From Janibacter limosus (lineage in GTDB: Bacteria > Actinomycetota > Actinomycetes > Actinomycetales > Dermatophilaceae), in the NCBI RefSeq assembly GCF_004295485.1, contig NZ_CP036164.1, forward strand, positions 2,480,001 to 2,544,000: 64,000 nucleotides of DNA, in the 5' to 3' direction. A program made the position numbers and the translations under genes. Numbering within the stretch: the first letter of the stretch is position 1; each line of letters starts with the position of its first letter. Under the pieces are notes generated by a model. The model was not told the DNA's origin. It saw nothing but the letters and a program-made list of their open reading frames with translations, and made no database searches. Shown here piece by piece: positions 1 through 64,000 of the stretch.

Positions 1-335
1 GACGCGAGCTCTACGAGAGGTTGGGGACGCTCGGCGAGCACGCCACCCGGATGGGCCGCTCGCTGCAGCGCTCCGTCGAGGACTACAACCGCCTCGTCGG
101 CTCGCTCGAGTCCCGTGTGCTCGTCAGCGCCCGACGGATGAGCGAGATCGGGATCAGCCCCGACGAGCTGGAGGAGGTGGCTCCCGTGACGACCGCTCCT
201 CGGCCGCTCACCGCGCCCGAGCTCCTCGACACCATCGCCGCCGACCACGCCCGGCCCGAGCTCGATCTCGGGCTGACACGTCAACCTCATCAGGAGCAGG
301 ATGGCCAGCATCCCCGACGCGAGGAGGCGTCATGA
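1..335 (+). CDS. rmuC: RmuC family protein, C-terminal end (partial)
   Basis: This is the last ~110 residues of a reading frame that enters from the left edge. The visible part (RELYERLGTLGEHATRMG, then a helix with DYNRLVGSLESRVLVSARR) matches the conserved C-terminal region of RmuC, a coiled-coil, nuclease-like protein that limits DNA rearrangements at inverted repeats. It is followed by a variable acidic and Pro-rich tail. The stop TGA overlaps the ATG of the next gene (ATGA at 332-335), which suggests translational coupling. The start and the catalytic domain lie outside the window, so activity cannot be judged. Confidence 0.8.
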   Translation, partial: RELYERLGTLGEHATRMGRSLQRSVEDYNRLVGSLESRVLVSARRMSEIGISPDELEEVAPVTTAPRPLTAPELLDTIAADHARPELDLGLTRQPHQEQDGQHPRREEAS

Positions 336-955
336 GCCAGACATCCGACACCGAACGCGGCACCGAGCCCGGGACCGCTTCCCAGGGACCCGGAGCGGCT
401 GCCGAGCGCCCGCCCTCATGGGAGCCGCCACTGGCCGGTACTGACGCCGAGCAGATCGTAGCGGCGCTCGACCGGCAGCGCGCCACCTTCCGGTGGAAGG
501 CCGACGGCCTCGACGCCGCGGGCCTGGGGTCACGCTTCGGCGCCTCACGGCTGACGCTCGGCGGTCTGCTCATGCACCTCGCCCTCGTCGAGGACTACTA
601 CTCCAGCACCCGCCTGTCCGGCACGCCCCTCGACTCCCGCTGGGACGAGGTCGTCGCCGACGAGGACTCCGACTTCACCCCGAGGGAGTCGCCCGAGGAG
701 CTCTACGCGCTCTACGACGAGGTGGTCGGTGCGGCCCGACGCCGCTACGCAGCCGCCCTCGCCGACGGTGGTCTCGACCAATCGGTGCACATGGGCATCC
801 CCGAGGTGGGTCACGCCAACCTGCGCCGGCTGCTGCTCGACCTCCTCGAGGAGTACGGCCGGCACACCGGTCACGCCGACCTGCTGCGCGAGGCCGTCGA
901 CGGGCGCGTGGGCGAGGACCCCGACGAGGAGTGGGTCACCCCCTGGGACCGATGA
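332..955 (+). CDS. DinB/DUF664-like protein (mycothiol-transferase superfamily)
   Basis: A 207-residue protein. Residues 1-40 are a disordered Thr/Pro-rich lead. The rest looks like the four-helix-bundle DinB/DUF664 fold: it opens with EQIVAALDRQRATFRWKADG, carries a central helix with LLMHLALVEDYY, and closes with EEYGRHTGHADLLREAVDG. The His residues in the last two segments are in the right places for the fold's usual metal site. Actinobacterial members are metal-dependent S-transferases, often mycothiol-dependent, or have no known substrate. The start overlaps the rmuC stop, so the pair is probably one operon. The fold is fairly secure and the substrate is unknown. Confidence 0.75.
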   Translation: MSQTSDTERGTEPGTASQGPGAAAERPPSWEPPLAGTDAEQIVAALDRQRATFRWKADGLDAAGLGSRFGASRLTLGGLLMHLALVEDYYSSTRLSGTPLDSRWDEVVADEDSDFTPRESPEELYALYDEVVGAARRRYAAALADGGLDQSVHMGIPEVGHANLRRLLLDLLEEYGRHTGHADLLREAVDGRVGEDPDEEWVTPWDR

Positions 956-1039
956 GTCCCCCGTGCGTGGGCGCTCCGGCTCCCAACCCCCACAGGGCAG
1001 CCCCTCCGTGAGGCCGCGAGCGTGCGCCATGATCGACGC

Positions 1040-1510
1040 ATGACGCAGGAGATGCCATCACCGGCCAGCTGGTACTTCGAGGACTTCGCCGTGGGTCAGG
1101 TCTTCCGCACCCAGGGCCGCACCATCACGGAGAGCGACATCGTGAGCTTCGCCGGGTGGAGCTGGGACACCAACCCGGTGCACACCGACGCAGTCAGCGC
1201 CGCCGGCGGGCGATTCGGCGAGCCGATCGCCCACGGTGTCCTGGGCCTCTCCGTCGCGATGGGTCTGCTCTCCCGCTTGGGCATCTTCGAGGCCTGCTCG
1301 ATCGCCCTACTCGGCATCGACGGCTGGCGGTTCGAGGCTCCCGTGGTCGTCGGCGACACAGTCCGGTGCACCGTCACCATCACCGGGGCCCGGGCCACGA
1401 GCAAGGGCGACGCCGGCATCCTCGAGCGTGACCTCGTGCTCACCAACCAGGACGACGTGGTCGTCCAGCGCGGCAGCATCGGCCTGATGGTCGCGCGCCG
1501 CCAGGCCTGA
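1040..1510 (+). CDS. MaoC-like (R)-hydratase / hotdog-fold protein
   Basis: A 156-residue single hotdog domain. It begins YFEDFAVGQVF, as MaoC-type dehydratases do, and carries the hydratase-2 motif with Asp43 and His48 (DTNPVHTD), then a glycine-rich central helix (IAHGVLGLSVAMGL). The family hydrates enoyl-CoA thioesters or acts in polyketide and fatty-acid metabolism; the substrate here is not known. ATG 1040 is preferred over GTG 1022. A -10-like CATGAT (1028-1033) lies exactly 6 nt before the ATG and there is no Shine-Dalgarno site, so the mRNA is probably leaderless. The gene converges on hutI. Confidence 0.8.
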   Translation: MTQEMPSPASWYFEDFAVGQVFRTQGRTITESDIVSFAGWSWDTNPVHTDAVSAAGGRFGEPIAHGVLGLSVAMGLLSRLGIFEACSIALLGIDGWRFEAPVVVGDTVRCTVTITGARATSKGDAGILERDLVLTNQDDVVVQRGSIGLMVARRQA

Positions 1511-1589
1511 CCTCACCCCACGCGCCTCGCGCCTCAACCCTCCCGCTCGACCCGTCACACCTCGCGCCTCGCGTCTCATCCCCCGCCCC

Positions 1590-2750
1590 TCAGACCTCCA
1601 GCACCCGCGCGATCGGCACACCGGCCCGGTAGCTCAGGTGCAGGTGGTTGGGCGCCTCGAGCACCGTGAGGTCAGCGCGTGCACCGACCTCGATGCGGCC
1701 GATGTCGTCGCGGTGCAGGGCGCTGGCGCCACCACGGGTCGCGGCGACGACCGCCTCGCTCGGGGTCATCCCCATCTCGCGGACGGCGAGCGCGATGACG
1801 AAGGGCATCGAGCTGGAGTAGCAGGTCCCGGGGTTGCAGTCGCTGGCCAGCGCCACCGAGACACCGGCGTCGAGCAGGGCCCGCGCGTCCGGGTAGGGCG
1901 AGCGGGTGGAGAACTCCACGCCCGGCAGGAGTGTGGCGGTCGTCGTCCCGGCCGCCCCCACCAGTGCATCGACGTCCGCGGCCGACAGGTACGTGCAGTG
2001 GTCGACGCTCGCGGCCCCGAGCTCGCAGGCCAGCTGCACGCCGGGCCCGTGCCCGAGCTGGTTGCCGTGCACGCGCAGCCCGAGTCCCGCGGCCCGACCG
2101 GCGAGCAGCACCTCCCGCGACTCCTCACCGGTGAAGGCGTGGGGCGAGTGCGGCTCGCAGAAGACATCGATCCACCGCGCGTGCGGCGCGCAGGCCGTGA
2201 GCATCTCCCCCGTGACGAGCGAGACGTAGGCAGCACGGTCCTCGCGCATCTCGGCCGGCACGACGTGCGCGCCGAGGTAGGTGACCTCGTCGGTCACCTC
2301 GGCGGCCAGCCGCAGCGCGCGCTCCTCGTCGGCGACCGTGAGTCCGTAACCGGACTTCACCTCGACGGTGCTCGTGCCCTGGGCGCGCATCTCGGCGATG
2401 CGCGCGGCGAGGGCGGCGCGCAGCCAGTCATCATCGGCCGCACGGGTGGCCGCGACCGAGACACCGATCCCCCCACCGTCGTAGGCCTGCCCGGCCATCC
2501 GCGCGGCGAACTCCTCCGACCGGTCGCCAGCGAAGACGAGGTGTGCGTGGGAGTCGACGAACCCCGGTGTGACACAACGCCCCTCGAGGTCGATCACCGA
2601 GTCCGCGGCGGGTGCGGCCGAGGCCTCGCCGACCCAGGCGATCCGGTTGCCGACGACCACGAGCGCCATGTCGGACCGCAGGCCGGCTCCCCCTTCGCCC
2701 GTCCCGTCGCAGGTGACGAGCTCACCGATGTTGGTGACGAGAGTGCTCAT
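1590..2750 (-). CDS. hutI: Imidazolonepropionase
   Basis: A 386-residue amidohydrolase-superfamily enzyme. It opens 4-imidazolone-5-propionate to N-formimino-L-glutamate, the third step of histidine breakdown. Visible landmarks are the metal-binding HxH (His68 and His70 in [10 protein letters not shown]), a histidine in [16 protein letters not shown], and the late metal Asp in ALASDCNPG. Length is normal for HutI (~400). It is last of four co-oriented hut genes and starts 4 bp after the hutG stop. ATG 2750 is the only sensible start. It converges on the MaoC-like gene, with a 79-bp gap of imperfect CGCGCCTC repeats. Confidence 0.96.
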
Positions 2751-2754
2751 GGGG

Positions 2755-3678
2755 TCAGGCCTTCCTGCGTGCAGCAGCGCGGGTGATGACGCGATGGATC
2801 AGACGAGCGGCAATCCTGGCCGTGCGTTGATCGGTGTCGAAGCGTGGGCTGAGCTCGGTGACGTCGAGGTGGATCAGCTTGCCGCTGTCGGCGACGGCAT
2901 CGCACACCGCCTGGATGACGAAGGGCGGAACCCCCAGTGCCGCAGGCGCGCTCACGCCCGGAGCATTGGCAGCGGGCAACACATCGAGGTCGATCGACAG
3001 GTACAGCTCATCGACGCCCGCGAGGAACTGCTCGACAAAGGCGACCGGTCCCGCGACCTCCTGGCAGTCGTCGTCCAGCAGCCACGGCGCATCGAGCTCC
3101 GCCGCGGTGTCGAAGAGGACACCGGTGTTGCTCGCCCGGCTCACCCCGAGGACCGCGTAGTGCACGTCCAGACCCTGCGCCTGGCGGTCCCGGGCGATCT
3201 GCAGGAAGGGGGTCCCCGAGGTCGGCCGGTCCTCCTGCCGCAGGTCGAAGTGTGCGTCGAGGTTGAGCACGCCCAACCTCGGTCGCTGGCCGAGTCCGAG
3301 GTAGCTGCCGTAGGCGGTCTCGTGGCCGCCACCGAGCACCACCGTCAGAGGGGCCTCCTCGCGCGCGGCCTCGACGACGGCCCCGAGCCGGCGTTGACCG
3401 TCCTCGAGGTCGGTCCCCTCCACGGCGATGTCACCGTGGTCGACGACGGTGAGCTCGCCGTGCACCGCCAGCGAGGCGAGTGCCGAGCGAAGGGCGGTCG
3501 GCCCGTCGACCGCGCCGACCCGCCCCTTGTTGCGGTGCACCCCTTCGTCGCTGGCGAATCCGATGAGCGCCGCATCCGGACGCACCCCGGGTCCCGGAGC
3601 ACTCACCGTGCGGAAGAACCGCCGGTGCTCCGGCCCGGGTCCGTCCTCACGACCGACCCACTCGAATGCGGCGCTCAT
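2755..3678 (-). CDS. hutG: Formimidoylglutamase (arginase family)
   Basis: A 307-residue ureohydrolase-fold enzyme. It splits N-formimino-L-glutamate into glutamate and formamide, ending the histidine pathway in its formamide-releasing version. Mn-binding motifs are clear: GGGHE (residues 116-120), DAHFD (141-145) and the DxD in [12 protein letters not shown] 3678 is chosen because AAGGAG sits 5 nt upstream; a GTG at 3684 overlapping the hutU stop is a weaker alternative. No hutF is visible, consistent with this route rather than deimination to formylglutamate. Confidence 0.94.
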
Positions 3679-3680
3679 GC

Positions 3681-5366
3681 TCACTCCTTGCCGTCGCGGA
3701 TCTTCGGCTCCATCGGCACCCGCACGCCGCGCTCCTTGGCGACCTGCGCTGCCCGCAAGTACCCCGCGTCGACATGCCGCAGCACGCCCATGCCGGGGTC
3801 GTTGGTGAGCAGTCGCTCGAGCTTCTGCGCGGCCAGGTCGGTGCCGTCGGCCACGCCCACCTGCCCGGCGTGGATGGAGCGGCCGATGCCGACGCCACCA
3901 CCGTGGTGGATCGACACCCAGGTCGCGCCGGAGCTGGCAGCGGTGAGCGCGTTGAGCAGCGGCCAGTCGGCGATCGCGTCCGAGCCGTCGAGCATGGCCT
4001 CGGTCTCGCGGTAGGGCGAGGCCACGGAGCCGGAGTCGAGGTGGTCGCGGCCGATGACGATCGGCGCCTTGACCTTGCCGTCACGGACCAGCTCGTTGAA
4101 GAGCAGCCCGGCCTTCTGCCGCTCGCCGTAGCCGAGCCAGCAGATGCGCGCGGGCAGTCCCTCGAAGTCGACGAGCTCGCCCGCGGCGTCGAGCCAGCGG
4201 TGCAGGTGCTCGTTGTCGGGGAAGAGCTCCTTGAGCGCCGCATCGGTGACGGCGATGTCCTCCGGGTCACCCGACAGGGCCACCCAGCGGAAGGGACCCA
4301 GACCCTCGCAGAAGAGCGGGCGGATGTACGCCGGGACGAAGCCGGGGAACTCGAAGGCCCTTGTGTAGCCGGCCTGCCGGGCCTCGTCACGGATGCTGTT
4401 GCCGTAGTCGAAGACCTCGGCGCCCTCGTCCTGGAACTCGACCATCGCCTGGACCTGCGCGGCCATCGACTCCCGCGCCTTCTTGGTGAAGCCCTCCTCG
4501 TCGGCCTCGGCCTCACGGGTCCAGTCCTCGAGCGCGACCTCTGCCGGGAGGTAGCTCAGCGGGTCGTGCGCACTCGTCTGGTCGGTGACGATGTCGACCG
4601 CGATCTCGCCGGCGCGGTGACGGCGCAGGATCTCGGGGAAGACCTCGGCGGCGTTGCCGACGAGACCGACGGACAGGGCGCGGCTCTCTCCCTTCGCCGC
4701 CATGACCTTGGCCAGGGCGACGTCGAGATCGGTCTCGACCTCGTCGAGGTAGCGCTTGGACCGCCGGCGCTCCAGCCGGGTGATGTCGACGTCGACGATC
4801 AGGCAGGCGCCACCGTTGAGCGTGACGGCGAGCGGCTGGGCGCCACCCATGCCGCCACAACCACCGGTGAGCGTGAAGGTCCCGGCGAGCGTTCCCTCAA
4901 AGCGCTTGCGCGCCACCGCGGCAAAGGTCTCGTAGGTGCCCTGGAGGATCCCCTGCGTCGCGATGTAGATCCACGACCCAGCGGTCATCTGGCCGTACAT
5001 CATCAGACCCTCGGCCTCGAGCTTGCGGAACTCCGGCCACGTCGCCCAGTCGCCGACCAGGTTGGAGTTGGCCAGGAGCACGCGCGGCGCCCACGGGTTG
5101 GTGCGCAGCACACCGACCGGCTTGCCCGACTGGACGAGCAGGGTCTCGTCGTCCTCGAGGTCCGTGAGGGTCGCGACGATGGCGTCGTAGGCCGCCCACG
5201 ACCGCGCGGCGCGACCGGTCCCGCCGTAGACGACGAGGTCGTCGGGCCGCTCGGCGACCTCGGGGTCGAGGTTGTTCATCAGCATGCGCAGCGGCGCCTC
5301 GGTCTGCCAGCTGCGGGCGGTGAGCTCGGTGCCTCGGGGGGCACGCACGGGACGGGCTCCGTCCAT
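3681..5366 (-). CDS. hutU: Urocanate hydratase
   Basis: A 561-residue NAD+-dependent urocanase that converts urocanate to 4-imidazolone-5-propionate. Conserved blocks include [37 protein letters not shown], the active-site cysteine segment [11 protein letters not shown] and [18 protein letters not shown] 5366 is preferred because it begins the conserved [20 protein letters not shown] start and follows a purine-rich AAAGAGAG stretch. The frame stays open upstream through a REP-like palindrome (5396-5430), which should be non-coding. The stop lies just upstream of the hutG start, indicating coupling. Confidence 0.95.
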
Positions 5367-5395
5367 GGTGATCACACTCTCTTTCTTTTCACGAT

Positions 5396-5430
5396 CCCTG
5401 AGGAGCTTGCGCTGCAAGCGTCTCGAAGGG
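5396..5430. repeat. REP-like palindrome, copy 1
   Basis: A 35-bp element that reads CCCTGAGGAGCTTGCG, then CTGCAAGCG, then TCTCGAAGGG. The inner arms CTTGC and GCAAG can pair. It lies in the 90-bp hutH-hutU gap, in the leader of the hutU part of the message. Near-identical copies occur at 10453, 23717 and 58437, with a degenerate one at 14131. All are intergenic. Confidence 0.75.
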
Positions 5431-5456
5431 CGTCTCGACGGGGGCGATGTCCTGGA

Positions 5457-7025
5457 CTAGTTCAGCGGGCCGGTGACGGACTCGGCCGCGGCGCGGACCG
5501 ACCCGTCGACGACGGCAAGGTGGGCGGCGGCGAGGTCGGGCGAGGTGAATCGGTCCGGTCCCGGACCGCCGACCCCGTGCTCGGCGAGCGTCGCGATGAC
5601 GGCGGCGGTGGCCGGCGCAGGACGAAGGGGGGCCCGCAGCGCGATCCCCCGCGCGGCGGTGTAGAGCTCGATGCCGATGACCCGCGAGAGGGCGTCGACG
5701 CTGCGGCGCAGCTTGCGCGCCCCGCCCCAGCCCATCGACACGTGGTCCTCCTGCATGGCGCTGCTCGGGATCGAGTCGACGCTGGCGGGGGCGGCCAGTC
5801 GCTTCATCTCAGAGACCATCCCGGCGGCGGTGTACTGGGCGATCATCAGACCCGAGTCGGTGCCGGGGTCCTCCGCGAGGAAGGGAGGAAGTCCGTTGCT
5901 GCGCTTGGCGTCGAGGAATCGGTCGGTGCGCCGCTCGCTCATGCTCGCGACGTCCGCGGCGACGATCGCGAGGAAGTCCAGGACATAGGCGATCGGTGCG
6001 CCGTGGAAGTTGCCGTTGGACTCGACCCGCCCGTCGAGGGTGACGACGGGGTTGTCGATGGCCGCGGCCAGCTCGTACCCGGCGATGGTCGCGGCGTGCT
6101 CGACGGTGTCGCGGGCGCCGCCGTGGACCTGCGGCGCGCAGCGCAGCGAGTAGGCGTCCTGGACCCGGGTGCAGGCTGCGGGGTCGCGGTGGCTGTCGCG
6201 GATCGCGCTGTCGGACAAGACTGCTCGCATGTTGGCTGCCGACAGCGCTTGTCCGGGCTGCGGGCGCAGCGCCTGCAGGTCCGCGGCGAAGACGTCGTCG
6301 GTCCCGAGCAGGCCCTCGACGCTCATCGCGGTGGCGATGTCGGCGGCCGCCAGCAGGTGGCGCAGGTCGTGGACGGCCAGGCAGAGCATGCCGAGCATGC
6401 CGTCGGTGCCGTTGATGAGGGCCAGCCCCTCCTTCTCGTGCAGCTCGACGGGGGCCAGCCCCGCGTCGGCGAGCGCAGCTGCGGCATCGGTCTCGTCGCC
6501 ACCACCGACGCGGACCCTCCCTTCGCCCATGAGGGTCAGCGCGCAGTGGCTGAGCGGTGACAGGTCGCCTGAGCACCCGAGGGACCCGTACTCGTGCACG
6601 ACGGGGCTGATCCCGTGCTGCAGCAGGGCGAGGTAGAGGCGCAGGGTCTCCTCGCGGATGCCGGTGCGGCCCGTGGCGAGGGTCTGCACGCGCAGCAGCA
6701 TGAGCGCGCGGACGACCTCCTCCTCCACCTCGGGGCCGGCCCCGGCCGCGTGGCTGCGCACGAGCGAGCGCTGCAGGCGGGCGCGCTTGTCGAGCGGGAT
6801 GTGGGTCGTGGCCAGGGCGCCGAAGCCGGTCGAGACCCCGTAGTGCGCCACGGAGTCCTCGGCCAGTCCCTCGATGATGCTGCGGGCGGCGCGCACGCGC
6901 TCCCAGGCGGCATCGCTGATGGCGACGGGCGCGTGGTGGCGGGCGACGGCGACCACCTCGTCGATGGTGAGGGGACGGTCGCCGAGGACGACGGTGGTCG
7001 TGTCGGTCGTGGTGGCGGTGCTCAT
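5457..7025 (-). CDS. hutH: Histidine ammonia-lyase
   Basis: A 522-residue MIO-type ammonia-lyase that deaminates L-histidine to trans-urocanate, the committing step. The self-cyclising triad is Cys151-Ser152-Gly153 in GSLGCSGDLSPLSH; Cys replaces the textbook Ala but Ser and Gly, which build the MIO group, are kept. The segment HYGVSTGFGA (61-70) and the C-terminal QEDHVSMGW are also present. ATG 7025 gives a normal length; an open frame continues to 7097 but lacks family similarity. First gene of hutHUGI, divergent from the IclR-type regulator. A GACGAAGGG site near its 3' end (5621-5629) is encoded with rare CTT, CGT and CCT codons. Confidence 0.96.
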   Translation of the reverse strand: MSTATTTDTTTVVLGDRPLTIDEVVAVARHHAPVAISDAAWERVRAARSIIEGLAEDSVAHYGVSTGFGALATTHIPLDKRARLQRSLVRSHAAGAGPEVEEEVVRALMLLRVQTLATGRTGIREETLRLYLALLQHGISPVVHEYGSLGCSGDLSPLSHCALTLMGEGRVRVGGGDETDAAAALADAGLAPVELHEKEGLALINGTDGMLGMLCLAVHDLRHLLAAADIATAMSVEGLLGTDDVFAADLQALRPQPGQALSAANMRAVLSDSAIRDSHRDPAACTRVQDAYSLRCAPQVHGGARDTVEHAATIAGYELAAAIDNPVVTLDGRVESNGNFHGAPIAYVLDFLAIVAADVASMSERRTDRFLDAKRSNGLPPFLAEDPGTDSGLMIAQYTAAGMVSEMKRLAAPASVDSIPSSAMQEDHVSMGWGGARKLRRSVDALSRVIGIELYTAARGIALRAPLRPAPATAAVIATLAEHGVGGPGPDRFTSPDLAAAHLAVVDGSVRAAAESVTGPLN

Positions 7026-7078
7026 GACTCCATGCAACCCCCCTTCGCCCCGCTGCGGGAGCACCTGACCGACGGTAG

Positions 7079-7096
7079 TGTCTCGGATACCAGACA
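7079..7096. promoter_or_regulatory. Candidate hut operator (inverted repeat)
   Basis: TGTCT and AGACA half-sites are separated by 8 bp (CGGATACC) in the 80-bp gap between divergent hutH and the IclR-type gene. The repeat ends at the regulator's Shine-Dalgarno sequence (AAGGAG, 7096-7101), where bound protein could block transcription or translation. It is the only clear dyad in the gap. Its role as the regulator's binding site is inference. Confidence 0.5.
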
Positions 7097-7105
7097 AGGA
7101 GCCTC

Positions 7106-7846
7106 ATGGCCAATGCCACCGCTGCCGGCCACGCCCTGCGTGCGCTGACCCACCTCGCCAGCCGCGCCGAGCCGATCCCCGCGGCCCATCTCGCGCGAGC
7201 CCTCGGGCTGCCGCGCAGCAGCACCTACCACCTGCTCGCCGTGCTGGTGGAGCACGGCTATGCCGTCCACTACGAGGACGAGCGCACCTACGGCATCGGG
7301 GCCGCGGTGCACGAGCTCGGCGCCGGCTACCAGCGCCAGGACCCGCTGCAGCGGCTCGCCCGCCCACTCGTCGAGCGGCTCGTCGACAGCACGACGCACA
7401 ACGCCCACCTGGCCGTGCTGTCCGGACGTGACGTCCTCTACGTCATCGAGGAGCGTGCAGCGGGTCGCCCTTCGCTCGTCACCGACGTGGGGGTGCGGCT
7501 GCCCGCCACCGTGACCGCCAGCGGCCTGGCGATGCTCGCGGCCCTGCCGCGCCGGCAGGTCACCGCGCTCTACCCGTCGGCGGCGGTCATGGTGAGCGAC
7601 GGCCCCGCCACCCCGTCGGCCCTGCGGCGCCAGCTGGTGGACGTGCGGGCCCGCGGCTACGCCGTGGAGGAAGGGAGCGTCTCCCCCGAGCTGTCGTCCG
7701 TCGCGTCCGCGGTGCTCGACCGGGACGGGCACCCCGTGGCGGCGGTGGCGATCACCTTCCGACACGACGAGGTCGACGAAGGGAGCCTGGCTCGCCTCGC
7801 GCAGGCGGCACGGCGTACCGCCGAGCTGGTGACTGGGCGGTTGTGA
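7106..7846 (+). CDS. IclR family transcriptional regulator, probable hut regulator
   Basis: A 246-residue protein with an N-terminal winged helix-turn-helix (about residues 5-65; PAAHLARALGLPRSSTYHLL is the HTH) and a C-terminal IclR effector domain from about residue 75 (ERAAGRPSLVTDVGVRLP). Regulators of this type bind small metabolites and control neighbouring catabolic genes. The gene is divergent from hutH and shares an 80-bp gap containing a dyad. Control of hutHUGI and of itself is therefore likely, with urocanate as the expected inducer by analogy. ATG 7106 has a good AAGGAG upstream. The regulatory target is inferred from position only. Confidence 0.85.
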   Translation: MANATAAGHALRALTHLASRAEPIPAAHLARALGLPRSSTYHLLAVLVEHGYAVHYEDERTYGIGAAVHELGAGYQRQDPLQRLARPLVERLVDSTTHNAHLAVLSGRDVLYVIEERAAGRPSLVTDVGVRLPATVTASGLAMLAALPRRQVTALYPSAAVMVSDGPATPSALRRQLVDVRARGYAVEEGSVSPELSSVASAVLDRDGHPVAAVAITFRHDEVDEGSLARLAQAARRTAELVTGRL

Positions 7847-7885
7847 CGGACCCTGAGGAGGTCGTCCAGCGACCGTCTGGATGGG

Positions 7886-8938
7886 CTAGTGCAGCTGGCC
7901 CGCGTCCTCGAGGGAGCCCGCGTCGTGCTTCATCTTGTCGTCCATGCCGGCCGCCTTGAGGTCCTTGCGCAGCTCCTTGGGAAGGGAGAAGAGCAGGCTC
8001 TCCTCGGCCGCGGTGATCGGCCGGACGTCGCCGTAGCCCCGCTCGGCGAGGAAGTCGAGGACCCCCCGCACGAGGATCTCGGGCACGGACGCACCGGAGG
8101 TCACCCCGACGGTCTGCACCCCCTCGAGCCAGGCCTCGTCGATCTCGTCGGCGTAGTCGACGAGGTGACCGTCGCGGGCGCCGTGCTCGACGGCGACCTC
8201 GACGAGGCGCACCGAGTTGGAGGAGTTGCGCGAGCCGACGACGAGCATCAGGTCGCAGTCCTTGGCCATCTCCTTGACGGCCAGCTGGCGGTTCTGCGTG
8301 GCATAGCAGATGTCGTCGCTCGGGGGGTTCTGCAGCTTGGGGAACTTCTCCCGCAGGCGGCGCACCGTCTCCATCGTCTCGTCGACGGACAGCGTGGTCT
8401 GCGAGAGCCACACGACCTTGTCGGGGTCACGGACCTCGACATTGGCGACGTCGTCGGGGCCCTCGACGAGGGTGATGTGCTCCGGCGCCTCGCCGGAGGT
8501 GCCGACGACCTCCTCGTGACCCTCGTGGCCGATGAGCAGGATGTCGAAGTCGTCGTCGGCGAAGCGCACCGCCTCACGGTGCACCTTGGTGACCAGCGGG
8601 CAGGTCGCGTCGATCGTCTTGAGGCTGAGGGCCTTGGCCTCCTCGTGGACGACGGGGGCGACGCCGTGCGCCGAGAAGACGACGGTCGCGCCCTCGGGCA
8701 CCTCGTCGGTCTCCTCGACGAAGATGGCGCCCATCCCCTCGAGGGTGGTCACGACGTGCTTGTTGTGGACGATCTCCTTGCGGACGTACACCGGAGGGCC
8801 GTAGAGCTCGAGGGCCTTCTCGACGGTGACGACGGCTCGGTCCACCCCTGCGCAGTAGCCGCGGGGGGCCGCGAGCAGGACGCGCTTGGCGCCCTGCTGG
8901 GCGTCGGAGTCGGCGGACGGGGTCGTTGTGGTGCTCAT
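7886..8938 (-). CDS. ispH: 4-hydroxy-3-methylbut-2-enyl diphosphate reductase
   Basis: A 350-residue iron-sulfur enzyme of the MEP pathway that reduces HMBPP to IPP and DMAPP. The three cluster cysteines are in [10 protein letters not shown] (Cys29), [11 protein letters not shown] and [11 protein letters not shown], with the conserved GHEGHEE and SAHGVAP blocks. A frame open to 9142 is upstream noise: ATG 8938 begins the conserved protein and is preceded at 6 nt by the -10-like TACGAT (8950-8945), so the mRNA is probably leaderless. Divergent from xseA. Confidence 0.96.
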
Positions 8939-8944
8939 GCCCCA

Positions 8945-8950
8945 ATCGTA
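8945..8950 (-). promoter_or_regulatory. -10 box of a leaderless ispH promoter
   Basis: TACGAT on the minus strand with exactly 6 nt to the ispH ATG. This places the expected transcription start at or next to the A of ATG. No Shine-Dalgarno sequence is present. The same geometry recurs at several other genes in the window. Confidence 0.6.
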
Positions 8951-9009
8951 GGCGAGCGGCCTGTACGGGCCCTGACCCCCGTGCTGCACGCGGCCGATGC
9001 CGTGTCGAT

Positions 9010-9042
9010 GGCACCCAGCGAGGTCAAAGGGCACCCAGCGAG
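9010..9042. repeat. 13-bp direct repeat in the ispH-xseA divergent region
   Basis: GGCACCCAGCGAG occurs at 9010-9022 and again at 9030-9042, a 20-bp period, about two helical turns. This places both copies on one DNA face. The second copy ends 15 bp before the xseA -10 box (9057-9062), so the pair could bind a regulator of xseA or of both genes. Function unknown. Confidence 0.6.
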
Positions 9043-9068
9043 TCGGGGGTGCCTCGTACGCTGGCCCC

Positions 9069-10301
9069 ATGACCTCGCCCCTGCCCGACAAGGCCGCGGA
9101 CACCACCGCCGAGCAGCCGTGGCCGGTGCGGCTGCTCAGCATGAAGATCGCCGACTACGTCGACAAGATGTCGGTCACCTGGGTCGAGGGGCAGGTCGTC
9201 CAGCTCACCCGCCGTCCGGGGGCCCGCACCGCGTGGCTGACGCTGCGTGACCCCGACGTCGACATGTCGCTGTCGTGCATGGTCCGGGTCAACGCCCTCG
9301 AGGCGATGGCCGCACCCCTCGGCGAGGGTGCCCGGGTCGTCGTGCAGGCCAAGCCGAGCTACTGGACCCAGCGCGGGTCGCTGTCGATGGACGTGCGCCA
9401 GATCCGCCCCGTCGGCGTCGGCGAGCTGCTGGCCCGCATCGAGTACCTCAAGCAGAACCTGCGCTCCGAGGGCCTCTTCGACGCCTCGCGCAAGCGACCC
9501 CTCCCCTTCCTCCCCCGCCGGGTCGGGCTCGTCTGCGGTCGGGCCAGCGCCGCCGAGCGGGACGTCGTGGAGAATGCGCACCGCCGCTGGCCGGGCCTGC
9601 CCTTCGCCATCAAGCAGGTCGCCGTGCAGGGACCGACGGCCGTCACCGACGTGACCGCCGCCATCCGCGAGCTCGACGCGATGGACGACGTCGACGTCAT
9701 CATCGTCACCCGGGGCGGTGGGTCCGTGGAGGACCTGCTGCCCTTCAGCAACGAGACGATGGTGCGTGCCGTGGCCGAGGCCCGCACACCCGTGGTCAGC
9801 GCCATCGGTCACGACGTCGACACCCCGATCCTCGACCTGGTCGCCGACGTGCGCGCCTCCACCCCCACCGACGCCGCCAAGCTCGTCTGCCCCGATGCTG
9901 CTGCGGAGCGCGCGGGGGTCGTCGACTCGCGTGCCCGGGCACGCGCCGCGCTGGCGGGCCTCGTCGAGCGCGAGCGCCGCGGGCTGGTCCACCTGACGAG
10001 CCGGCCGGTGCTGGCCGACCGCACCGCCTTCGTCCGTGCCCAGCGCGAGGTCGTCGAGTCGCTGCGGCGCCGGGCCCACGGACGGGTCGAGGCGCGGCTG
10101 CACCGCGAGCGCGACCGGATCGGCCACCTCCGCGCCCAGGCGCGGGTCCTCTCCCCCGCCTCGACGCTCGAGCGGGGCTACGCGATCGTCCAGCGTCCCG
10201 AGGGCGAGGTCATCGCCTCCCGGGAGGGGCTGGCCATCGAGGACCTGCTGCGGGTGACCGTGGCCGACGGCGACTTCGCGGTCCGGGTCACGGACTCCTG
10301 A
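9069..10301 (+). CDS. xseA: Exodeoxyribonuclease VII large subunit
   Basis: A 410-residue catalytic subunit of ExoVII, which degrades single-stranded DNA in both directions and works in repair. It has an N-terminal OB-fold (about residues 18-110), then the nuclease domain with [35 protein letters not shown] and [17 protein letters not shown], and a C-terminal coiled coil with an LERGYAIV ending. ATG 9069 has no Shine-Dalgarno site, but TACGCT (9057-9062) ends 6 nt before it, so translation is probably leaderless. Its partner xseB lies 382 bp downstream instead of overlapping, because of an insertion. Confidence 0.95.
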
Positions 10302-10452
10302 GGGATCCGGGGCCAGCGCCGCCCTCATCGAGTACGGCGCTGCCTCCGACGAGCCGTGCATCGCCCACGACCGGCGCTGCCGGTGCCTGCGCCGAGCGCG
10401 GACCAGGTGGCACCGTGCCAACCCGGCGTACTGCCTACTCGTGCCCGACGCT

Positions 10453-10487
10453 CCCTGAGGAGCTTGCGAAGCAAGCGCCTCGAAGGG
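10453..10487. repeat. REP-like palindrome, copy 2
   Basis: CCCTGAGGAGCTTGCG, then AAGCAAGCG, then CCTCGAAGGG. It differs from copy 1 (5396) mainly in the loop. Intergenic between xseA and xseB. Confidence 0.75.
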
Positions 10488-10510
10488 GCGCCCCCGGGAG
10501 CTGCGGGAAT

Positions 10511-10619
10511 CTACCTGCGGGTACGACGTGCACTTCCCGGCTTCCGCGCACGACAACCCCGGATTACCGGGCCTCATCCAGAGTCGTGGCAGACAGGTGC
10601 ACGTCGTACCCGCAGGTAG
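10511..10619. repeat. 23-bp perfect inverted repeat, small mobile-element-like unit
   Basis: The left arm 10511-10533 begins CTACCTGCGGGTACGACGTG. It is exactly complementary to 10597-10619, with 63 bp between. No coding sequence is inside. The arms are long and perfect enough to form a stable cruciform or RNA hairpin. Imperfect direct repeats lie outside it. The shape resembles a MITE, but no second copy was seen in the window. A terminator or RNA element is the alternative. Confidence 0.65.
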
Positions 10620-10670
10620 GTCGGCGCTGCGGGCGCCTGCGCCGAGCCCGGCCCCGGAGCGAGACGCCCC

Positions 10671-10676
10671 TAGAGT
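10671..10676 (+). promoter_or_regulatory. -10 box of a leaderless xseB promoter
   Basis: TAGAGT with 7 nt to the xseB ATG and no Shine-Dalgarno sequence. It would give xseB its own promoter downstream of the inserted repeats. Confidence 0.55.
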
Positions 10677-10683
10677 GGGCGCC

Positions 10684-10944
10684 ATGGCAGATGAGCAGGA
10701 GCAGACCGACGTCGCCGACCTCGGCTACGAGGAGGCCCGGCAGGAGCTCATCGAGCTCGTCGCCCGCCTCGAAGGGGGTCAGGCCGGCCTCGAGGAGTCG
10801 ATGCAGCTGTGGCAGCGGGGCGAGGCCCTCGCCGCGCACTGCGAGTCCTGGCTGGACAAGGCCGAGGCGAGCCTGTCGCCCGACGGTGGGCCGGGCGACG
10901 TCGCGGCCGGCTCCGAGGCCGGGTCCGCCTCTGCCGACGGGTGA
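10684..10944 (+). CDS. xseB: Exodeoxyribonuclease VII small subunit
   Basis: An 86-residue protein with the typical three-helix XseB pattern: YEEARQELIELVARLEGGQ, then LEESMQLWQRGEALAAHCE. A disordered acidic tail follows residue ~62. It forms the multi-copy small subunit around XseA. It is preceded by TAGAGT at 7 nt and probably expressed as a leaderless message. A CGAAGGG motif (10771) is read as Leu-Glu-Gly, with Glu encoded by the rare codon GAA. The NUDIX gene begins 4 bp after its stop. Confidence 0.93.
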   Translation: MADEQEQTDVADLGYEEARQELIELVARLEGGQAGLEESMQLWQRGEALAAHCESWLDKAEASLSPDGGPGDVAAGSEAGSASADG

Positions 10945-10948
10945 GCGA

Positions 10949-11356
10949 GTGACCGGCGCCGCGCACGACGGCGCCGCGCACCGGGTCGCCGCGGGGCTCC
11001 TCGTCGCGGGCGGCCGGGTCCTGCTCGGCCACCGCCATCCCGAGCGGGAGCACTACCCCGACTGCTGGGACGCCGTGGGCGGCCACATCGAGACCGGCGA
11101 GTCGCCCGAGCAGGCGCTCGTACGGGAGTGCCACGAGGAGATCGGCGTCGCGGTGACCGACGCCAGGCTCGCGCTGACGACACGCATCGACGATCTCGAG
11201 CTGCACGCCTTCGTCGTCGAGGCGTGGTCGGGCACGCCGACCAACCTCGCGCCCGAGGAGCACGACGACCTGCGGTGGTTCACCCTCGACGAGCTGGCCG
11301 CCCTGCGTCTGGCGCACCCCGCCCTGCGCGATCTCGCCGCCGCCGCCCTCGCCTGA
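10949..11356 (+). CDS. NUDIX hydrolase
   Basis: A 135-residue protein. The NUDIX box is complete: a Gly, five residues, then Glu, followed by ECHEEIG, within GGHIETGESPEQALVRE. The domain binds Mg2+ and hydrolyses nucleoside diphosphates linked to another group; the substrate cannot be told. Start is GTG 10949, 4 bp after the xseB stop, with a weak GAGCGAG upstream. The same frame is open far upstream but only as a shadow of xseA. The short gap suggests co-transcription with xseB. Confidence 0.88.
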   Translation: MTGAAHDGAAHRVAAGLLVAGGRVLLGHRHPEREHYPDCWDAVGGHIETGESPEQALVRECHEEIGVAVTDARLALTTRIDDLELHAFVVEAWSGTPTNLAPEEHDDLRWFTLDELAALRLAHPALRDLAAAALA

Positions 11357-11382
11357 CCTGACCGTTGGTCGAGTGCTCGGGC

Positions 11383-12069
11383 TCAGCCGGGGTTGGAGCT
11401 GGGACTGGCCTTGGTGATCTTGGCCGGGGTCAACCGGTCGGCAAACTGCTTGAGCTGGGCCCACGAGCCGGTCCCGGTGACGAGCGTCGTCAGCTTCGTG
11501 GAGTCCTTGGGGACGTCGACCAGGCTCCGCTGGACCTTGCCCTCGCGGTCACGCTTGGCCCAGACCCGGCCGTCCTCGGTGGTGAGGGTGCCGACGCGGG
11601 CGCCGTTGTTGGTCTGGGTGTCGACCCAGCCCTGGCCCGGGTCGAGCGCCTGCTGCACCGAGACGTACTGACCGTCGGGGGTGGTGTACCCGGCGTTCCA
11701 CACCATGACATCGCCCTTGGAGCGCACGTAGCGCACGTTGGTGGCGGCCCAGCCGTCGGGGAGCCCCGTGGGGTAGGCGAAGGGCTGACCGGCCTGCTGG
11801 GCGCGGAACTGCGCCGTCCCGGGGACGTCGAGCGACTGCGGCGTCGTGCTGTTGGGCCGACCGGCGATGAAGAAGAGTCCGAGCGCGATCGCGACGATCA
11901 CGGCCATGGAGCGGGCCATGTTGGCCGCGCTGCCCTTGGCGTAGTGGCTGGCGCCACGCGCGGGCACACCCTGCTGCGCCGCCAGCTCGGCGGGCGTCGG
12001 CTCGCGGAGGGGAGCGGTGCGAGATGCGGTCTCGGCCTGGTCGCCGGGGGTGGAACTCATGGGTGACAT
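11383..12069 (-). CDS. DUF4245 domain membrane-anchored protein
   Basis: A 228-residue protein of unknown function. A disordered N-terminal ~50 residues precede one membrane segment (about 53-71, SMAVIVAIALGLFFIAG). An extracytoplasmic DUF4245 domain follows (FAYPTGLPDGWAATNVRY, WNAGYTTPDGQYVSVQQA). Actinobacteria often keep this gene next to glpX, as here, where the two are divergent. ATG 12069 and ATG 12060 are both possible starts. The topology prediction is N-in with the domain outside. Its link to FBPase is unknown. Confidence 0.8.
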   Translation of the reverse strand: MSPMSSTPGDQAETASRTAPLREPTPAELAAQQGVPARGASHYAKGSAANMARSMAVIVAIALGLFFIAGRPNSTTPQSLDVPGTAQFRAQQAGQPFAYPTGLPDGWAATNVRYVRSKGDVMVWNAGYTTPDGQYVSVQQALDPGQGWVDTQTNNGARVGTLTTEDGRVWAKRDREGKVQRSLVDVPKDSTKLTTLVTGTGSWAQLKQFADRLTPAKITKASPSSNPG

Positions 12070-12097
12070 GGTCGCACGCGCAAATGGGTGCGACAGA

Positions 12098-12103
12098 TAG
12101 GCT
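12098..12103 (+). promoter_or_regulatory. -10 box (TAGGCT) upstream of glpX
   Basis: TAGGCT lies 36 bp before the glpX ATG, in the short gap divergent from the DUF4245 gene. The same hexamer serves lepB and the CPBP gene in this window. Here there is room for a leader and a Shine-Dalgarno site (GAGGAGAG). Confidence 0.5.
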
Positions 12104-12139
12104 CAGGCCCGACGAGCACGTTGCCACGCGAGGAGAGCC

Positions 12140-13156
12140 ATGACCCAGTCCCAGTCCAGCCCGAGCGTCGGGGTCATGCACCCCGACCGCAACCTCGCGA
12201 TGGAGCTGGTCCGGGTCACCGAGGCTGCGGCCCTGGCCGGTGGCCGGTGGGTGGGCCGCGGTGACAAGAACACCGCGGACGGCGCGGCCGTCGACGCCAT
12301 GCGCTCGATGATCTCCAGCGTCCGGATGGACGGCACCGTCATCATCGGCGAGGGCGAGAAGGACGAGGCCCCGATGCTCTACAACGGCGAGCAGGTCGGC
12401 GACGGCGAGGGTCCCGCCTGCGACGTGGCCGTCGACCCGATCGACGGCACGACCCTGACGGCGAAGGGGATGACCAACGCAGTCTCCGTCCTCGCCGTCG
12501 CGGACCGCGGCTCGATGTACGACCCGAGCGCCGTCTTCTACATGGACAAGCTCGTGACCGGCCCCGAGGCAGCCGACGTCGTCGACATCCGCCTGCCCGT
12601 CGCCGAGAACATCAAGCGCGTCGCCAAGGCCAAGGGCGAGCAGCCCGAGGACGTCACGGTCATCATCCTCGACCGTCCCCGCCACCACGAGCTCGCCGAG
12701 CAGGTGCGCGCGGCCGGCGCCCGCATCCGCTTCATCTCCGACGGCGACGTCGCGGGCGCGATCATGGCCGCCCGGCCGGGCACCGGCATCGACCTGCTCC
12801 TCGGCATCGGCGGCACCCCCGAGGGGATCATCACCGCCTGCGCGATCAAGTGCCTCGGCGGCGTCATCCAGGGCCGGCTGTGGCCCCGCGACGACGAGGA
12901 GCGCCAGCACGCCATCGACGAGGGGCACGACCTCGACCGGGTCCTCACCACCGACGACCTCGTGGCGACGGACAACTGCTACTTCGTCGCCACGGGCATC
13001 ACCGACGGTGAGCTGCTGCGCGGGGTGCGCTACCGCGCCGGTGGCGCGACCACCGAGTCGCTCGTCATGCGCAGCAAGTCCGGGACCATCCGAGTCGTCG
13101 AGGCGCACCACAACCTCACCAAGGTCCAGAGGCTCTTCCCCCAGCCGAGCGCCTGA
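12140..13156 (+). CDS. glpX: Fructose-1,6-bisphosphatase class II
   Basis: A 338-residue GlpX-type phosphatase that removes the 1-phosphate of fructose-1,6-bisphosphate for gluconeogenesis. Motifs are [17 protein letters not shown], the metal-binding [23 protein letters not shown] and GIGGTPEGI. It has a strong Shine-Dalgarno site GAGGAGAG. The PfkB kinase starts 5 bp after its stop, so the two are probably co-transcribed. That would put a phosphatase and a sugar kinase under one promoter. Confidence 0.96.
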
Positions 13157-13161
13157 GTCCG

Positions 13162-14109
13162 ATGCCGGGCCTGCTCCGCCGCTCCCCCGCACCGGCCTCC
13201 ACTCTGGTCATCGGCGAGTCCCTCGTCGACATCGTCGTGGGTGCGGACGGGGCACGCGAGGAGCACGTCGGCGGCAGCCCGCTCAATGTCGCCGTCGGCC
13301 TGGCGCGTCTCGGCCACCCGGTCCGCCTGGCCACGCACCTCGCCCGCGACGCCCGGGGCGCCGTCATCGGTGAGCACCTCGCGGACGCGGGCGTCGTGCT
13401 CACCCCGGGCAGCGACAGCGCTCTGGACACCTCGACGGCCACCGCCACGCTCGACGCGGCGGGGTCCGCGTCGTACTCCTTCGACATCGCCTGGCGGGTG
13501 CCCGAGCTGCCCGACGTGCCCGGTCACCTCCACACCGGGTCGATCGGTGCGATCATGCGGCCCGGTGGGGTCGACGTGCTCTCGGCCATGGCCGGCGCGG
13601 CCCGGTCCCACACGGTCTCCTACGACCCCAACGTGCGACCCGACCTCTTCCCCGACCGCGAGACCGCGATCACCGAGGTGGAGCGGCGCGTGGCCGTCAG
13701 CGACGTCGTCAAGGCGAGCGACGAGGACCTCGAGTGGCTGGCGGGCCGTCCTCTCGACGACGACGAGCTGGCCGACCAGCTGCGGTCGTGGCGCGCCCTC
13801 GGCCCCGTGCTGGCCGTGTGCACGCTCGGGCCACGAGGGGCGCTGGCGATCCTCCCTTCGGGCCGACTCGTCACCCTGCCGGGCCGCGCCGTCGAGGTCG
13901 TCGACACCGTCGGTGCGGGCGATTCCTTCATGTCCGGCCTGCTGTCGGGCCTCCTCGACGCCGGCCTCCTCGGTGGCGCCGACGCCAAGACCCGACTACG
14001 CCGCTCCCGTGGCCAGGCACTGACGTCCGCGGTCGAGCGCGCCATCGCGGCCGCCTCCTTCACCGTCGCGCGGGCCGGGGCGCAACCACCGAGCCGCGCC
14101 GACCTCTAG
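13162..14109 (+). CDS. PfkB family carbohydrate kinase, fructokinase-like
   Basis: A 315-residue ribokinase-fold kinase. It has the N-terminal GESLVDIV with HVGGSPLNVAVGLARLG (signature 1 region) and the C-terminal signature DTVGAGDSF containing the catalytic Asp. The family phosphorylates sugars such as fructose or ribose; the fructokinase assignment rests on general similarity and on co-transcription with glpX. The stop TAG sits inside the terminator hairpin loop. A CCCTTCG motif at ~13856 is read as Pro-Ser with the rare CCT codon. Confidence 0.85.
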   Translation: MPGLLRRSPAPASTLVIGESLVDIVVGADGAREEHVGGSPLNVAVGLARLGHPVRLATHLARDARGAVIGEHLADAGVVLTPGSDSALDTSTATATLDAAGSASYSFDIAWRVPELPDVPGHLHTGSIGAIMRPGGVDVLSAMAGAARSHTVSYDPNVRPDLFPDRETAITEVERRVAVSDVVKASDEDLEWLAGRPLDDDELADQLRSWRALGPVLAVCTLGPRGALAILPSGRLVTLPGRAVEVVDTVGAGDSFMSGLLSGLLDAGLLGGADAKTRLRRSRGQALTSAVERAIAAASFTVARAGAQPPSRADL

Positions 14110-14123
14110 GGTCGGCGCGGCTC
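14091..14123. terminator. Terminator hairpin between pfkB-type kinase and ugpC-type ATPase
   Basis: GAGCCGCGCCGACC (14091-14104) pairs perfectly with 14110-14123 around a 5-nt loop that contains the kinase stop codon. The 14-bp GC stem lies between convergent genes and could stop both transcripts. There is no U-run, which is usual in actinobacteria. Confidence 0.8.
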
Positions 14124-14130
14124 GACGGCG

Positions 14131-14162
14131 CTTCGAGATGACGTCCGCTCCTCAGGGAGCGT
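14131..14162. repeat. REP-like palindrome, degenerate copy
   Basis: CTTCGAGA, then TGACGTCC, then GCTCCTCAGGGAGCG. It keeps both ends of the REP-like family, but the inner CTTGC/GCAAG arms are lost. Intergenic and just downstream of the ugpC-type stop. Confidence 0.5.
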
Positions 14163-14165
14163 GGC

Positions 14166-15416
14166 TCACGCGCTCTGCGTCTCGCGTGCCCGGGCCCGCT
14201 CGAGGGCCCGCTGCCGGTCCTCCTCGGACTGCTGGGCGAGCTCGGCCGCCTTGGCATCGTCACGGGTCAGGCAGTCACCCGACTCCGGGTCGAAGACGTG
14301 CATGGTGTCGGGATCGAAGACGAAGTTGGCGTCATCGCCCTCGCGCACCCGCGAGCGCGGGTCGAGGTTGATGACCATCTGCGTGCGCATGCCCTCACCG
14401 TCGAGCTCCTTGTCGAGCTCGTCGAGCTTGTCCTTGACGGCACCCTCGACGGCGAAGGGGACGTAGGCGTACTGCTCGTTGCCGAGCCACTCCGCCTGGT
14501 CCACGGGCGCCTGGAACCGGACCGCGTTGGCCGGGACATCACCCAGGTCGGCGTCCTTGATGTGCTCCGGCCGGATCCCGACGATGAGCAGCTCCTTGCC
14601 GCTGGCGCGCTCCCGCACGGCAGCCGGCATGGGGACGCGGCAGAAGGGCAGCACGAGCTCGTCGCCCTCGACCTGGGCCGGCAGGAAGTTCATCGGCGGG
14701 GTGCCGATGAACCCGGCGACGAAGAGGTTGACCGGCTGGTCGTAGAGCTCGCGGGGGCTGGCGCACTGCTGCAGCACCCCCTTCTTCAGCACGGAGACGC
14801 GGTCACCGAGGGTGAGGGCCTCGGTCTGGTCGTGCGTCACGTAGATCGTCGTCGTGCCCATGCGGCGCTGCATGCGCGCGATCTCCGTGCGCATCTGCCC
14901 GCGCAGCTTGGCGTCGAGGTTGGACAGCGGCTCGTCAAAGAGGAAGGCGTCCGCCTCGCGCACGATCGCCCGCCCCATCGCCACGCGCTGGCGCTGGCCG
15001 CCCGAGAGGTTGGCCGGCTTGCGCTCGAGGTGCTCGTCCAGCTCCAGCATCGTGCTGGCCATGCGCACCTTGGAGTCGATCTCGTCGTTGGTGAACTTCC
15101 CCTTGGCCAGGCGAAGGGGGAAGGCGATGTTCTCGTAGACCGTCAGGTGCGGGTAGAGGGCGTAGTTCTGGAAGACCATCGACAGGTTGCGGTCCTTGGG
15201 CGAGAGGTCGTTGACCTCCTTGCCGTCGATGAGCAGCTCGCCGCTCGTGATGTCCTCCAGCCCGACGACCATGCGCAGCAGGGTCGACTTGCCGCACCCG
15301 GAGGGGCCGACGAAGATCATGAACTCGCCGTCCCTGATGTCCAGGCTCACGTCGTTGACCGCCGGGAAGCCGTCCCCGTACTTCTTGACGAGGTTGTTGA
15401 GGGTGATCTCAGCCAT
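14166..15416 (-). CDS. Sugar ABC transporter ATP-binding protein (UgpC/MsmK/SugC type)
   Basis: A 416-residue ATPase. Walker A is GPSGCGKST (residues 37-45), the signature LSGGQRQR starts at 137, and the Walker B Asp-Glu is at 161-162 in LFDEPLSNLDAKLRG, with H-loop THDQTEA. A C-terminal regulatory OB-like region (FIGTPPMNFLP, VGIRPEHI) is followed by an unusual 40-residue charged tail. Such ATPases energise CUT1 importers and may be shared among several. It is fourth in a minus-strand set with two permeases and a binding protein. Confidence 0.92.
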   Translation of the reverse strand: MAEITLNNLVKKYGDGFPAVNDVSLDIRDGEFMIFVGPSGCGKSTLLRMVVGLEDITSGELLIDGKEVNDLSPKDRNLSMVFQNYALYPHLTVYENIAFPLRLAKGKFTNDEIDSKVRMASTMLELDEHLERKPANLSGGQRQRVAMGRAIVREADAFLFDEPLSNLDAKLRGQMRTEIARMQRRMGTTTIYVTHDQTEALTLGDRVSVLKKGVLQQCASPRELYDQPVNLFVAGFIGTPPMNFLPAQVEGDELVLPFCRVPMPAAVRERASGKELLIVGIRPEHIKDADLGDVPANAVRFQAPVDQAEWLGNEQYAYVPFAVEGAVKDKLDELDKELDGEGMRTQMVINLDPRSRVREGDDANFVFDPDTMHVFDPESGDCLTRDDAKAAELAQQSEEDRQRALERARARETQSA

Positions 15417-15448
15417 GGGAGTTTCTCCAGTTCATCGTGAGGCGGGGG

Positions 15449-16306
15449 TCAGCCCTTGACGGCGCCCGAGGTCAGGCCGGCGACGATCCGGCGCTGGAAG
15501 ATCAGCACGAGGATCACGACGGGGATGGTGACGACGACCGAGGCCGCCATGATCGCGCCCGTCGGCTGCTCGAACTGGCTGGCTCCGGTGAAGAAGGCGA
15601 GCGCGGCGGGGACCGTGCGCGCCTGGTCGGAGGTCAGCGAGATCGCGAAGACGAAGTCGTTCCACGCGGTGAAGAAGGTGATGATCGCCGTGGTGAAGAC
15701 ACCGGGGGTGGCCAGCGGGATGATCACCTTGCGGAAGGCCTGCCAGCTGCTCGCGCCGTCGACCTGGGCGGCCTGCTCCATCTCCCACGGGATCTGCTGG
15801 AAGAAGGCCGACATGGTCCAGATCGACAGCGGCAGGGTCAGGGCGAGGTAGGGGATGACCAGGCCGGGGATCGTGTCGAAGAGCCCGGTCTTGCTCCAGA
15901 CCTCGAAGAGGGGCGTCACCATGGCGACCACGGGGAAGAAGCTGACCGCGAGCGCCGTCGTGAGGATCATCTTCTTGCCCCGGAACTCCAGCCGCGAGAT
16001 CGCGTAGGCGCAGAACATCGCGAGGACGACGGAGATGAAGGTCGCGATCACGCACACGATCAGCGAGTTGCGCAGGGCCGGCATGAAGAGGTTGCTCGCC
16101 CCACCGGTGAAGATCAGCCGGTAGTTGTCCAGCGTCGGGTCCTTCGGCCAGAAGTTGCCGAAGTACGCCGCGTCCGGGTTGGCCAGGGTGTCCGCGCTCT
16201 TGAGGGAGAGCGAGAGCATCCACAGCAACGGCAGGACGGTCCAGACCATGATCGGGACGGCGAGCGTGGTCCACACGCCCGTGCCCTTCATCGACTCCTT
16301 GGCCAT
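15449..16306 (-). CDS. Sugar ABC transporter permease (MalG/SugB type)
   Basis: A 285-residue inner-membrane protein with six predicted segments. The EAA loop contacting the ATPase is visible as EQAAQVDGASSWQAFRKVII followed by PLATPG. Start ATG 16306 lies one base from the stop of the partner permease, so the two are tightly coupled. It would form the translocation pore with that partner. Substrate follows the binding protein, tentatively trehalose. Confidence 0.9.
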   Translation of the reverse strand: MAKESMKGTGVWTTLAVPIMVWTVLPLLWMLSLSLKSADTLANPDAAYFGNFWPKDPTLDNYRLIFTGGASNLFMPALRNSLIVCVIATFISVVLAMFCAYAISRLEFRGKKMILTTALAVSFFPVVAMVTPLFEVWSKTGLFDTIPGLVIPYLALTLPLSIWTMSAFFQQIPWEMEQAAQVDGASSWQAFRKVIIPLATPGVFTTAIITFFTAWNDFVFAISLTSDQARTVPAALAFFTGASQFEQPTGAIMAASVVVTIPVVILVLIFQRRIVAGLTSGAVKG

Positions 16307-16307
16307 G

Positions 16308-17255
16308 TCAGCTCCTCCCCTGCGTAAGGTCGACCTTGAATCCTCGGACGAACACCGCCGCGATGACGAGCACGCAGAGGAAGAGGATCACCGACAGTGC
16401 AGAGCCGAGCCCGATCTCTGTCCTGTCGATGGTCTGCCGGTAGATGAGCCCGGAGAGGGAGTTGGTCCCGTTGGCGCCCCCGGTCATGATGAAGATGTTG
16501 TCGAAGATGCGGAAGGCGTCGAGCGTGCGGAAGAGCAGCGCCACCATGATCGCCGGCTTCATGTTGGGCAGGACCACCTTGTAGAGGACCTGCATCCAGG
16601 ACGCGCCGTCGACCTTGGCGGCCTCCTCCATCGAGGTGTCCACCTGCGCCAGACCGGCCAGCAGGAGCAGCGACATGAAGGGGGTCGTCTTCCAGATCTC
16701 GGAGAGGCAGATGACGAAGATCGAGGGCCAGAAGCTGCCGAACCAGTCGTAGTTGTCGCTCACGCCCGGGATCCAGTTGGTCCAGCGGTTCACGAAGCCG
16801 GTGTCGGTCTGGTACATGAAGAGCCAGGTGAAGCCGGAGACCACGGTGATGATCGAGTACGGGATGAGCACCACGGTGCGCAGGGTGCGCCGCGGCAGGA
16901 CGATCCGGTGCATCACCAGGGCGATGATGAAGCCGAGGACCAGCTCGACGACCACCGTGATGACCGTGATGATCACCGTCGCCCACATCGCGCTCCAGAA
17001 GACGGAGTCGCTGAAGGAGACGATGTAGTTGTTGAGCCCGACGAACTCCTTGTTGGCGGGGTCGGTCAGCCGGTAGTTGAAGAAGCTGTTCCACACCGCC
17101 TGCAGGATCGGGTAGGCGGTGACCAGGAGCATGACGACGAAGGCGGGCATCGCCAGCTTCCAGCCGAGCCGCTGCTCGGCCTTGGCCCGGTCGGACAGGC
17201 GAGGCTTGCCCCCCTTCGTCGTGGGGGTCTTGGGGGAGTCGGTCACGGTGCTCAC
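16308..17255 (-). CDS. Sugar ABC transporter permease (MalF/SugA type)
   Basis: A 315-residue permease. It has a cytoplasmic charged N-terminus, six membrane segments and the EAA loop EEAAKVDGASWMQVLYKVVL followed by PNMKP. Start is GTG 17255, overlapping the stop of the binding-protein gene (GTGA). The N-terminal TTKGGK contains a GACGAAGGG-type site (17212-17220, complement). Confidence 0.9.
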   Translation of the reverse strand: MSTVTDSPKTPTTKGGKPRLSDRAKAEQRLGWKLAMPAFVVMLLVTAYPILQAVWNSFFNYRLTDPANKEFVGLNNYIVSFSDSVFWSAMWATVIITVITVVVELVLGFIIALVMHRIVLPRRTLRTVVLIPYSIITVVSGFTWLFMYQTDTGFVNRWTNWIPGVSDNYDWFGSFWPSIFVICLSEIWKTTPFMSLLLLAGLAQVDTSMEEAAKVDGASWMQVLYKVVLPNMKPAIMVALLFRTLDAFRIFDNIFIMTGGANGTNSLSGLIYRQTIDRTEIGLGSALSVILFLCVLVIAAVFVRGFKVDLTQGRS

Positions 17256-18562
17256 AACAACGCATCTCCCTTCAGCACGTCCTGGAGGAGGGTGGTGGTC
17301 TGCTGCGGCGTCGTCGACGGGTTGACCGCCCCCGGCGGGCTGTACTCCCGCTGGATGCCGCTGGAGACGTCGCCGTAGTACTGCGTGAGCGGCCTGGGAC
17401 CGCTCGCGTCGAGGGACTCACGGATGAGCGCCGCCATCGGGAAGTCCTTCTTGACCTCGGGGTCGTCGTAGACGGCCTTGCGCGCGGCCGGGTTGCCGGT
17501 GCCGAGCATGTAGGCCTTCTGGCTCTCCTTGGAGGTCAGGCAGGCCACCGCGTCCCAGGCCTTGTCCTGCTTGGTCGAGGAGGCCGAGACGCCCATCTCG
17601 ATGCCGCCCAGCGGTGGCTTGGAGTCGGTGCCCTGCGTGGTCTGCGGGTACCGGGCCCAGGCCAGGTCGCTCATCCAGGGGACCTCGGCGCCCTTGAGCG
17701 CCGCGTAGACGTAGGGCCAGTTGACCATGAAGCCGGCCCGCTCGTTCTGGAACATGTCGAGCGTCGTCGTCTCGTCGGTCGAGCCGAGCGCGGGACCACC
17801 CACGCCGTCCTTGGAGACGGACTGGATGATGGCGGCGGCCTTCTTGCCGCCCTCGGAGTCGAGGCCGAACTTCAGCTCCTTGCCATCGGCTCCGGGGTTC
17901 TCGACGATGTGGCCACCGCCGCCCTCGACGAGCGCGTTGATCCACACCATGTAGCCCTCGTAGCGCGAGGCCTGCACGCCGATGTCGGTGTCAGTCTTCT
18001 GCGCGGCCTTGATGACCTGGTCCCAGCTGACCGGCTTGGTCATGTCGAGCCCGGCCTTCTCGGCGACGGACTTGCGGTACCAGAGGAGCTGCGTGTTGGC
18101 CCAGAAGGGAGCCGCGTACATCTCGCCCTTCCAGCTCGCGTTGGTGACGGCCGGGTCGACCGCGTCACCGCTGAGCTCGGACTTCTTGTCGGCCGGGACC
18201 TTGGCGAGGAAGCCGGCCTCGGCGAACTCCGCGACGAAGACCGGGTCGATCGACATGATGTCGACGCCCTTGTCCTGGGACGCCAGACGTCGCAGGAGCT
18301 GCTGGCGCTGGTCGCTGGCGCTGTTGGGCAGGAGCTGGACACCGATGGTGTACGCGCCACCCGATGCGTCGGAGCACTCCTTGGCCAGCTGGGCCTGACC
18401 GCCACCCGCCGGGTCGGAGCCGCCACCGTCGGGGTTGATGTACCACGTCAGCTGGGACGCGCTGTCGCCCGTGCCACCGTCACCGCACGCCGCCAGACCG
18501 AGGCTGGCGGCAGTCGCCGCGGCCGCCATGAAGGCGATCCGCCGTCGTCGTCGTGTCTCCAC
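17252..18562 (-). CDS. Extracellular sugar-binding lipoprotein, LpqY-like
   Basis: A 436-residue precursor with an Arg-rich start and a lipoprotein signal; the lipobox LAAC puts the lipidated Cys at 26. The mature part resembles mycobacterial LpqY, the trehalose receptor: GGAYTIGVQLLPNSASDQRQ, VDIMSIDPVFVAEFAEAG and APFWANTQLLWYRK follow the LpqY pattern. Trehalose recycling is thus a fair hypothesis, with maltose-type sugars the alternative. GTG 18562 is chosen because GAAGGGAG lies 4 nt upstream; that site is itself a GACGAAGGG motif. First gene of the importer operon. Confidence 0.82.
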   Translation of the reverse strand: METRRRRRIAFMAAAATAASLGLAACGDGGTGDSASQLTWYINPDGGGSDPAGGGQAQLAKECSDASGGAYTIGVQLLPNSASDQRQQLLRRLASQDKGVDIMSIDPVFVAEFAEAGFLAKVPADKKSELSGDAVDPAVTNASWKGEMYAAPFWANTQLLWYRKSVAEKAGLDMTKPVSWDQVIKAAQKTDTDIGVQASRYEGYMVWINALVEGGGGHIVENPGADGKELKFGLDSEGGKKAAAIIQSVSKDGVGGPALGSTDETTTLDMFQNERAGFMVNWPYVYAALKGAEVPWMSDLAWARYPQTTQGTDSKPPLGGIEMGVSASSTKQDKAWDAVACLTSKESQKAYMLGTGNPAARKAVYDDPEVKKDFPMAALIRESLDASGPRPLTQYYGDVSSGIQREYSPPGAVNPSTTPQQTTTLLQDVLKGDALL

Positions 18563-18665
18563 GTCGCTCCCTTCGTCCGAGGACGCGACGCAGGCGGGGT
18601 CGCCGACGTCGCCTCCCAATGGTCTGTCTACACCGCGGATGTGGTCCATGACACACATACGGGCC

Positions 18666-18677
18666 CACGACTTCGTG
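18666..18677. promoter_or_regulatory. Short dyad upstream of the sugar importer operon
   Basis: CACGA and TCGTG are separated by 2 bp in the divergent region between the binding-protein gene and the carbonic anhydrase gene. The half-sites are short, but this is where a LacI- or GntR-type operator would be expected. No regulator gene is adjacent. Confidence 0.25.
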
Positions 18678-18764
18678 TCGCGACCGGTTCGTGATCGGCA
18701 GCGTGGTCGCAGGCTGCGTGATCGACCGCTCACGGACGCCGACGAAGGGGGCCGCAGGCTCGGG

Positions 18765-18770
18765 GCTAAT
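18765..18770 (+). promoter_or_regulatory. -10 box (TAATCT) of the carbonic anhydrase gene
   Basis: TAATCT lies ~28 bp before the ATG, leaving space for a short leader with GAAAGGA as the ribosome-binding site. No clear -35 element. Confidence 0.45.
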
Positions 18771-18798
18771 CTGCAAGAACCACATCGAAAGGACCCTG

Positions 18799-19314
18799 AT
18801 GCCCGCTACCCGATCCGCTCCCGAGGACTTCGCCGACCTCCTGGCAGCCAACCAGACCTTCTCCGAGAGCTTCGCCCTCAGCGGCTTCGACGGCATCGCC
18901 CGGGCGGGCGTCGCCATCGTCACCTGCATGGACAGCCGCATCGACCCCCTCGGCATGCTCGGCCTCAAGCCCGGCGACGCCAAGACCTTCCGCAACCCCG
19001 GCGGCCGCATCACGACCGCCGCGCTCGAGGCGCTCGTCCTCGGCGTGCACCTGCTCGAGGTCGAGCGCATCCTGGTCATCCCGCACACCCGCTGCGCCAT
19101 GGGTAGCGCCACCGAGGACGAGTTCCGCGCCAAGGTCGGCGCCTCCGCCGGCCAGGACGCGTCGTGGCAGGGCTTCCACGTCGTGCACGACCAGCTCGAC
19201 GCCCTCCGCCAGGACATCGCGGCCGTGCGCACGCACCCGCTCATCGCCGACCGCGCCAAGGTCGGCGGCTTCGTCTACGACGTCGACACGGGCCTGCTCG
19301 ACCAGAAGTTCTGA
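18799..19314 (+). CDS. Beta-class carbonic anhydrase
   Basis: A 171-residue protein. Zn ligands and the Asp/Arg dyad are visible: Cys43, Asp45 and Arg47 in CMDSRID, then His96 and Cys99 in IPHTRCAM. It belongs to the short beta-CA clade common in actinobacteria and interconverts CO2 and bicarbonate. ATG 18799 has GAAAGGA upstream; the frame open to 18691 has no support. It is divergent from the sugar importer. The HTRC in place of the commoner HTDC is a mild oddity. Confidence 0.9.
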   Translation: MPATRSAPEDFADLLAANQTFSESFALSGFDGIARAGVAIVTCMDSRIDPLGMLGLKPGDAKTFRNPGGRITTAALEALVLGVHLLEVERILVIPHTRCAMGSATEDEFRAKVGASAGQDASWQGFHVVHDQLDALRQDIAAVRTHPLIADRAKVGGFVYDVDTGLLDQKF

Positions 19315-19324
19315 GGCCCCACCC

Positions 19325-19354
19325 CGGTGACGGGGGTCACACGACCCCTGTCAC
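19325..19354. terminator. Hairpin after the carbonic anhydrase gene
   Basis: GGTGACGGGGGT and the complementary CCCCTGTCACC flank a short loop just upstream of the dehydrogenase start. It probably ends the carbonic anhydrase transcript and separates it from the next gene. Confidence 0.5.
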
Positions 19355-19363
19355 CATGGGCGG

Positions 19364-20434
19364 ATGACTACAGTCACTACCCCTGTCCCGTCCGACTCCA
19401 TCGCCGAACCCTGGGCGACCGAGCAGACGATCACCTGCCGCGACGACCGCGTCGGCCTGCGTGCCGTCATCGCGATCGACGACACGACGCTCGGCCCCGG
19501 GTTCGGCGGGGTGCGCCTGCGCACCTACCCGTCCACCGAGGCCGCCGCGCGCGAGGCCCAGCGCCTCGCCGCCGCGATGACCCTCAAGCACGCGCTGGCC
19601 GAGCTGCCCTACGGCGGCGCCAAGTCCGTCGTCATGCTCGACGGCCCCGCCCCCGCTCCGGGCTCCCCGCAGCGGCGCGCGCTCTTCGCCCGCTTCGGCG
19701 AGATGATCGCCCGCACCGCCGGCTACTACGTGCCCGGGGTCGACATGGGCACCCTGCTGGAGGACATGCAGACCATCCGCGACGACGGTGGGGCACGGGC
19801 CTTCTGCGACGAGGTGAGCCCCTCCCCCTTCACCGCCCGCGGCGTGTACCAGGCCATGAGGGCGGCCGCAGTCCACCACCACGGCGAAGGGGGCCTGGCC
19901 GGCCTCCACGTCGTCGTCCAGGGCGTCGGCAGCGTCGGCGCGGAGGTCGCCCGGCTCGCGCACACCGACGGCGCGCGGCTGACCGTCGCCGACGTCGACA
20001 CGGCCCGCGCGCAGGAGCTCGCCCGCGAGCTCGGTGGCGACACGGTCGCTGCCGACGAGGCGGCCTTCCACGAGGCTGACGTCTTCTCCCCCTGCGCGAT
20101 CGCGCGCGTCGTCACGCACGACAACATCGCGCGCATCCCGGCACGGATCATCGCCGGCGCGGCCAACGACACCCTCGACGACCCCGGCTGCGCCGAGGCC
20201 CTGCGCGAGGCCGGCATCACCTTCGTGCCCGACTTCGTCGCCAACGCCGGCGGCGTCATCCAGGTGCACGGCGGTGTCGTCGGATGGAGCGACGAGGAGA
20301 CCCTCGCGGCGGTCGACCGCATCGGCGGGCGGGTGACCGGCCTGCTCGAGAGCGCGCAGGAGCACGGGATCACCCCGCTCGCGGCCGCCCTGCAGCGGGC
20401 CTCCACGGTCCTCGGCCGGGAGATCTCGGCGTGA
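19364..20434 (+). CDS. Glu/Leu/Phe/Val dehydrogenase (leucine/valine dehydrogenase type)
   Basis: A 356-residue NAD+-dependent amino-acid dehydrogenase that deaminates a branched-chain (or aromatic) amino acid to its 2-oxo acid. The substrate domain contains GPGFGGVRLRTYPS and MTLKHALAELPYGGAK with the catalytic lysines. The Rossmann domain begins VVVQGVGSVGAEVARLA, and VPDFVANAGGVIQVH is typical near the end. Length fits valine/leucine dehydrogenases (~360) rather than glutamate dehydrogenase. The start may be leaderless (CACCAT, 6 nt, ATG). The stop overlaps the next start. Confidence 0.9.
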   Translation: MTTVTTPVPSDSIAEPWATEQTITCRDDRVGLRAVIAIDDTTLGPGFGGVRLRTYPSTEAAAREAQRLAAAMTLKHALAELPYGGAKSVVMLDGPAPAPGSPQRRALFARFGEMIARTAGYYVPGVDMGTLLEDMQTIRDDGGARAFCDEVSPSPFTARGVYQAMRAAAVHHHGEGGLAGLHVVVQGVGSVGAEVARLAHTDGARLTVADVDTARAQELARELGGDTVAADEAAFHEADVFSPCAIARVVTHDNIARIPARIIAGAANDTLDDPGCAEALREAGITFVPDFVANAGGVIQVHGGVVGWSDEETLAAVDRIGGRVTGLLESAQEHGITPLAAALQRASTVLGREISA

Positions 20435-20784
20435 GCAGCGAGACGGCCGTGCGCCACTACTACGACCTCGTCGACGCCGGGGACGTCGCGGGCGTCGTGG
20501 CGTGCTTCGCCGACGACGCCGTCTACCACCGGCCCGGCTACGAGCAGATGGCCGGGCGCGCGGCCCTCACGGACTTCTACGGCGGCGAGCGGGTGATCGC
20601 CGACGGTCGGCACGAGCTCGACGAGGTCGTCGTCGACGGCTCCCGGGTCGCGGTGCACGGGCGCTTCGTCGGCACGCTCAAGGACGGCAGCGCCGCCCGG
20701 GTCGGGTTCGCCGACTTCTGGGTGCTCGACGAGCAGGAGCAGGCCGTGACCCGGCACTCCTTCTTCGACACCCCGGCCGTGTGA
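20431..20784 (+). CDS. SnoaL-like / NTF2-fold protein
   Basis: A 117-residue single-domain protein with the NTF2-like pattern: AVRHYYDLVDAGDVAGVVAC, FADDAVYHRPGYEQMAG, then alternating strands ending ADFWVLDEQEQAVTRHSFFD. Members act as small isomerases, hydrolases or ligand-binding proteins; no substrate can be assigned. GTG 20431 overlaps the dehydrogenase stop (GTGA), so the two are coupled. It is followed by the repeat array at 20806-20959. Confidence 0.78.
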   Translation: MSSETAVRHYYDLVDAGDVAGVVACFADDAVYHRPGYEQMAGRAALTDFYGGERVIADGRHELDEVVVDGSRVAVHGRFVGTLKDGSAARVGFADFWVLDEQEQAVTRHSFFDTPAV

Positions 20785-20805
20785 CCCGGGGCCGTCGAGA
20801 CATCA

Positions 20806-20959
20806 CATCTCCTTGAGGTCGTGCTCCAGAAACCGCATCTCCTTAAGGTCGTACCTCAGGAATCGCATCTCCTTAAGGTCGTACCTCAAAAAAAGCGCAC
20901 GACCTTAAGGAGATGCGAAGGGGGGTACCTCATAAAAGGCGCACGACCTCAAGGAGATG
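20806..20959. repeat. Array of five 19-bp units, three direct and two inverted
   Basis: The core CATCTCCTTAAGGTCGTRC occurs at 20806, 20836 and 20866 with an exact 30-bp period. Inverted copies start at 20897 and 20941. Copies 1 and 5 carry one change in the centre (TTGAGG). Copy 3 and inverted copy 4 form a 19-bp perfect stem (20864-20882 with 20899-20917) with a 16-nt loop containing A7. The array fills the gap between convergent genes, so it can act as a bidirectional terminator, but the repeated direct units are not needed for that. Confidence 0.85.
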
Positions 20960-20974
20960 CGAGGGGGGTGTGAC

Positions 20975-22324
20975 TCAGAGGGCCAGGCGCTCCTTGACCA
21001 CGATCGACAGGCTCTCGGCGGACGCCTGGGCGCGCTCGTGGGTGTCGGCCTCGACCATGACGCGCACGACCGGCTCCGTACCCGACTTGCGCAGCAGGAC
21101 CCGGCCCTGGTCACCCAGCGCGGTCTCGAGCTCGCCGACCGCTGCCTGGACGCCCTCGTCACCCTCGACGCGGTTCTTGTCGACGCCCTGGACGTTGATG
21201 AGCACCTGCGGCATGCGGGTCATGACGGCGCCGAGCTCGGCGATCGTGCGACCGGTCTCGGCGACGCGCGCGGCCAGCATCAGCCCGGTGAGGACGCCAT
21301 CGCCGGTCGTCGCGTGCTCGGAGAGGATGACGTGCCCCGACTGCTCGCCACCGAGGCTGAAGCCGCCCTTGCGCATCTCCTCGAGGACGTAGCGGTCCCC
21401 CACCCCGGCCTGGACGACCCGGATCCCCGCGGCCTCCATCGCACGCAGCAGACCGAGGTTGCTCATGACCGTGGCGACGAGCGTGTCGTCCACGAGCTCG
21501 CCGTGCTCCTTGAGCGCCACGGCCAGGATCGCCATGATCTGGTCACCGTCGATCTCGTTGCCGTCGGCGTCGACAGCGAGGCACCGGTCGGCGTCACCGT
21601 CGTGCGCGATGCCGAGGTCGGCGCCGTGGGCCACGACGGCCTCCTTGAGCGGGCCCAGGTGGGTCGAGCCGACGCCGTCGTTGATGTTGAGCCCGTCGGG
21701 CCGGGCGCCGATGACGTGCACTGTGGCCCCGGCGAGACGGAAGACCTCGGGCGAGACCTCGCTGGCGGCACCGTGGGCGGCGTCGATGACGAGCGTCAGA
21801 CCCTCGAGCTGCGGCTCCACCGCGTCGAGGAGGTGGCGCACGTAGCGCGTGCCGGCGTCGTCCATCACCGTCACGCGACCGACGTCGACACCGGTCGGAC
21901 GCGTCGGCTCCTCGTCCATGGCGGCGGCGATGGCGTCCTCGACGACATCGGGCAGCTTGTGCCCGCCGTTGGCGAAGAACTTGATGCCGTTGTCCGGCAT
22001 CGCGTTGTGCGAGGCGGAGAGCATCACGCCGAAGTCGGCGTGGACCTCGGCAGTGAGGAAGGCGACGGCCGGGGTCGGCACGACACCCGCGTCGAGCACG
22101 TCGATGCCGCTGCTCGCGAGGCCGGCGACGACTGCCGCCGACAGGAACTCGCCGGAGGCTCGCGGGTCGCGCCCGACGACGGCCACGGGGCGTCGCCCCT
22201 CGGTGCCCTCGGGATCGCGCAGGACGCCGGCCGCGGCCTGGGCCAGTCGTAGGGCGAAGTCAGCAGTGATGACGTCGCCGTTGGCGAGGCCACGGACACC
22301 GTCGGTGCCGAAGAGTCGGGACAT
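20975..22324 (-). CDS. glmM: Phosphoglucosamine mutase
   Basis: A 449-residue alpha-D-phosphohexomutase that converts glucosamine-6-phosphate to glucosamine-1-phosphate for peptidoglycan. The phospho-serine loop is SASHN, with catalytic Ser105. The metal loop is DGDADR, the sugar loop GGEQSGH, and the phosphate loop [12 protein letters not shown]. It starts with the canonical LFGTDGVRG. Its promoter has the GGTATCGT extended -10 also found at rpsL, infA and secY. Confidence 0.97.
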
Positions 22325-22383
22325 GGGTCAAGCAACCTTCCGTTTGGGACCGACCGCATGTCGCATGCAGGACGGGCGCCAGT

Positions 22384-22392
22384 GACGATACC
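22384..22392 (-). promoter_or_regulatory. Extended -10 (GGTATCGT) of glmM
   Basis: On the minus strand GGTATCGT lies about 60 nt before the glmM ATG. It is identical to the element before rpsL and infA and near-identical to that before secY. This suggests a shared housekeeping promoter class. Confidence 0.55.
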
Positions 22393-22399
22393 GGCTGGT

Positions 22400-22405
22400 T
22401 AGGCT
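22400..22405 (+). promoter_or_regulatory. -10 box (TAGGCT) of the carboxylate-amine ligase gene
   Basis: TAGGCT lies 34 bp before the ATG, in the region divergent from glmM. It sits just 8 bp from the glmM -10 on the other strand, so the two promoters probably overlap. Confidence 0.45.
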
Positions 22406-22439
22406 GTGACACCGCAGGTACGGGCGTCGAGAGGCCATC

Positions 22440-23579
22440 ATGATCGAGTTCAGCCCGTCCGACGGGCCCACGCTGGGTGTCGAGTGGGAGCTGGCCCTCG
22501 TCGACGCCCGGACCCAGGACCTCGTACCGCTCGCCGAGAGCGTGGTCGAGCCGCTCACGGCCGACGAGGGCCTGGCGCCCAAGGTCCACCGCGAGCTGCT
22601 CACCAACACCGTCGAGATCGTCACCGGCATCTGCCGCGACGTCCCCGAGGTCGTCGCCGACCTGTCCGAGAGCCTCTCGCGGCTGCGGGGGATCACCGAC
22701 GGCCTCGGTCTGGAGCTGATGAGCGCCGGCACCCACCCCTTCGCCCGGTGGGAGACCCAGCAGGTCAGCGAGGGCGCACGCTATGCCACCCTCATCGACC
22801 GCACCCGTTGGTGGGGCCGGCAGATGGTCATCTACGGCGTGCACACCCACATCGGCGTCACCCACCGCGACAAGGTCCTGCCGTTGCTCTCGGGCATGCT
22901 CACCTATGCGCCCCACCTGCAGGCCCTGTCCGCGTCGTCCCCGTGGTGGGGCGGCGTCCCGACCGACTACGCGAGCAACCGCGCGCAGATGTTCCAGCAG
23001 CTGCCGACGGCCGGCCTGCCCTTCCAGTTCGACACCTGGGCCCAGTACGAGGGCTATGTCGACGACCTGCTCGTCACGGGTGTCATCGACGAGCTCAAGG
23101 AGGTGCGGTGGGACCTGCGCCCGGCGCCCCACCTGGGCACCCTCGAGGTCCGGGTCTGCGACGGGGTGCCGACGCTGCACGAGATCGGCGCACTCACCGC
23201 CCTCACCCAGTGCCTGCTCGTCCACCTCGACGACCGCCTCACCGACGGCGGCACGATCTCGACGCTCCCCCCGTGGCACGTGCAGGAGAACAAGTGGCGC
23301 GCCGCCCGCTACGGCATGGACGCGATCATCATCCTCGACGGGCGCAACCGGGAGCGCCTCGTCACCGACGAGCTGCACGACCTGCTCGAGCGGCTGTCGC
23401 CGATCGCCCGACGGCTGGGCTGCGAGAGCGAGCTGCGCCAGGTCGAGGACATCATCCGCGTCGGCGCCAGCTACCAGCGCCAGCAGGCCGTCGCGACGCA
23501 GCACGGCGGCGACCTCGTCGAGGTGGCCCGCTCGCTCGTGGCCGAGATGCGCGCCGGCCACCCGCTCCCCCTCCCCTGA
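22440..23579 (+). CDS. Glutamate-cysteine ligase family 2 / YbdK carboxylate-amine ligase
   Basis: A 379-residue GCS2-fold ATP-dependent ligase. It opens with LGVEWELALVD (ExE metal pair), followed by AGTHPFARWETQQV, VHTHIGV and the basic C-terminal WRAARYGMDA. The YbdK group has weak gamma-glutamylcysteine synthetase activity in E. coli. In mycothiol-making actinobacteria the true role is unclear, and ergothioneine-type EgtA is a more distant alternative. ATG 22440 has GAGAGG at 6 nt. It is divergent from glmM. Confidence 0.86.
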   Translation: MIEFSPSDGPTLGVEWELALVDARTQDLVPLAESVVEPLTADEGLAPKVHRELLTNTVEIVTGICRDVPEVVADLSESLSRLRGITDGLGLELMSAGTHPFARWETQQVSEGARYATLIDRTRWWGRQMVIYGVHTHIGVTHRDKVLPLLSGMLTYAPHLQALSASSPWWGGVPTDYASNRAQMFQQLPTAGLPFQFDTWAQYEGYVDDLLVTGVIDELKEVRWDLRPAPHLGTLEVRVCDGVPTLHEIGALTALTQCLLVHLDDRLTDGGTISTLPPWHVQENKWRAARYGMDAIIILDGRNRERLVTDELHDLLERLSPIARRLGCESELRQVEDIIRVGASYQRQQAVATQHGGDLVEVARSLVAEMRAGHPLPLP

Positions 23580-23585
23580 CCTCGA

Positions 23586-23610
23586 CCCCGCCCCGCCCCG
23601 CCCCGCCCCG
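23586..23610. repeat. (CCCCG)x5 tandem repeat
   Basis: Five perfect CCCCG units follow the ligase stop. On the minus strand this reads GGGGC repeats with four or more G4 runs, a strong G-quadruplex motif. Confidence 0.8.
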
Positions 23611-23672
23611 GGTGGAGGTGAACCCGCCGACGATTCGCCGGCGAGCCCCCTTCCACCCAGGCTCCGGACATG

Positions 23673-23714
23673 ACGAAGGGCGGTACCCACCGTGAGGTGA
23701 GCACCGCCCTTCGT
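23673..23714 (-). terminator. Terminator of rplM-rpsI
   Basis: ACGAAGGGCGGT pairs exactly with ACCGCCCTTCGT around an 18-nt loop that has its own short stem. It lies 69 bp after the rpsI stop. The stem is an inverted pair of the dispersed CGAAGGG motif. Confidence 0.85.
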
Positions 23715-23716
23715 GG

Positions 23717-23750
23717 TCTCGAGACGCTTGCTGCGCAAGCTCCGCCCACG
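23717..23750. repeat. REP-like palindrome, copy 3
   Basis: CTCGAGACGCTTGC, then TGCGCAAGCTCCGCCC, in opposite orientation to copies 1 and 2. It sits between the rpsI stop and its terminator. Confidence 0.65.
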
Positions 23751-23782
23751 CGAACGTGGGACCGGACCAGCGGGTGGCTGGA

Positions 23783-24298
23783 TCAGCGCTTGCTGTACTG
23801 CGGAGCCTTGCGGGCCTTCTTGAGACCGGCCTTCTTGCGCTCCGGGACGCGGGCGTCACGGGTGAGGAAGCCGGCCTTCTTCAGCGTGGCGCGGTTCAGC
23901 TCCTCGTCGACTCCGTTGAGCGAGCGCGCGACGCCGAGGCGCACGGCGCCGGCCTGGCCGGAGGGGCCACCGCCGTGGACGCGCACGAGCACGTCGTAGG
24001 CGCCGTCGAGCTCGAGCACGGTGAAGGGCTCGTTGACGATCTGCTGGTGGACCTTGTTGGGGAAGTACTCCTCGAGCGTGCGCCCGTTGACCTTCCACTC
24101 GCCGGTGCCCGGGACGATCCGGACGCGGGCGATGGCCTGCTTGCGACGACCGGTGGCCGCGCCGGGGGCGGAAGCCGAGGGGCGACGGACGGGCTCGCCG
24201 GTGGAGTCGGCGACGGGGCCGTCGGACTCGGAGGTGTAGGAGCTCAGCTCGGGCTCGTCGCCCTCGAGGACCTCGGTGTTGTCGGTGGTGTCAGCCAC
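23783..24298 (-). CDS. rpsI: 30S ribosomal protein S9
   Basis: A 171-residue S9. The conserved domain starts at about residue 48 ([16 protein letters not shown]) and ends with the C-terminal [12 protein letters not shown] that reaches the P-site tRNA. The 45-residue acidic N-terminal extension is actinobacterial in style. Second gene after rplM, with 29 bp between them. Confidence 0.97.
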
Positions 24299-24327
24299 GA
24301 TATTGCCTCAGTTTCTTCTCGCCGCGC

Positions 24328-24771
24328 TTACTGCGCGACCTGCGAGATCGTGTAGGGGACGGGCTGCTGGGCTGCGTGCGGGTGCTCGGTGCCGACGTAG
24401 ACCTTCAGCTTGCTCAGCTGCTGGCGACCGAGGGTGTTGCGCGGGAGCATGCCCTGGATGGCCTTCTCGACCGCGCGGGTCGGGTGCTTGGCCAGCATCT
24501 CGGTGTAGTTCATCGAGGACAGACCGCCCGGGAAGCCCGAGTGACGGTAAGAGAGCTTCTTGGTGGCCTTGGAGCCGGTGAGCGCAATCTTGTCCGCGTT
24601 GATGATGATGACGAAGTCGCCCATGTCCACGTGGGGGGCGAAGGTCGTCTTGTGCTTGCCCCGCAGCAGGATGGCGGTCTGGCTCGCAAGGCGGCCGAGC
24701 ACGACGTCCGTGGCGTCGATGATGTGCCACTGACGGGTGATGTCACCGCCCTTGGGGGTGTACGTACGCAT
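24328..24771 (-). CDS. rplM: 50S ribosomal protein L13
   Basis: A 147-residue L13 starting [20 protein letters not shown], with [14 protein letters not shown] and the [10 protein letters not shown] block. The frame is open to 24903 but ATG 24771 starts the conserved protein. A hairpin lies 33-54 nt upstream in its leader, and a TAGAAT -10 is about 95 nt upstream. Confidence 0.97.
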
Positions 24772-24803
24772 GTGTGAAGCCTTACTGCTCGTCGTGATGA
24801 CTG

Positions 24804-24825
24804 ACCCCTTCGGGAGCGAAGGGGT
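24804..24825 (-). promoter_or_regulatory. Leader hairpin of rplM-rpsI
   Basis: A perfect 9-bp stem of ACCCCTTCG and CGAAGGGGT encloses a 4-nt loop (CTCC in the RNA). It lies between the TAGAAT promoter and rplM. It could be an attenuator or an L13 autoregulation site. It too is an inverted pair of the CGAAGGG motif. Confidence 0.55.
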
Positions 24826-24865
24826 GGCGCCGCTCATCCTCGTGGACGGGGCGCCGCTGGGATCC

Positions 24866-24871
24866 ATTCTA
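24866..24871 (-). promoter_or_regulatory. -10 box (TAGAAT) of rplM-rpsI
   Basis: TAGAAT on the minus strand, about 95 nt before rplM. A TTTCGG lies at roughly -35 distance. It gives a leader containing the 24804 hairpin. Confidence 0.5.
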
Positions 24872-24976
24872 CGGAAGCGCACCCGGGTGCCCGAAATCGG
24901 CACGGACCCGCCAAAACCGTTGGGAGACCGGGGATCTCGGGACCCACAACCTCACCGTCGGCGCCACCAGCGTGAC

Positions 24977-24999
24977 GATTGCACAATACTTGTGCAATC
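24977..24999. promoter_or_regulatory. Perfect palindromic operator of the ArsR-type gene
   Basis: GATTGCACAA and its exact complement TTGTGCAATC flank a 3-bp centre. The palindrome ends 8 bp before the GTG start and overlaps -10-like sequences (AATACT; AATCGT, 6 nt before the GTG). This is the classic layout for autorepression by an ArsR-family dimer. Confidence 0.8.
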
Positions 25000-25007
25000 G
25001 TGGTCGG

Positions 25008-25577
25008 GTGACCGAGACACCACAGCCGGCGACCTGGCGACTCCTGGCGCACCCCCTTCGCTCGCGCATCCTGGCTCACCTGCGCCTGCACGGGGGCTCG
25101 ACCGCCGCGGAGCTCGCCCGCGCGCTGGGCACCAACACCGGCGCCACGAGCTACCACGCGCGCGTCCTCGCGCAGGCCGGACTGGTCGAGGACACCGGCC
25201 TGGGTGACGGGCGCTCACGCGTGTGGGCCGCTGCCCAGGCGGACGATCGGGACGGCGTGGACACCTCGGTCGCCGTCAGCGCCATCGACGACGCCGACGA
25301 GCTCGCCGACGCACTCTGGCTGGCTCATGACGTCGTCGACCACCATGCGCAGCGCCAGCACGGCTGGATCGACGCGCAGGTGGCCTGGCCGCTCGTGTGG
25401 CAGGAGGAGTGCGGCATCGACGACCGCGAGGTCCTCGTCGACGAGACCCAGCTGGCCGCCCTGCGCGCGGAGCTGGGCGCGGTGCTCGACCGGTACCGGC
25501 GGCGTGGTGCCGGCACGCCCGGCGCCCGACGCGTGACTGCCGTCGTGGCGCTCACCCCCCTTCCTCGGCGGTCGTAG
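25008..25577 (+). CDS. ArsR-type winged-helix transcriptional regulator
   Basis: A 189-residue regulator. Residues 5-70 form an ArsR/HTH_20 winged helix (WRLLAHPLRSRILAHLRLHG, AAELARALGTNTGATSYHAR). The C-terminal ~110 residues have no recognised domain and no cysteine cluster, so metal sensing is unlikely; the type usually controls transporters or stress genes. GTG 25008 is chosen because it directly follows the 23-bp palindrome and lacks a Shine-Dalgarno site. lepB follows in the same direction with its own promoter. Confidence 0.85.
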   Translation: MTETPQPATWRLLAHPLRSRILAHLRLHGGSTAAELARALGTNTGATSYHARVLAQAGLVEDTGLGDGRSRVWAAAQADDRDGVDTSVAVSAIDDADELADALWLAHDVVDHHAQRQHGWIDAQVAWPLVWQEECGIDDREVLVDETQLAALRAELGAVLDRYRRRGAGTPGARRVTAVVALTPLPRRS

Positions 25578-25593
25578 ACCCCCGCCCCGGACC

Positions 25594-25599
25594 TAGGCT
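25594..25599 (+). promoter_or_regulatory. -10 box of a leaderless lepB promoter
   Basis: TAGGCT with 6 nt to GTG 25606 and no Shine-Dalgarno site. Confidence 0.55.
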
Positions 25600-25605
25600 G
25601 TGCCG

Positions 25606-26304
25606 GTGAGCACTCCCGACAGGCGCCCAGAGCGCCACTGGATCCTGGGGATCATCGCCCGGATCCTCATCGCCTTCGCCGTCCTGGCCCTCATCACGCA
25701 CACGCTCGTGCGCCCCTTCGTCATCCCGTCGGGGTCGATGGAGCCCACGCTGATGACCGGCGACCGGGTCTTCGCCAAGGTCATCGGCGTCGACGAGGCA
25801 AACCTCGAGCGCCGTGACATCGTCGTCTTCGGCCACGGGGCCACGTGGGCCGACGCGACGATCGACGAGCCCAACCCGGTCGCCAATGCGCTGCGCTACG
25901 TCGGGGACGTGCTCGGCACCGGCCCCAGCCATCGCTCGCACACGGTCAAGCGGGTCATCGGCCTGCCCGGCGACACGGTCTCCTGCTGCGACACCCAGGG
26001 GCGGCTGCTCGTGAACGGCGCACCGATCGACGAGCCCTATGTCAAGAACGACCTGCCCATGCCCGCCGGCTCCGAGTGCGACGGCGGCACGCCGAGCACC
26101 CGCTGCTTCGCCGAGATCACCGTCCCTGCCGGCTCCTACCTCGTCCTGGGTGACAACCGGGCCAACAGCTCCGACTCGGTCGCCGGGTGCCGCGGCCTGT
26201 CCGGGACGAGCTGCACCCCCCGCTTCGTCCGCTTCGACCAGGTGGTCGGGACGCTCGGCTGGCGGTGGTGGCCGCTCCCGCCCGGCAGCGCCGAACGCAG
26301 TTGA
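25606..26304 (+). CDS. lepB: Signal peptidase I
   Basis: A 232-residue type I signal peptidase with one N-terminal membrane anchor (about residues 13-35). The catalytic Ser44 is in IPSGSMEPT and the general-base Lys115 in HTVKRVIGLPGD; LVLGDNRANSSDS is box E. It cleaves Sec and Tat signal peptides on the outer face of the membrane. GTG 25606 is preferred over GTG 25600, as it lies 6 nt after TAGGCT. Several cysteines (CCDTQG, SECDGG, TRCFAE) in the extracytoplasmic insert could form disulfides. Confidence 0.93.
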   Translation: MSTPDRRPERHWILGIIARILIAFAVLALITHTLVRPFVIPSGSMEPTLMTGDRVFAKVIGVDEANLERRDIVVFGHGATWADATIDEPNPVANALRYVGDVLGTGPSHRSHTVKRVIGLPGDTVSCCDTQGRLLVNGAPIDEPYVKNDLPMPAGSECDGGTPSTRCFAEITVPAGSYLVLGDNRANSSDSVAGCRGLSGTSCTPRFVRFDQVVGTLGWRWWPLPPGSAERS

Positions 26305-26349
26305 TCACTCCTCCCAGCTGATCACTCCTCCCAGCTGGTCACTCCTCCC
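26303..26349. repeat. 17-bp tandem repeat spanning the truA and lepB ends
   Basis: GATCACTCCTCCCAGCT occurs twice in a row (26303-26319, 26320-26336), with a third partial copy (26337-26349) that encodes the last codons and stop of truA. The truA 3' end has thus been duplicated twice beyond its own stop; the first copy also holds the lepB stop. Confidence 0.8.
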
Positions 26350-27172
26350 GACGGGCCCGCGCCTCCAGCGCGCGGGCAGCCAGCGCATCGCTCGGTGGGT
26401 AGCTCACCTCGACGAGGCACAGCCCATGGGCCGGCATCACCTTGACGCGGGGGTCGCGCGAGCGCGCGGTGAGCACCTCGACCGGGAACCCGATCCCCTG
26501 GCGCCCCTCCCCCACGGGCACGAGCGCGCCGATCAGCGCGCGGACCATCGAGTGGCAGAAGGCGTCCGCGAGGACCGTCGCCTCGAGCAGACCGTCGCCG
26601 CGGCGGCGCCAGTCGTAGCGCAGCAGCGTGCGCGTGGTGGTCGCCCCCTCCCGCTTCTTGCAGAAGGCCGCGAAGTTGCGCAGGCCGAGCAGCTGCTCGG
26701 CCGCGGAGCTCATGGCGTCGACGTCGAGTGGCGTGCGCAGGGTGACGACCTCGCGACGACGAAGGGGGTCCAGCCGCGCCGGGTCGTCACTGATGAGGTA
26801 GCGGTAGCGCCGGCTGAGCGCCGAGAAGCGCGCGTCGAAGCCGTGGGGGGCCTCGGCCACCCGGTGGAGGACCACGTCGGGCGGAAGCACCCCCCGCAGA
26901 CGGGTGAGCAGGGCCTGCTCCGGCGTGCGGTCGGAGCGGCCCCGTGCCGAGGCGAGGTCCTCGGGGTCGAGGTCGACGTGGACGACCTGGCCCATCGCGT
27001 GCACCCCGGCGTCGGTGCGCCCGGCCACGGTCAACCTCGCGGGCTCGTCCAGCCGCAGGACGGTCGCGACCGCCGCGCTCAGCTCACCCTCGACGGTCCG
27101 CAGTCCGCCCGGCTGCATCGCCCACCCGTGGAAGTCGGTCCCGTCGTAGGCGAGGTCGAGGCGCAGCCGCAT
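26339..27172 (-). CDS. truA: tRNA pseudouridine(38-40) synthase
   Basis: A 277-residue TruA. The catalytic Asp54 is in AGRTDAGVHAMGQV. Other conserved blocks are LDLAYDGTDFHGWAMQ, RRYRYLI and FCHSMVRALIGALVPVGEG. It modifies U38-U40 in the anticodon arm of tRNAs. ATG 27172 starts the conserved fold; the open frame to 27298 is noise. It lies after rplQ but beyond that operon's terminator. The motif at 26758 is read Pro-Leu-Arg-Arg with CTT CGT CGT codons. Confidence 0.94.
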   Translation of the reverse strand: MRLRLDLAYDGTDFHGWAMQPGGLRTVEGELSAAVATVLRLDEPARLTVAGRTDAGVHAMGQVVHVDLDPEDLASARGRSDRTPEQALLTRLRGVLPPDVVLHRVAEAPHGFDARFSALSRRYRYLISDDPARLDPLRRREVVTLRTPLDVDAMSSAAEQLLGLRNFAAFCKKREGATTTRTLLRYDWRRRGDGLLEATVLADAFCHSMVRALIGALVPVGEGRQGIGFPVEVLTARSRDPRVKVMPAHGLCLVEVSYPPSDALAARALEARARREE

Positions 27173-27200
27173 GCCGGTCAGCGTAGGCGACCCATGTGCG

Positions 27201-27244
27201 CGGGCAGATTCGCGCCTGTCCGAACGTGCCCGGGCAGATTCGCG
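27201..27244. repeat. 14-bp direct repeat upstream of truA
   Basis: CGGGCAGATTCGCG at 27201-27214 and again at 27231-27244, a 30-bp period, in the truA upstream region. Possible regulator site or chance duplication. Confidence 0.5.
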
Positions 27245-27309
27245 TTCGGGCGGCACTGGTTGACCCACGGTTGGCTTCGCGGGGCCGGCCCTCCCCACCG
27301 CCCGGCGAC

Positions 27310-27352
27310 GACGAAGGGAGCCGCACCCGTGATGGGTGCGACTCCCTTCGTC
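27310..27352 (-). terminator. Terminator of the alpha operon (after rplQ)
   Basis: GACGAAGGGAGCCGCACCC pairs with GGGTGCGACTCCCTTCGTC around a 5-nt loop, with one mismatch. Its outer ends are two inverted GACGAAGGG motifs. Confidence 0.88.
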
Positions 27353-27367
27353 AGTCGGTACGGGCGC

Positions 27368-28102
27368 TCAGGCCTCGTCGACCTGCTGCTTGGCCTCGCC
27401 GCCCGCGGGCTCGAAGCCTGCGGACTTGGCGTCGTCAACGGACTTGAACCAGACCTCGGCGACGGTGGCGTCGTACCACTGCGAGCCGGCGACGTGGTAC
27501 TTGCTCGAGTCGCGGTTGCCCTTGACCGTGTACTCGTCGCTCGGAGCCGCACCGTCCTCGAGCGCCGCAACGGCACCCTCGGGCAGGTCGGCGAGGGCTG
27601 CCGGAGCAGCGGCCTCGGAGGTCTCCTCGGCCGGAGCCTCGGTGGTGGTCTCCTCGACCGGGGCCTCGGCGGCCTCGTCCTTGGCGGAGCGCTTGGTGGC
27701 GGCCTCCGCCTCGGCGACGACGGCGCGCTTGGGCTTGGCATTGACCGGCTCACGCACGAGCTCGATGACGCACATGGGGGCGTTGTCGCCCTTGCGCGGC
27801 GCGATCTTCGTGATCCGGGTGTAACCGCCCTGACGGTCGGCCACGTCGGGCGCGATCTCGACGAAGAGACGGTGGACGACACCCTTGTCGTGGATGGTCG
27901 TCATGACCTTGCGACGAGCGTGCAGGTCACCCCGCTTGGCGAAGGTGATCAGGCGCTCGGCCAGCGGACGCAGACGCTTGGCCTTGGCCTGCGTCGTCGT
28001 GATCTGGTCGTGCTCGAAGAGCGCGGTGGCCAGGTTCGCGAGGATGAGGCGCTCGTGAGCCGGGCCGCCACCGATACGGGGTCCCTTGGTGGGGGTGGGC
28101 AT
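27368..28102 (-). CDS. rplQ: 50S ribosomal protein L17 with C-terminal sunset-type domain
   Basis: A 244-residue L17, about twice the usual length. Residues 1-121 are the L17 core ([20 protein letters not shown]). Residues 122-189 are an Ala/Glu-rich linker. Residues 190-234 ([37 protein letters not shown]) form a small domain like the actinobacterial sunset domain, which recurs on unrelated proteins and has no settled function. The domain retains the KGN, YH, T-x-AE-x-WF and AGF positions. The message is the last of the alpha operon and ends at the 27310 hairpin. Confidence 0.93.
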
Positions 28103-28162
28103 GGTGTTCTCCTTGGAAGTTCTGACCTCACCGCGTCAGCGGTCAGGTCGTGAAGCGGTGGG

Positions 28163-29197
28163 TCAGAGCTGCTCGTCCTCGGCGAACGAGGCATCCTCGT
28201 CGCCGGACTCGTCGTAGTCGTCCTCGCCGTAGCCGGGGATGGCCGTCGGGTCGAACCCGGGGGGGCTGTCCTTGAGGGCCAGGTCCATCTCGTGCAGCTT
28301 GGCCTTGACCTCGTCGATCGACTTCGCACCGAAGTTGCGGATGTCGAGCAGGTCCGCCTCGCTGCGACCGACGAGCTCACCCACGGTGTGGATGCCCTCG
28401 CGCTTGAGGCAGTTGTAGGAGCGGACCGTCAGGTCGAGGTCCTCGATCGGCAGCGCCAGGTCGGCCGCGATGGCGGCGTCGGTCGGCGACGGGCCCATGT
28501 CGATGCCCTCGGCCTCGACGTTGAGCTCACGGGCCAGGCCGAAGAGCTCGACGAGCGTCTTGCCGGCCGAGGCCAGCGCGTCGCGGGGAGGCATCGAGTT
28601 CTTGGTCTCGACGTCGACGACCAGGCGGTCGAAGTCGGTGCGCTGCTCGACACGGGTGGCCTCGACCTTGTAGGTCACGGCCAGCACGGGCGAATAGATG
28701 GAGTCGACCGGGATGCGGCCGATCTCCTGGTCACCGGACTTGTTCTGCTGCGCGGAGACGTAGCCACGGCCACGCTCCACGGTCAGCTCCATCTCGATGG
28801 AGCCCTTGTCGTTGAGCGTCGCGATGTGCAGGTCCGGGTTGTGGACCTCGACACCGGCCGGGGGGTTGATGTCGGCAGCGGTGACCGCGCCGGCACCCGA
28901 CTTGCGCAGGTACATCACGACCGGCTCGTCGTTCTCGCTGGAGACGACGAGGGACTTGATGTTGAGGATGATCTCGGTGACGTCCTCCTTGACCCCGGGG
29001 ACCGTGGAGAACTCGTGGAGCACTCCGTCGATCCGGATCGAGGTGAGCGAGGCGCCCGGGATGCTCGAGAGCAGGGTGCGACGCAGGGAGTTGCCGATGG
29101 TGTAGCCGAAGCCAGGCTCGAGGGGCTCGATGACGAACCGCGAGCGGTTGTCGGCGAGGACCTCTTCGCTGAGGTTGGGACGCTGTGCGATGAGCAC
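28163..29197 (-). CDS. rpoA: DNA-directed RNA polymerase alpha subunit
   Basis: A 344-residue alpha subunit. The N-terminal assembly domain ([22 protein letters not shown]) is followed by a linker and an alpha-CTD from about residue 255, with [18 protein letters not shown] and [15 protein letters not shown] that contacts UP elements and activators. An acidic tail of ~30 residues ends the protein. Start is GTG 29197. A strong hairpin lies between it and rpsD. Confidence 0.98.
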
Positions 29198-29266
29198 GGT
29201 GATTCTTCCTTCCCACGGGCGACCGCTATATGACGCCTCGTGAAGGTGCCGGGGTGTGACCCCGAC

Positions 29267-29298
29267 GGTGGCTCCCGCATCGGTCCGCGGGAGCCACC
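29267..29298 (-). terminator. rpsD-rpoA intercistronic hairpin
   Basis: GGTGGCTCCCGC and GCGGGAGCCACC form a perfect 12-bp stem with an 8-nt loop, 16 bp after the rpsD stop. It may terminate part of the message, so adjusting the rpoA to ribosomal protein ratio, or be an RNA-processing site. Confidence 0.65.
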
Positions 29299-29313
29299 CT
29301 CAGCAGAACTGGA

Positions 29314-29922
29314 TCAGTTCTTGGAGTAGAGCTCGACGATCAGCTGCATGCTGAGCGGGCTGTCGATCTGCTCGTTGGTCGGCAGCTGGTGCACGAGGAC
29401 CTTCAGGCTGCCCGGGATGACGTGCAGCCACGCCGGGACGATGCGCTCGCCGAAGGACTCGCGGGCGACCTGGATCGGGAAGGCCTCGACCGACTGCTTG
29501 CGCACGGTGATGATGTCGTACTGCGAGACGCGGGCGCTGGGCACGTCGATGCGCACGCCGTTGAGCTCGAAGTGACCGTGCGTGACGAGCTGACGAGCCT
29601 GACGACGCGTGCGGGCCAGGCCCGCACGGTAGATCACGTTGTCGAGGCGCGACTCGAGGATGGTCAGCAGGTTGTGACCGGTCTGGCCGGGGCGGTTGGC
29701 CGCCTCCTTGTAGTACCGGACGAACTGCTTCTCCATGACGCCGTAGGTGAAGCGGGCCTTCTGCTTCTCCTGCAGCTGGGTGAGGTACTCCTTCTCCTGG
29801 ATCCGCCGACGGCCGTGCTGGCCGGGCGGGAAGGGACGGAGCTCGAAGTTCTTGTCGCCGCCGACGAGGTCGAGCTTGAGGCGGCGGGACTTCTTGGTGA
29901 TGGGGCCGGTGTAACGAGCCAT
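29314..29922 (-). CDS. rpsD: 30S ribosomal protein S4
   Basis: A 202-residue S4, primary 16S binder and assembly starter. It begins MARYTGPITKKSRRLKLDLV, contains the S4 RNA-binding domain (ESRLDNVIYRAGLARTRRQA) and ends SMQLIVELYSKN. The N-terminus lacks the four zinc-binding cysteines, so this is the zinc-independent form. Confidence 0.97.
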   Translation of the reverse strand: MARYTGPITKKSRRLKLDLVGGDKNFELRPFPPGQHGRRRIQEKEYLTQLQEKQKARFTYGVMEKQFVRYYKEAANRPGQTGHNLLTILESRLDNVIYRAGLARTRRQARQLVTHGHFELNGVRIDVPSARVSQYDIITVRKQSVEAFPIQVARESFGERIVPAWLHVIPGSLKVLVHQLPTNEQIDSPLSMQLIVELYSKN

Positions 29923-29951
29923 GTGTTATCTGTCTCCCGTATCTCTGCTGC

Positions 29952-30350
29952 TCAGACGCGACGGCGCTTGGGCGGGCGGACACCGTTGTGCGGGCTGGGC
30001 GTGACGTCCTGGATGGCGCCGACCTCGAGGCCAGCGGCGGTCAGGGAGCGGATGGCGGTCTCGCGACCGGAACCCGGGCCCTTGACGAAGACGTCGACCT
30101 TCTTCATGCCGTGCTCCATGGCGCGACGCGCGGCGGCCTCGGCAGCCATCTGGGCGGCGTACGGGGTGGACTTCCGCGAACCCTTGAAGCCGACCTGGCC
30201 GGCGGAGGCCCAGGAGATCACGGCACCGGTGGGGTCGGTGATCGAGATGATCGTGTTGTTGAACGTGCTCTTGATGTGGGCCTGGCCCACAGCAACATTC
30301 TTCTTGACCTTGCGGCGCACCTTGGCGCCGGTGCGGGTCTTGGGGGGCAT
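29952..30350 (-). CDS. rpsK: 30S ribosomal protein S11
   Basis: A 132-residue S11 with a basic lead ([15 protein letters not shown]), then the central [18 protein letters not shown], and the C-terminal [17 protein letters not shown]. It sits between rpsM and rpsD in the alpha operon. Confidence 0.97.
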
Positions 30351-30424
30351 GTTTCTCCTACGAAGTTCTTCGGTGTGTGGTGATCACGACGCGTGATGTG
30401 ACACGCGTGCGATGCCGAGGTGTC

Positions 30425-30796
30425 TCAGGCCTTCTTCTTGCCTGCGACGGTGCGCTTGGGGCCCTTGCGGGTCCGAGCGTTGGTCTTGGTGCGCTGACCG
30501 CGAACCGGGAGACCACGGCGGTGCCGCAGGCCCTCGTAGGTACCGATCTCGACCTTGCGGCGGATGTCGGCAGCGACCTCGCGGCGGAGGTCACCCTCGA
30601 GCTGGACATTGGCCTCGAGGTAGTCGCGAAGGGCGACGAGCTGCTCGTCGCTCAGGTCCTTCACGCGGACGCTCGAGTCGATGTCGGTGGCGGCGAGAGC
30701 CTTCTGTGCGGTCGTGCGTCCCACACCGAAGATGTAGGTCAGGGCGACCTCGGCGCGCTTCTCGCGCGGCAGGTCGACTCCAACAAGTCGTGCCAT
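30425..30796 (-). CDS. rpsM: 30S ribosomal protein S13
   Basis: A 123-residue S13 beginning [20 protein letters not shown], with [33 protein letters not shown] and the basic tail that touches P-site tRNA. A 228-bp gap separates it from rpmJ upstream. Confidence 0.97.
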
Positions 30797-30882
30797 GTGC
30801 TGGCTTCCTCTTCATGTACTCGGAGGTCTGGTGCACCACCGGTCCGGCGGTTGCTCCCGATCAGGTGAACGGGCCGCTCGGT

Positions 30883-30902
30883 CCCCGGCCTCCGAGCCGG
30901 GG
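30883..30902 (-). promoter_or_regulatory. Hairpin in the rpmJ-rpsM gap
   Basis: CCCCGGC and GCCGGGG arms with a 6-nt loop, about 90 nt upstream of rpsM. The 228-bp gap holds no other gene. It may be a partial terminator or an rpsM leader structure such as an S4 or S13 regulatory site. Confidence 0.4.
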
Positions 30903-31024
30903 GTGACGTCCTGCTCCCGAAGGGGCAAGGGCCGGGTGGTGCGTACTTCGTCTGCTGGCGTTGCTCGAGGATCTGGGCGACAAAACCCGGGTCCCCGCCG
31001 TACGTGGCCGTGATGGCCTGCGAA

Positions 31025-31138
31025 TCAGCCCTGGCGCTGCTTGTGGCGCAGGTTTTCGCAGATCACCATGACCCGACCGTTGCGGCGGATCACCTTGCAC
31101 TTGTCGCAGATCTTCTTGACGCTCGGCTGAACCTTCAT
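31025..31138 (-). CDS. rpmJ: 50S ribosomal protein L36
   Basis: A 37-residue protein starting [19 protein letters not shown] and ending RHKQRQG. It keeps all four zinc ligands, Cys11, Cys14, Cys27 and His32, so it is the zinc-containing C+ form. It lies between infA and rpsM, the standard position. Confidence 0.96.
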
Positions 31139-31215
31139 TGCCGTCTCGCATCTTCTCGATCTGTCCCGCCACCCGGATGTGGGCGACGAGTCGTGCTGTG
31201 AGTGCTTCTCTCGTC

Positions 31216-31236
31216 GGTCGCCGGCAAGCGGCGACC
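31216..31236 (-). promoter_or_regulatory. Small hairpin in the infA-rpmJ gap
   Basis: GGTCGCCG and CGGCGACC, loop GCAAG, 8 bp after the infA stop. It probably modulates readthrough into rpmJ. Confidence 0.4.
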
Positions 31237-31243
31237 TCCTCGA

Positions 31244-31465
31244 TCAGCGGTAACGGAAGACGATCCGGCCGCGGGTCAGGTCGTACGGGCTGAGCTCCAC
31301 GACAACCTTGTCCTCGGGGAGGATCCGGATGTAGTGCTGCCGCATCTTGCCCGAGATGTGGGCGAGAACCCTGTGACCGTTGGTCAGCTCAACCCGGAAC
31401 ATTGCGTTCGGGAGCGCTTCGACGATCGTGCCCTCGACCTCGATGACACCGTCCTTCTTGGCCAT
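31244..31465 (-). CDS. infA: Translation initiation factor IF-1
   Basis: A 73-residue OB-fold factor. [20 protein letters not shown] and the final [11 protein letters not shown] are canonical. It occupies the A site during initiation. First gene of the alpha-operon unit; its promoter (GGTATCGT) lies about 110 nt upstream. Confidence 0.98.
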
Positions 31466-31574
31466 ACCCTCTCAATCCGTTGGTGGTCGCCTCCTGGGTG
31501 GAAGCGACCGTGGGCGGCACGCGAAGTCGCCTCCCCGGAGACCGGGAAGGCAGCACACACGTGACCGACGATCA

Positions 31575-31582
31575 ACGATACC
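31575..31582 (-). promoter_or_regulatory. Extended -10 (GGTATCGT) of infA
   Basis: On the minus strand CGATTT, then 22 nt, then TATCGTTG. The rpsL promoter has CGATTT, 22 nt and TATCGTTG as well. The identical spacing supports both as real promoters of one class. Confidence 0.6.
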
Positions 31583-31619
31583 GCCCGGGCCCGCCCGGAG
31601 GGAAATCGCCAACGGCTCG

Positions 31620-31625
31620 TAGGCT
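31620..31625 (+). promoter_or_regulatory. -10 box of the leaderless CPBP gene promoter
   Basis: TAGGCT, 6 nt, ATG 31632, no Shine-Dalgarno site. Divergent from infA. Confidence 0.55.
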
Positions 31626-31631
31626 CGCCCC

Positions 31632-33065
31632 ATGACCGGCCTGAGGATCGCACTCGTCGGAGCGTCGGACCTGCCTGACGCCCGCCACGCCCGACGAGCC
31701 CTGGCCGCGCTGGCCCCCGACGCGCAGGTGGTCGAGCTGCCGCTCGGGTCGGCACCCACCCCTGACCTCGACGGGGTCTGGGTCCTGCGCGCGCCCGCCG
31801 GCCACCCGGGCACCGTCCACGACCCGACGATCTCGTGGGCCCTCCACCACGGCCTGCCGGTGATCGGACCCCTCGCCGATGACGAAGGGGGTGCCCGCCC
31901 GGCCGACGACTTCCTCACCGCTCCCGGGACGACGTGGTCGACGGACCGCCCGACCGGCACCGCCGGTGACACGACGATCCGGTCCGGGGGCTCTCCCTTC
32001 GCGGTCCTGTCGGTGTTGCCCCTGGCGTCCGCGGCCGGCATCCACCCCGCGGCGATCGGCCTCGTCGACGCGGCGCGCCACCACGCGAGCGCCCGCCGGC
32101 ACCCGGCCCCCACGACCGGGGGCACCTTCACCCCCTTCGCCGACGACCGGCCGCGCAGCTATGTTCACCAGATGCGCACGGCCCGGAGCCGCTGGTGGCG
32201 CCCCGTGCTGGCGCTCGTGATGGGGACCGCCACCTTCCTCACCCTCATGCTGGTGCTGAGCCTGCTGTGGTTCGTGCTGGACCCGTCGGCCCTGGAGATG
32301 ACCGAGGCGTCCGACTTCGACCCGGTCGACCCGGTGACGATGCTCATCGGCAACCTCATGCTGGCCGCGCTCATCCCCGCCACCCTCGTGGCCACCCGGA
32401 TCGGGCACTGGCGACCGATGGGCAAGATCTGGTCGGTGGCGGGTCGCATCCGCTGGGGCTGGCTCACCCGGGCGGCCCTCGTCACCACCTTGCTGTGGGG
32501 CACCTACCTCGCCCTCACGTGGGTGCTGTCGGGCGAGCAACCCACCGCGCGCCCCGACCACTGGGGCTGGCTGCTCCTCATCACCGTGCTCACCACTCCC
32601 CTCCAGGCCGCCGGTGAGGAGGTCGCCTTCCGCGGGGGGCTCATGCAGGGCGTCGGCGCGTGGATCAGGCGTCCGGTCCTCGCGCTCGTGGTGAGCACCG
32701 TGCTGTCGGCAGCGACCTTCGCCCTCGCGCACACCTCGCTCGACCCGTGGGTGCTGCTCGACCTGGCCACCATGGCCGTCGCGTGCTGCTACCTCACCTG
32801 GCGCACCGGCGGGCTCGAGGCCGCGATCGTCCTGCACGTCGTCAACAACATGGTCATCACCATCGGGCTGACGCTGCTCGGTGGGATCCAGGACGCCTAC
32901 GTCACCGACCAGACGACGAGCACGTTGGGCACAGCCGGGCTGAGCGTGGTCGCGACCGCGATCATGACGGCGGTCCTGCTGTGGCTGGCGCGGCGCTCGG
33001 GCATCGCGCCCAAGGCATTCGGCGCCCCGGCGCTCTCTGCCGAGGTGCCCGCGACGCAGCGGTGA
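31632..33065 (+). CDS. CPBP-family intramembrane protease with a soluble N-terminal domain
   Basis: A 477-residue protein. Residues 1-180 are a soluble region of unknown type; its start (LRIALVGASDLPD) looks Rossmann-like, faintly recalling class-I amidotransferase domains, but no nucleophile Cys is seen. Residues 190-465 are a CPBP (Abi) glutamic protease: Glu329 and Glu330 in EEVAFRG, Arg334, His367 in FALAH, and His402 with Asn405 in LHVVNN. ATG 31632 has TAGGCT 6 nt upstream. A second -10-like TATGTT (32160-32165) lies exactly 6 nt before in-frame ATG 32172 (Met181), which would give a protease-only product. Confidence 0.8.
   Translation: MTGLRIALVGASDLPDARHARRALAALAPDAQVVELPLGSAPTPDLDGVWVLRAPAGHPGTVHDPTISWALHHGLPVIGPLADDEGGARPADDFLTAPGTTWSTDRPTGTAGDTTIRSGGSPFAVLSVLPLASAAGIHPAAIGLVDAARHHASARRHPAPTTGGTFTPFADDRPRSYVHQMRTARSRWWRPVLALVMGTATFLTLMLVLSLLWFVLDPSALEMTEASDFDPVDPVTMLIGNLMLAALIPATLVATRIGHWRPMGKIWSVAGRIRWGWLTRAALVTTLLWGTYLALTWVLSGEQPTARPDHWGWLLLITVLTTPLQAAGEEVAFRGGLMQGVGAWIRRPVLALVVSTVLSAATFALAHTSLDPWVLLDLATMAVACCYLTWRTGGLEAAIVLHVVNNMVITIGLTLLGGIQDAYVTDQTTSTLGTAGLSVVATAIMTAVLLWLARRSGIAPKAFGAPALSAEVPATQR
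32160..32165 (+). promoter_or_regulatory. Candidate internal leaderless promoter in the CPBP gene
   Basis: TATGTT with exactly 6 nt to in-frame ATG 32172, just where the membrane protease domain begins. The geometry equals that of other leaderless genes here. Confidence 0.45.
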
Positions 33066-33075
33066 GGGACGGGTG

Positions 33076-33104
33076 TGGTCAATGCGACCCCAACCCCCTA
33101 TGAT
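33076..33104 (+). promoter_or_regulatory. Orphan promoter TGGTCA-17-TATGAT
   Basis: TATGAT is among the best -10 matches in the window, with TGGTCA at a 17-bp spacing. Nothing recognisable lies downstream on this strand before meaB's antisense. A small RNA or an antisense transcript into meaB could start here. Confidence 0.4.
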
Positions 33105-33288
33105 CCGAGCACCCGGTACCGAGGTCTGACTGCAGACGCTCCGCCACTCGAGCCCCGGCCCCCCGTCAGCCGGCGTGGCACGAGCCCGCCCTGCATCCCC
33201 ACGGCGCCCACCGTCGTGGACCTGTGTGGCCTGGGTCAGGACCGGGTGACGATCCCCGGCATCTCCGGCGCCGCGACGCCCGTGGTTC

Positions 33289-33368
33289 GTGCAGTCGTGC
33301 AGTCGTGCAGTCGTGCAGTCGTGCAGTCGTGCAGTCGTGCAGTCGTGCAGTCGTGCAGTCGTGCAGTC
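33289..33368. repeat. Ten perfect copies of GTGCAGTC
   Basis: 80 bp made of ten identical 8-bp units. Eight is not a multiple of three, so gain or loss of a unit would shift any frame across it. Such arrays vary by slippage and serve as VNTR markers. Confidence 0.95.
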
Positions 33369-33495
33369 GGACGGTCCGGCCCAGCACTCCCCCGTCGGCC
33401 CGGTGGCCCTGGGTGGGCTGGCGGCCCATGCCGGGTTCCTCGTGCTGCGTCCGCGTCGTCGGGCGTGACCTGACCGACTCAGGTGGGCGTGGGGT

Positions 33496-34489
33496 TCAGT
33501 CGCCCAACCGCTCGCTCAGGTCGGCGGAGAAGGACTGGATGATCCGGGCCGCGCCGTCGACGGCGCTGACCTCCCCGGAGCGCACCTGCGGCGTGAGCCC
33601 ACCGAGCAGCTCCCGCACGCGCGGCGAGCGCCGCACGGCGTCGCGCAGCTCGGCGTCGACCATCGCCCACATCCACTCTCGCTGCTGCTCCGCGCGGCGC
33701 CCCTGCAGCGACCCCTGCTCCTCGAGGTGGGCGCGGTGCTCGAGCACGGCCGCCCACACGTCGTCGAGGCCGTCACCGGTGTACGCGCTGCAGGTGAGCA
33801 CCGGGGGGCGGCGGGCGTCGGGGTCGGAGTTCATCAGCCGCATCGCTCCGGAGAGCTCGCGGGCAGCGACCCGGGCATCGCCCGCGTGCTCACCGTCGGC
33901 CTTGTTGACCGCGATGATGTCGGCCATCTCGAGGATGCCGCGCTTGATGCCCTGCAGCTGGTCGCCACCGCGGGCGAGCGCCAGCAGCAGGAAGGTGTCG
34001 ACCATCTCGGCGACGGCGACCTCGGACTGACCGACACCGACCGTCTCGACGAGCACGACGTCGTGGCCGGCCGCCTCGAGGACGAGCATCCCCTCGCGGG
34101 TCGCGCGGGCGACCCCACCCAGGTGCGCGCCCGAGGGCGAGGGACGCACGAAGGCGTCCTCGCTGGCCGTCAGCTGCGCCATCCGGGTGCGGTCCCCCAG
34201 GACCGACCCGCCGGTGCGTGAGCTGCTCGGGTCGACCGCGACGACGGCCACCCGGTGCCCCTGCTCGATCAGCCGTGTCCCGAGGGCGTCGATGAAGGTC
34301 GACTTGCCGGCCCCCGGGATGCCCGAGATGCCGACGCGCAGCCCGTGACCGGTGTCCGGCGCGATGAGCGCGAGCAGCTCGCGGGCCCGCTCCCGGTGGT
34401 CGGGGCGCGAGGACTCGACGAGCGTGATCGCACGGGCGACGTGCGCCCTCGAGCGATCACGGATCCCCTGCGCGAGGTCGGCGACCGAC

Positions 34490-34497
<8 letters not shown>
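33496..34497 (-). CDS. meaB: Methylmalonyl-CoA mutase-associated GTPase MeaB
   Basis: A 333-residue G3E-family GTPase that protects and reloads B12-dependent methylmalonyl-CoA mutase. Walker A is GIPGAGKST, with [19 protein letters not shown], the switch [10 protein letters not shown] and NKADG for guanine. It overlaps the mutB end by 8 bp, the usual fused-operon arrangement. Confidence 0.95.
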
Positions 34498-36696
<2,199 letters not shown>

Positions 36697-36700
<4 letters not shown>

Positions 36701-38550
36701 GCCTGGGCTCCTGCCTGCGGTGCACCGAGTGTGGTGAGGAGGTCGTCGAGGAAGGTGACGACGTCCATGCCGTCGCGCACCTCTGCGTCGACAGTGGTGT
36801 CGCCGAGCTCCTTGGCGGAGCCGGCGACGAGGATGCGCTCCACGCCTGCTGCCCGAAGGGAGGCGACGCTCGCCTCCGCGAGGGCGGCGTACCCCTTGGC
36901 CGAGGAGGCGATGATCGCGACCGGGCCGCTCTGCGCGGGGATCGCGTCGGCGTCGGTCACCTCGACGACGTCGGGCCGGATGCCGGCGACGCCGAGCAGG
37001 TTGCTGACGAAGCCCAGCCGGGCGGTGTGCTCACGGGCCGCGCCGAGGGCCAGGACGGGGATGCTGACGTCGCCGGCGGCGGTCCGCTCGCGCAGCGCCT
37101 CGAAGACCTCGGCGTCGCGACGGCGCGGGAGCCCCTCGCCGGGGAGCTGGGCGCGAGCGGTGCGCTCCAGCAGGGTCTCCCCCGCGAGGGGGAAGGTCGA
37201 CGTGCCGGTGATCGGCTGCGCGCGCGTGGCCAGCGCCTCGTCGCGCTCGGCGCGGGTGGCGGCCAGCCGCTCGGCGATCGCACCGGACGCCAGCCCGGCG
37301 GTGGCCCCGCCGGCAGCGTCGAGGTCGCCGAACCAGCTCCAGGCGGCCCGCGCCAGCTGGTCGGTCAGGGACTCGACATAGGCCGATCCGCCCGCCGGGT
37401 CGGCGACCCTGGCGACATTGGACTCGGAGGCGAGCAGCGACTGGGTGTTGCGGGCGACCCTGCGGGAGAAGGCCGTCGGCAGCCCCAGCGCGTGGTCGTA
37501 GGGCAGGACGGTGATCGCGTCGGCGCCGCCGGCGGCCGCGCCGAAGCAGGCGATCGTGTCGCGCAGCAGGTTGACCCACGGGTCGGTGCGGGTCTGCATG
37601 CGCCAGGACGTCACGGCGTGGATCCACGCGCCGCGGTCGGCCTCGGGCACCTCGAGCACCTCGCCGATCCGCGCCCAGGTGCGACGCAGCGCGCGCAGCT
37701 TGGCGATCGTGGCGAACTGGTCGGCCGTGGCAGCGACGCGGAAGGCGATGCGGCGGAAGGACTCGGCCGGCTCGACGCCGGCATCGGACAGGTGGCGCAC
37801 GTACTCCAGCGCGGTGGCCAGGGCCAGCGCGATCTCGTCCTGGTCGCTCGCCCCGGCGTCGTGGTGTACCCGCGAGTCGACGGTGATGGCCCGCACGCCG
37901 GTGAAGCGGTCGCGACAGGTGGCGACGGCGCCCGCCAGCGCACCGAGGTCCGGCGTGCCGCCGCGGACCGCCGCCTGGCCGATGGGGTCGTGGCCGAGGC
38001 TGCCGCGCACGACGGCGGGGTCGACCCCCTTCGCCTCCCAGGCCGCGACGAGGGCCGCAGCGGCTGCGGGCTGGTCGTCGACGGAGCTGACGACGACCGG
38101 CGCCAGGTCGACCTGGACGTCGGTGAGGACCTCACTGACGTCGGCTGCGGCGATGCCGTCGGCGCCGACGTGCAGCCAGACCGAGCTGACCCCGCGCTCG
38201 AGGTCGGCGAGGACCGCGGTGCGGCTGACGGTCGCGTCCGGGTCGTCGTGCAGCTGGCGCAGGTCCCACGGCAGGTCCGGGTTGCGCGGGCCGCGGCCGC
38301 GCGTGAAGGGCATCGCGCCCGGCAGGCCCAGCGCGGTCCCCGGCTGCGGCCAGTAGATCGGGTCGATGTCGACGCCACCGGGCAGGTGGCTGGTCAGTGC
38401 CTCACGGGCACCCGCCGCGTCGACCTTGCGGTCCTCGGGTCGCGACTTGTTGACCACGCCAGCGGCCAGCTGCGCCCACTCGTCGGGGCTCGTCCGCGGG
38501 AATCCCGCAGCCAGTCCCATCGTCTCGTGCTCGGCAGGGGGAAGGGTCAT
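36697..38550 (-). CDS. mutA: Methylmalonyl-CoA mutase small subunit
   Basis: A 617-residue non-catalytic partner of MutB. It has the same barrel-plus-B12-like domain plan but lacks the DxHxxG cobalt motif, as expected for MutA ([15 protein letters not shown] in its place). Blocks such as [20 protein letters not shown] and [15 protein letters not shown] mirror MutB. ATG 38550 (GGAG 10 nt upstream) is chosen; ATG 38568 is an alternative. First gene of mutA-mutB-meaB. Confidence 0.92.
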
Positions 38551-38611
38551 CCTCGTAGCGCTCCTCATCGACCCGGACGCCGGCGCAGGCCGACGGCATG
38601 ACTGACCTCGC

Positions 38612-38617
38612 ACCCTA
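38612..38617 (-). promoter_or_regulatory. Candidate -10 (TAGGGT) of mutA-mutB-meaB
   Basis: TAGGGT on the minus strand, 61 nt before mutA; no clear -35. No cobalamin riboswitch was seen in the ~160 bp leader region. Confidence 0.35.
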
Positions 38618-38714
38618 CCGAGCGTCCACGGCAGGAGAAGGGGGCGTCCACGTCACGTGCGCCACATCGCCTGCATTGCCCCGGGGGCGCTACAGGGTGA
38701 GGGGGGCAGCCGGC

Positions 38715-39563
38715 TCAGACCAGGGGGCCGAAGGGAGCGCCGCGCGCCGTCAGCTCGGCCTCGCCGCCGTCGAGCGCGGTGAGCACCCAGATCCCGTGCT
38801 CGGTGAGGGCCACGGAGTGCTCCCAGTGGGCTGCGGGGGCACCGTCGTCGGTGACGACGGTCCAGTCGTCGTCGAGGACGTGGTTGGCCTGGTCGCCGAG
38901 CGTCACCATCGGCTCGATGGCGAGGGTGGCGCCGGTCGGGGTCTGCGGGACCCGGCCGCGCACCCGGTAGTTGGGGACATTGGGCGGCAGGTGCATGTGC
39001 TCGCCGATGCCGTGACCGGTGTAGTCCTCGACGATGCCGTAGGCCACGCCGTCGGCGCGGGCATCCGCACGGATCGAGTCCTCGACCGCCCCACCGATGT
39101 CGTTGAGGTCTCCCCCGGGACGAAGGGCGGCGAGCCCCGCCCACAGGGAGCGCCGGGTGATCTCGGACAGGCGGACCGCGGCCGGGTCGCCGGCCTCGTC
39201 GCCGCCGACGACGAGGGTGATGGCGGAGTCGCCGTTCCACCCGTCGACCTCGGCGCCGCAGTCGATGCTCAGCAGGTCGCCGTCGCGCAGGACCCGGTCC
39301 CCGGGGATCCCGTGGACGATCTCGTCGTTGACGGAGGTGCACAGGGTGTTGACGTAGCCCGGCACGAGCTGGAAGTTTGGGATGCCGCCGCCACTGCGGA
39401 TGAAGTCCTCAGCGAGGGCATCGAGCTGGCCCGTCGTGACGCCGGCACGCACCTGCGCGCGCAGCATCTCCAGGGTCTGACCAACGAGAAGGCCCGCCAC
39501 GCGCATCGCCCGGAGCTGGTCCGGGGTGCGCGGGCGGACCCGCTCGCGTGCGAAGAGTGACAA
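38715..39563 (-). CDS. map: Methionine aminopeptidase type I
   Basis: A 282-residue MetAP that removes the initiator Met. Metal ligands lie in LSIDCGAEVDGWNGDSA (two Asp), GHGIGEHMH (His), AIEPMV (Glu) and HWEHSV (Glu). No ATG or GTG fits the family start (RPRTPDQLRAMRVAG); TTG 39563, 4 bp after the adk stop, gives MSLFARERV and is taken as the start. The site at 39119 is read Ala-Leu-Arg-Pro with CTT CGT. Confidence 0.9.
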   Translation of the reverse strand: MSLFARERVRPRTPDQLRAMRVAGLLVGQTLEMLRAQVRAGVTTGQLDALAEDFIRSGGGIPNFQLVPGYVNTLCTSVNDEIVHGIPGDRVLRDGDLLSIDCGAEVDGWNGDSAITLVVGGDEAGDPAAVRLSEITRRSLWAGLAALRPGGDLNDIGGAVEDSIRADARADGVAYGIVEDYTGHGIGEHMHLPPNVPNYRVRGRVPQTPTGATLAIEPMVTLGDQANHVLDDDWTVVTDDGAPAAHWEHSVALTEHGIWVLTALDGGEAELTARGAPFGPLV

Positions 39564-39567
39564 GAGG

Positions 39568-40131
39568 TCAGGCGCCCAGGGCGGCGACGATCCGCTCGGC
39601 GACCTCGTCGACCTGGCCCTCGCCGTCGACCTTGACCAGCAGCCCGCGCTCGTCGTAGGCGGCCGACAGCGGCTCGGTCTCGCGGTGGTAGATGGCCATC
39701 CGCTCGCGGATGACCTCCTCGGTGTCGTCCGCGCGGCCCTCGAGCTCGGCCCGCTTGAGCAGGCGCTGCACGACGACCTCGTCGTCGACGACGAGCTCGA
39801 GCACCTTGTCGATCGACTGGTCGCTCTTGGCCAGCATCGCGTCGAGCGCGGTGACCTGCGCCGTGGTGCGCGGGTACCCGTCGAGCAAGAAGCCGGACGC
39901 AGCGTCGTCCTCGTCGAGCCGGGACTCGACGATCGCGTTGGTGATGTCGTCGGAGACGTACCCGCCGGTGGCGAGGATCTCCTTGACCTGGAGTCCGAGC
40001 TCCGTCTCGTTCTTGATGTTTGCGCGGAAGATGTCACCGGTCGACACGGCGGGGATGCCGTAGTGCTCGGCGATCCGAGTGGCCTGGGTGCCCTTGCCGG
40101 CCCCGGGGGGGCCCAAGATGATGAGACGCAT
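39568..40131 (-). CDS. adk: Adenylate kinase
   Basis: A 187-residue kinase balancing AMP, ADP and ATP. P-loop GPPGAGKGT at residues 7-15, the AMP-binding [10 protein letters not shown], and DGYPRTTAQ. It is the short form without the long zinc LID. Start ATG overlaps the secY stop by one base (TGATG), so secY-adk-map are translationally linked. Confidence 0.97.
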
Positions 40132-41453
40132 CAGCGGAGGAATCCTTCGTAGTGGCGTTGCTGGAGCTGGGACTCGATCTGCTTCACCGTCTCCAGACCG
40201 ACGCCCACCATGATGAGGATAGACGCACCGCCGAAGGGGAAGTCCCGGTTGGCCCCGATCCACACGAATGCGATCAGCGGGATCAACGAGATCAGAGCGA
40301 GGTAGATGGCTCCCGGCACGGTGATGCGGGTGAGCACGTACTGGAGGTACTCGGCCGTGGGTCGCCCGGCGCGGATACCGGGGATGAATCCCCCGTACTT
40401 CTTCATGTTGTCAGCGACCTCCGTGGGGTTGAAGGTGATCGAGACGTAGAAGAAGGTGAAGAAGAGGATCAGGATGGTGAAGACCGCCATGTAGATGGGG
40501 TGGTCACCGCGCACGAGGTAGGTGTTGATCCAGTCGACCCAGGCGGGGTTGTTGCCCGCGGGGTCGGACTGGAACTGCGCCAGCATCTGCGGCAGGGCCA
40601 GCATCGAGCTGGCGAAGATGATCGGGATCACGTTGGCCATGTTGACCTTGATCGGGATGTACGTGGACGTCCCGCCGTACATCTGGCGACCGACCATCTT
40701 CTTCGCGTACTGCACCGGGACCCGGCGCTGGCTCTGCTCGACGAAGACGACGGCAGCGATGATGAGGAACCCGATCGCGATCACCAGGAGGAAGAGGTCC
40801 CAGCGGCCGTCGCGCTGCTGGATGGCCCACAGCGAGCTGGGGAAGGTCGCGGTGATCGAGGTGAAGATCAGCAGTGACATGCCGTTGCCGACGCCCTTGT
40901 CCGTGACGAGCTCACCGAGCCACATGATCAGGCCGGTGCCGGCCGTCATCGTCAGGACCATCAAGACGATGGAGAACATCGACTCGCGGTAGAGGATCGG
41001 TCCGCAGTCGGCGTTGTTGAACAGCGCCGCAGGGTTGCGCGCGAAGGTGATGAAGGTGGCGGACTGGAGGACGGCCAGCGCGATCGTCAGGTAGCGCGTG
41101 TACTGCGTCATCTTGGCCTGACCGGTCTGCCCCTCCTTCTTCAGCGCCTCGAAGCGTGGGATCACGACCGTGAGGAGCTGCACGATGATGCTCGCGGTGA
41201 TGTACGGCATGATCCCCAGCGCGAAGATCGACAGCTGGAGCAGCGCGCCCCCACTGAAGAGGTTGGCCATGCCCAGGAAGTTGTTGCCGCCGTCCTGTCG
41301 GGCACCGGCGATGCAGGCCTGCACGGCGCTGTAGTTCACATTCGGCGTCGGCACGTGGGAGCCGAGGCGGAAGAGCACGATGATGCCCAACGTGAAGAGC
41401 AGCTTGCGCCGCAGGTCGGGAGTCTTGAACGCCCGGGTGAAGACGGTCAGCAC
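40131..41453 (-). CDS. secY: Protein translocase subunit SecY
   Basis: A 440-residue channel protein with ten predicted membrane segments. It begins [20 protein letters not shown] and contains the plug-adjacent [20 protein letters not shown] and the cytoplasmic [17 protein letters not shown] loop. It forms SecYEG. A terminator after rplO and a separate GGTATCGT promoter indicate that secY-adk-map is its own unit. Confidence 0.98.
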
Positions 41454-41532
41454 GTGGGTTCCTCCAGGACGGTGCCGGGGTGCAGATGTGAGCTGCTGGC
41501 GGGGCCGCCTGCTGGCGGCACAACCTGATTGA

Positions 41533-41560
41533 CGATACCTGCCGCGACCACATGGTCGCG
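41533..41560 (-). promoter_or_regulatory. secY promoter region with an 18-bp palindrome
   Basis: TATCGT with AGG before it (minus strand 41538-41533) lies about 80 nt before secY. Just upstream is the perfect palindrome CGCGACCACATGGTCGCG (41543-41560), between the -10 and -35 positions, so a bound protein would block the promoter. Confidence 0.5.
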
Positions 41561-41603
41561 ACGTGACCCGCGTCGCCTTCGAGGACGACGACGGTCGTCA
41601 GAC

Positions 41604-41642
41604 GCCTCGAGGCCGCCCCGATGAACGGGACGGCCTCCAGGC
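41604..41642 (-). terminator. Terminator of the spc unit (after rplO)
   Basis: GCCTCGAGGCCGCCCCG and CGGGACGGCCTCCAGGC form a 17-bp stem with two mismatches and a 5-nt loop, 14 bp after the rplO stop. Confidence 0.75.
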
Positions 41643-41655
41643 AGTGACCAAAGGG

Positions 41656-42141
41656 TCAGCGGGCAGTGATGCTGCCGCCGGCCGCTTCGACCTTGTCCTT
41701 GGCGCTCGCGGAGAAGGCGTCGACCGTGAGGTCCACCTTGACCGTGATCTCGCCGGACCCGAGCACCTTGACCGGGTGGCCGTCGCGGACGGCTCCCTTG
41801 GCGACGAGCTCCTCGACACCGACAGCGCCGCCCTCGGGGAAGAGGGAGGAGATGCGGTCGAGGTTCACGACCTGGTACTCGGTCTTGAACGGGTTCTTGA
41901 AGCCGCGGAGCTTGGGCAGACGCATGTGCAGCGGCGTCTGACCACCCTCGAAGCGCTCCGGCACCTGGTACCGGGCCTTGGTGCCCTTGGTACCGCGACC
42001 GGCCGTCTTGCCCTTGGAGCCCTCACCGCGACCCACACGGGTCTTCGCGGTCTTGGCACCCGGGGCGGGACGCAGGTGGTGCACCTTCAGAGCGTGGGTC
42101 TTGCCCTGCTCGTCGGTGGCGTTGGCCTTGGAGTCAGCCAT
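41656..42141 (-). CDS. rplO: 50S ribosomal protein L15
   Basis: A 161-residue L15. It contains [37 protein letters not shown] and the [20 protein letters not shown] block. The C-terminal [20 protein letters not shown] is conserved. Last gene of the spc unit. Confidence 0.97.
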
Positions 42142-42143
42142 GA

Positions 42144-42326
42144 TCAGTCAACCTCCTCGACGGTCACCAGGTGGCGAACCGTCTGGACCATGCCGCGGAT
42201 CTCCGGGCGGTCCTCCTTGACGACGACGTCGCCGATGCGCTTCAGACCGAGGCTGCGCAGCGTGTCGCGCTGGTTCTGCTTGCCGCCGATCTCGGAACGG
42301 GTCTGGACAACCTTCAGTCGAGCCAT
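42144..42326 (-). CDS. rpmD: 50S ribosomal protein L30
   Basis: A 60-residue L30 ([31 protein letters not shown]). ATG 42326 overlaps the rpsE stop by one base; a GTG just before it is less likely. Confidence 0.96.
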
Positions 42327-42991
42327 CACGCACCCGCCTTTGCCTTCTCGGCGGCCTCGGCGCGACCAGCTGCCTGGGCGCGCAGCATGGCTGCCGGAGC
42401 GACCTGGTCCAGGGGCAGACCGCGGCGAGCCGCGACCTGCTCCGGACGCTCGAGACCCTGCAGGGCCGCGACTGCCGCGTGGACGATGTTGATCGCGTTG
42501 TCGGAGCCGAGGCTCTTGGACAGCACGTCGTGGATGCCAGCGGCCTCGAGGACGGCGCGCACCGGACCACCGGCGATGACACCGGTACCCGGGGAGGCCG
42601 GACGAAGCATGACGACACCGGCGGCGGCCTCACCCTGGATGGGGTGCGGGATGGTGCCCTGGATGCGGGGGACGGTGAAGAAGTTCTTCTTCGCCTCCTC
42701 GACACCCTTGGCGATCGCCGCGGGCACCTCCTTGGCCTTGCCGTAACCGACACCCACGGTGCCGTCACCGTCACCGACGACGACCAGGGCGGTGAAGCTG
42801 AAGCGACGACCACCCTTGACGACCTTGGAGACACGGTTGATGGTCACGACGCGCTCGATGAACTGGCTCTCGTTGCGGTCGCGGCCACCGCCGCGGTTGT
42901 CACGGCCACCGCGGTTGTCGCCACGGTTGTTGCTGGAGCGCTCGTTGGTGCCTGCGGCACCGGCTGCGCCTCGACGCTGTGGTCCGGGCAT
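42326..42991 (-). CDS. rpsE: 30S ribosomal protein S5 with RG-rich N-terminal extension
   Basis: A 221-residue S5. The dsRNA-binding domain starts near residue 48 ([20 protein letters not shown]), with [19 protein letters not shown]. The preceding 45 residues are disordered and rich in Asn, Arg and Gly ([20 protein letters not shown]), like RGG RNA-binding tails. The function of the extension is unknown. Confidence 0.96.
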
Positions 42992-43025
42992 CAGATGTTC
43001 CTCTTCTCAACGTTCTGGGCCTGCA

Positions 43026-43400
43026 TCACAGGGTCAGACCCCCTTCACGAGCGCCATCCGCAATGGCGGCGACGCGACCGTGGTAGCGGTTGCCACCCCG
43101 GTCGAAGACGACGGCCTCGACGCCAGTGGCCTTGGCGCGCTCGGCGACGAGCTCACCGACCTTCTTGGCCCGGGCAGTCTTGTCACCGTCGAGGGCACGC
43201 ACGTCGGCCTCCATGGTCGACGCGGACGCGACGGTCTTGCCAACCGTGTCGTCGACGACCTGGACGAAGACGTGGCGGCTGCTGCGGCTGACGACCAGAC
43301 GGGGCCGCACAGCGGTCCCGCTGACCTTCTTGCGAAGACGCAGGTGGCGACGACCGCGCGCTGCGCTCTTGCCCTTGGCACGCTTGATGATCTTGGCCAT
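43026..43400 (-). CDS. rplR: 50S ribosomal protein L18
   Basis: A 124-residue 5S rRNA-binding L18. [34 protein letters not shown] and [20 protein letters not shown] are typical. 34 bp before rpsE. Confidence 0.96.
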
Positions 43401-43403
43401 GGC

Positions 43404-43940
43404 TTACTTACCAGCCTTTCCGACCTTGCGACGGATGTGCTCGCCCTCGTACCGGACACCCTTGCCCTTGTACGGGTCGGGCCGGCGGAGCTTGCGGATG
43501 TTGGCAGCCGTCTCGCCGACGAGCTGCTTGTCGATGCCGGCCACGCTCAGGCGCGTCGGATTCTCGACATTGAAGCTGATCCCCTCGGGGGCCTCGATCA
43601 CGATCGGGTGGCTGTAACCGAGAGCGAACTCCAGGGAGCCGCCCTTGTTCTGCACGCGGTAACCGGTGCCGTGGATCTCGAGCTTCTTCTCGTAGCCCTC
43701 GGTGACACCGATGACCATGTTGTTGATGAGGCTGCGGGTCAAGCCGTGCAGCGACCGCGACTCGCGCGCGTCGTTGGGGCGGGAGACCTCGACGCCGTTC
43801 TCGGTCTTGGCGACCGTGATCGGCTCGGTCACGATGACCTGCAGCTCGCCCTTGGGACCCTTGACCTTGACGGTCTGGCCCTCGATGGCGATGTCGACAC
43901 CGCTGGGGATGGCGACCGGGAGTCGTCCAATACGCGACAT
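43404..43940 (-). CDS. rplF: 50S ribosomal protein L6
   Basis: A 178-residue two-domain L6. [44 protein letters not shown] and the C-terminal [18 protein letters not shown] are canonical. It lies 3 bp from rplR. Confidence 0.97.
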
Positions 43941-43952
43941 GTCTGCTTCCCC

Positions 43953-44351
43953 TTACCAGACGTAGGCGAGGACTTCCCCACCCACACCCTTGGTTGCGGC
44001 CTGCCGGTCGGTCAGGAGGCCAGAGGACGTGGAGATGATCGCCACGCCGAGGCCGCCGAGAACCTTCGGAAGGTTGGTGGACTTCGCGTACACGCGCAGA
44101 CCGGGCTTGGACACCCGGCGCACGCCCGCGATGGAGCGCTCACGGTTGGGGCCGTACTTGAGGTTGATCGTCAGCGTCTGGCCAACGGTCGCCTCTGCGA
44201 CCTCCCACCCCGCGATGAAACCCTCCGCCTGGAGGATCTCCGCGATGTGCGACTTGAGCTTTGAGTACGGCATGGAGACCTCGTCGTGGTGCGCCGAGTT
44301 GGCGTTCCGGACGCGGGTCAGCATGTCCGCAATCGGGTCGGTCATGGTCAT
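43953..44351 (-). CDS. rpsH: 30S ribosomal protein S8
   Basis: A 132-residue S8, the 16S binder that also regulates spc operons. [16 protein letters not shown] and [20 protein letters not shown] are canonical. ATG 44351 or the internal ATG 44345 could be used. Confidence 0.97.
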
Positions 44352-44421
44352 GGGCTCTGCCTGCCCCTTCTCACCGCGGTTTCCATCAGGACCTTCGGTG
44401 TCGTGGTGTTGAAAAAGGTGG

Positions 44422-44607
44422 TTACCAGCTGGACTTGGTCACGCCGGGGAGCTCGCCGCGGTGGGCCATCTCGCGAAGGCACACACGGCACAGGCCGAAC
44501 TTGCGGTAGACCGAGTGGGGCCGGCCGCAACGCTGGCACCGCGTGTAACCGCGGACCTTGAACTTCGGCTTCTTGTTGGCCTTGTTGACCAGGGCGGTCT
44601 TCGCCAT
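44422..44607 (-). CDS. rpsN: 30S ribosomal protein S14, zinc-binding type Z
   Basis: A 61-residue S14. Two CxxC pairs bind zinc: Cys24/Cys27 and Cys40/Cys43. It starts one base after the rplE stop and lies between rplE and rpsH, the classical place. Confidence 0.97.
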
Positions 44608-44608
44608 G

Positions 44609-45184
44609 TCAGTTCTCCTTGAAGGGGAAGCCCAGCTGCTTCAGCAGCGCGCGGCCCTCGTCGTCGTTCTTCGCGGTCGTGACCACGGTGATGTCCATGC
44701 CCCGGACGCGATCGATCTTGTCCTGGTCGATCTCGTGGAACATCGACTGCTCGTTCAGGCCGAACGTGTAGTTGCCGTTGCCGTCGAACTGCTTCGGGCT
44801 CAGGCCGCGGAAGTCGCGGATGCGGGGCAGCGCGACCGACGTGAGCCGGTCGAGGAACTCCCACATGCGCGCATTGCGCAGGGTGACGTGGCAGCCGATC
44901 GGCATGCCCTCGCGCAGCTTGAACTGGGCGATGGACTTGCGAGCCTTGGTCACCTGCGGCTTCTGACCGGTGATGGCCGTGAGGTCGCGGATGGCGCCCT
45001 CGATCAGCTTGCTGTCCTTGGCGGCGTCACCGACGCCCATGTTGACGACGACCTTGACGACGCGGGGAACCTGCATCGCGTTGGAGAAGTCGAACTGCTC
45101 CCGGAGAGCAGGCACGATCTCGTCGGCGTACTTGGCCTTGAGGCGCGGGGCCTCGACGGCGGGGGTCTCGATGGTGTCAGTCAC
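44609..45184 (-). CDS. rplE: 50S ribosomal protein L5
   Basis: A 190-residue 5S-rRNA-binding L5. [35 protein letters not shown] and [14 protein letters not shown] are conserved. Start is GTG 45184, directly after the rplX stop; no ATG fits. Confidence 0.96.
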
Positions 45185-45185
45185 T

Positions 45186-45524
45186 TCAGAGGTCCTTGCC
45201 CGAGCGGCCCGCGACGCGGGTACGGCTCGCCTTGGTGCGACCGTCACGCTCGACGGTCTCGACGCGGGTGCGGATGCGGGTCGGCTTGTTGTCCTCCGGG
45301 TCGACGATGGCCACGTTGCTCACGTGGATCGGCGCCTCGGAGACGACCAGGCCGCCGGCCTGACCGCCGAAGCCGGCCTTGGTGTGGCGGGTGACCCGCT
45401 GGACACCCTCGACCACGACGCGCTGGGTCTCGGTGTTGACCGAGATGACCTTGCCCTGAAGGCCCTTGTCCTTGCCGGACAGGACCTGGACCAGGTCACC
45501 CTTCTTGATCTTGAGCTTTGCCAT
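45186..45524 (-). CDS. rplX: 50S ribosomal protein L24
   Basis: A 112-residue L24 with the KOW motif ([20 protein letters not shown]) and [15 protein letters not shown]. Assembly initiator. 3 bp from rplN. Confidence 0.97.
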
Positions 45525-45527
45525 GGA

Positions 45528-45896
45528 TCAGATCACCTCCGGTGCGAGCGAGACGATCTTCATGAACTTCTTGTCGCGCAGCTCGCGACCGACCGGGCCG
45601 AAGATGCGGGTCCCGCGAGGCTCGCCGTCAGCCTTGAGGATGACGGCAGCGTTCTCGTCGAACTTGATGTAGGAACCGTCGTTGCGACGGCGCTCCTTCT
45701 TGGTGCGAACGATGACCGCCTTGACGACGTCACCCTTCTTGACATTGCCGCCGGGGATGGCGTCCTTGACGGTGGCGACGATCGTGTCACCGACACCGGC
45801 GTACCGGCGGCCGGAGCCGCCGAGCACACGGATGCACAGGATCTCCTTGGCACCGGTGTTGTCGGCGACGCGCAGTCGCGACTCCTGCTGGATCAC
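45528..45896 (-). CDS. rplN: 50S ribosomal protein L14
   Basis: A 122-residue L14: [37 protein letters not shown] and [16 protein letters not shown]. First gene of the spc unit, downstream of a strong hairpin that separates it from rpsQ. Confidence 0.98.
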
Positions 45897-45965
45897 TTCT
45901 CACTCCTGTCGTCGTGCTGGTTCTCGCTCAGGGCGAGCCTGGCCGAACTGATGTGGTCTACGCGG

Positions 45966-45991
45966 GCGAAGGGGGCGTGTGCCCCCTTCGC
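45966..45991 (-). terminator. Terminator of the S10 unit (after rpsQ)
   Basis: GCGAAGGGGGC and GCCCCCTTCGC form a perfect 11-bp stem with loop GTGT, 12 bp after the rpsQ stop. It divides the S10 unit from the spc unit. The stem is an inverted CGAAGGG pair. Confidence 0.88.
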
Positions 45992-46003
45992 TCCGGGGTG
46001 GCC

Positions 46004-46288
46004 TTACTTGGCCTTTTCGAGGATCTCGACGATGCGCCAGCGCTTGCTGGCGGACAGCGGTCGGGTCTCCATGATGAGGACGTGGTCGCCGATACCGGCA
46101 GCGTTGTCCTCGTCGTGCGCCTTGACCTTGGAGGTCTTGCGGATGACCTTGCCGTACAGCGCGTGCTTGACGCGGTCCTCGACCTCGACGACAACGGTCT
46201 TGTCCATCTTGTCGCTGACGACGTAGCCGCGGCGCGACTTGCGGTCGTTACGGGTGGTCACGGTGTCTTCCTTCACGTTCTCGCTCAC
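46004..46288 (-). CDS. rpsQ: 30S ribosomal protein S17
   Basis: A 94-residue OB-fold S17 ([40 protein letters not shown]). It overlaps the rpmC end by 4 bp and is last of the S10 unit. Confidence 0.97.
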
Positions 46289-46530
46289 TTCGCCTCACCT
46301 GAACCGATGCTGCTCCCGATGCCAAGCTCGCGCTCGCGCATCTCGGTGTAGATCCGGGCGATGTCCTTGCGGACCGCACGGAGGCGGCCGTGGTTCTCGA
46401 GCTGACCGGTGGCCGACTGGAACCGGAGGTTGAACAGCTCCTCCTTGCCCTTGCGCAGCTCGTCGACCAGACGGTCGTCGGTCAGCTCACGCAGCTCGAC
46501 CGGAGTCAGGTCCTTGGATCCGACTGCCAT
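46285..46530 (-). CDS. rpmC: 50S ribosomal protein L29
   Basis: An 81-residue L29 ([34 protein letters not shown]). It has a slightly long C-terminus. Overlaps both neighbours. Confidence 0.96.
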
Positions 46531-46949
46531 CAGTTGCCACCACCCTCACGCACGACGAAGCGGCACTTCATCGGCAGCTTGTGCATCGCCAGGCGCATGG
46601 CCTCGCGAGCGGTCTCCTCGTCCACGCCGGAGATCTCGAACATGATCCGGCCGGGCTTGACGTTGGCCACCCACCACTCGGGCGAGCCCTTACCGGAACC
46701 CATGCGGGTCTCAGCCGGCTTCTTGGTGAGCGGACGGTCCGGGTAGATGTTGATCCAGACCTTTCCGCCACGCTTCATGAAGCGCGTCATGGCGATACGA
46801 GCGGCCTCGATCTGACGGTTGGTGACGTAGGCCGGCGAGAGTGCCTGGAGCCCGTAGTCACCGAAGGCGACGGTGGTGCCGCCCTTGGCCATGCCGGAAC
46901 GCTTGGGGTGGTGCTGCTTGCGGTGCTTGACCCGTCGGGGGATCAACAT
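46530..46949 (-). CDS. rplP: 50S ribosomal protein L16
   Basis: A 139-residue L16 ([56 protein letters not shown]). ATG 46949 starts the conserved protein; the frame open to 47102 is a shadow of rpsC. Confidence 0.97.
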
Positions 46950-46950
46950 C

Positions 46951-47778
46951 TCAGGACTCTCCCTCGGTCTTGGCCGGCGCCGAAGCGGCGGGAGCCTCCG
47001 CAGCGGGGGCCGCGGCCGAAGCCGGAGCCTCGTTGCGGTCGCCACCACGACGGGCGCGGGCGGGACGGTCGTCGCGGTCGCGACGCGGGCCACCACGACC
47101 ACGGGGAGCTGCGGTCGCCTGCTGGGCCGCGAACTCCTTCTCGGTCATGTCGCCCTTGTAGATCCAGACCTTGACGCCGATGCGGCCGAAGGTCGTGCGG
47201 GCCTCGTAGAAGCCGTAGTCGATGTTCGCGCGGAGGGTGTGCAGCGGAACGCGGCCCTCACGGTAGAACTCGGAGCGGGACATCTCGGCACCACCGAGGC
47301 GGCCGGAGCACTGGATCCGGATGCCCTTGGCACCGGCGCGAAGGGAGGACTGCATCCCCTTGCGCATGGCGCGACGGAAGGTGACGCGAGCAGCGAGCTG
47401 CTCGGCGATGCCCTGGGCGACCAGCTGAGCCTCGATCTCGGGGTTCTTGACCTCGAGGATGTTCAGCTGCACCTGCTTGCCCGTGAGCTTCTCGAGCTCG
47501 CCGCGGATGCGGTCGGCCTCGGCGCCACGGCGACCGATGACGATCCCGGGACGCGCGGTGTGGATGTCCACACGCACGCGGTCACGGGTCCGCTCGATCT
47601 CGACGCGGGCGATACCGGCGCGCTCCATGCCCGTGGACATGAGCTTGCGGATCGCGACGTCTTCCTTGACGTAGTCGCGGTAGCGCTGACCCTCCTTGTT
47701 GGAGTCGGCGAACCAGCGGCTCTTGTGGTCGGTGGTGATGCCCAGACGGAAGCCGTGCGGGTTGATTTTCTGACCCAT
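46951..47778 (-). CDS. rpsC: 30S ribosomal protein S3
   Basis: A 275-residue S3. [20 protein letters not shown], the KH domain ([20 protein letters not shown]) and [20 protein letters not shown] are clear. A 50-residue Arg/Ala/Pro-rich tail extends it. It shares one base with rplV. Confidence 0.97.
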
Positions 47779-48188
47779 CAGCGGGTCCCTCCCTTCGCGG
47801 CCTTCTCAGGCTTGCTCGTCACGAGGACGGTGATGTGGCTGGTGCGCTTGTTGATCCGGCCGGCGCGGCCCTGGGCCCGCGGACGGAAACGCTTCATCGT
47901 GGGGCCCTCGTCGACGAATGCCGTGGAGATGACGAGGTTGCGCTCGTCGAAGGGCTCCCCGGCCTCGTCCGCCTTGACCCGAAGGTTGGCGATCGCGCTG
48001 TGGACGACCTTCAGGACGGGCTCGGCCGCACCCTGCGGCGCGAACTGCAGGGTCGCGATCGCGGTCTGCGTGTCCTTGCCACGGATCATGTTGACGACGC
48101 GACGGGCCTTCTGCGGCGTGACGCGCAGGTTGCGCGCCGAGGCGCGGGCAGCCAGCGTCTCCTGCTCGGTGATCTCGGTTGCAGGCAT
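47778..48188 (-). CDS. rplV: 50S ribosomal protein L22
   Basis: A 136-residue L22 with [20 protein letters not shown] and the exit-tunnel hairpin [20 protein letters not shown]. Joined to rpsS and rpsC by one-base overlaps. Confidence 0.97.
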
Positions 48189-48469
48189 CAGCGACGACGT
48201 CCCTTCTTGTCGTCCTTCACGTGACCGCGGAAGGTGCGGGTCGGTGCGAACTCGCCGAACTTGTGGCCGACCATCGCCTCGGTGACGAACACCGGGACGT
48301 GCTTGCGGCCGTCGTGGACGGCGAAGGTGTGGCCGAGCATGTCCGGTGAGACCACCGAACGACGCGACCAGGTCTTGATGACGTTCTTGGTGCCCGCTTC
48401 GTTCTGGACGTCGACCTTCTTCTGAAGGTGGTCGTCGATGAAGGGGCCCTTCTTCAAACTACGAGGCAT
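48188..48469 (-). CDS. rpsS: 30S ribosomal protein S19
   Basis: A 93-residue S19 ([52 protein letters not shown]). ATG 48469 is the family start. Confidence 0.98.
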
Positions 48470-48485
48470 GTCCTTGAGGCTCCTA

Positions 48486-49322
48486 TCAGCGCTTCTTGCC
48501 GGTGCGGCGACGACGGACGATGAGCTTGTCGCTCGCCTTACCGGGACGCCGGGTACGACCCTCGGGCTTGCCCCAGGGAGAGACGGGGTGACGGCCACCG
48601 GAAGTCCGGCCCTCGCCACCACCGTGCGGGTGGTCGACCGGGTTCATGACGACACCACGGACGGTCGGGCGCTTGCCCTTCCAGCGCATACGGCCGGCCT
48701 TGCCCCAGTTGATGTTGGACTGCTCGGCGTTGCCGACCTCGCCGATCGTGGCGCGGCAGCGCACGTCGACGCGACGGACCTCACCGGAGGGCATGCGCAG
48801 CGTGGCGTAGGGACCCTCCTTGGCGAGCAGCTGGATGCTGGCACCGGCGGAGCGGGCCATCTTGGCGCCGCCACCGGGACGAAGCTCCACAGCGTGGATC
48901 GTCGTGCCGTTGGGGATGTTGCGCAGCGGCAGGTTGTTGCCCACCTTGATGTCGGCGGACGGGCCGTTCTCGATCATCGTGCCCTGCGCGAGCTTGTTGG
49001 GCGCCAGGATGTAGCGCTTCTCGCCGTCTGCGTAGTGCAGCAGCGCGATGCGGGCGGTGCGGTTGGGGTCGTACTCGATGTGAGCGACCTTTGCCGGAAC
49101 GCCGTCCTTGTCGTGGCGACGGAAGTCGATGACGCGGTAGGCACGCTTGTGGCCACCACCGATGTGACGGGTGGTGATACGACCGGTGGAGTTGCGGCCA
49201 CCGGACTTGGTGAGCGGGCGGACCAGCGACTTCTCAGGCGTGGAGCGCGTGACCTCGACGAAGTCGGCGACAGAGCTGCCGCGACGACCCGGGGTTGTCG
49301 GCTTGTACTTACGGATACCCAT
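48486..49322 (-). CDS. rplB: 50S ribosomal protein L2
   Basis: A 278-residue L2. [37 protein letters not shown] and the peptidyl-transferase-near [17 protein letters not shown], with its essential His, are clear. ATG 49322. Confidence 0.98.
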
Positions 49323-49344
49323 TGGTTCTTCCTTGTCCTCTCCG

Positions 49345-49662
49345 TCAGCCCTGGCCGCCGAAGATGTCGATCGTGCCCTCGCGGAGAGAGACGATCGCGC
49401 GCTTCGTGTCCTTGCGCTTACCGGTGCCGAACCGCGTGCGTCGGGTCTTGCCGACACGGTTCATGGTGTGGACGGAGTCGACCTTGACGCCGAAGACCTT
49501 CTCGACGGCGATCTTGATCTCCGTCTTGTTGGCCCGCGGGTCGACGATGAAGGTGTACTTACCCTCGTCGAGCAGGCCGTACGACTTCTCGGACACGACG
49601 GGACGGATCAGGATGTCGCGCGGGTCCTTGAGCTGGGACGCACTTGAAATGGACTGGTTCAC
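49345..49662 (-). CDS. rplW: 50S ribosomal protein L23
   Basis: A 105-residue L23, tunnel-exit protein ([39 protein letters not shown]). Start GTG 49662 overlaps the rplD stop. Confidence 0.97.
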
Positions 49663-50312
49663 TTGCCCGTCTCCTCAGTGGTCTTGGGCTTGGGCCCGGC
49701 GAGGAATGCCTCGAGAGCCGCCTGGGTGAAGACGATGTCGTCCGAGCACAGCACGTCGTACGTGTTGAGCTGGTCGGCAGCGAGAACGTGCACGTCGGCG
49801 AGGTTGCGCACCGACTTCCACGCGGAGTCGTTGTCCCGCTCGATGACGATGAGCAGGTTCTTGCGCTCGCTGATCGCACCGAGGACGGTGGCGACGGTCT
49901 TGGTCGACGGGGTGTCGCCCTCGACGAGTGAGCTGAGCACGTGGATGCGACCGTTGCGGGCCCGGTCCGAGAGGGCACCGCGCAGGGCGGCGGCCTTCAT
50001 CTTCTTGGGGGTGCGCTGGGCGTAGTCACGCGGCTGCGGGCCGTGGACGACGCCACCGCCGGCGAACTGCGGTGCACGGGTCGAGCCCTGACGGGCGCGG
50101 CCGGTGCCCTTCTGGCGGTAAGGCTTGCGCCCACCGCCACGCACCTCGGCGCGGGTCTTGGTCGAGTGCGTGCCCTGCCGCGCTGCGGCGAGCTGGGCGA
50201 CGACGACCTGGTGGATCAGCGGGACGTTGACCTGCACGTCGAAGATCTCGGCGGGCAGCTCGACGCTGCCGGTGGCAGCGCCCTGAGGGCTGATGATGTC
50301 GATGGTCGGCAC
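49659..50312 (-). CDS. rplD: 50S ribosomal protein L4
   Basis: A 217-residue L4. The tunnel loop with [20 protein letters not shown] and [20 protein letters not shown] is intact. L4 represses S10 operons in E. coli through the leader; the long rpsJ leader here could be a target. Confidence 0.97.
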
Positions 50313-50313
50313 G

Positions 50314-50970
50314 TCAGGCTCCCTTCACCGCGGAGCGGACGAGGACGACGCCGCCACGGGGGCCGGGAACGGCACCCTTGACGAGCAGCAGGCCCTTGTC
50401 AGCGTCGACCGCGTGGATCGTGAGGTTCTGGGTGGTCTGGCGCACGCCGCCCATGCGGCCGGCCATGCGCATCCCCTTGAAGACGCGACCCGGGGTGGCG
50501 CAGCCACCGATCGAGCCGGGCTTGCGGTGGTTGCGGTGGGCACCGTGGGAGGCGCTGACGCCGTGGAAGCCGTGACGCTTCATGACGCCGGCGAAGCCCT
50601 TGCCCTTGGTGGTGCCGGTGACGTCGATCTCCTGTCCGCCTTCGAACAGGTCGACCGTCACCTCCTGGCCGAGCGAGTACTCGGAGGCGTCCGCGGTGCG
50701 GAGCTCGACGAGGTGACGGCGCGGGGTGGCACCGGCCTTGGCGAAGTGACCGCTCTTGGGCTGGTTCACCTTGCGGGGGTCGATGGCGCCGTAGGCGATC
50801 TGGACGGCGTCGTACCCGTCGGTCTCGACATTGCGGACCTGGGTGACGACGCACGGGCCAGCCTGGATGACGGTGACGGGGACGAGGCGGTTCTCCGCGT
50901 CCCAGACCTGCGTCATGCCGAGCTTTTCGCCGAGAACGCCCTTGACGGTCTTGGTGGCAGTTGTAGTCAT
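50314..50970 (-). CDS. rplC: 50S ribosomal protein L3
   Basis: A 218-residue L3 ([59 protein letters not shown]). One base from rplD. Confidence 0.97.
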
Positions 50971-50981
50971 CTCGATGCGCC

Positions 50982-51290
50982 TCAGAGCTTGATCTCGATG
51001 TTGACGTCAGCCGGGAGGTCGAGTCGCATCAGCGAGTCGACGGCCTTGGGCGTCGGGTCGATGATGTCGATGAGGCGCTTGTGGGTGCGCATCTCGAAGT
51101 GCTCTCGGCTGTCCTTGTACTTGTGCGGCGACCGGATGACGCAGAACACGTTCTTCTCCGTAGGCAGCGGCACGGGGCCAACCACCGTCGCGCCGGCACG
51201 GGTCACGGTGTCGACGATCTTTCGCGCCGAGTTGTCGATGACCTCATGGTCATACGACTTCAACCGGATGCGGATCTTCTGTCCCGCCAT
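50982..51290 (-). CDS. rpsJ: 30S ribosomal protein S10
   Basis: A 102-residue S10, also a NusG-linked transcription antiterminator (NusE). [20 protein letters not shown] and [20 protein letters not shown] are canonical. First gene of the S10 unit, with a ~270-nt leader. Confidence 0.98.
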
Positions 51291-51628
51291 CTGTGTGTCC
51301 GTCTCTCTCTCGCCGTCTTGCCTGGTCTGTGTCGAGTGCCTGGTCTCCGACCCACGCGGTCGGGTGTGTCGCACCCGCTCCGCGGCCCGACGACACGCCA
51401 TATGGCTGGTCGTCGGTCTTGGTCTTCGACCCGGATCAACCGGATCGTGCTGTGGTCCGATGTGTCGCCCCGCCTGAAGCGGTTCGGTGCGTTGTCATCG
51501 GGATGGCGAAAACGCGAGCAATCGGGGCAAAGGCCGATCGTCGCGTCACCGCTCAACTAGCAACCTGAACAGTGTGCCAGAGGCCGGCGCCCCAGTCCAA
51601 ATCGGGGTGGGGCGGTGCTTGACACGAG
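51291..51628. other. Leader and promoter region of the S10 unit, no gene
   Basis: Between the rpsJ start and the yihY terminator. It holds the S10 promoter (51571-51600) and then ~270 nt of untranslated leader with purine-rich GGCGAGAGAGAGACGG just before rpsJ. No supported ORF. The leader is a candidate for L4- or other-mediated control. Confidence 0.6.
51571..51600 (-). promoter_or_regulatory. S10 operon promoter TTGGAC-18-CACACT
   Basis: On the minus strand: TTGGAC (51600-51595), an 18-bp spacer, CACACT (51576-51571). Expected start near 51564. Confidence 0.55.
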
Positions 51629-51629
51629 C

Positions 51630-51656
51630 ACGAAGGGGGGAGGCTCCCTCCTTCGT
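51630..51656 (-). terminator. Terminator of yihY
   Basis: ACGAAGGGGGGAG and CTCCCTCCTTCGT arms with one mismatch, 14 bp after the yihY stop. Another inverted CGAAGG-type stem. Confidence 0.8.
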
Positions 51657-51669
51657 CCTGGTGTGGCCG

Positions 51670-52761
51670 TCAGTCCTGGTCGGCGAGGTCCGCCGTGGAG
51701 CGGCCCTGGTCGTGCAGCCCCTGGATCCGCAGCGCGCGGGCCTCCTCGAGCACGCCCTCCTGCGCCTCCTGCGCCGCATCGGACTTCGTCGTGTCCCGAA
51801 GGGGGAGCAGCAGCTCCTCCTCCGCGGCCATGCCGGCCTGCAGCTGGCGCGAGCGCTCGACCTCGGAGTCGATCTCGGCCCCGAGCAGCAGCACGTTGTT
51901 GACGATCCACAGCCACAGGAGGAAGACGATGACGCCGGCCAGCGAGCCGTAGGTCTTGTTGTACGAGCCGAAGTTGGAGACGTAGAAGCCGAAGGCCACC
52001 GAGGCGATGATCGCCACGAGGATGGCCACGGCGGCGCCGGGCGTCAGCCAGCGGAACTTCGGCTGGCGCACGTTGGGCGTCGCCCAGTAGAGCAGGCCGA
52101 CCATGAAGATGACGACGAGCAGGATGACCGGCCACTTGGCGAGGTTCCAGGTCATGACGGCCGCGTCGCCGAGACCGATCGCGTCACCGATGGCCCTGGC
52201 CAGCTCACCGCTGACGGCGACCGACAGGATGATGGCCGCGGCCAGCAGCAGCAGGATCGCGGTGACGACCAGCTGCATCGGGCGCAGCTTGACGAAGCCG
52301 CGCCCCTCCGGCACCTCGTAGATCCGGTTGAGAGCGCGGCCGAAGGCGCCGACGTACCCGGACGCGGACCAGAGGGCACCGGCGAGACCGACGAAGAGAC
52401 CGAGCCCGGCCGCCGGCGAGTTGACCATCTGGTCCAACGGACCCTCCAGCGTCGTGCCGACGCTGCCCGTGCCCAGCTGCTCGAGCACGTCGAGGATGGT
52501 GGTCTTGGTCTTCTCCGGCTCCCCCACCAGACCGAGGATGGAGACGAGCGCCAGCATGGCCGGGAAGATCGACAGCACGGAGAAGTAGGTGAGCGCCGCA
52601 GCGAGGTCCGTGCAGCCGTCCGCGCTGAACTCCTTGAGCGCCCGCTTGAAGGCGAAGGTCCAGCTGCGCCTCTTGAGCTGGCGAAGGGAGGGCTTGGCCT
52701 CCTCGTCCAGCCCGGCGTCCTCCAGTGCGGTGTCGCTCTGCGTGGTGTCGTCGGTGGCCAT
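51670..52761 (-). CDS. YihY/BrkB family membrane protein
   Basis: A 363-residue integral membrane protein with about six segments. DLAAALTYFSVLSIFPAMLA and GLFVGLAGALWSASGYVGAF are the family blocks, then GVIVFLLWLWIVNNVLLLGA near the end. Charged cytoplasmic N- and C-termini flank the core. Once called ribonuclease BN in error; its real role (perhaps export) is unknown. Divergent from the ABC gene; a perfect palindrome lies between. Confidence 0.88.
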   Translation of the reverse strand: MATDDTTQSDTALEDAGLDEEAKPSLRQLKRRSWTFAFKRALKEFSADGCTDLAAALTYFSVLSIFPAMLALVSILGLVGEPEKTKTTILDVLEQLGTGSVGTTLEGPLDQMVNSPAAGLGLFVGLAGALWSASGYVGAFGRALNRIYEVPEGRGFVKLRPMQLVVTAILLLLAAAIILSVAVSGELARAIGDAIGLGDAAVMTWNLAKWPVILLVVIFMVGLLYWATPNVRQPKFRWLTPGAAVAILVAIIASVAFGFYVSNFGSYNKTYGSLAGVIVFLLWLWIVNNVLLLGAEIDSEVERSRQLQAGMAAEEELLLPLRDTTKSDAAQEAQEGVLEEARALRIQGLHDQGRSTADLADQD

Positions 52762-52799
52762 GCGGCGGGCTCTCCCCGTGGTCGACTGCGGCTGTCGTC

Positions 52800-52830
52800 C
52801 ACACCCTAGGCCAGTGCCCCCTAGGGTGTG
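52800..52830. promoter_or_regulatory. Symmetrical divergent promoter/operator between yihY and the ABC operon
   Basis: CACACCCTAGG and CCTAGGGTGTG are perfect 11-bp arms around a 9-bp centre. Each arm contains TAGGGT, a -10-like hexamer, one per strand pointing outward. A dimeric regulator on this site would control both directions. Confidence 0.6.
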
Positions 52831-52859
52831 GCGCAGACACTAGGGGGACGAGCGGGAGG

Positions 52860-53825
52860 ATGGATGTGGCTGCGGATCAGCAGGTGGTCGCCACCCAGGG
52901 CCTGACCAAGCAGTACGCCGGCGTGACGGCGCTCGACGAGCTCTCCCTCGAGATCAGTCCGGGGATCACCGGCGTGGTGGGTGTCAACGGTGCCGGGAAG
53001 TCCACGCTCATCAAGATCCTGCTCGGGCTGCTCCCGGCGACGTCGGGCTCGGTGCGGGTACTCGGGATGGATCCTCGGTCGTCGGCCAGGGACATCCGGG
53101 CCCTCGTCGGCTACATGCCCGAGCACGACTGCCTGCCAGCCGACGTCACGGCTGCCGACTTCGTCCTGCACATGGCCACCATGTCCGGCCTCCCGCGGCA
53201 GGCCAGCCGGGAGCGCGCATCGGACGTGCTGCGCCACGTCGGCCTCGACGAGGAGCGCCACCGGGCCATGGGTGGGTACTCGACGGGCATGAAGCAGCGG
53301 GCCAAGCTCGCCCAGGCCCTCGTGCACGACCCGGCGCTGGTCTTCCTCGACGAGCCGACCAGCGGGCTGGACCCACGTGCCAGGGACGACATGCTCGACC
53401 TGATCGCCCGCGTGCACACGGACTTCGGGATCTCCGTCGTCGTGACCAGCCACCTGCTGGGCGAGCTCGAGCGGACCGCGGACCGGATCGTCGTGCTGGA
53501 CAGCGGACGACTGCTGCGCGCCTCGTCCACCTCGGACCTCACCCAGACCACCGGCACCGTCCTCGTCGAGGTGCTCGGGCCCGAGGGCAGCGACCGCCTC
53601 CTCGGGCAGGCGCTCCTCGACCGGGGCATCGGCGCCTGGCCGGTCGGCGGCGACGTCGAGGTCCGGGTGGACCGGCCCGAGGTCCTGGACGCGATCCGCG
53701 ACGCCGCGGTCGACCTCGATCTGGGGCTCGTCCGCCTGCAGGAGCGGCGGCACACCCTCGACGAGGTCTTCCTTCCTCCCCCTTCGTCCCCCGCCCTCGA
53801 GACGCATGCAGGAGGCCACCCCTGA
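52860..53825 (+). CDS. ABC transporter ATP-binding protein (ABC-2 type), first
   Basis: A 321-residue ATPase. Walker A VNGAGKST, signature YSTGMKQR, Walker B with LVFLDEPTSGLDP, and H-loop TSHLLGE; then a C-terminal ~90-residue domain. It couples with the next permease. ATG 52860 directly follows GGGAGG, so GTG 52866, with better spacing, may be the true start. First of four overlapping genes. Confidence 0.9.
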   Translation: MDVAADQQVVATQGLTKQYAGVTALDELSLEISPGITGVVGVNGAGKSTLIKILLGLLPATSGSVRVLGMDPRSSARDIRALVGYMPEHDCLPADVTAADFVLHMATMSGLPRQASRERASDVLRHVGLDEERHRAMGGYSTGMKQRAKLAQALVHDPALVFLDEPTSGLDPRARDDMLDLIARVHTDFGISVVVTSHLLGELERTADRIVVLDSGRLLRASSTSDLTQTTGTVLVEVLGPEGSDRLLGQALLDRGIGAWPVGGDVEVRVDRPEVLDAIRDAAVDLDLGLVRLQERRHTLDEVFLPPPSSPALETHAGGHP

Positions 53826-54730
53826 TGAGCACCCCACCGCGTGGCGTCATCCACGACCTGGGCTACCGGGGCTTCGACGGCCGCCGGCTCGGCGACGGCG
53901 CCATCACGCTCGAGCTCTACCGCAACTCCGTGGCCCAGGCCTTCGGGATCGGGCGCTCGGGCAAGGCCAAGATCATGCCGTGGCTGGTGATCCTGCTGAT
54001 GGCCGTGCCGGCCGTGGTGCTGGGCGCCATCAGCATCCAGGCTGGCCAGGCTCCCCCCGAGGCCGAGATGGGGGCGCCGTCCACCTACTTCGCGTACCCG
54101 TACTGGACCCAGCTGCTCATCACGATCTTCGTGGCGACCCAGGCCCCGGTGCTCTTCGCCCGGGACCTGCGGTACCGCACGATCGTCCTGTACTTCGCCC
54201 GGCCGGTCTCGCGCACTCGCTTCGTCCTCACCCGTCTGGCGGCCCTGACCACGGCGATCTTCGTCGTCATCGTCGGGCCGATGCTCGTCTGGTTCGCCTG
54301 CGCCCTCTCGACAGGCCATGAGAGCGGGCTGCACGCGCAGCGCTTCGGGGCTGCCGTCGTGGGCGTCGCCGTGCTCTCGCTGGTGCTCGCCGCGCTGGCC
54401 GGGCTCGTCTCCACCCTCGCGACCAAGTCGGGTCTGGCCCTCGCGGCGATCATCGTCGTGCTCATGGTGCCCTCCGCGATGATCACCATGGCCCTGGCCA
54501 TCACGACCCAGCTCGACAACGACGGCGTCGGCCAGCTCATCGCGTCGGCCCACCCCTTCACCGCCGTCGCCCTGCTCGTGTCGGGGATCTTCGGTGACCC
54601 TCCGGTCAACCCGACGATCCCCCAGCCCCACGGCTGGCTCATCGGGTTCGCCGTGGCCGTCTGCGTGGCCTGGGTCCTCCTGCCGGTCCTCGCGCTCGTC
54701 GCCCGGATCCGATCGGTGGCGTCGCTGTGA
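53825..54730 (+). CDS. ABC transporter permease, first
   Basis: A 301-residue membrane protein with six or so segments. A ~45-residue cytoplasmic lead (VIHDLGYRGFDGRRLGDGA) precedes the first helix (MPWLVILLMAVPAVVLGAI). ARDLRYRTIVLYFARPVSR is the ABC-2 loop. Starts on the last base of the ATPase stop. Substrate unknown. Confidence 0.82.
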   Translation: MSTPPRGVIHDLGYRGFDGRRLGDGAITLELYRNSVAQAFGIGRSGKAKIMPWLVILLMAVPAVVLGAISIQAGQAPPEAEMGAPSTYFAYPYWTQLLITIFVATQAPVLFARDLRYRTIVLYFARPVSRTRFVLTRLAALTTAIFVVIVGPMLVWFACALSTGHESGLHAQRFGAAVVGVAVLSLVLAALAGLVSTLATKSGLALAAIIVVLMVPSAMITMALAITTQLDNDGVGQLIASAHPFTAVALLVSGIFGDPPVNPTIPQPHGWLIGFAVAVCVAWVLLPVLALVARIRSVASL

Positions 54731-55641
54731 GCACGCTGCGCCTGGACTCCGTGTCGCGCTGGTACGGCAATGTCGTCGCGGTCAACGACGTGACGATGGA
54801 GGTGGGGCAGGGCATCACCGGGCTGCTCGGGCCCAACGGCGCCGGCAAGTCGACGGTCCTGTCGATCATGGCGGGCCTGCTGTCGCCATCGGCGGGCACC
54901 GCGACACTGGACGGGCACCCCCTTCGTCAGGACACGTCGGTCTACCGCCAGATCGGTCTGGTCCCCGTGCAGGAGTCGGTCTACGACTTCCTCACCGCGC
55001 GGCAGCTGGTGCGGCTCAACGCCGACCTGCACAAGATCCCCTCGGCCGGAGCGGCGACCGACCACGCCCTGCAACTCGTTGACCTCGTCGGGGCCGCCGA
55101 CCGCAAGATCTCGACCTTCAGCAAGGGGATGCGCCAGCGGGTCAAGATGGCGTCGGCCCTGGTGCACGACCCCCAGGTCCTGCTGCTCGACGAGCCCTTC
55201 AACGGCATGGACCCGATCCAGCGGCACGCCATGGCCACGCTGCTCGCGGACTACGCAACGCAGGGGCGCACCATCGTCTTCAGCTCGCACATCCTCGAGG
55301 AGGTGGAGTCCTTGGCCGGGCAGATCGAGGTGATCGTCTCGGGACGGCACGCGGCCTCCGGTGACCGCACCGCCATCCGGCGGCTGATGACCGACCGGCC
55401 CAACCAGTACCGCATCCGCAGCAGCGACAACCGCCGCCTGGCGGCCGCGCTCATGGCCGGCGCCAGCGTGCGAGGGGTGCGGCTGCACGGTGACCGCCAC
55501 CTCGAGCTCGAGGCCGACGACTTCGGCGGCTTCGCGCGCATCGTGCCCCGGGTGGCCCGGGAGCACGACATCCGCATCCTGGAGCTGACACCGACGGACG
55601 AGTCGCTCGAGAGCATCTTCGGCTACCTGGTGAGCCGATGA
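54727..55641 (+). CDS. ABC transporter ATP-binding protein, second
   Basis: A 304-residue ATPase: Walker A GPNGAGKST, signature FSKGMRQR, LLLDEPFNGMDP, SSHILEEVE. Overlaps the preceding permease (GTGA). At 54920 the motif GACGAAGGG is read His-Pro-Leu-Arg-Gln using CTT CGT. It pairs with the second permease, so the operon encodes two half-exporters or a four-subunit one. Confidence 0.9.
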   Translation: MSTLRLDSVSRWYGNVVAVNDVTMEVGQGITGLLGPNGAGKSTVLSIMAGLLSPSAGTATLDGHPLRQDTSVYRQIGLVPVQESVYDFLTARQLVRLNADLHKIPSAGAATDHALQLVDLVGAADRKISTFSKGMRQRVKMASALVHDPQVLLLDEPFNGMDPIQRHAMATLLADYATQGRTIVFSSHILEEVESLAGQIEVIVSGRHAASGDRTAIRRLMTDRPNQYRIRSSDNRRLAAALMAGASVRGVRLHGDRHLELEADDFGGFARIVPRVAREHDIRILELTPTDESLESIFGYLVSR

Positions 55642-56351
55642 GCCCCGCGATCATCCGGCTGGCCGTGCGCTCCCTCCTCGGACGCGCGCGGGTCCTCGTG
55701 CTCGCCGCCATGGCGCTGGCCCTCGTCGGGCTCGCCGTGGCCATCCGGCTCGCTCCCACGGGGGCGCTCGACCCGGCCGGCGCGCCGCTCGACCTGGTGC
55801 GTACCTTCGGCATCGGCATCGTCGTCCCGGTCGTGACCCTCATCGGGACGACGACACTCATCACCTCGGAGATCGACGACGGCTCGATCATCTACCTGCT
55901 CAGCAAGCCGCTCCCCCGCTGGGTCATCGTCGCCAGCAAGATGCTCGTCATCCTCGGCAGCTCGCTCGTCTTCGCCGTGGTCCCCATGGCGCTGGCCGCG
56001 CTGCTCATGGTGGGCACCGACGGCGGGCTGTGGTGGAGCGCCCTGCTCGGCGGGACGACCTCTGCGGTGGCGTACACCGGGGCCTTCACCCTGCTCGCGA
56101 TCATGGTCAAGCGGAGCGTCACCGGCTGCCTGCTCTACTGGCTCGTCTGGGAGGCGCTGCTCACCACGGTCCTGCGGCCGGCGCAGTACCTGTCAGCCCG
56201 GGCGTACGGCGGAAGCGTCACGCACGCGGCGATGGGGCTGGAGGCGCATCCTGCGGCGTGGTTCGCGGTGGTTGCTGCGGTGGTCGTGCTCGTGGCTGGT
56301 GCGGCTCTGGCCGGGTGGCGGCTGGCGCGGGTGACGATCTCGGAGGTGTGA
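55638..56351 (+). CDS. ABC transporter permease, second
   Basis: A 237-residue protein with about six membrane segments (VLVLAAMALALVGLAVAIRL; TLITSEIDDGSIIYLLSKPL is the ABC-2 cytoplasmic loop). ATGA overlap with the second ATPase. Last gene of the exporter operon. Substrate unknown; lipid-like or antibiotic export is common for such sets. Confidence 0.82.
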   Translation: MSPAIIRLAVRSLLGRARVLVLAAMALALVGLAVAIRLAPTGALDPAGAPLDLVRTFGIGIVVPVVTLIGTTTLITSEIDDGSIIYLLSKPLPRWVIVASKMLVILGSSLVFAVVPMALAALLMVGTDGGLWWSALLGGTTSAVAYTGAFTLLAIMVKRSVTGCLLYWLVWEALLTTVLRPAQYLSARAYGGSVTHAAMGLEAHPAAWFAVVAAVVVLVAGAALAGWRLARVTISEV

Positions 56352-56398
56352 GGCAGACCCAGCCGTTGGCCCTCTGACAGCGGATCCAAAGACGCCAA

Positions 56399-56428
56399 CG
56401 CCCGCCATCCGTGGGCGAATGGCGGGCG
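56399..56428. terminator. Bidirectional hairpin between the ABC operon and the exported-protein gene
   Basis: CGCCCGCCAT and ATGGCGGGCG form a perfect 10-bp stem with a 10-nt loop in the gap between convergent genes. Confidence 0.7.
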
Positions 56429-56449
56429 GGCGGGCGGGTGGAACGTGGC

Positions 56450-56983
56450 TCAGAGGGTGGCGCAGATGCTCGCGATAGCCTCGCCGCTGAGGCTGACGTT
56501 CGCCGTCTGCGTAAAGGATGCCGGCGCCGAACCCGGTGTAGAAAGAGTCCACCGACCAAGCAAGCTCACGTTGATGCCCGCCGTGATGACTCGAACATCA
56601 ACGTACTCACCGGGCGCAAGCGCCTTCTGCGTCGTAGCGGCACCGGTCGACGTGAACAGCACGTCGGCGTTGATGAGTGTGAGTCCAGCAACGTCGATGC
56701 CCGCAACCCCCGAAGTGGCGAGCGTCAAAGGCACACCCATCGGCAGGGTGCAACCGGAATCGGCCGGGTTCGTGACTCGGAAGTAGGTCGTCGGCTGCAG
56801 CAGGCCCACGATGTCGCAACTCTCAACCGTGATGTCGAGAGCAGTGCCGGCCGCGCAGACCGGGAGGTCGGAGGCGGCGAGCGAAGGGGCGGCGGCGGCG
56901 ACGGAGATCGCGGGGACGGCCCAGGCGGCGCCCTTCGCGATGGAGCGGCGGGACGGGCCCGAGGTGGTGATGTCCTTCGACAC
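56450..56983 (-). CDS. Exported protein of unknown function with a Tat-like signal
   Basis: A 177-residue protein. The N-terminus SRRSIAKGAAWAVPAISVAA resembles a twin-arginine signal seen on many actinobacterial surface proteins, with likely cleavage near SLAAS (residue ~38). The mature part is rich in Thr, Gly and Val in beta-strand-like stretches, with four Cys residues, resembling a small Ig-like or pilin-like fold. GC of three sampled rows is 62-63%, lower than the neighbours, hinting at transfer or relaxed codon choice. No known family could be named. Confidence 0.7.
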   Translation of the reverse strand: MSKDITTSGPSRRSIAKGAAWAVPAISVAAAAPSLAASDLPVCAAGTALDITVESCDIVGLLQPTTYFRVTNPADSGCTLPMGVPLTLATSGVAGIDVAGLTLINADVLFTSTGAATTQKALAPGEYVDVRVITAGINVSLLGRWTLSTPGSAPASFTQTANVSLSGEAIASICATL

Positions 56984-57161
56984 GAGGCGATTCTTTCTGC
57001 GGACAGGCGCTGCAGACGGTGCGCCGAGCTCTGTCGCGGCGACGCGATGGGCGGGTCCTCCCCGGCGGCAGGTTCCCTGTCGACCCCGCCACGAGCGACC
57101 TTAGAGTTTCCTGAACGGAATTCGGCCAGATGCCTGCAAAAGGACTAGACGCTGATGACCA

Positions 57162-57740
57162 TCAGCCGATCCAGCCGCGCACGGTGAGCGTCCGCAGGAG
57201 TCCGTCACGCGTCGCCGTCCCACGATGGCCGGCCTTCGCCCGGATGTTGGCGATGTGCACCTTGAGCGTCCGCTCGCTCATCCCGAGCCGCGTCGCCACC
57301 TCGGCTCGGGTCCGATCGGCCCACTGCACCAGATACGCCTGAGCCACATCCCGCTCCCGGCCGGTCAGGACCTCCACCGGCACCGCAGCCCCCGGCCACG
57401 CGACCCGCTGACCGCCATCCACCTGGCGGACCACGGCCACCAGCTCTCGTGGGGCGTGGAGTCCGCTGACATAGGCAGAGGCTCCGGCGTCCCTCAGCGC
57501 TGCCACGCGGGGCACGGGCAGGGTGCCGCCCCAGACCACGGTGGGCCGGTCCCCCCTTCGCCTCGCCTCGAGCACGTGGAGGTCGCCAACCGCCACCAGC
57601 TCAGCGACGAGCAGGCCCGCTGTCGCCACCGGGTCGTCGACGACCTCGGACGAGATGCCGTGCTCCGTCAGCACCACGGCCACCGCATCGGCGTGCAGGC
57701 GCCACCGTGACCACACGGCGACGGCGGGCGGTGGGGGCAT
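57162..57740 (-). CDS. LuxR-type helix-turn-helix regulator (a)
   Basis: A 192-residue protein. The C-terminal ~60 residues are a LuxR HTH (VLTGRERDVAQAYLV, AEVATRLGMSERTLKVHIAN). The N-terminal ~110 residues look like a degenerate receiver domain without an obvious phosphorylated Asp. No kinase is near. ATG 57740 lies 16 bp from the start of the divergent LuxR gene. Confidence 0.83.
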   Translation of the reverse strand: MPPPPAVAVWSRWRLHADAVAVVLTEHGISSEVVDDPVATAGLLVAELVAVGDLHVLEARRRGDRPTVVWGGTLPVPRVAALRDAGASAYVSGLHAPRELVAVVRQVDGGQRVAWPGAAVPVEVLTGRERDVAQAYLVQWADRTRAEVATRLGMSERTLKVHIANIRAKAGHRGTATRDGLLRTLTVRGWIG

Positions 57741-57756
57741 GGGAGCATCGTGCCCG
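57741..57756. promoter_or_regulatory. Overlapping -10 boxes of the divergent LuxR pair
   Basis: The 16-bp gap holds CATCGT (57746-57751, plus strand, 5 nt before ATG 57757) and CACGAT (57752-57747, minus, 6 nt before ATG 57740). The hexamers overlap by 5 bp. Both genes lack a Shine-Dalgarno site, so both seem leaderless and compete for one promoter site. Confidence 0.5.
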
Positions 57757-58419
57757 ATGACCACCCTCCCGCGTCTGGACCTCGTGCACACCTCCCCGGT
57801 GGTGTCCACGGCACTGCGCCACGCGCTGAGCGCCGGCCCCCAGGCCGTCCACGTCACGACGAGCGTCCACTCGTGGTCGGACTTCCAGCGGGAGTGGGAC
57901 TTCGCTGGTGAGGTCGTCGTGCTGGACGCCCTGCTCGACGACCACGTACCACTCCCCCTCAAGGTGCGCGCCCTCACCCGCCTGGGCTCGCAGACCGTCG
58001 TCCTCGGGCCCGGCCGCGATCTGCCAGCCGCCCGCCGCTCGGGCGCCGAGGGGGCCGTGGCCTGGATCGAGCCGACGGCCGGGCTCGCCGCCACCGCCGA
58101 AGCCATCCGCCAGATCGCGCTCGGCAGCCCGCCACCTGACACGCGCATCGACCCCGCCGACCCACCGCTCGCCCACCTCACCGACCGAGAGCTGCAGGTG
58201 CTCGCCCTCTACGTCACCGCCCGCGGCCACACCCCCGCGCACCTGGGGCAGGTGCTCTCCCTTCGCACCGAGACCATCCGCAGCCACCTCGAGCGGGGAC
58301 GAGCGCGCTACCGGGCCGCGGGGGTCCTGACCAACAACCGGGCTGCTCTGCGCCGCGCCCTGGTCGCCGACGGTTGGGCGCTCGAGCAGCAGGTGTGGAT
58401 CGACGCCGGGCGGCCCTGA
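57757..58419 (+). CDS. LuxR-type helix-turn-helix regulator (b)
   Basis: A 220-residue protein with a C-terminal LuxR HTH ([38 protein letters not shown]). The N-terminal part resembles a receiver domain lacking the Asp pocket. It is a remote paralogue of the divergent neighbour. Targets may include the exported protein or the ABC operon; this is position-based only. Confidence 0.8.
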
Positions 58420-58436
58420 GGGCTTCGAGACGCTTT

Positions 58437-58471
58437 CCCTTCGAGACGCTTGCTGCGCAAGCTCCTCAGGG
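58437..58471. repeat. REP-like palindrome, copy 4, with adjacent half copy
   Basis: CCCTTCGAGACGCTTGC, TGC, GCAAGCTCCTCAGGG. A partial second copy (CCCTGAGGGCTTCGAGACGC) lies at 58414-58433 and overlaps the LuxR (b) stop. Confidence 0.75.
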
Positions 58472-58482
58472 AGCGGGGGTAC

Positions 58483-58506
58483 GGGAGCGGGTGCGGGAGC
58501 GGGTGC
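58483..58506. repeat. GGGAGCGGGTGC x2 within a G-rich tract
   Basis: Two perfect 12-bp units inside a G-rich run (58470-58516) with many GGG blocks, another G-quadruplex candidate. Confidence 0.65.
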
Positions 58507-58526
58507 GGGGTGCGGGTATCGGCACG

Positions 58527-58568
58527 ACGAAGGGCCCGCCTCCCCTGACGGGGAGACGGGCCCTTCGT
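58527..58568 (-). terminator. Terminator of tuf
   Basis: ACGAAGGGCCCG and CGGGCCCTTCGT plus an inner CTCCCC/GGGGAG stem; 27 bp after the tuf stop. Again an inverted CGAAGGG pair. Confidence 0.88.
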
Positions 58569-58594
58569 GGTCGCTGACCGAGGTCAGCCCAGGA

Positions 58595-59791
58595 TCACTT
58601 GAGGATCTTGGTGACGCGACCGGCGCCGACGGTGCGGCCACCCTCGCGGATGTTGAACTTCAGGCCCTCTTCCATGGCGATCGGCTGGATGAGCTCGACC
58701 TTCATGTCGGTGTTGTCGCCGGGCATGACCATCTCGGTGCCCTCGGGCAGCGTGACGACGCCGGTGACGTCCGTGGTCCGGAAGTAGAACTGCGGACGGT
58801 AGGAGTCGTAGAACGGCGTGTGACGGCCACCCTCCTCCTTCGACAGGATGTAGACCTGCGCCTCGAACTCGGTGTGCGGGGTGATCGAGCCCGGCTTGCA
58901 GATGACCTGCCCGCGCTCGACGTCCTCGCGCTTGGTGCCACGAAGGAGCAGACCGACGTTCTCACCGGCGCGACCCTCGTCGAGCAGCTTGCGGAACATC
59001 TCGATGCCCGTGACCGTGGTCTTGGCCGCGGGGCCCTCGTGGATGCCGACGATCTCGACGTCCTCGTTGACGTTGAGGATGCCGCGCTCGATACGACCGG
59101 TGACGACGGTGCCACGACCGGTGATCGTGAAGACGTCCTCGACCGGCATCATGAAGGGCTTGTCCAGGTCGCGCTCGGGCTCCGGGATGTAGGAGTCCAC
59201 GGCGTCCATGAGCTCCATGATCGACTCGCCCCACTTGGCGTCACCCTCGAGCGCCTTGAGCGCCGAGACCTTGACGACCGGGACGTCGTCGCCCGGGAAC
59301 TCGTAGGAGGACAGCAGCTCGCGGACCTCCATCTCGACGAGCTCCATGATCTCCTCGTCGTCCACCATGTCGGCCTTGTTGAGGGCAACGACGATGAAGG
59401 GAACGCCGACCTGGCGGGCCAGGAGCACGTGCTCCTTGGTCTGCGGCATGGGGCCGTCGGTGGCGGCGACCACGAGGATCGCGCCATCCATCTGAGCCGC
59501 ACCGGTGATCATGTTCTTCACGTAGTCAGCGTGACCGGGGCAGTCGACGTGCGCGTAGTGACGCGACTCCGTCTGGTACTCGATGTGGGAGATCGAGATC
59601 GTGATCCCACGCTGCTTCTCTTCAGGAGCCTTGTCGATCGTGTCGAACGCCGAGGCCTCGTTGAGGTCAGGGAGCTTGTCGTGCAGCACGCGGGAGATCG
59701 CGGCAGTCAGCGTCGTCTTGCCATGGTCGATGTGACCAATGGTGCCGATGTTGACGTGCGGCTTGCTCCGCTCGAACTTTGCCTTCGCCAC
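58595..59791 (-). CDS. tuf: Elongation factor Tu
   Basis: A 398-residue GTPase that brings aminoacyl-tRNA to the ribosome. G1 GHIDHGKT, G3 [13 protein letters not shown]4 [10 protein letters not shown] and the domain 2/3 blocks are intact. It has its own promoter (TAGCAT) after fusA. Confidence 0.99.
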
Positions 59792-59892
59792 TGTTGTGTC
59801 CTCCTCAGGACGTCTTCTCGGTTACGCCTTATCCCGGCAGGGTGGCGTCGATTTTGGGGTAGTTGGGATGTTCCGTGTCGGGACCGACGGTA

Positions 59893-59898
59893 ATGCTA
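59893..59898 (-). promoter_or_regulatory. -10 box (TAGCAT) of tuf
   Basis: GGTAGCAT on the minus strand about 105 nt before tuf, resembling the GGTATCGT class. It allows tuf expression apart from fusA. Confidence 0.45.
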
Positions 59899-59902
59899 CC
59901 GG

Positions 59903-62026
59903 TCACTCGCCCCGGATCTTCTTGATGATCTCCTCGGCGACAGCCTTGGGGACCTCTGCATAGGAGTCGAACTCCATGGAGTAGTTGGCGCGGCCCTGGG
60001 TCTTCGACCGCAGGTCGCCGACGTAGCCGAACATCTCGGACAGCGGGACGAGGCCGGTGACGACCTTGGCTCCACTCACGTCCTCCATGGACTGGATCTG
60101 GCCACGGCGCGAGTTGATGTCGCCGATGACGTCGCCCATGTAGTCCTCGGGGGTACGCACCTCGACCTTCATCATCGGCTCCATGAGCACCGGGTCGGCC
60201 TTGCGGGCGGCCTCCTTGAAGGCCATCGAACCGGCGATCTTGAACGCCATCTCCGAGGAGTCGACGTCGTGGTACGCGCCATCGAGCAGCGTCGCCTTGA
60301 CACCGACGACGGGGTAACCGGCCAGGACGCCGTACTGCATCGCGTCCTGGATGCCCGCGTCGACGCTGGGGATGTACTCACGCGGGATGCGACCACCGGT
60401 GACGGCGTTCTTGAACTCGTAGAGCTCGCCCTCGTTGTCCTCGGTCGTCTCCAGGGGCTCGAAGGTGAGCTGCACCTTGGCGAACTGACCCGAACCACCG
60501 GTCTGCTTCTTGTGCGTGTAGTCCAGCTTGACGACGGCCTTGCGGATCGTCTCGCGGTAGGCCACCTGCGGCTTGCCGATGTTGGCCTCGACCTTGAACT
60601 CGCGCTTCATCCGGTCGACGAAGACGTCCAGGTGGAGCTCGCCCATGCCGGCGATGATCGTCTGTCCGGTCTCCTCGTCGAGGGAGACCTGGAAGGTCGG
60701 GTCCTCGGCGACGAGACGCTGGATGGCGCCACCCAGCTTTTCCTGGTCGCCCTTGGTCTTGGGCTCGATGGCGACCTGGATGACCGGGGCGGGGAAGGAC
60801 ATCGACTCGAGGATGACCTGGTTGTTGACGTCACACAGGGTGTCACCCGTGGTGGTCTCCTTGAGACCGATCACCGCGTAGATGTGACCAGCCATGGCCT
60901 CACCGACGGGGTTCTCCTTGTTGGCGTGCATCTGGAAGAGCTTGCCGATGCGCTCCTTCTTGCCCTTGGTCGAGTTCATGACCTGGGTGCCCGGGTCGAG
61001 ACGACCCGAGTAGACGCGGATGAAGGTCAGCGTCCCGAAGAAGGGGTGCGACGCGATCTTGAACGCGAGGGCCGAGAAGGGCTCCTCGGTGCTCGGCTTG
61101 CGCAGCACGACCTCGTCCTCGTTGCCGGGGGCGTGGCCCTCCATGGCGGGGACGTCGAGGGGGCTGGGCAGGTAGTCGCGCACCGCGTCGAGCACGGGCT
61201 GGACGCCACGGTTCTTGAAGGCGGAACCACAGAAGATCGGGTACAGCTCCGAGTTGACCGTGAGCTTGCGGATGCCCGCCTTCAGCTCGTCGTTGGTCAG
61301 CTCCTCGCCACCGAGGTACTTCTCCATGAGCTCGTCATCGGACTCGGCGACGCGCTCGATGATGGCGTTGCGGTACTCGACGGCCTTGTCCTGCAGGTCC
61401 TCGGGGATCTCACGAACCTCGTAGGACGCACCCAGGGTGACGTCACCCTTGGCGTCGCCGGGCCACACGAGCGCCTTCATCTGGATGAGGTCGACGACCC
61501 CGATGAAGTCGTTCTCGGCACCGATCGGCAGCTGCATGACCAGGGGCTCCGCACCGAGGCGGTCCTTGATCGTGTCGATGGTGAAGTAGAAGTCGGCGCC
61601 CAGCTTGTCCATCTTGTTGACGAAGGCGATGCGGGGGACGTCGTACTTGTCCGCCTGACGCCAGACCGTCTCCGACTGGGGCTCGACGCCCTCCTTGCCG
61701 TCGAAGACGGCGACGGCACCGTCGAGGACGCGCAGGGAGCGCTCGACCTCGACCGTGAAGTCGACGTGACCCGGGGTGTCGATGATGTTGATCTGGGTGT
61801 CATCCCAGAAGGAGGTGACCGCGGCGGACGTGATCGTGATGCCGCGCTCCTTCTCCTGCTCCATCCAGTCCGTGGTGGAGGCACCGTCGTGCGTCTCGCC
61901 CAGCTTGTGGTTGACGCCGGTGTAGAAAAGGATGCGCTCAGTCGTCGTCGTCTTGCCGGCGTCGATGTGCGCCATGATGCCGATGTTGCGGACCTTGGTC
62001 AGGTCCGTCAGGACGTCCTGTGCCAC
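59903..62026 (-). CDS. fusA: Elongation factor G
   Basis: A 707-residue translocase. G1 AHIDAGKT, G3 DTPGHVDF, G4 NKMD; domains II-V follow ([34 protein letters not shown]). Between rpsG and tuf as usual. Confidence 0.99.
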
Positions 62027-62077
62027 TCGTTATCTCATCTCGCTCGTTGCGGTCGTGTCTGCCCGGGAGGGCGGTGG

Positions 62078-62109
62078 GGTCGGGGCCACCGCGGATGGCG
62101 GCCCCGACC
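62078..62109 (-). promoter_or_regulatory. rpsG-fusA intercistronic hairpin
   Basis: GGTCGGGGCC and GGCCCCGACC form a perfect 10-bp stem with a 12-nt loop, 6 bp after the rpsG stop. The same gap in E. coli holds the S7 regulatory site; whether this hairpin has that role is untested. Confidence 0.5.
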
Positions 62110-62114
62110 TGCTG

Positions 62115-62585
62115 TCACCAGCGGTAGTGCGCGAAGGCCTTGTTGGACTCGGCCATCTTGTGCGTGTCCTCGCGACGCTTGACCGCGGCACCGAGGCCGT
62201 TGCTCGCGTCGAGGATCTCGTTCATGAGGCGCTCGGTCATCGTCTTCTCACGACGCTGACGCGAGTACCCGACGAGCCAGCGCAGCGACAGGGTCGTGGC
62301 GCGGCCCGGCTTGACCTCGATCGGCACCTGGTAGGTCGCGCCACCGACACGGCGGGACTTGACCTCCAGGGACGGGCGGACGTTGTCCAGGGCGCGCTTG
62401 AGCGTCTGGACGGGGTCGGTGCCGGTCTTCTCACGGACACCCTCGAGGGCGTCGTAGACGATGGCCTCGGCGATGGACTTCTTGCCATCGAGGAGGATCT
62501 TGTTGACCAGCTGGGTCACCAGCGGGGACTGGTAGACCGGGTCGATGACGAGCGGCCGCTTCGGGGCGGGACCCTTGCGAGGCAT
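62115..62585 (-). CDS. rpsG: 30S ribosomal protein S7
   Basis: A 156-residue S7 ([40 protein letters not shown], ending [12 protein letters not shown]). Start shares one base with the rpsL stop. Confidence 0.98.
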
Positions 62586-62959
62586 TACTTCTTCTCCTTC
62601 TTGGCGCCGTAACGGCTGCGGGCCTGCTGACGACCCTTGACACCCTGGGTGTCGAGGGACCCGCGGACGATCTTGTAACGGACACCGGGGAGGTCCTTCA
62701 CTCGGCCACCGCGCACGAGCACGATGGAGTGCTCCTGCAGGTTGTGACCGACGCCCGGGATGTAGGCGGTGACCTCGATGCCGCTCGTCAGGCGCACGCG
62801 GGCGACCTTACGAAGGGCGGAGTTCGGCTTCTTGGGGGTGGTGGTGTACACACGCGTGCACACTCCACGGCGCTGCGGCGAGCCCTTGAGGGCAGGCGTG
62901 GCGGCCTTGGACGGCTTGTCCTGCCGGCCCTTGCGCACCAGCTGGTTGATGGTAGGCAA
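62585..62959 (-). CDS. rpsL: 30S ribosomal protein S12
   Basis: A 124-residue S12, the decoding-centre protein. No ATG or GTG is available; TTG 62959 gives the canonical [14 protein letters not shown], with GGAG 7 nt upstream. The streptomycin sites are wild type: [13 protein letters not shown] and [12 protein letters not shown], so no known resistance change is present. First gene of the str unit, with a ~230-nt leader. Confidence 0.98.
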
Positions 62960-63270
62960 CCTGTGTCTCCGTACGTCGTTGATGTTGTCTGCACCGGACG
63001 GGCGGACCCGACCGGTACTCCTTGGATGCCACCTGCGACCCCCGCACTCGGGCGTGTCGCTGGTGGTGCTCCCCCCTGCACTCCCCTGCGCGATCAACTG
63101 GATCGCGCCAAGGCGCCCGGCGAGAGGTGCGAGAACGGTCATCTGCGACCCTCCTCGACGCGCGTCACGGCACAGCCATGCCACGCACGCTGACCAACGA
63201 TACCGGCGCGCCCCGCAGCGTCACAAATCGGTATCCCCGGGCCCCTCCGGCCCGGTGGCGCGATCGGTCG
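62960..63270. other. rpsL leader and promoter region, no gene
   Basis: This 311-bp gap holds the rpsL promoter near 63197-63226 and a ~230-nt leader. No supported ORF. Confidence 0.65.
63197..63226 (-). promoter_or_regulatory. rpsL promoter TTGTGA-18-TATCGT
   Basis: On the minus strand: TTGTGA (63226-63221), an 18-bp spacer, TATCGT (63202-63197) preceded by GG. Expected start near 63190. Confidence 0.65.
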
Positions 63271-63801
63271 TCAGACGATGCGGTCGAAGGCCTGCGCGTA
63301 CCTGAAGTCGCCGGCCATCTCGGGTCGCCAGGCGCGCAGGGTCAGCGCCTGGAAGTAGCGGTCCTCCCAGTCCCCCGGGGAGCCGATGCCCAGCCGGGAC
63401 GCCGGGACGAAGCCGAAGAACCCGTAGTACTCCGGGTCGCCGAGGAGCACGACGACGGGCTCGGCGGCCTGCTCGGCGCTGGCGACGACGGACATGACCA
63501 AGGCGGCACCGATGCCCTGCTGCTGGTGATCGGGTCGGACCGAGATCGGGCCGAGCCCCACCGACGGTGCACCGTCGAGGCTCGCGCGGCTGCAGACCAC
63601 GTGGCCGACGATCTCACCGTCGAGCTCGGCGACGAAGGTCAGCTCGTCGATGACCGAGCCGTCGGAGCGCAGGCCGCGGATCAACTCGCGCTCGACGGAC
63701 TCCCTTCGCCCCTGTGGAATGCCGAAGGCGGCGTCGTGCAGCTCCTGGGTCGCGCGCGCGTCGCGCGGGCTCTCCCGGCGGATGATCAGGTCGTCGCGCA
63801 T
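63271..63801 (-). CDS. GNAT family N-acetyltransferase
   Basis: A 176-residue acetyltransferase. The acetyl-CoA site is LGPISVRPDHQQQGIGAALV (Q/RxxGxG/A type). It resembles YhbS-like proteins (VVLLGDPEYYGFFGFVPASR). Substrate unknown. It overlaps the membrane-protein gene by one base and may form an operon with it. Confidence 0.9.
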   Translation of the reverse strand: MRDDLIIRRESPRDARATQELHDAAFGIPQGRRESVERELIRGLRSDGSVIDELTFVAELDGEIVGHVVCSRASLDGAPSVGLGPISVRPDHQQQGIGAALVMSVVASAEQAAEPVVVLLGDPEYYGFFGFVPASRLGIGSPGDWEDRYFQALTLRAWRPEMAGDFRYAQAFDRIV

Positions 63802-64000
63802 CAGTACCGGTCCGTGATCCAGTGGCTGTTGCCACTCAGGAAGGCCCCGAGGTAGACCGCGGCCACCACGAGCAGGACGACGGTCACGATGGTGGCGTCG
63901 CTGCGGGAGCGCCGCGCGAAGGTGGTCACCGCGGCGGCCGCGAGGACCAGCGCCAGCAGCTTGGACACACCACCGGGCTTCAGCAGCAGCACCAGCGCCC
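63801..64000 (-). CDS. Small membrane protein, possibly partial
   Basis: The frame is open to the right edge. GTG 63992 would give 63 residues with two membrane segments (LLALVLAAAAVTT; TIVTVVLLVVAAVYLGAFL) joined by a basic loop. GTG 63968 is another option, and the gene may begin beyond the window. No family recognised. Confidence 0.55.
   Translation of the reverse strand, partial: ALVLLLKPGGVSKLLALVLAAAAVTTFARRSRSDATIVTVVLLVVAAVYLGAFLSGNSHWITDRY

Follow-up and report, generated by a model that had tools for sequence, protein, structure and literature searches.

The 64,000-nucleotide window of the Janibacter limosus chromosome analysed here carries 19 copies of the 9-mer GACGAAGGG, 11 on the plus and 8 on the minus strand, where dinucleotide shuffles contain 1.05 copies on average and 4 at most. 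This agrees with the preliminary description, which had reported at least 19 copies with about one expected and had placed all of them correctly except that at 7774, which really starts at 7775. Its count of 65 for the shorter CGAAGGG is likewise right, but the shuffles give a mean of 11.1 (maximum 23) and not the approximately 15 assumed. The 9-mer forms part of a longer motif, GRCGAAGGGRG, which occurs 23 times in the window versus 0.44 times in shuffles. As GACGAAGGGGG the full motif lies at 5621..5631 (+, read as CTT CGT), 17210..17220 (-), 18741..18751 (+), 26758..26768 (+, CTT CGT), 31881..31891 (+, GAA GGG), 53778..53788 (-, CCT TCG at 53780) and 54918..54928 (-, CTT CGT at 54920), and as GACGAAGGGAG at 7775..7785 (+, GAA GGG) and, outside called genes, at 18567..18577 (-). 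The form GGCGAAGGGAG is found at 4688..4698 (-), 6517..6527 (-), 52680..52690 (+) and 63700..63710 (-), and GGCGAAGGGGG at 2689..2699 (-), 7039..7049 (-, outside called genes), 15110..15120 (+), 19883..19893 (+), 32131..32141 (-), 38025..38035 (-) and 57552..57562 (-). Further copies of GACGAAGGG are located at 1797..1805 (+, antisense to CCC TTC GTC), 2917..2925 (+), 3541..3549 (-, in frame GAC GAA GGG), 25714..25722 (-), 35165..35173 (-, in frame GAA GGG) and 39119..39127 (+, CTT CGT). The codon pairs are those noted before, with GAA GGG at 3541 as an addition.

Several copies form inverted pairs. A GACGAAGGG copy and an inverted CGAAGGG partner make up terminator-like hairpins at 23672..23713 (+, z -4.6) and 58526..58567 (+, z -6.7), and two full motifs GACGAAGGGAG form a convergent inverted pair with a terminator-like hairpin at 27310..27352 (+, z -6.3); GGCGAAGGGGG is joined by an inverted CGAAGGGGG partner in a hairpin at 45965..45990 (+, z -4.4), and CGAAGGGGG at 51631..51639 (+) lies within a hairpin (folded 51620-51665, z -5.0). 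These structures, previously placed at 23673, 58527, 27310, 45966 and 51630, fold better than 200 out of 200 of their own shuffles (z -4.4 to -6.7). A further one, placed at 24804, folds only modestly: the divergent CGAAGGG pair at 24806..24823 (+), in a putative rplM leader (a name taken from the preliminary description), gives a short hairpin with a z of -1.8 that 12 of 200 shuffles equal. Convergent CGAAGGG pairs at most 60 bp apart number 52; among 99 comparably frequent 7-mers from a draw of 120, the highest figure is 28. Judging from the hairpins, the inverted pairs probably sit at terminators.

The enrichment is real and extends over the whole chromosome. The core CGAAGGGRG occurs 2,365 times in 3.55 Mb (1185 and 1180 copies by strand, which bears out the earlier statement that strands are balanced), and its reversed-pattern control 35 times; GACGAAGGG is present in 450 plus 458 copies, its reversed pattern in 10 plus 10. 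Equality with a null had been named beforehand as the outcome speaking against a signal; the motif instead stands above the dinucleotide null in the window, the codon-permuted null in sampled genes and the reversed-pattern control in the entire chromosome. The codon test was made on 478 confident genes (484 kb) from an 864-kb sample, about one quarter of the chromosome: 292 motif copies are found there versus 39.5 after synonymous-codon permutation (sd 4.9, maximum 46, 30 permutations), the excess is present in all six reading frames, and sense and antisense copies number 134 and 158. When 9-mers with at least 25 copies in called genes are ranked by over-representation against codon permutation (10 rounds), each of the top 25 overlaps the motif. 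The test was redone on confident genes because many low-GC3 calls of our crude custom caller, which is not a standard annotation, are probably in wrong frames; that motif density in low-GC3 calls is not clearly reduced (0.51 versus 0.56-0.64 per kb), which counts against the uptake reading proposed below, is to be read with this in mind, and GC3 classes were uninformative as a stand-in for foreign genes.

That codon usage, base composition or the spread of one terminator type accounts for the word is hardly credible. Five of the 19 window copies of GACGAAGGG do lie outside called genes, and many other genera of the family show a mild GACGAAGGG excess over the reversed control, which may stem from terminators. 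However, the remaining 14 window copies are within called genes in several frames, as are 265 of the 331 full motifs by the crude gene calls, so that enrichment extends beyond terminators, contrary to the second refuting outcome named beforehand. The dinucleotide and codon-permuted nulls rule out a codon or composition artefact, in agreement with the earlier claim that no codon effect is involved, and the genic copies together with the convergent-pair comparison rule out spread through terminators only.

Short words may also be abundant as sites for another DNA process, be it Chi-like, bound by a segregation or nucleoid protein, or unexplained like HIP1. Such sites likewise give many copies, and the FtsK/SpoIIIE guide words resemble the GAAGGG core of the motif. 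KOPS, SRS and Chi are short, frequent words that are strand-polar along the replication axis, and HIP1 of cyanobacteria is abundant and palindromic. Unlike the former, the Janibacter word shows no replication-strand polarity for 575 sites in the 864-kb sample (largest axis agreement over all rotations 0.530, P 0.76), which rules out polarity of the KOPS or Chi type and bears on the strand bias raised in the preliminary description, nor does it show a sense/antisense bias; unlike HIP1, it is not its own reverse complement. Convergent pairs at hairpins also speak against such a site, as do 167 related genomes that lack a comparable excess and presumably share the recombination and segregation machinery. 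We therefore consider this explanation improbable.

The motif is confined to one clade. GACGAAGGG is present in 445-1082 copies per genome in 16 of 16 Janibacter (some genomes being incomplete) and in 497-722 copies in 3 of 3 genomes of one sister genus, versus 18-183 copies in 167 other genomes of the family; wider genome samples contained no further motif-rich lineage. Conservation in relatives, pointed to earlier as a correlate, is found within this clade; as all evidence comes from it, it represents a single origin, which limits the case for an uptake signal. Janibacter and the sister genus prefer different forms of the motif, the dialect versions being CGAAGGGAG and CGAAGGGGT; in this comparison, which was made without a tree, the GT form is common to g35 and to G053 of the own genus. 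Sites aligned with seven near relatives are kept in 36 of 56 cases versus 23.6 expected from neighbouring 9-mers, a comparison tilted towards the sites by allowing R in them and requiring identity in the control 9-mers, and 10 new motif sites occur at positions that are motif-free in the window. Single-mismatch copies are weakly in excess, 0 to 8.3-fold across seven core positions of two motif forms which are themselves 57- and 24-fold in excess; a larger number might be expected if sites drifted while uptake was biased, and this counts against the uptake reading. A single-mismatch test against the codon-permuted null was unusable because the motif's own rare codons inflate that null.

Mobile DNA departs from this picture in one clear case. 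A 42-kb conjugative-type island (C1:1361995-1404000) encoding an integrase, a coupling protein and a TrwC relaxase contains 1 motif site, versus 28.0 expected at the sample mean and 16.6 when its lower G+C is allowed for (P 1e-6); in 10-kb bins, site counts drop as G+C falls (r 0.48). From the composition of the island itself 1.1 sites would be expected, which puts the motif at chance level there. The motif content of other integrase regions is mixed. A chance-level island would be expected for any slowly accumulating lineage-specific word. A mutational or repair bias, for example one resembling VSP repair, that makes the word without selected function would act on both strands and in every frame. 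It would, however, have to favour about eleven positions simultaneously, it leaves the inverted pairs unexplained as well as the island, unless the latter is very young, and no such excess is seen in relatives of similar G+C; we regard it as very improbable.

The Janibacter genome encodes comEA-comEC, dprA and three Tad/Flp pilus loci. The com genes named earlier as correlates of an uptake signal are thus present; the pilus loci are of the Tad/Flp kind, with all ATPases over the cut-off being Tad-type and two weak matches besides. ComEC also occurs in motif-poor relatives, as does class-I Tad in those examined for it, and therefore the machinery alone does not predict the motif; no gene of the class-I Tad locus was noticed as unique to motif bearers. 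The class-I TadE minor pilin carries a clade-specific C-terminal cysteine, which makes it a weak candidate for the receptor. Its model (P0006, pLDDT 87) places C33 in a helix (2-45) and C97 in a strand (95-102), and comparison with the PDB gave no match at E 0.001 or better by fold and none by sequence (best E 0.27).

It is conceivable, albeit improbable and only slightly less so than a site for another DNA process, that the word is a former uptake signal which the clade once used, competence having since been lost in some or all of its living species. This would fit the more than twofold variation of GACGAAGGG within the genus, the comEC of the motif-rich Janibacter G066 (1020 copies), which is split into two pieces approximately 89 kb apart, a stop codon within the class-I TadA match of sister-genus G090 and, by custom grouping of matches, the absence of class II in G092 and of class III in G057 and G090. 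Against this stand the kept and new sites among near relatives and the fact that 12 of the 13 genomes tested from Janibacter and the sister genus have comEC as a single open frame.

The distribution of the motif thus supports the uptake-type genome-wide signal proposed in the preliminary description, with GRCGAAGGGRG and not the 9-mer as its exact form, and we consider it probable (about 0.78) that this word serves Janibacter and its sister genus as a DNA uptake sequence. In the best reading of these genomes, this role would have evolved independently and would be the first Gram-positive case turned up by literature searches. A surface receptor on the competence pilus, which is most probably of the Tad/Flp type, would bind double-stranded DNA carrying GRCGAAGGGRG, ComEA/ComEC would import one strand, and DprA/RecA would recombine it. 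With uptake favouring motif-bearing fragments, copies would spread, and recombination would repair them at all places where coding and transcription permit; the outcome would be copies by the thousand in every frame and on either strand, pairs at terminators, lineage dialects and a chance-level motif in mobile DNA of recent arrival. The motif, its distribution, clade restriction and dialects, and the com and tad genes are observed; competence of the cells, a gain in uptake through the motif and the nature of the receptor are inferred. Literature searches found no paper joining Janibacter with natural transformation or an uptake sequence and no uptake or transformation experiment on Janibacter. 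More tentative, and rather unlikely to hold in every part, is the specific scenario that self-DNA recognition in transformation arose independently for a third time, and for the first time in a Gram-positive. In it, class-I TadE of a Tad/Flp competence pilus, stapled by its clade-specific C-terminal cysteine, would read GRCGAAGGGRG, and dialects would set most Janibacter apart from the sister genus. If the uptake reading is true, Tad pili would be able to read DNA sequence, Janibacter should be naturally transformable by donor DNA carrying the word, a practical genetic tool, and the word would aid the mapping of foreign islands; a third origin of uptake sequences, in a distant phylum with another pilus, would also make the discussion of the reasons for such codes a comparative one.

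Micrococcus luteus belongs to the same order as Janibacter, which resembles it in being an actinobacterium with comEA/comEC plus Tad loci. M. luteus possesses comEA/comEC and Tad pili without a comG cluster (PMC4322843, PMC6370729), and its transformation uses comEA/comEC together with genes from two tad clusters (PMC4322843, PMC6370729, PMC8467076); the term 'uptake sequence' is absent from the main text of PMC4322843 and PMC8467076. Uptake sequences have been described in Pasteurellaceae and Neisseriaceae (PMC7811141, PMC12616744). The USS of Pasteurellaceae is an abundant short word that tags self-DNA for uptake (PMC7811141). The Janibacter word is similarly short and abundant, with a predicted uptake role, but it is unrelated in sequence, no AT-rich flanking tracts were seen around it, and envelope and pilus differ. 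The DUS of Neisseriaceae occurs in great excess, within genes and in terminator-associated inverted pairs, its dialects follow phylogeny, and its content deviates in mobile islands (PMC3630211, PMC7371117). Like DUS, the Janibacter word is in great excess, in genes and in inverted pairs, has dialects and deviates in one mobile island; unlike DUS, whose receptor is the type IV minor pilin ComP, it is found in Actinomycetota, is unrelated in sequence and is accompanied by ATPases of the Tad type.

All 19 copies of the 9-mer GACGAAGGG listed in the preliminary description were found in the window (11 on the plus and 8 on the minus strand), at the positions given except for one listed at 7774, which starts at 7775; shuffled versions of the window contained a mean of 1.05 and at most 4 copies. 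The estimate of about 65 copies of CGAAGGG held exactly (65 counted; mean of the shuffles 11.1), and the suspected genome-wide excess extends over the chromosome of 3,545,254 bases, in which the window occupies 2480001-2544000: GACGAAGGG occurs 450 times on the plus and 458 times on the minus strand, compared to 10 on either strand for the reversed pattern. In 864 kb sampled from the chromosome, consisting of the window and 40 further stretches of 20 kb each, GACGAAGGG turned out to be a slice of a longer motif, GRCGAAGGGRG. Here CGAAGGG was followed by GG in 344 and by AG in 231 of 918 cases, and a G was located two bases upstream in 65%. GGCGAAGGGGG exceeded its Markov expectation 57-fold and GACGAAGGGAG 24-fold; single substitutions at the seven core positions yielded 0 to 8.3-fold. 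The sample contains 331 copies of the full 11-mer and the window alone 23 (0.44 in shuffles), and the core CGAAGGGRG is found 1185 times on the plus and 1180 times on the minus strand of the chromosome (reversed control 21 and 14).

Codon usage is one mechanism by which such an excess could arise. Of the 19 window copies, 14 lie within called genes, and the earlier statements on the codons that these copies impose were correct. In 478 confident genes (484 kb) we counted 292 CGAAGGGRG. Permuting synonymous codons inside genes over 30 rounds gave a mean of 39.5 (sd 4.9) and never more than 46, and this null is conservative because the motif's own codons stay in. The motif exceeded this null in all six frames, both sense (6 vs 0.1, 64 vs 10.9 and 64 vs 1.2) and antisense (17 vs 0.5, 91 vs 26.2 and 50 vs 0.6). 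Among 9-mers with at least 25 copies, the 25 most over-represented relative to the permuted null all overlap the motif (crude gene set). This rules out codon usage as the cause. Terminators alone were rejected as a second explanation: of 331 full motifs, 265 are located inside genes and 64 are wholly intergenic, in about 9% of the DNA (both by crude gene calls).

Inverted pairs are nevertheless a feature of the motif. Five of the six hairpins proposed earlier fold well (z -4.4 to -6.7); the sixth, at 24804, folds only modestly (z -1.8). CGAAGGG pairs at most 60 bp apart were convergent in 52, divergent in 22 and same-strand in 34 cases, with a spacing of 33-37 bp in 18 of the 52 convergent pairs. 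The next best of 100 7-mers (700-1200 copies each, taken from 121 and including the motif itself) formed 28 convergent pairs.

Along the chromosome, all of 86 bins of 10 kb each contained sites; the counts resembled a Poisson distribution (mean 6.66, variance 6.57) and fell with G+C (r 0.48). The strands were balanced (285 of 575 sites on the plus strand), and no replication polarity was detected, with a best agreement over all origin choices of 0.530 (P 0.76 vs shuffled strands). A Pfam scan of parts of four loci among the motif-poorest bins identified an integrase and a conjugation coupling protein (L024), an integrase (L033), a glycosyltransferase (L034) and biosynthesis-type enzymes (L043); the one protein scanned in motif-poor L023 matched no Pfam family. 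The L024 region runs on into a 42-kb integrative conjugative-type island (chromosome 1361995-1404000; L024:11995-20000, L210 and L211; ends set by eye) encoding an integrase, SSB, a TraG-type coupling protein, a TrwC relaxase, a transposase and a Shedu domain. It contains a single site, where the mean density of the sample predicts 28.0 (Poisson P 2e-11) and order-2 composition scaling 16.6 (P 1e-6). The G+C of the island is 0.649 vs 0.704, and since its own composition predicts 1.1 sites, the motif is there at chance level. Nine other 10-kb bins with a G+C below 0.685 together held 28 sites, and other integrase-bearing regions showed mixed motif content.

Among 186 family genomes (53 genera), GACGAAGGG occurred 445-1082 times in all 16 own-genus genomes, 497-722 times in all three genomes of a putative sister genus (g35), and 18-183 times in the remaining 167, many of them mildly above the reversed control. 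Among 396 genomes of the order, CGAAGGGRG reached 1452-2365 copies in the five sampled from these two genera, and none of the other 391 had more than 128. In a phylum set of 296 genomes, which partly overlaps the earlier sets, it counted 2365 in the own genome, and the highest count among the other 295 was 239. The best named-genome matches of full-length ComEC were Janibacter sp. Soil728 (91%), J. indicus (78%), J. hoylei (76%) and J. melonis (56%), and the TadE protein of a g35 genome (G090) is identical to one recorded under the name Marihabitans asiaticum. The motif-bearing clade therefore most likely comprises Janibacter together with Marihabitans, and g35 would include J. melonis (G092). 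In six loci from records that bear the name Janibacter, two of the loci belonging to one assembly, the density is 3.6-5.8 CGAAGGGRG per 10 kb; 74 loci from other records have at most three sites each.

The motif also occurs in dialects. In 864 kb of the own genome, CGAAGGG is followed by AG 231 times and by GT 47 times, and AG also prevails in other Janibacter (41:16 in 251 kb, without G053) and in G063 (46:10 in 177 kb, two of its loci being part of the other-Janibacter pool as well). GT prevails in g35 (AG to GT 12:52 in 250 kb) and in G053 (8:28 in 177 kb), whose ComEC is the most divergent of the own-genus genomes aligned (64%). The GT form may be ancestral. In alignments of the window with seven near relatives, 56 motifs could be compared, of which 36 were kept with 23.6 expected, and 10 sites were present solely in relatives. 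G053 kept none of four window motifs, g35 three of seven and three outgroups none of four. These comparisons are not independent of each other, and the control was held to a slightly stricter standard than the motifs.

A second, unrelated intergenic repeat is found at 20806-20969 of the window, where 22-bp near-palindromic units (CGCACGACCTTAAGGAGATGCG), often spaced 30-32 bp, form small arrays; of 40 CCTTAAGG sites counted across the 864 kb sampled, 37 are located outside called genes. The palindromes TGCCCGGGCA inside CGCAACTGCCCGGGCAGTTGCG-like units of G053 (38 sites in 177 kb; L215-L221, L172, L195) and ACCCTAGGGT of G063 (9 sites in 178 kb; L222-L228, L169, L192) may be elements of this kind, each in a form specific to its species.

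In summary, GRCGAAGGGRG is a real, dominant and clade-specific word with the sequence-analysis hallmarks of uptake sequences, and we infer that it functions in DNA uptake. Within a search scope that covered few subscription papers and no preprints, no paper paired Janibacter with 'natural transformation' or 'uptake sequence', and none on an 'uptake signal sequence' in Micrococcales was found; 'natural competence' co-occurred with Janibacter in a paper that, by its title, concerns fungal endosymbionts. No title among papers on natural transformation or DNA uptake sequences in Actinobacteria (PMC6370729 was checked beyond its title), or among the matches listed from the wider literature, indicated an actinobacterial uptake sequence.

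The lineage of the word encodes both com and Tad genes. comEA-comEC is located at 1.908-1.911 Mb, with SLBB and HHH domains in ComEA, and a DprA gene is present. Three ATPases exceeded the T2SSE cut-off, every one in a Tad/Flp locus; two further matches were weaker. ComEC was detected in all 33 family genomes tested, and the machinery is thus shared with genomes outside the clade. The comEC of motif-rich G066 is broken into two parts separated by about 89 kb (contig 6, 460899-462488 and 551462-552271), which reflects an insertion, a rearrangement or faulty assembly, and in motif-bearing G090 one TGA interrupts the class-I TadA match (contig 2, 334081-334992), reflecting either a sequencing error or decay. 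In the class-I locus of two Janibacter genomes, tadC is separated from the pilin genes by a gene of 483 aa on the opposite strand (L170 7112-8563, L171 7243-8694). Two adjoining Tad operons flank a pair of genes whose products look similar and are possibly secreted (L056:16591-18528).

In Micrococcus luteus, transformation is described as requiring tad genes, and surface Flp as requiring the TadE/F proteins (PMC4322843). The class-I TadE, the minor pilin of one of the three Tad/Flp loci, has an extra cysteine (CSSTAR, C97 of the structure model P0006) in all 19 motif-bearing genomes and, at this column, in none of 25 others, of which G165 has one close by (G020, a 26th match, is left out of this comparison). 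The motif-bearing genomes form one clade, and their shared cysteine thus counts as one event; 52 of the 120 homologues listed, out of 158 found, have a cysteine within three columns of the C97 position. In the predicted structure, C33 belongs to the long helix and C97 to the last strand. Class-I TadE with the clade-specific cysteine is a weak candidate for the receptor, to be taken as a lead and not as evidence. For ComP, the receptor of the Neisseriaceae uptake word DUS, two disulfides are described as essential for DUS binding, and the predicted receptor of the Pasteurellaceae word USS is described as having a disulfide-anchored loop in common with ComP (PMC12616744).
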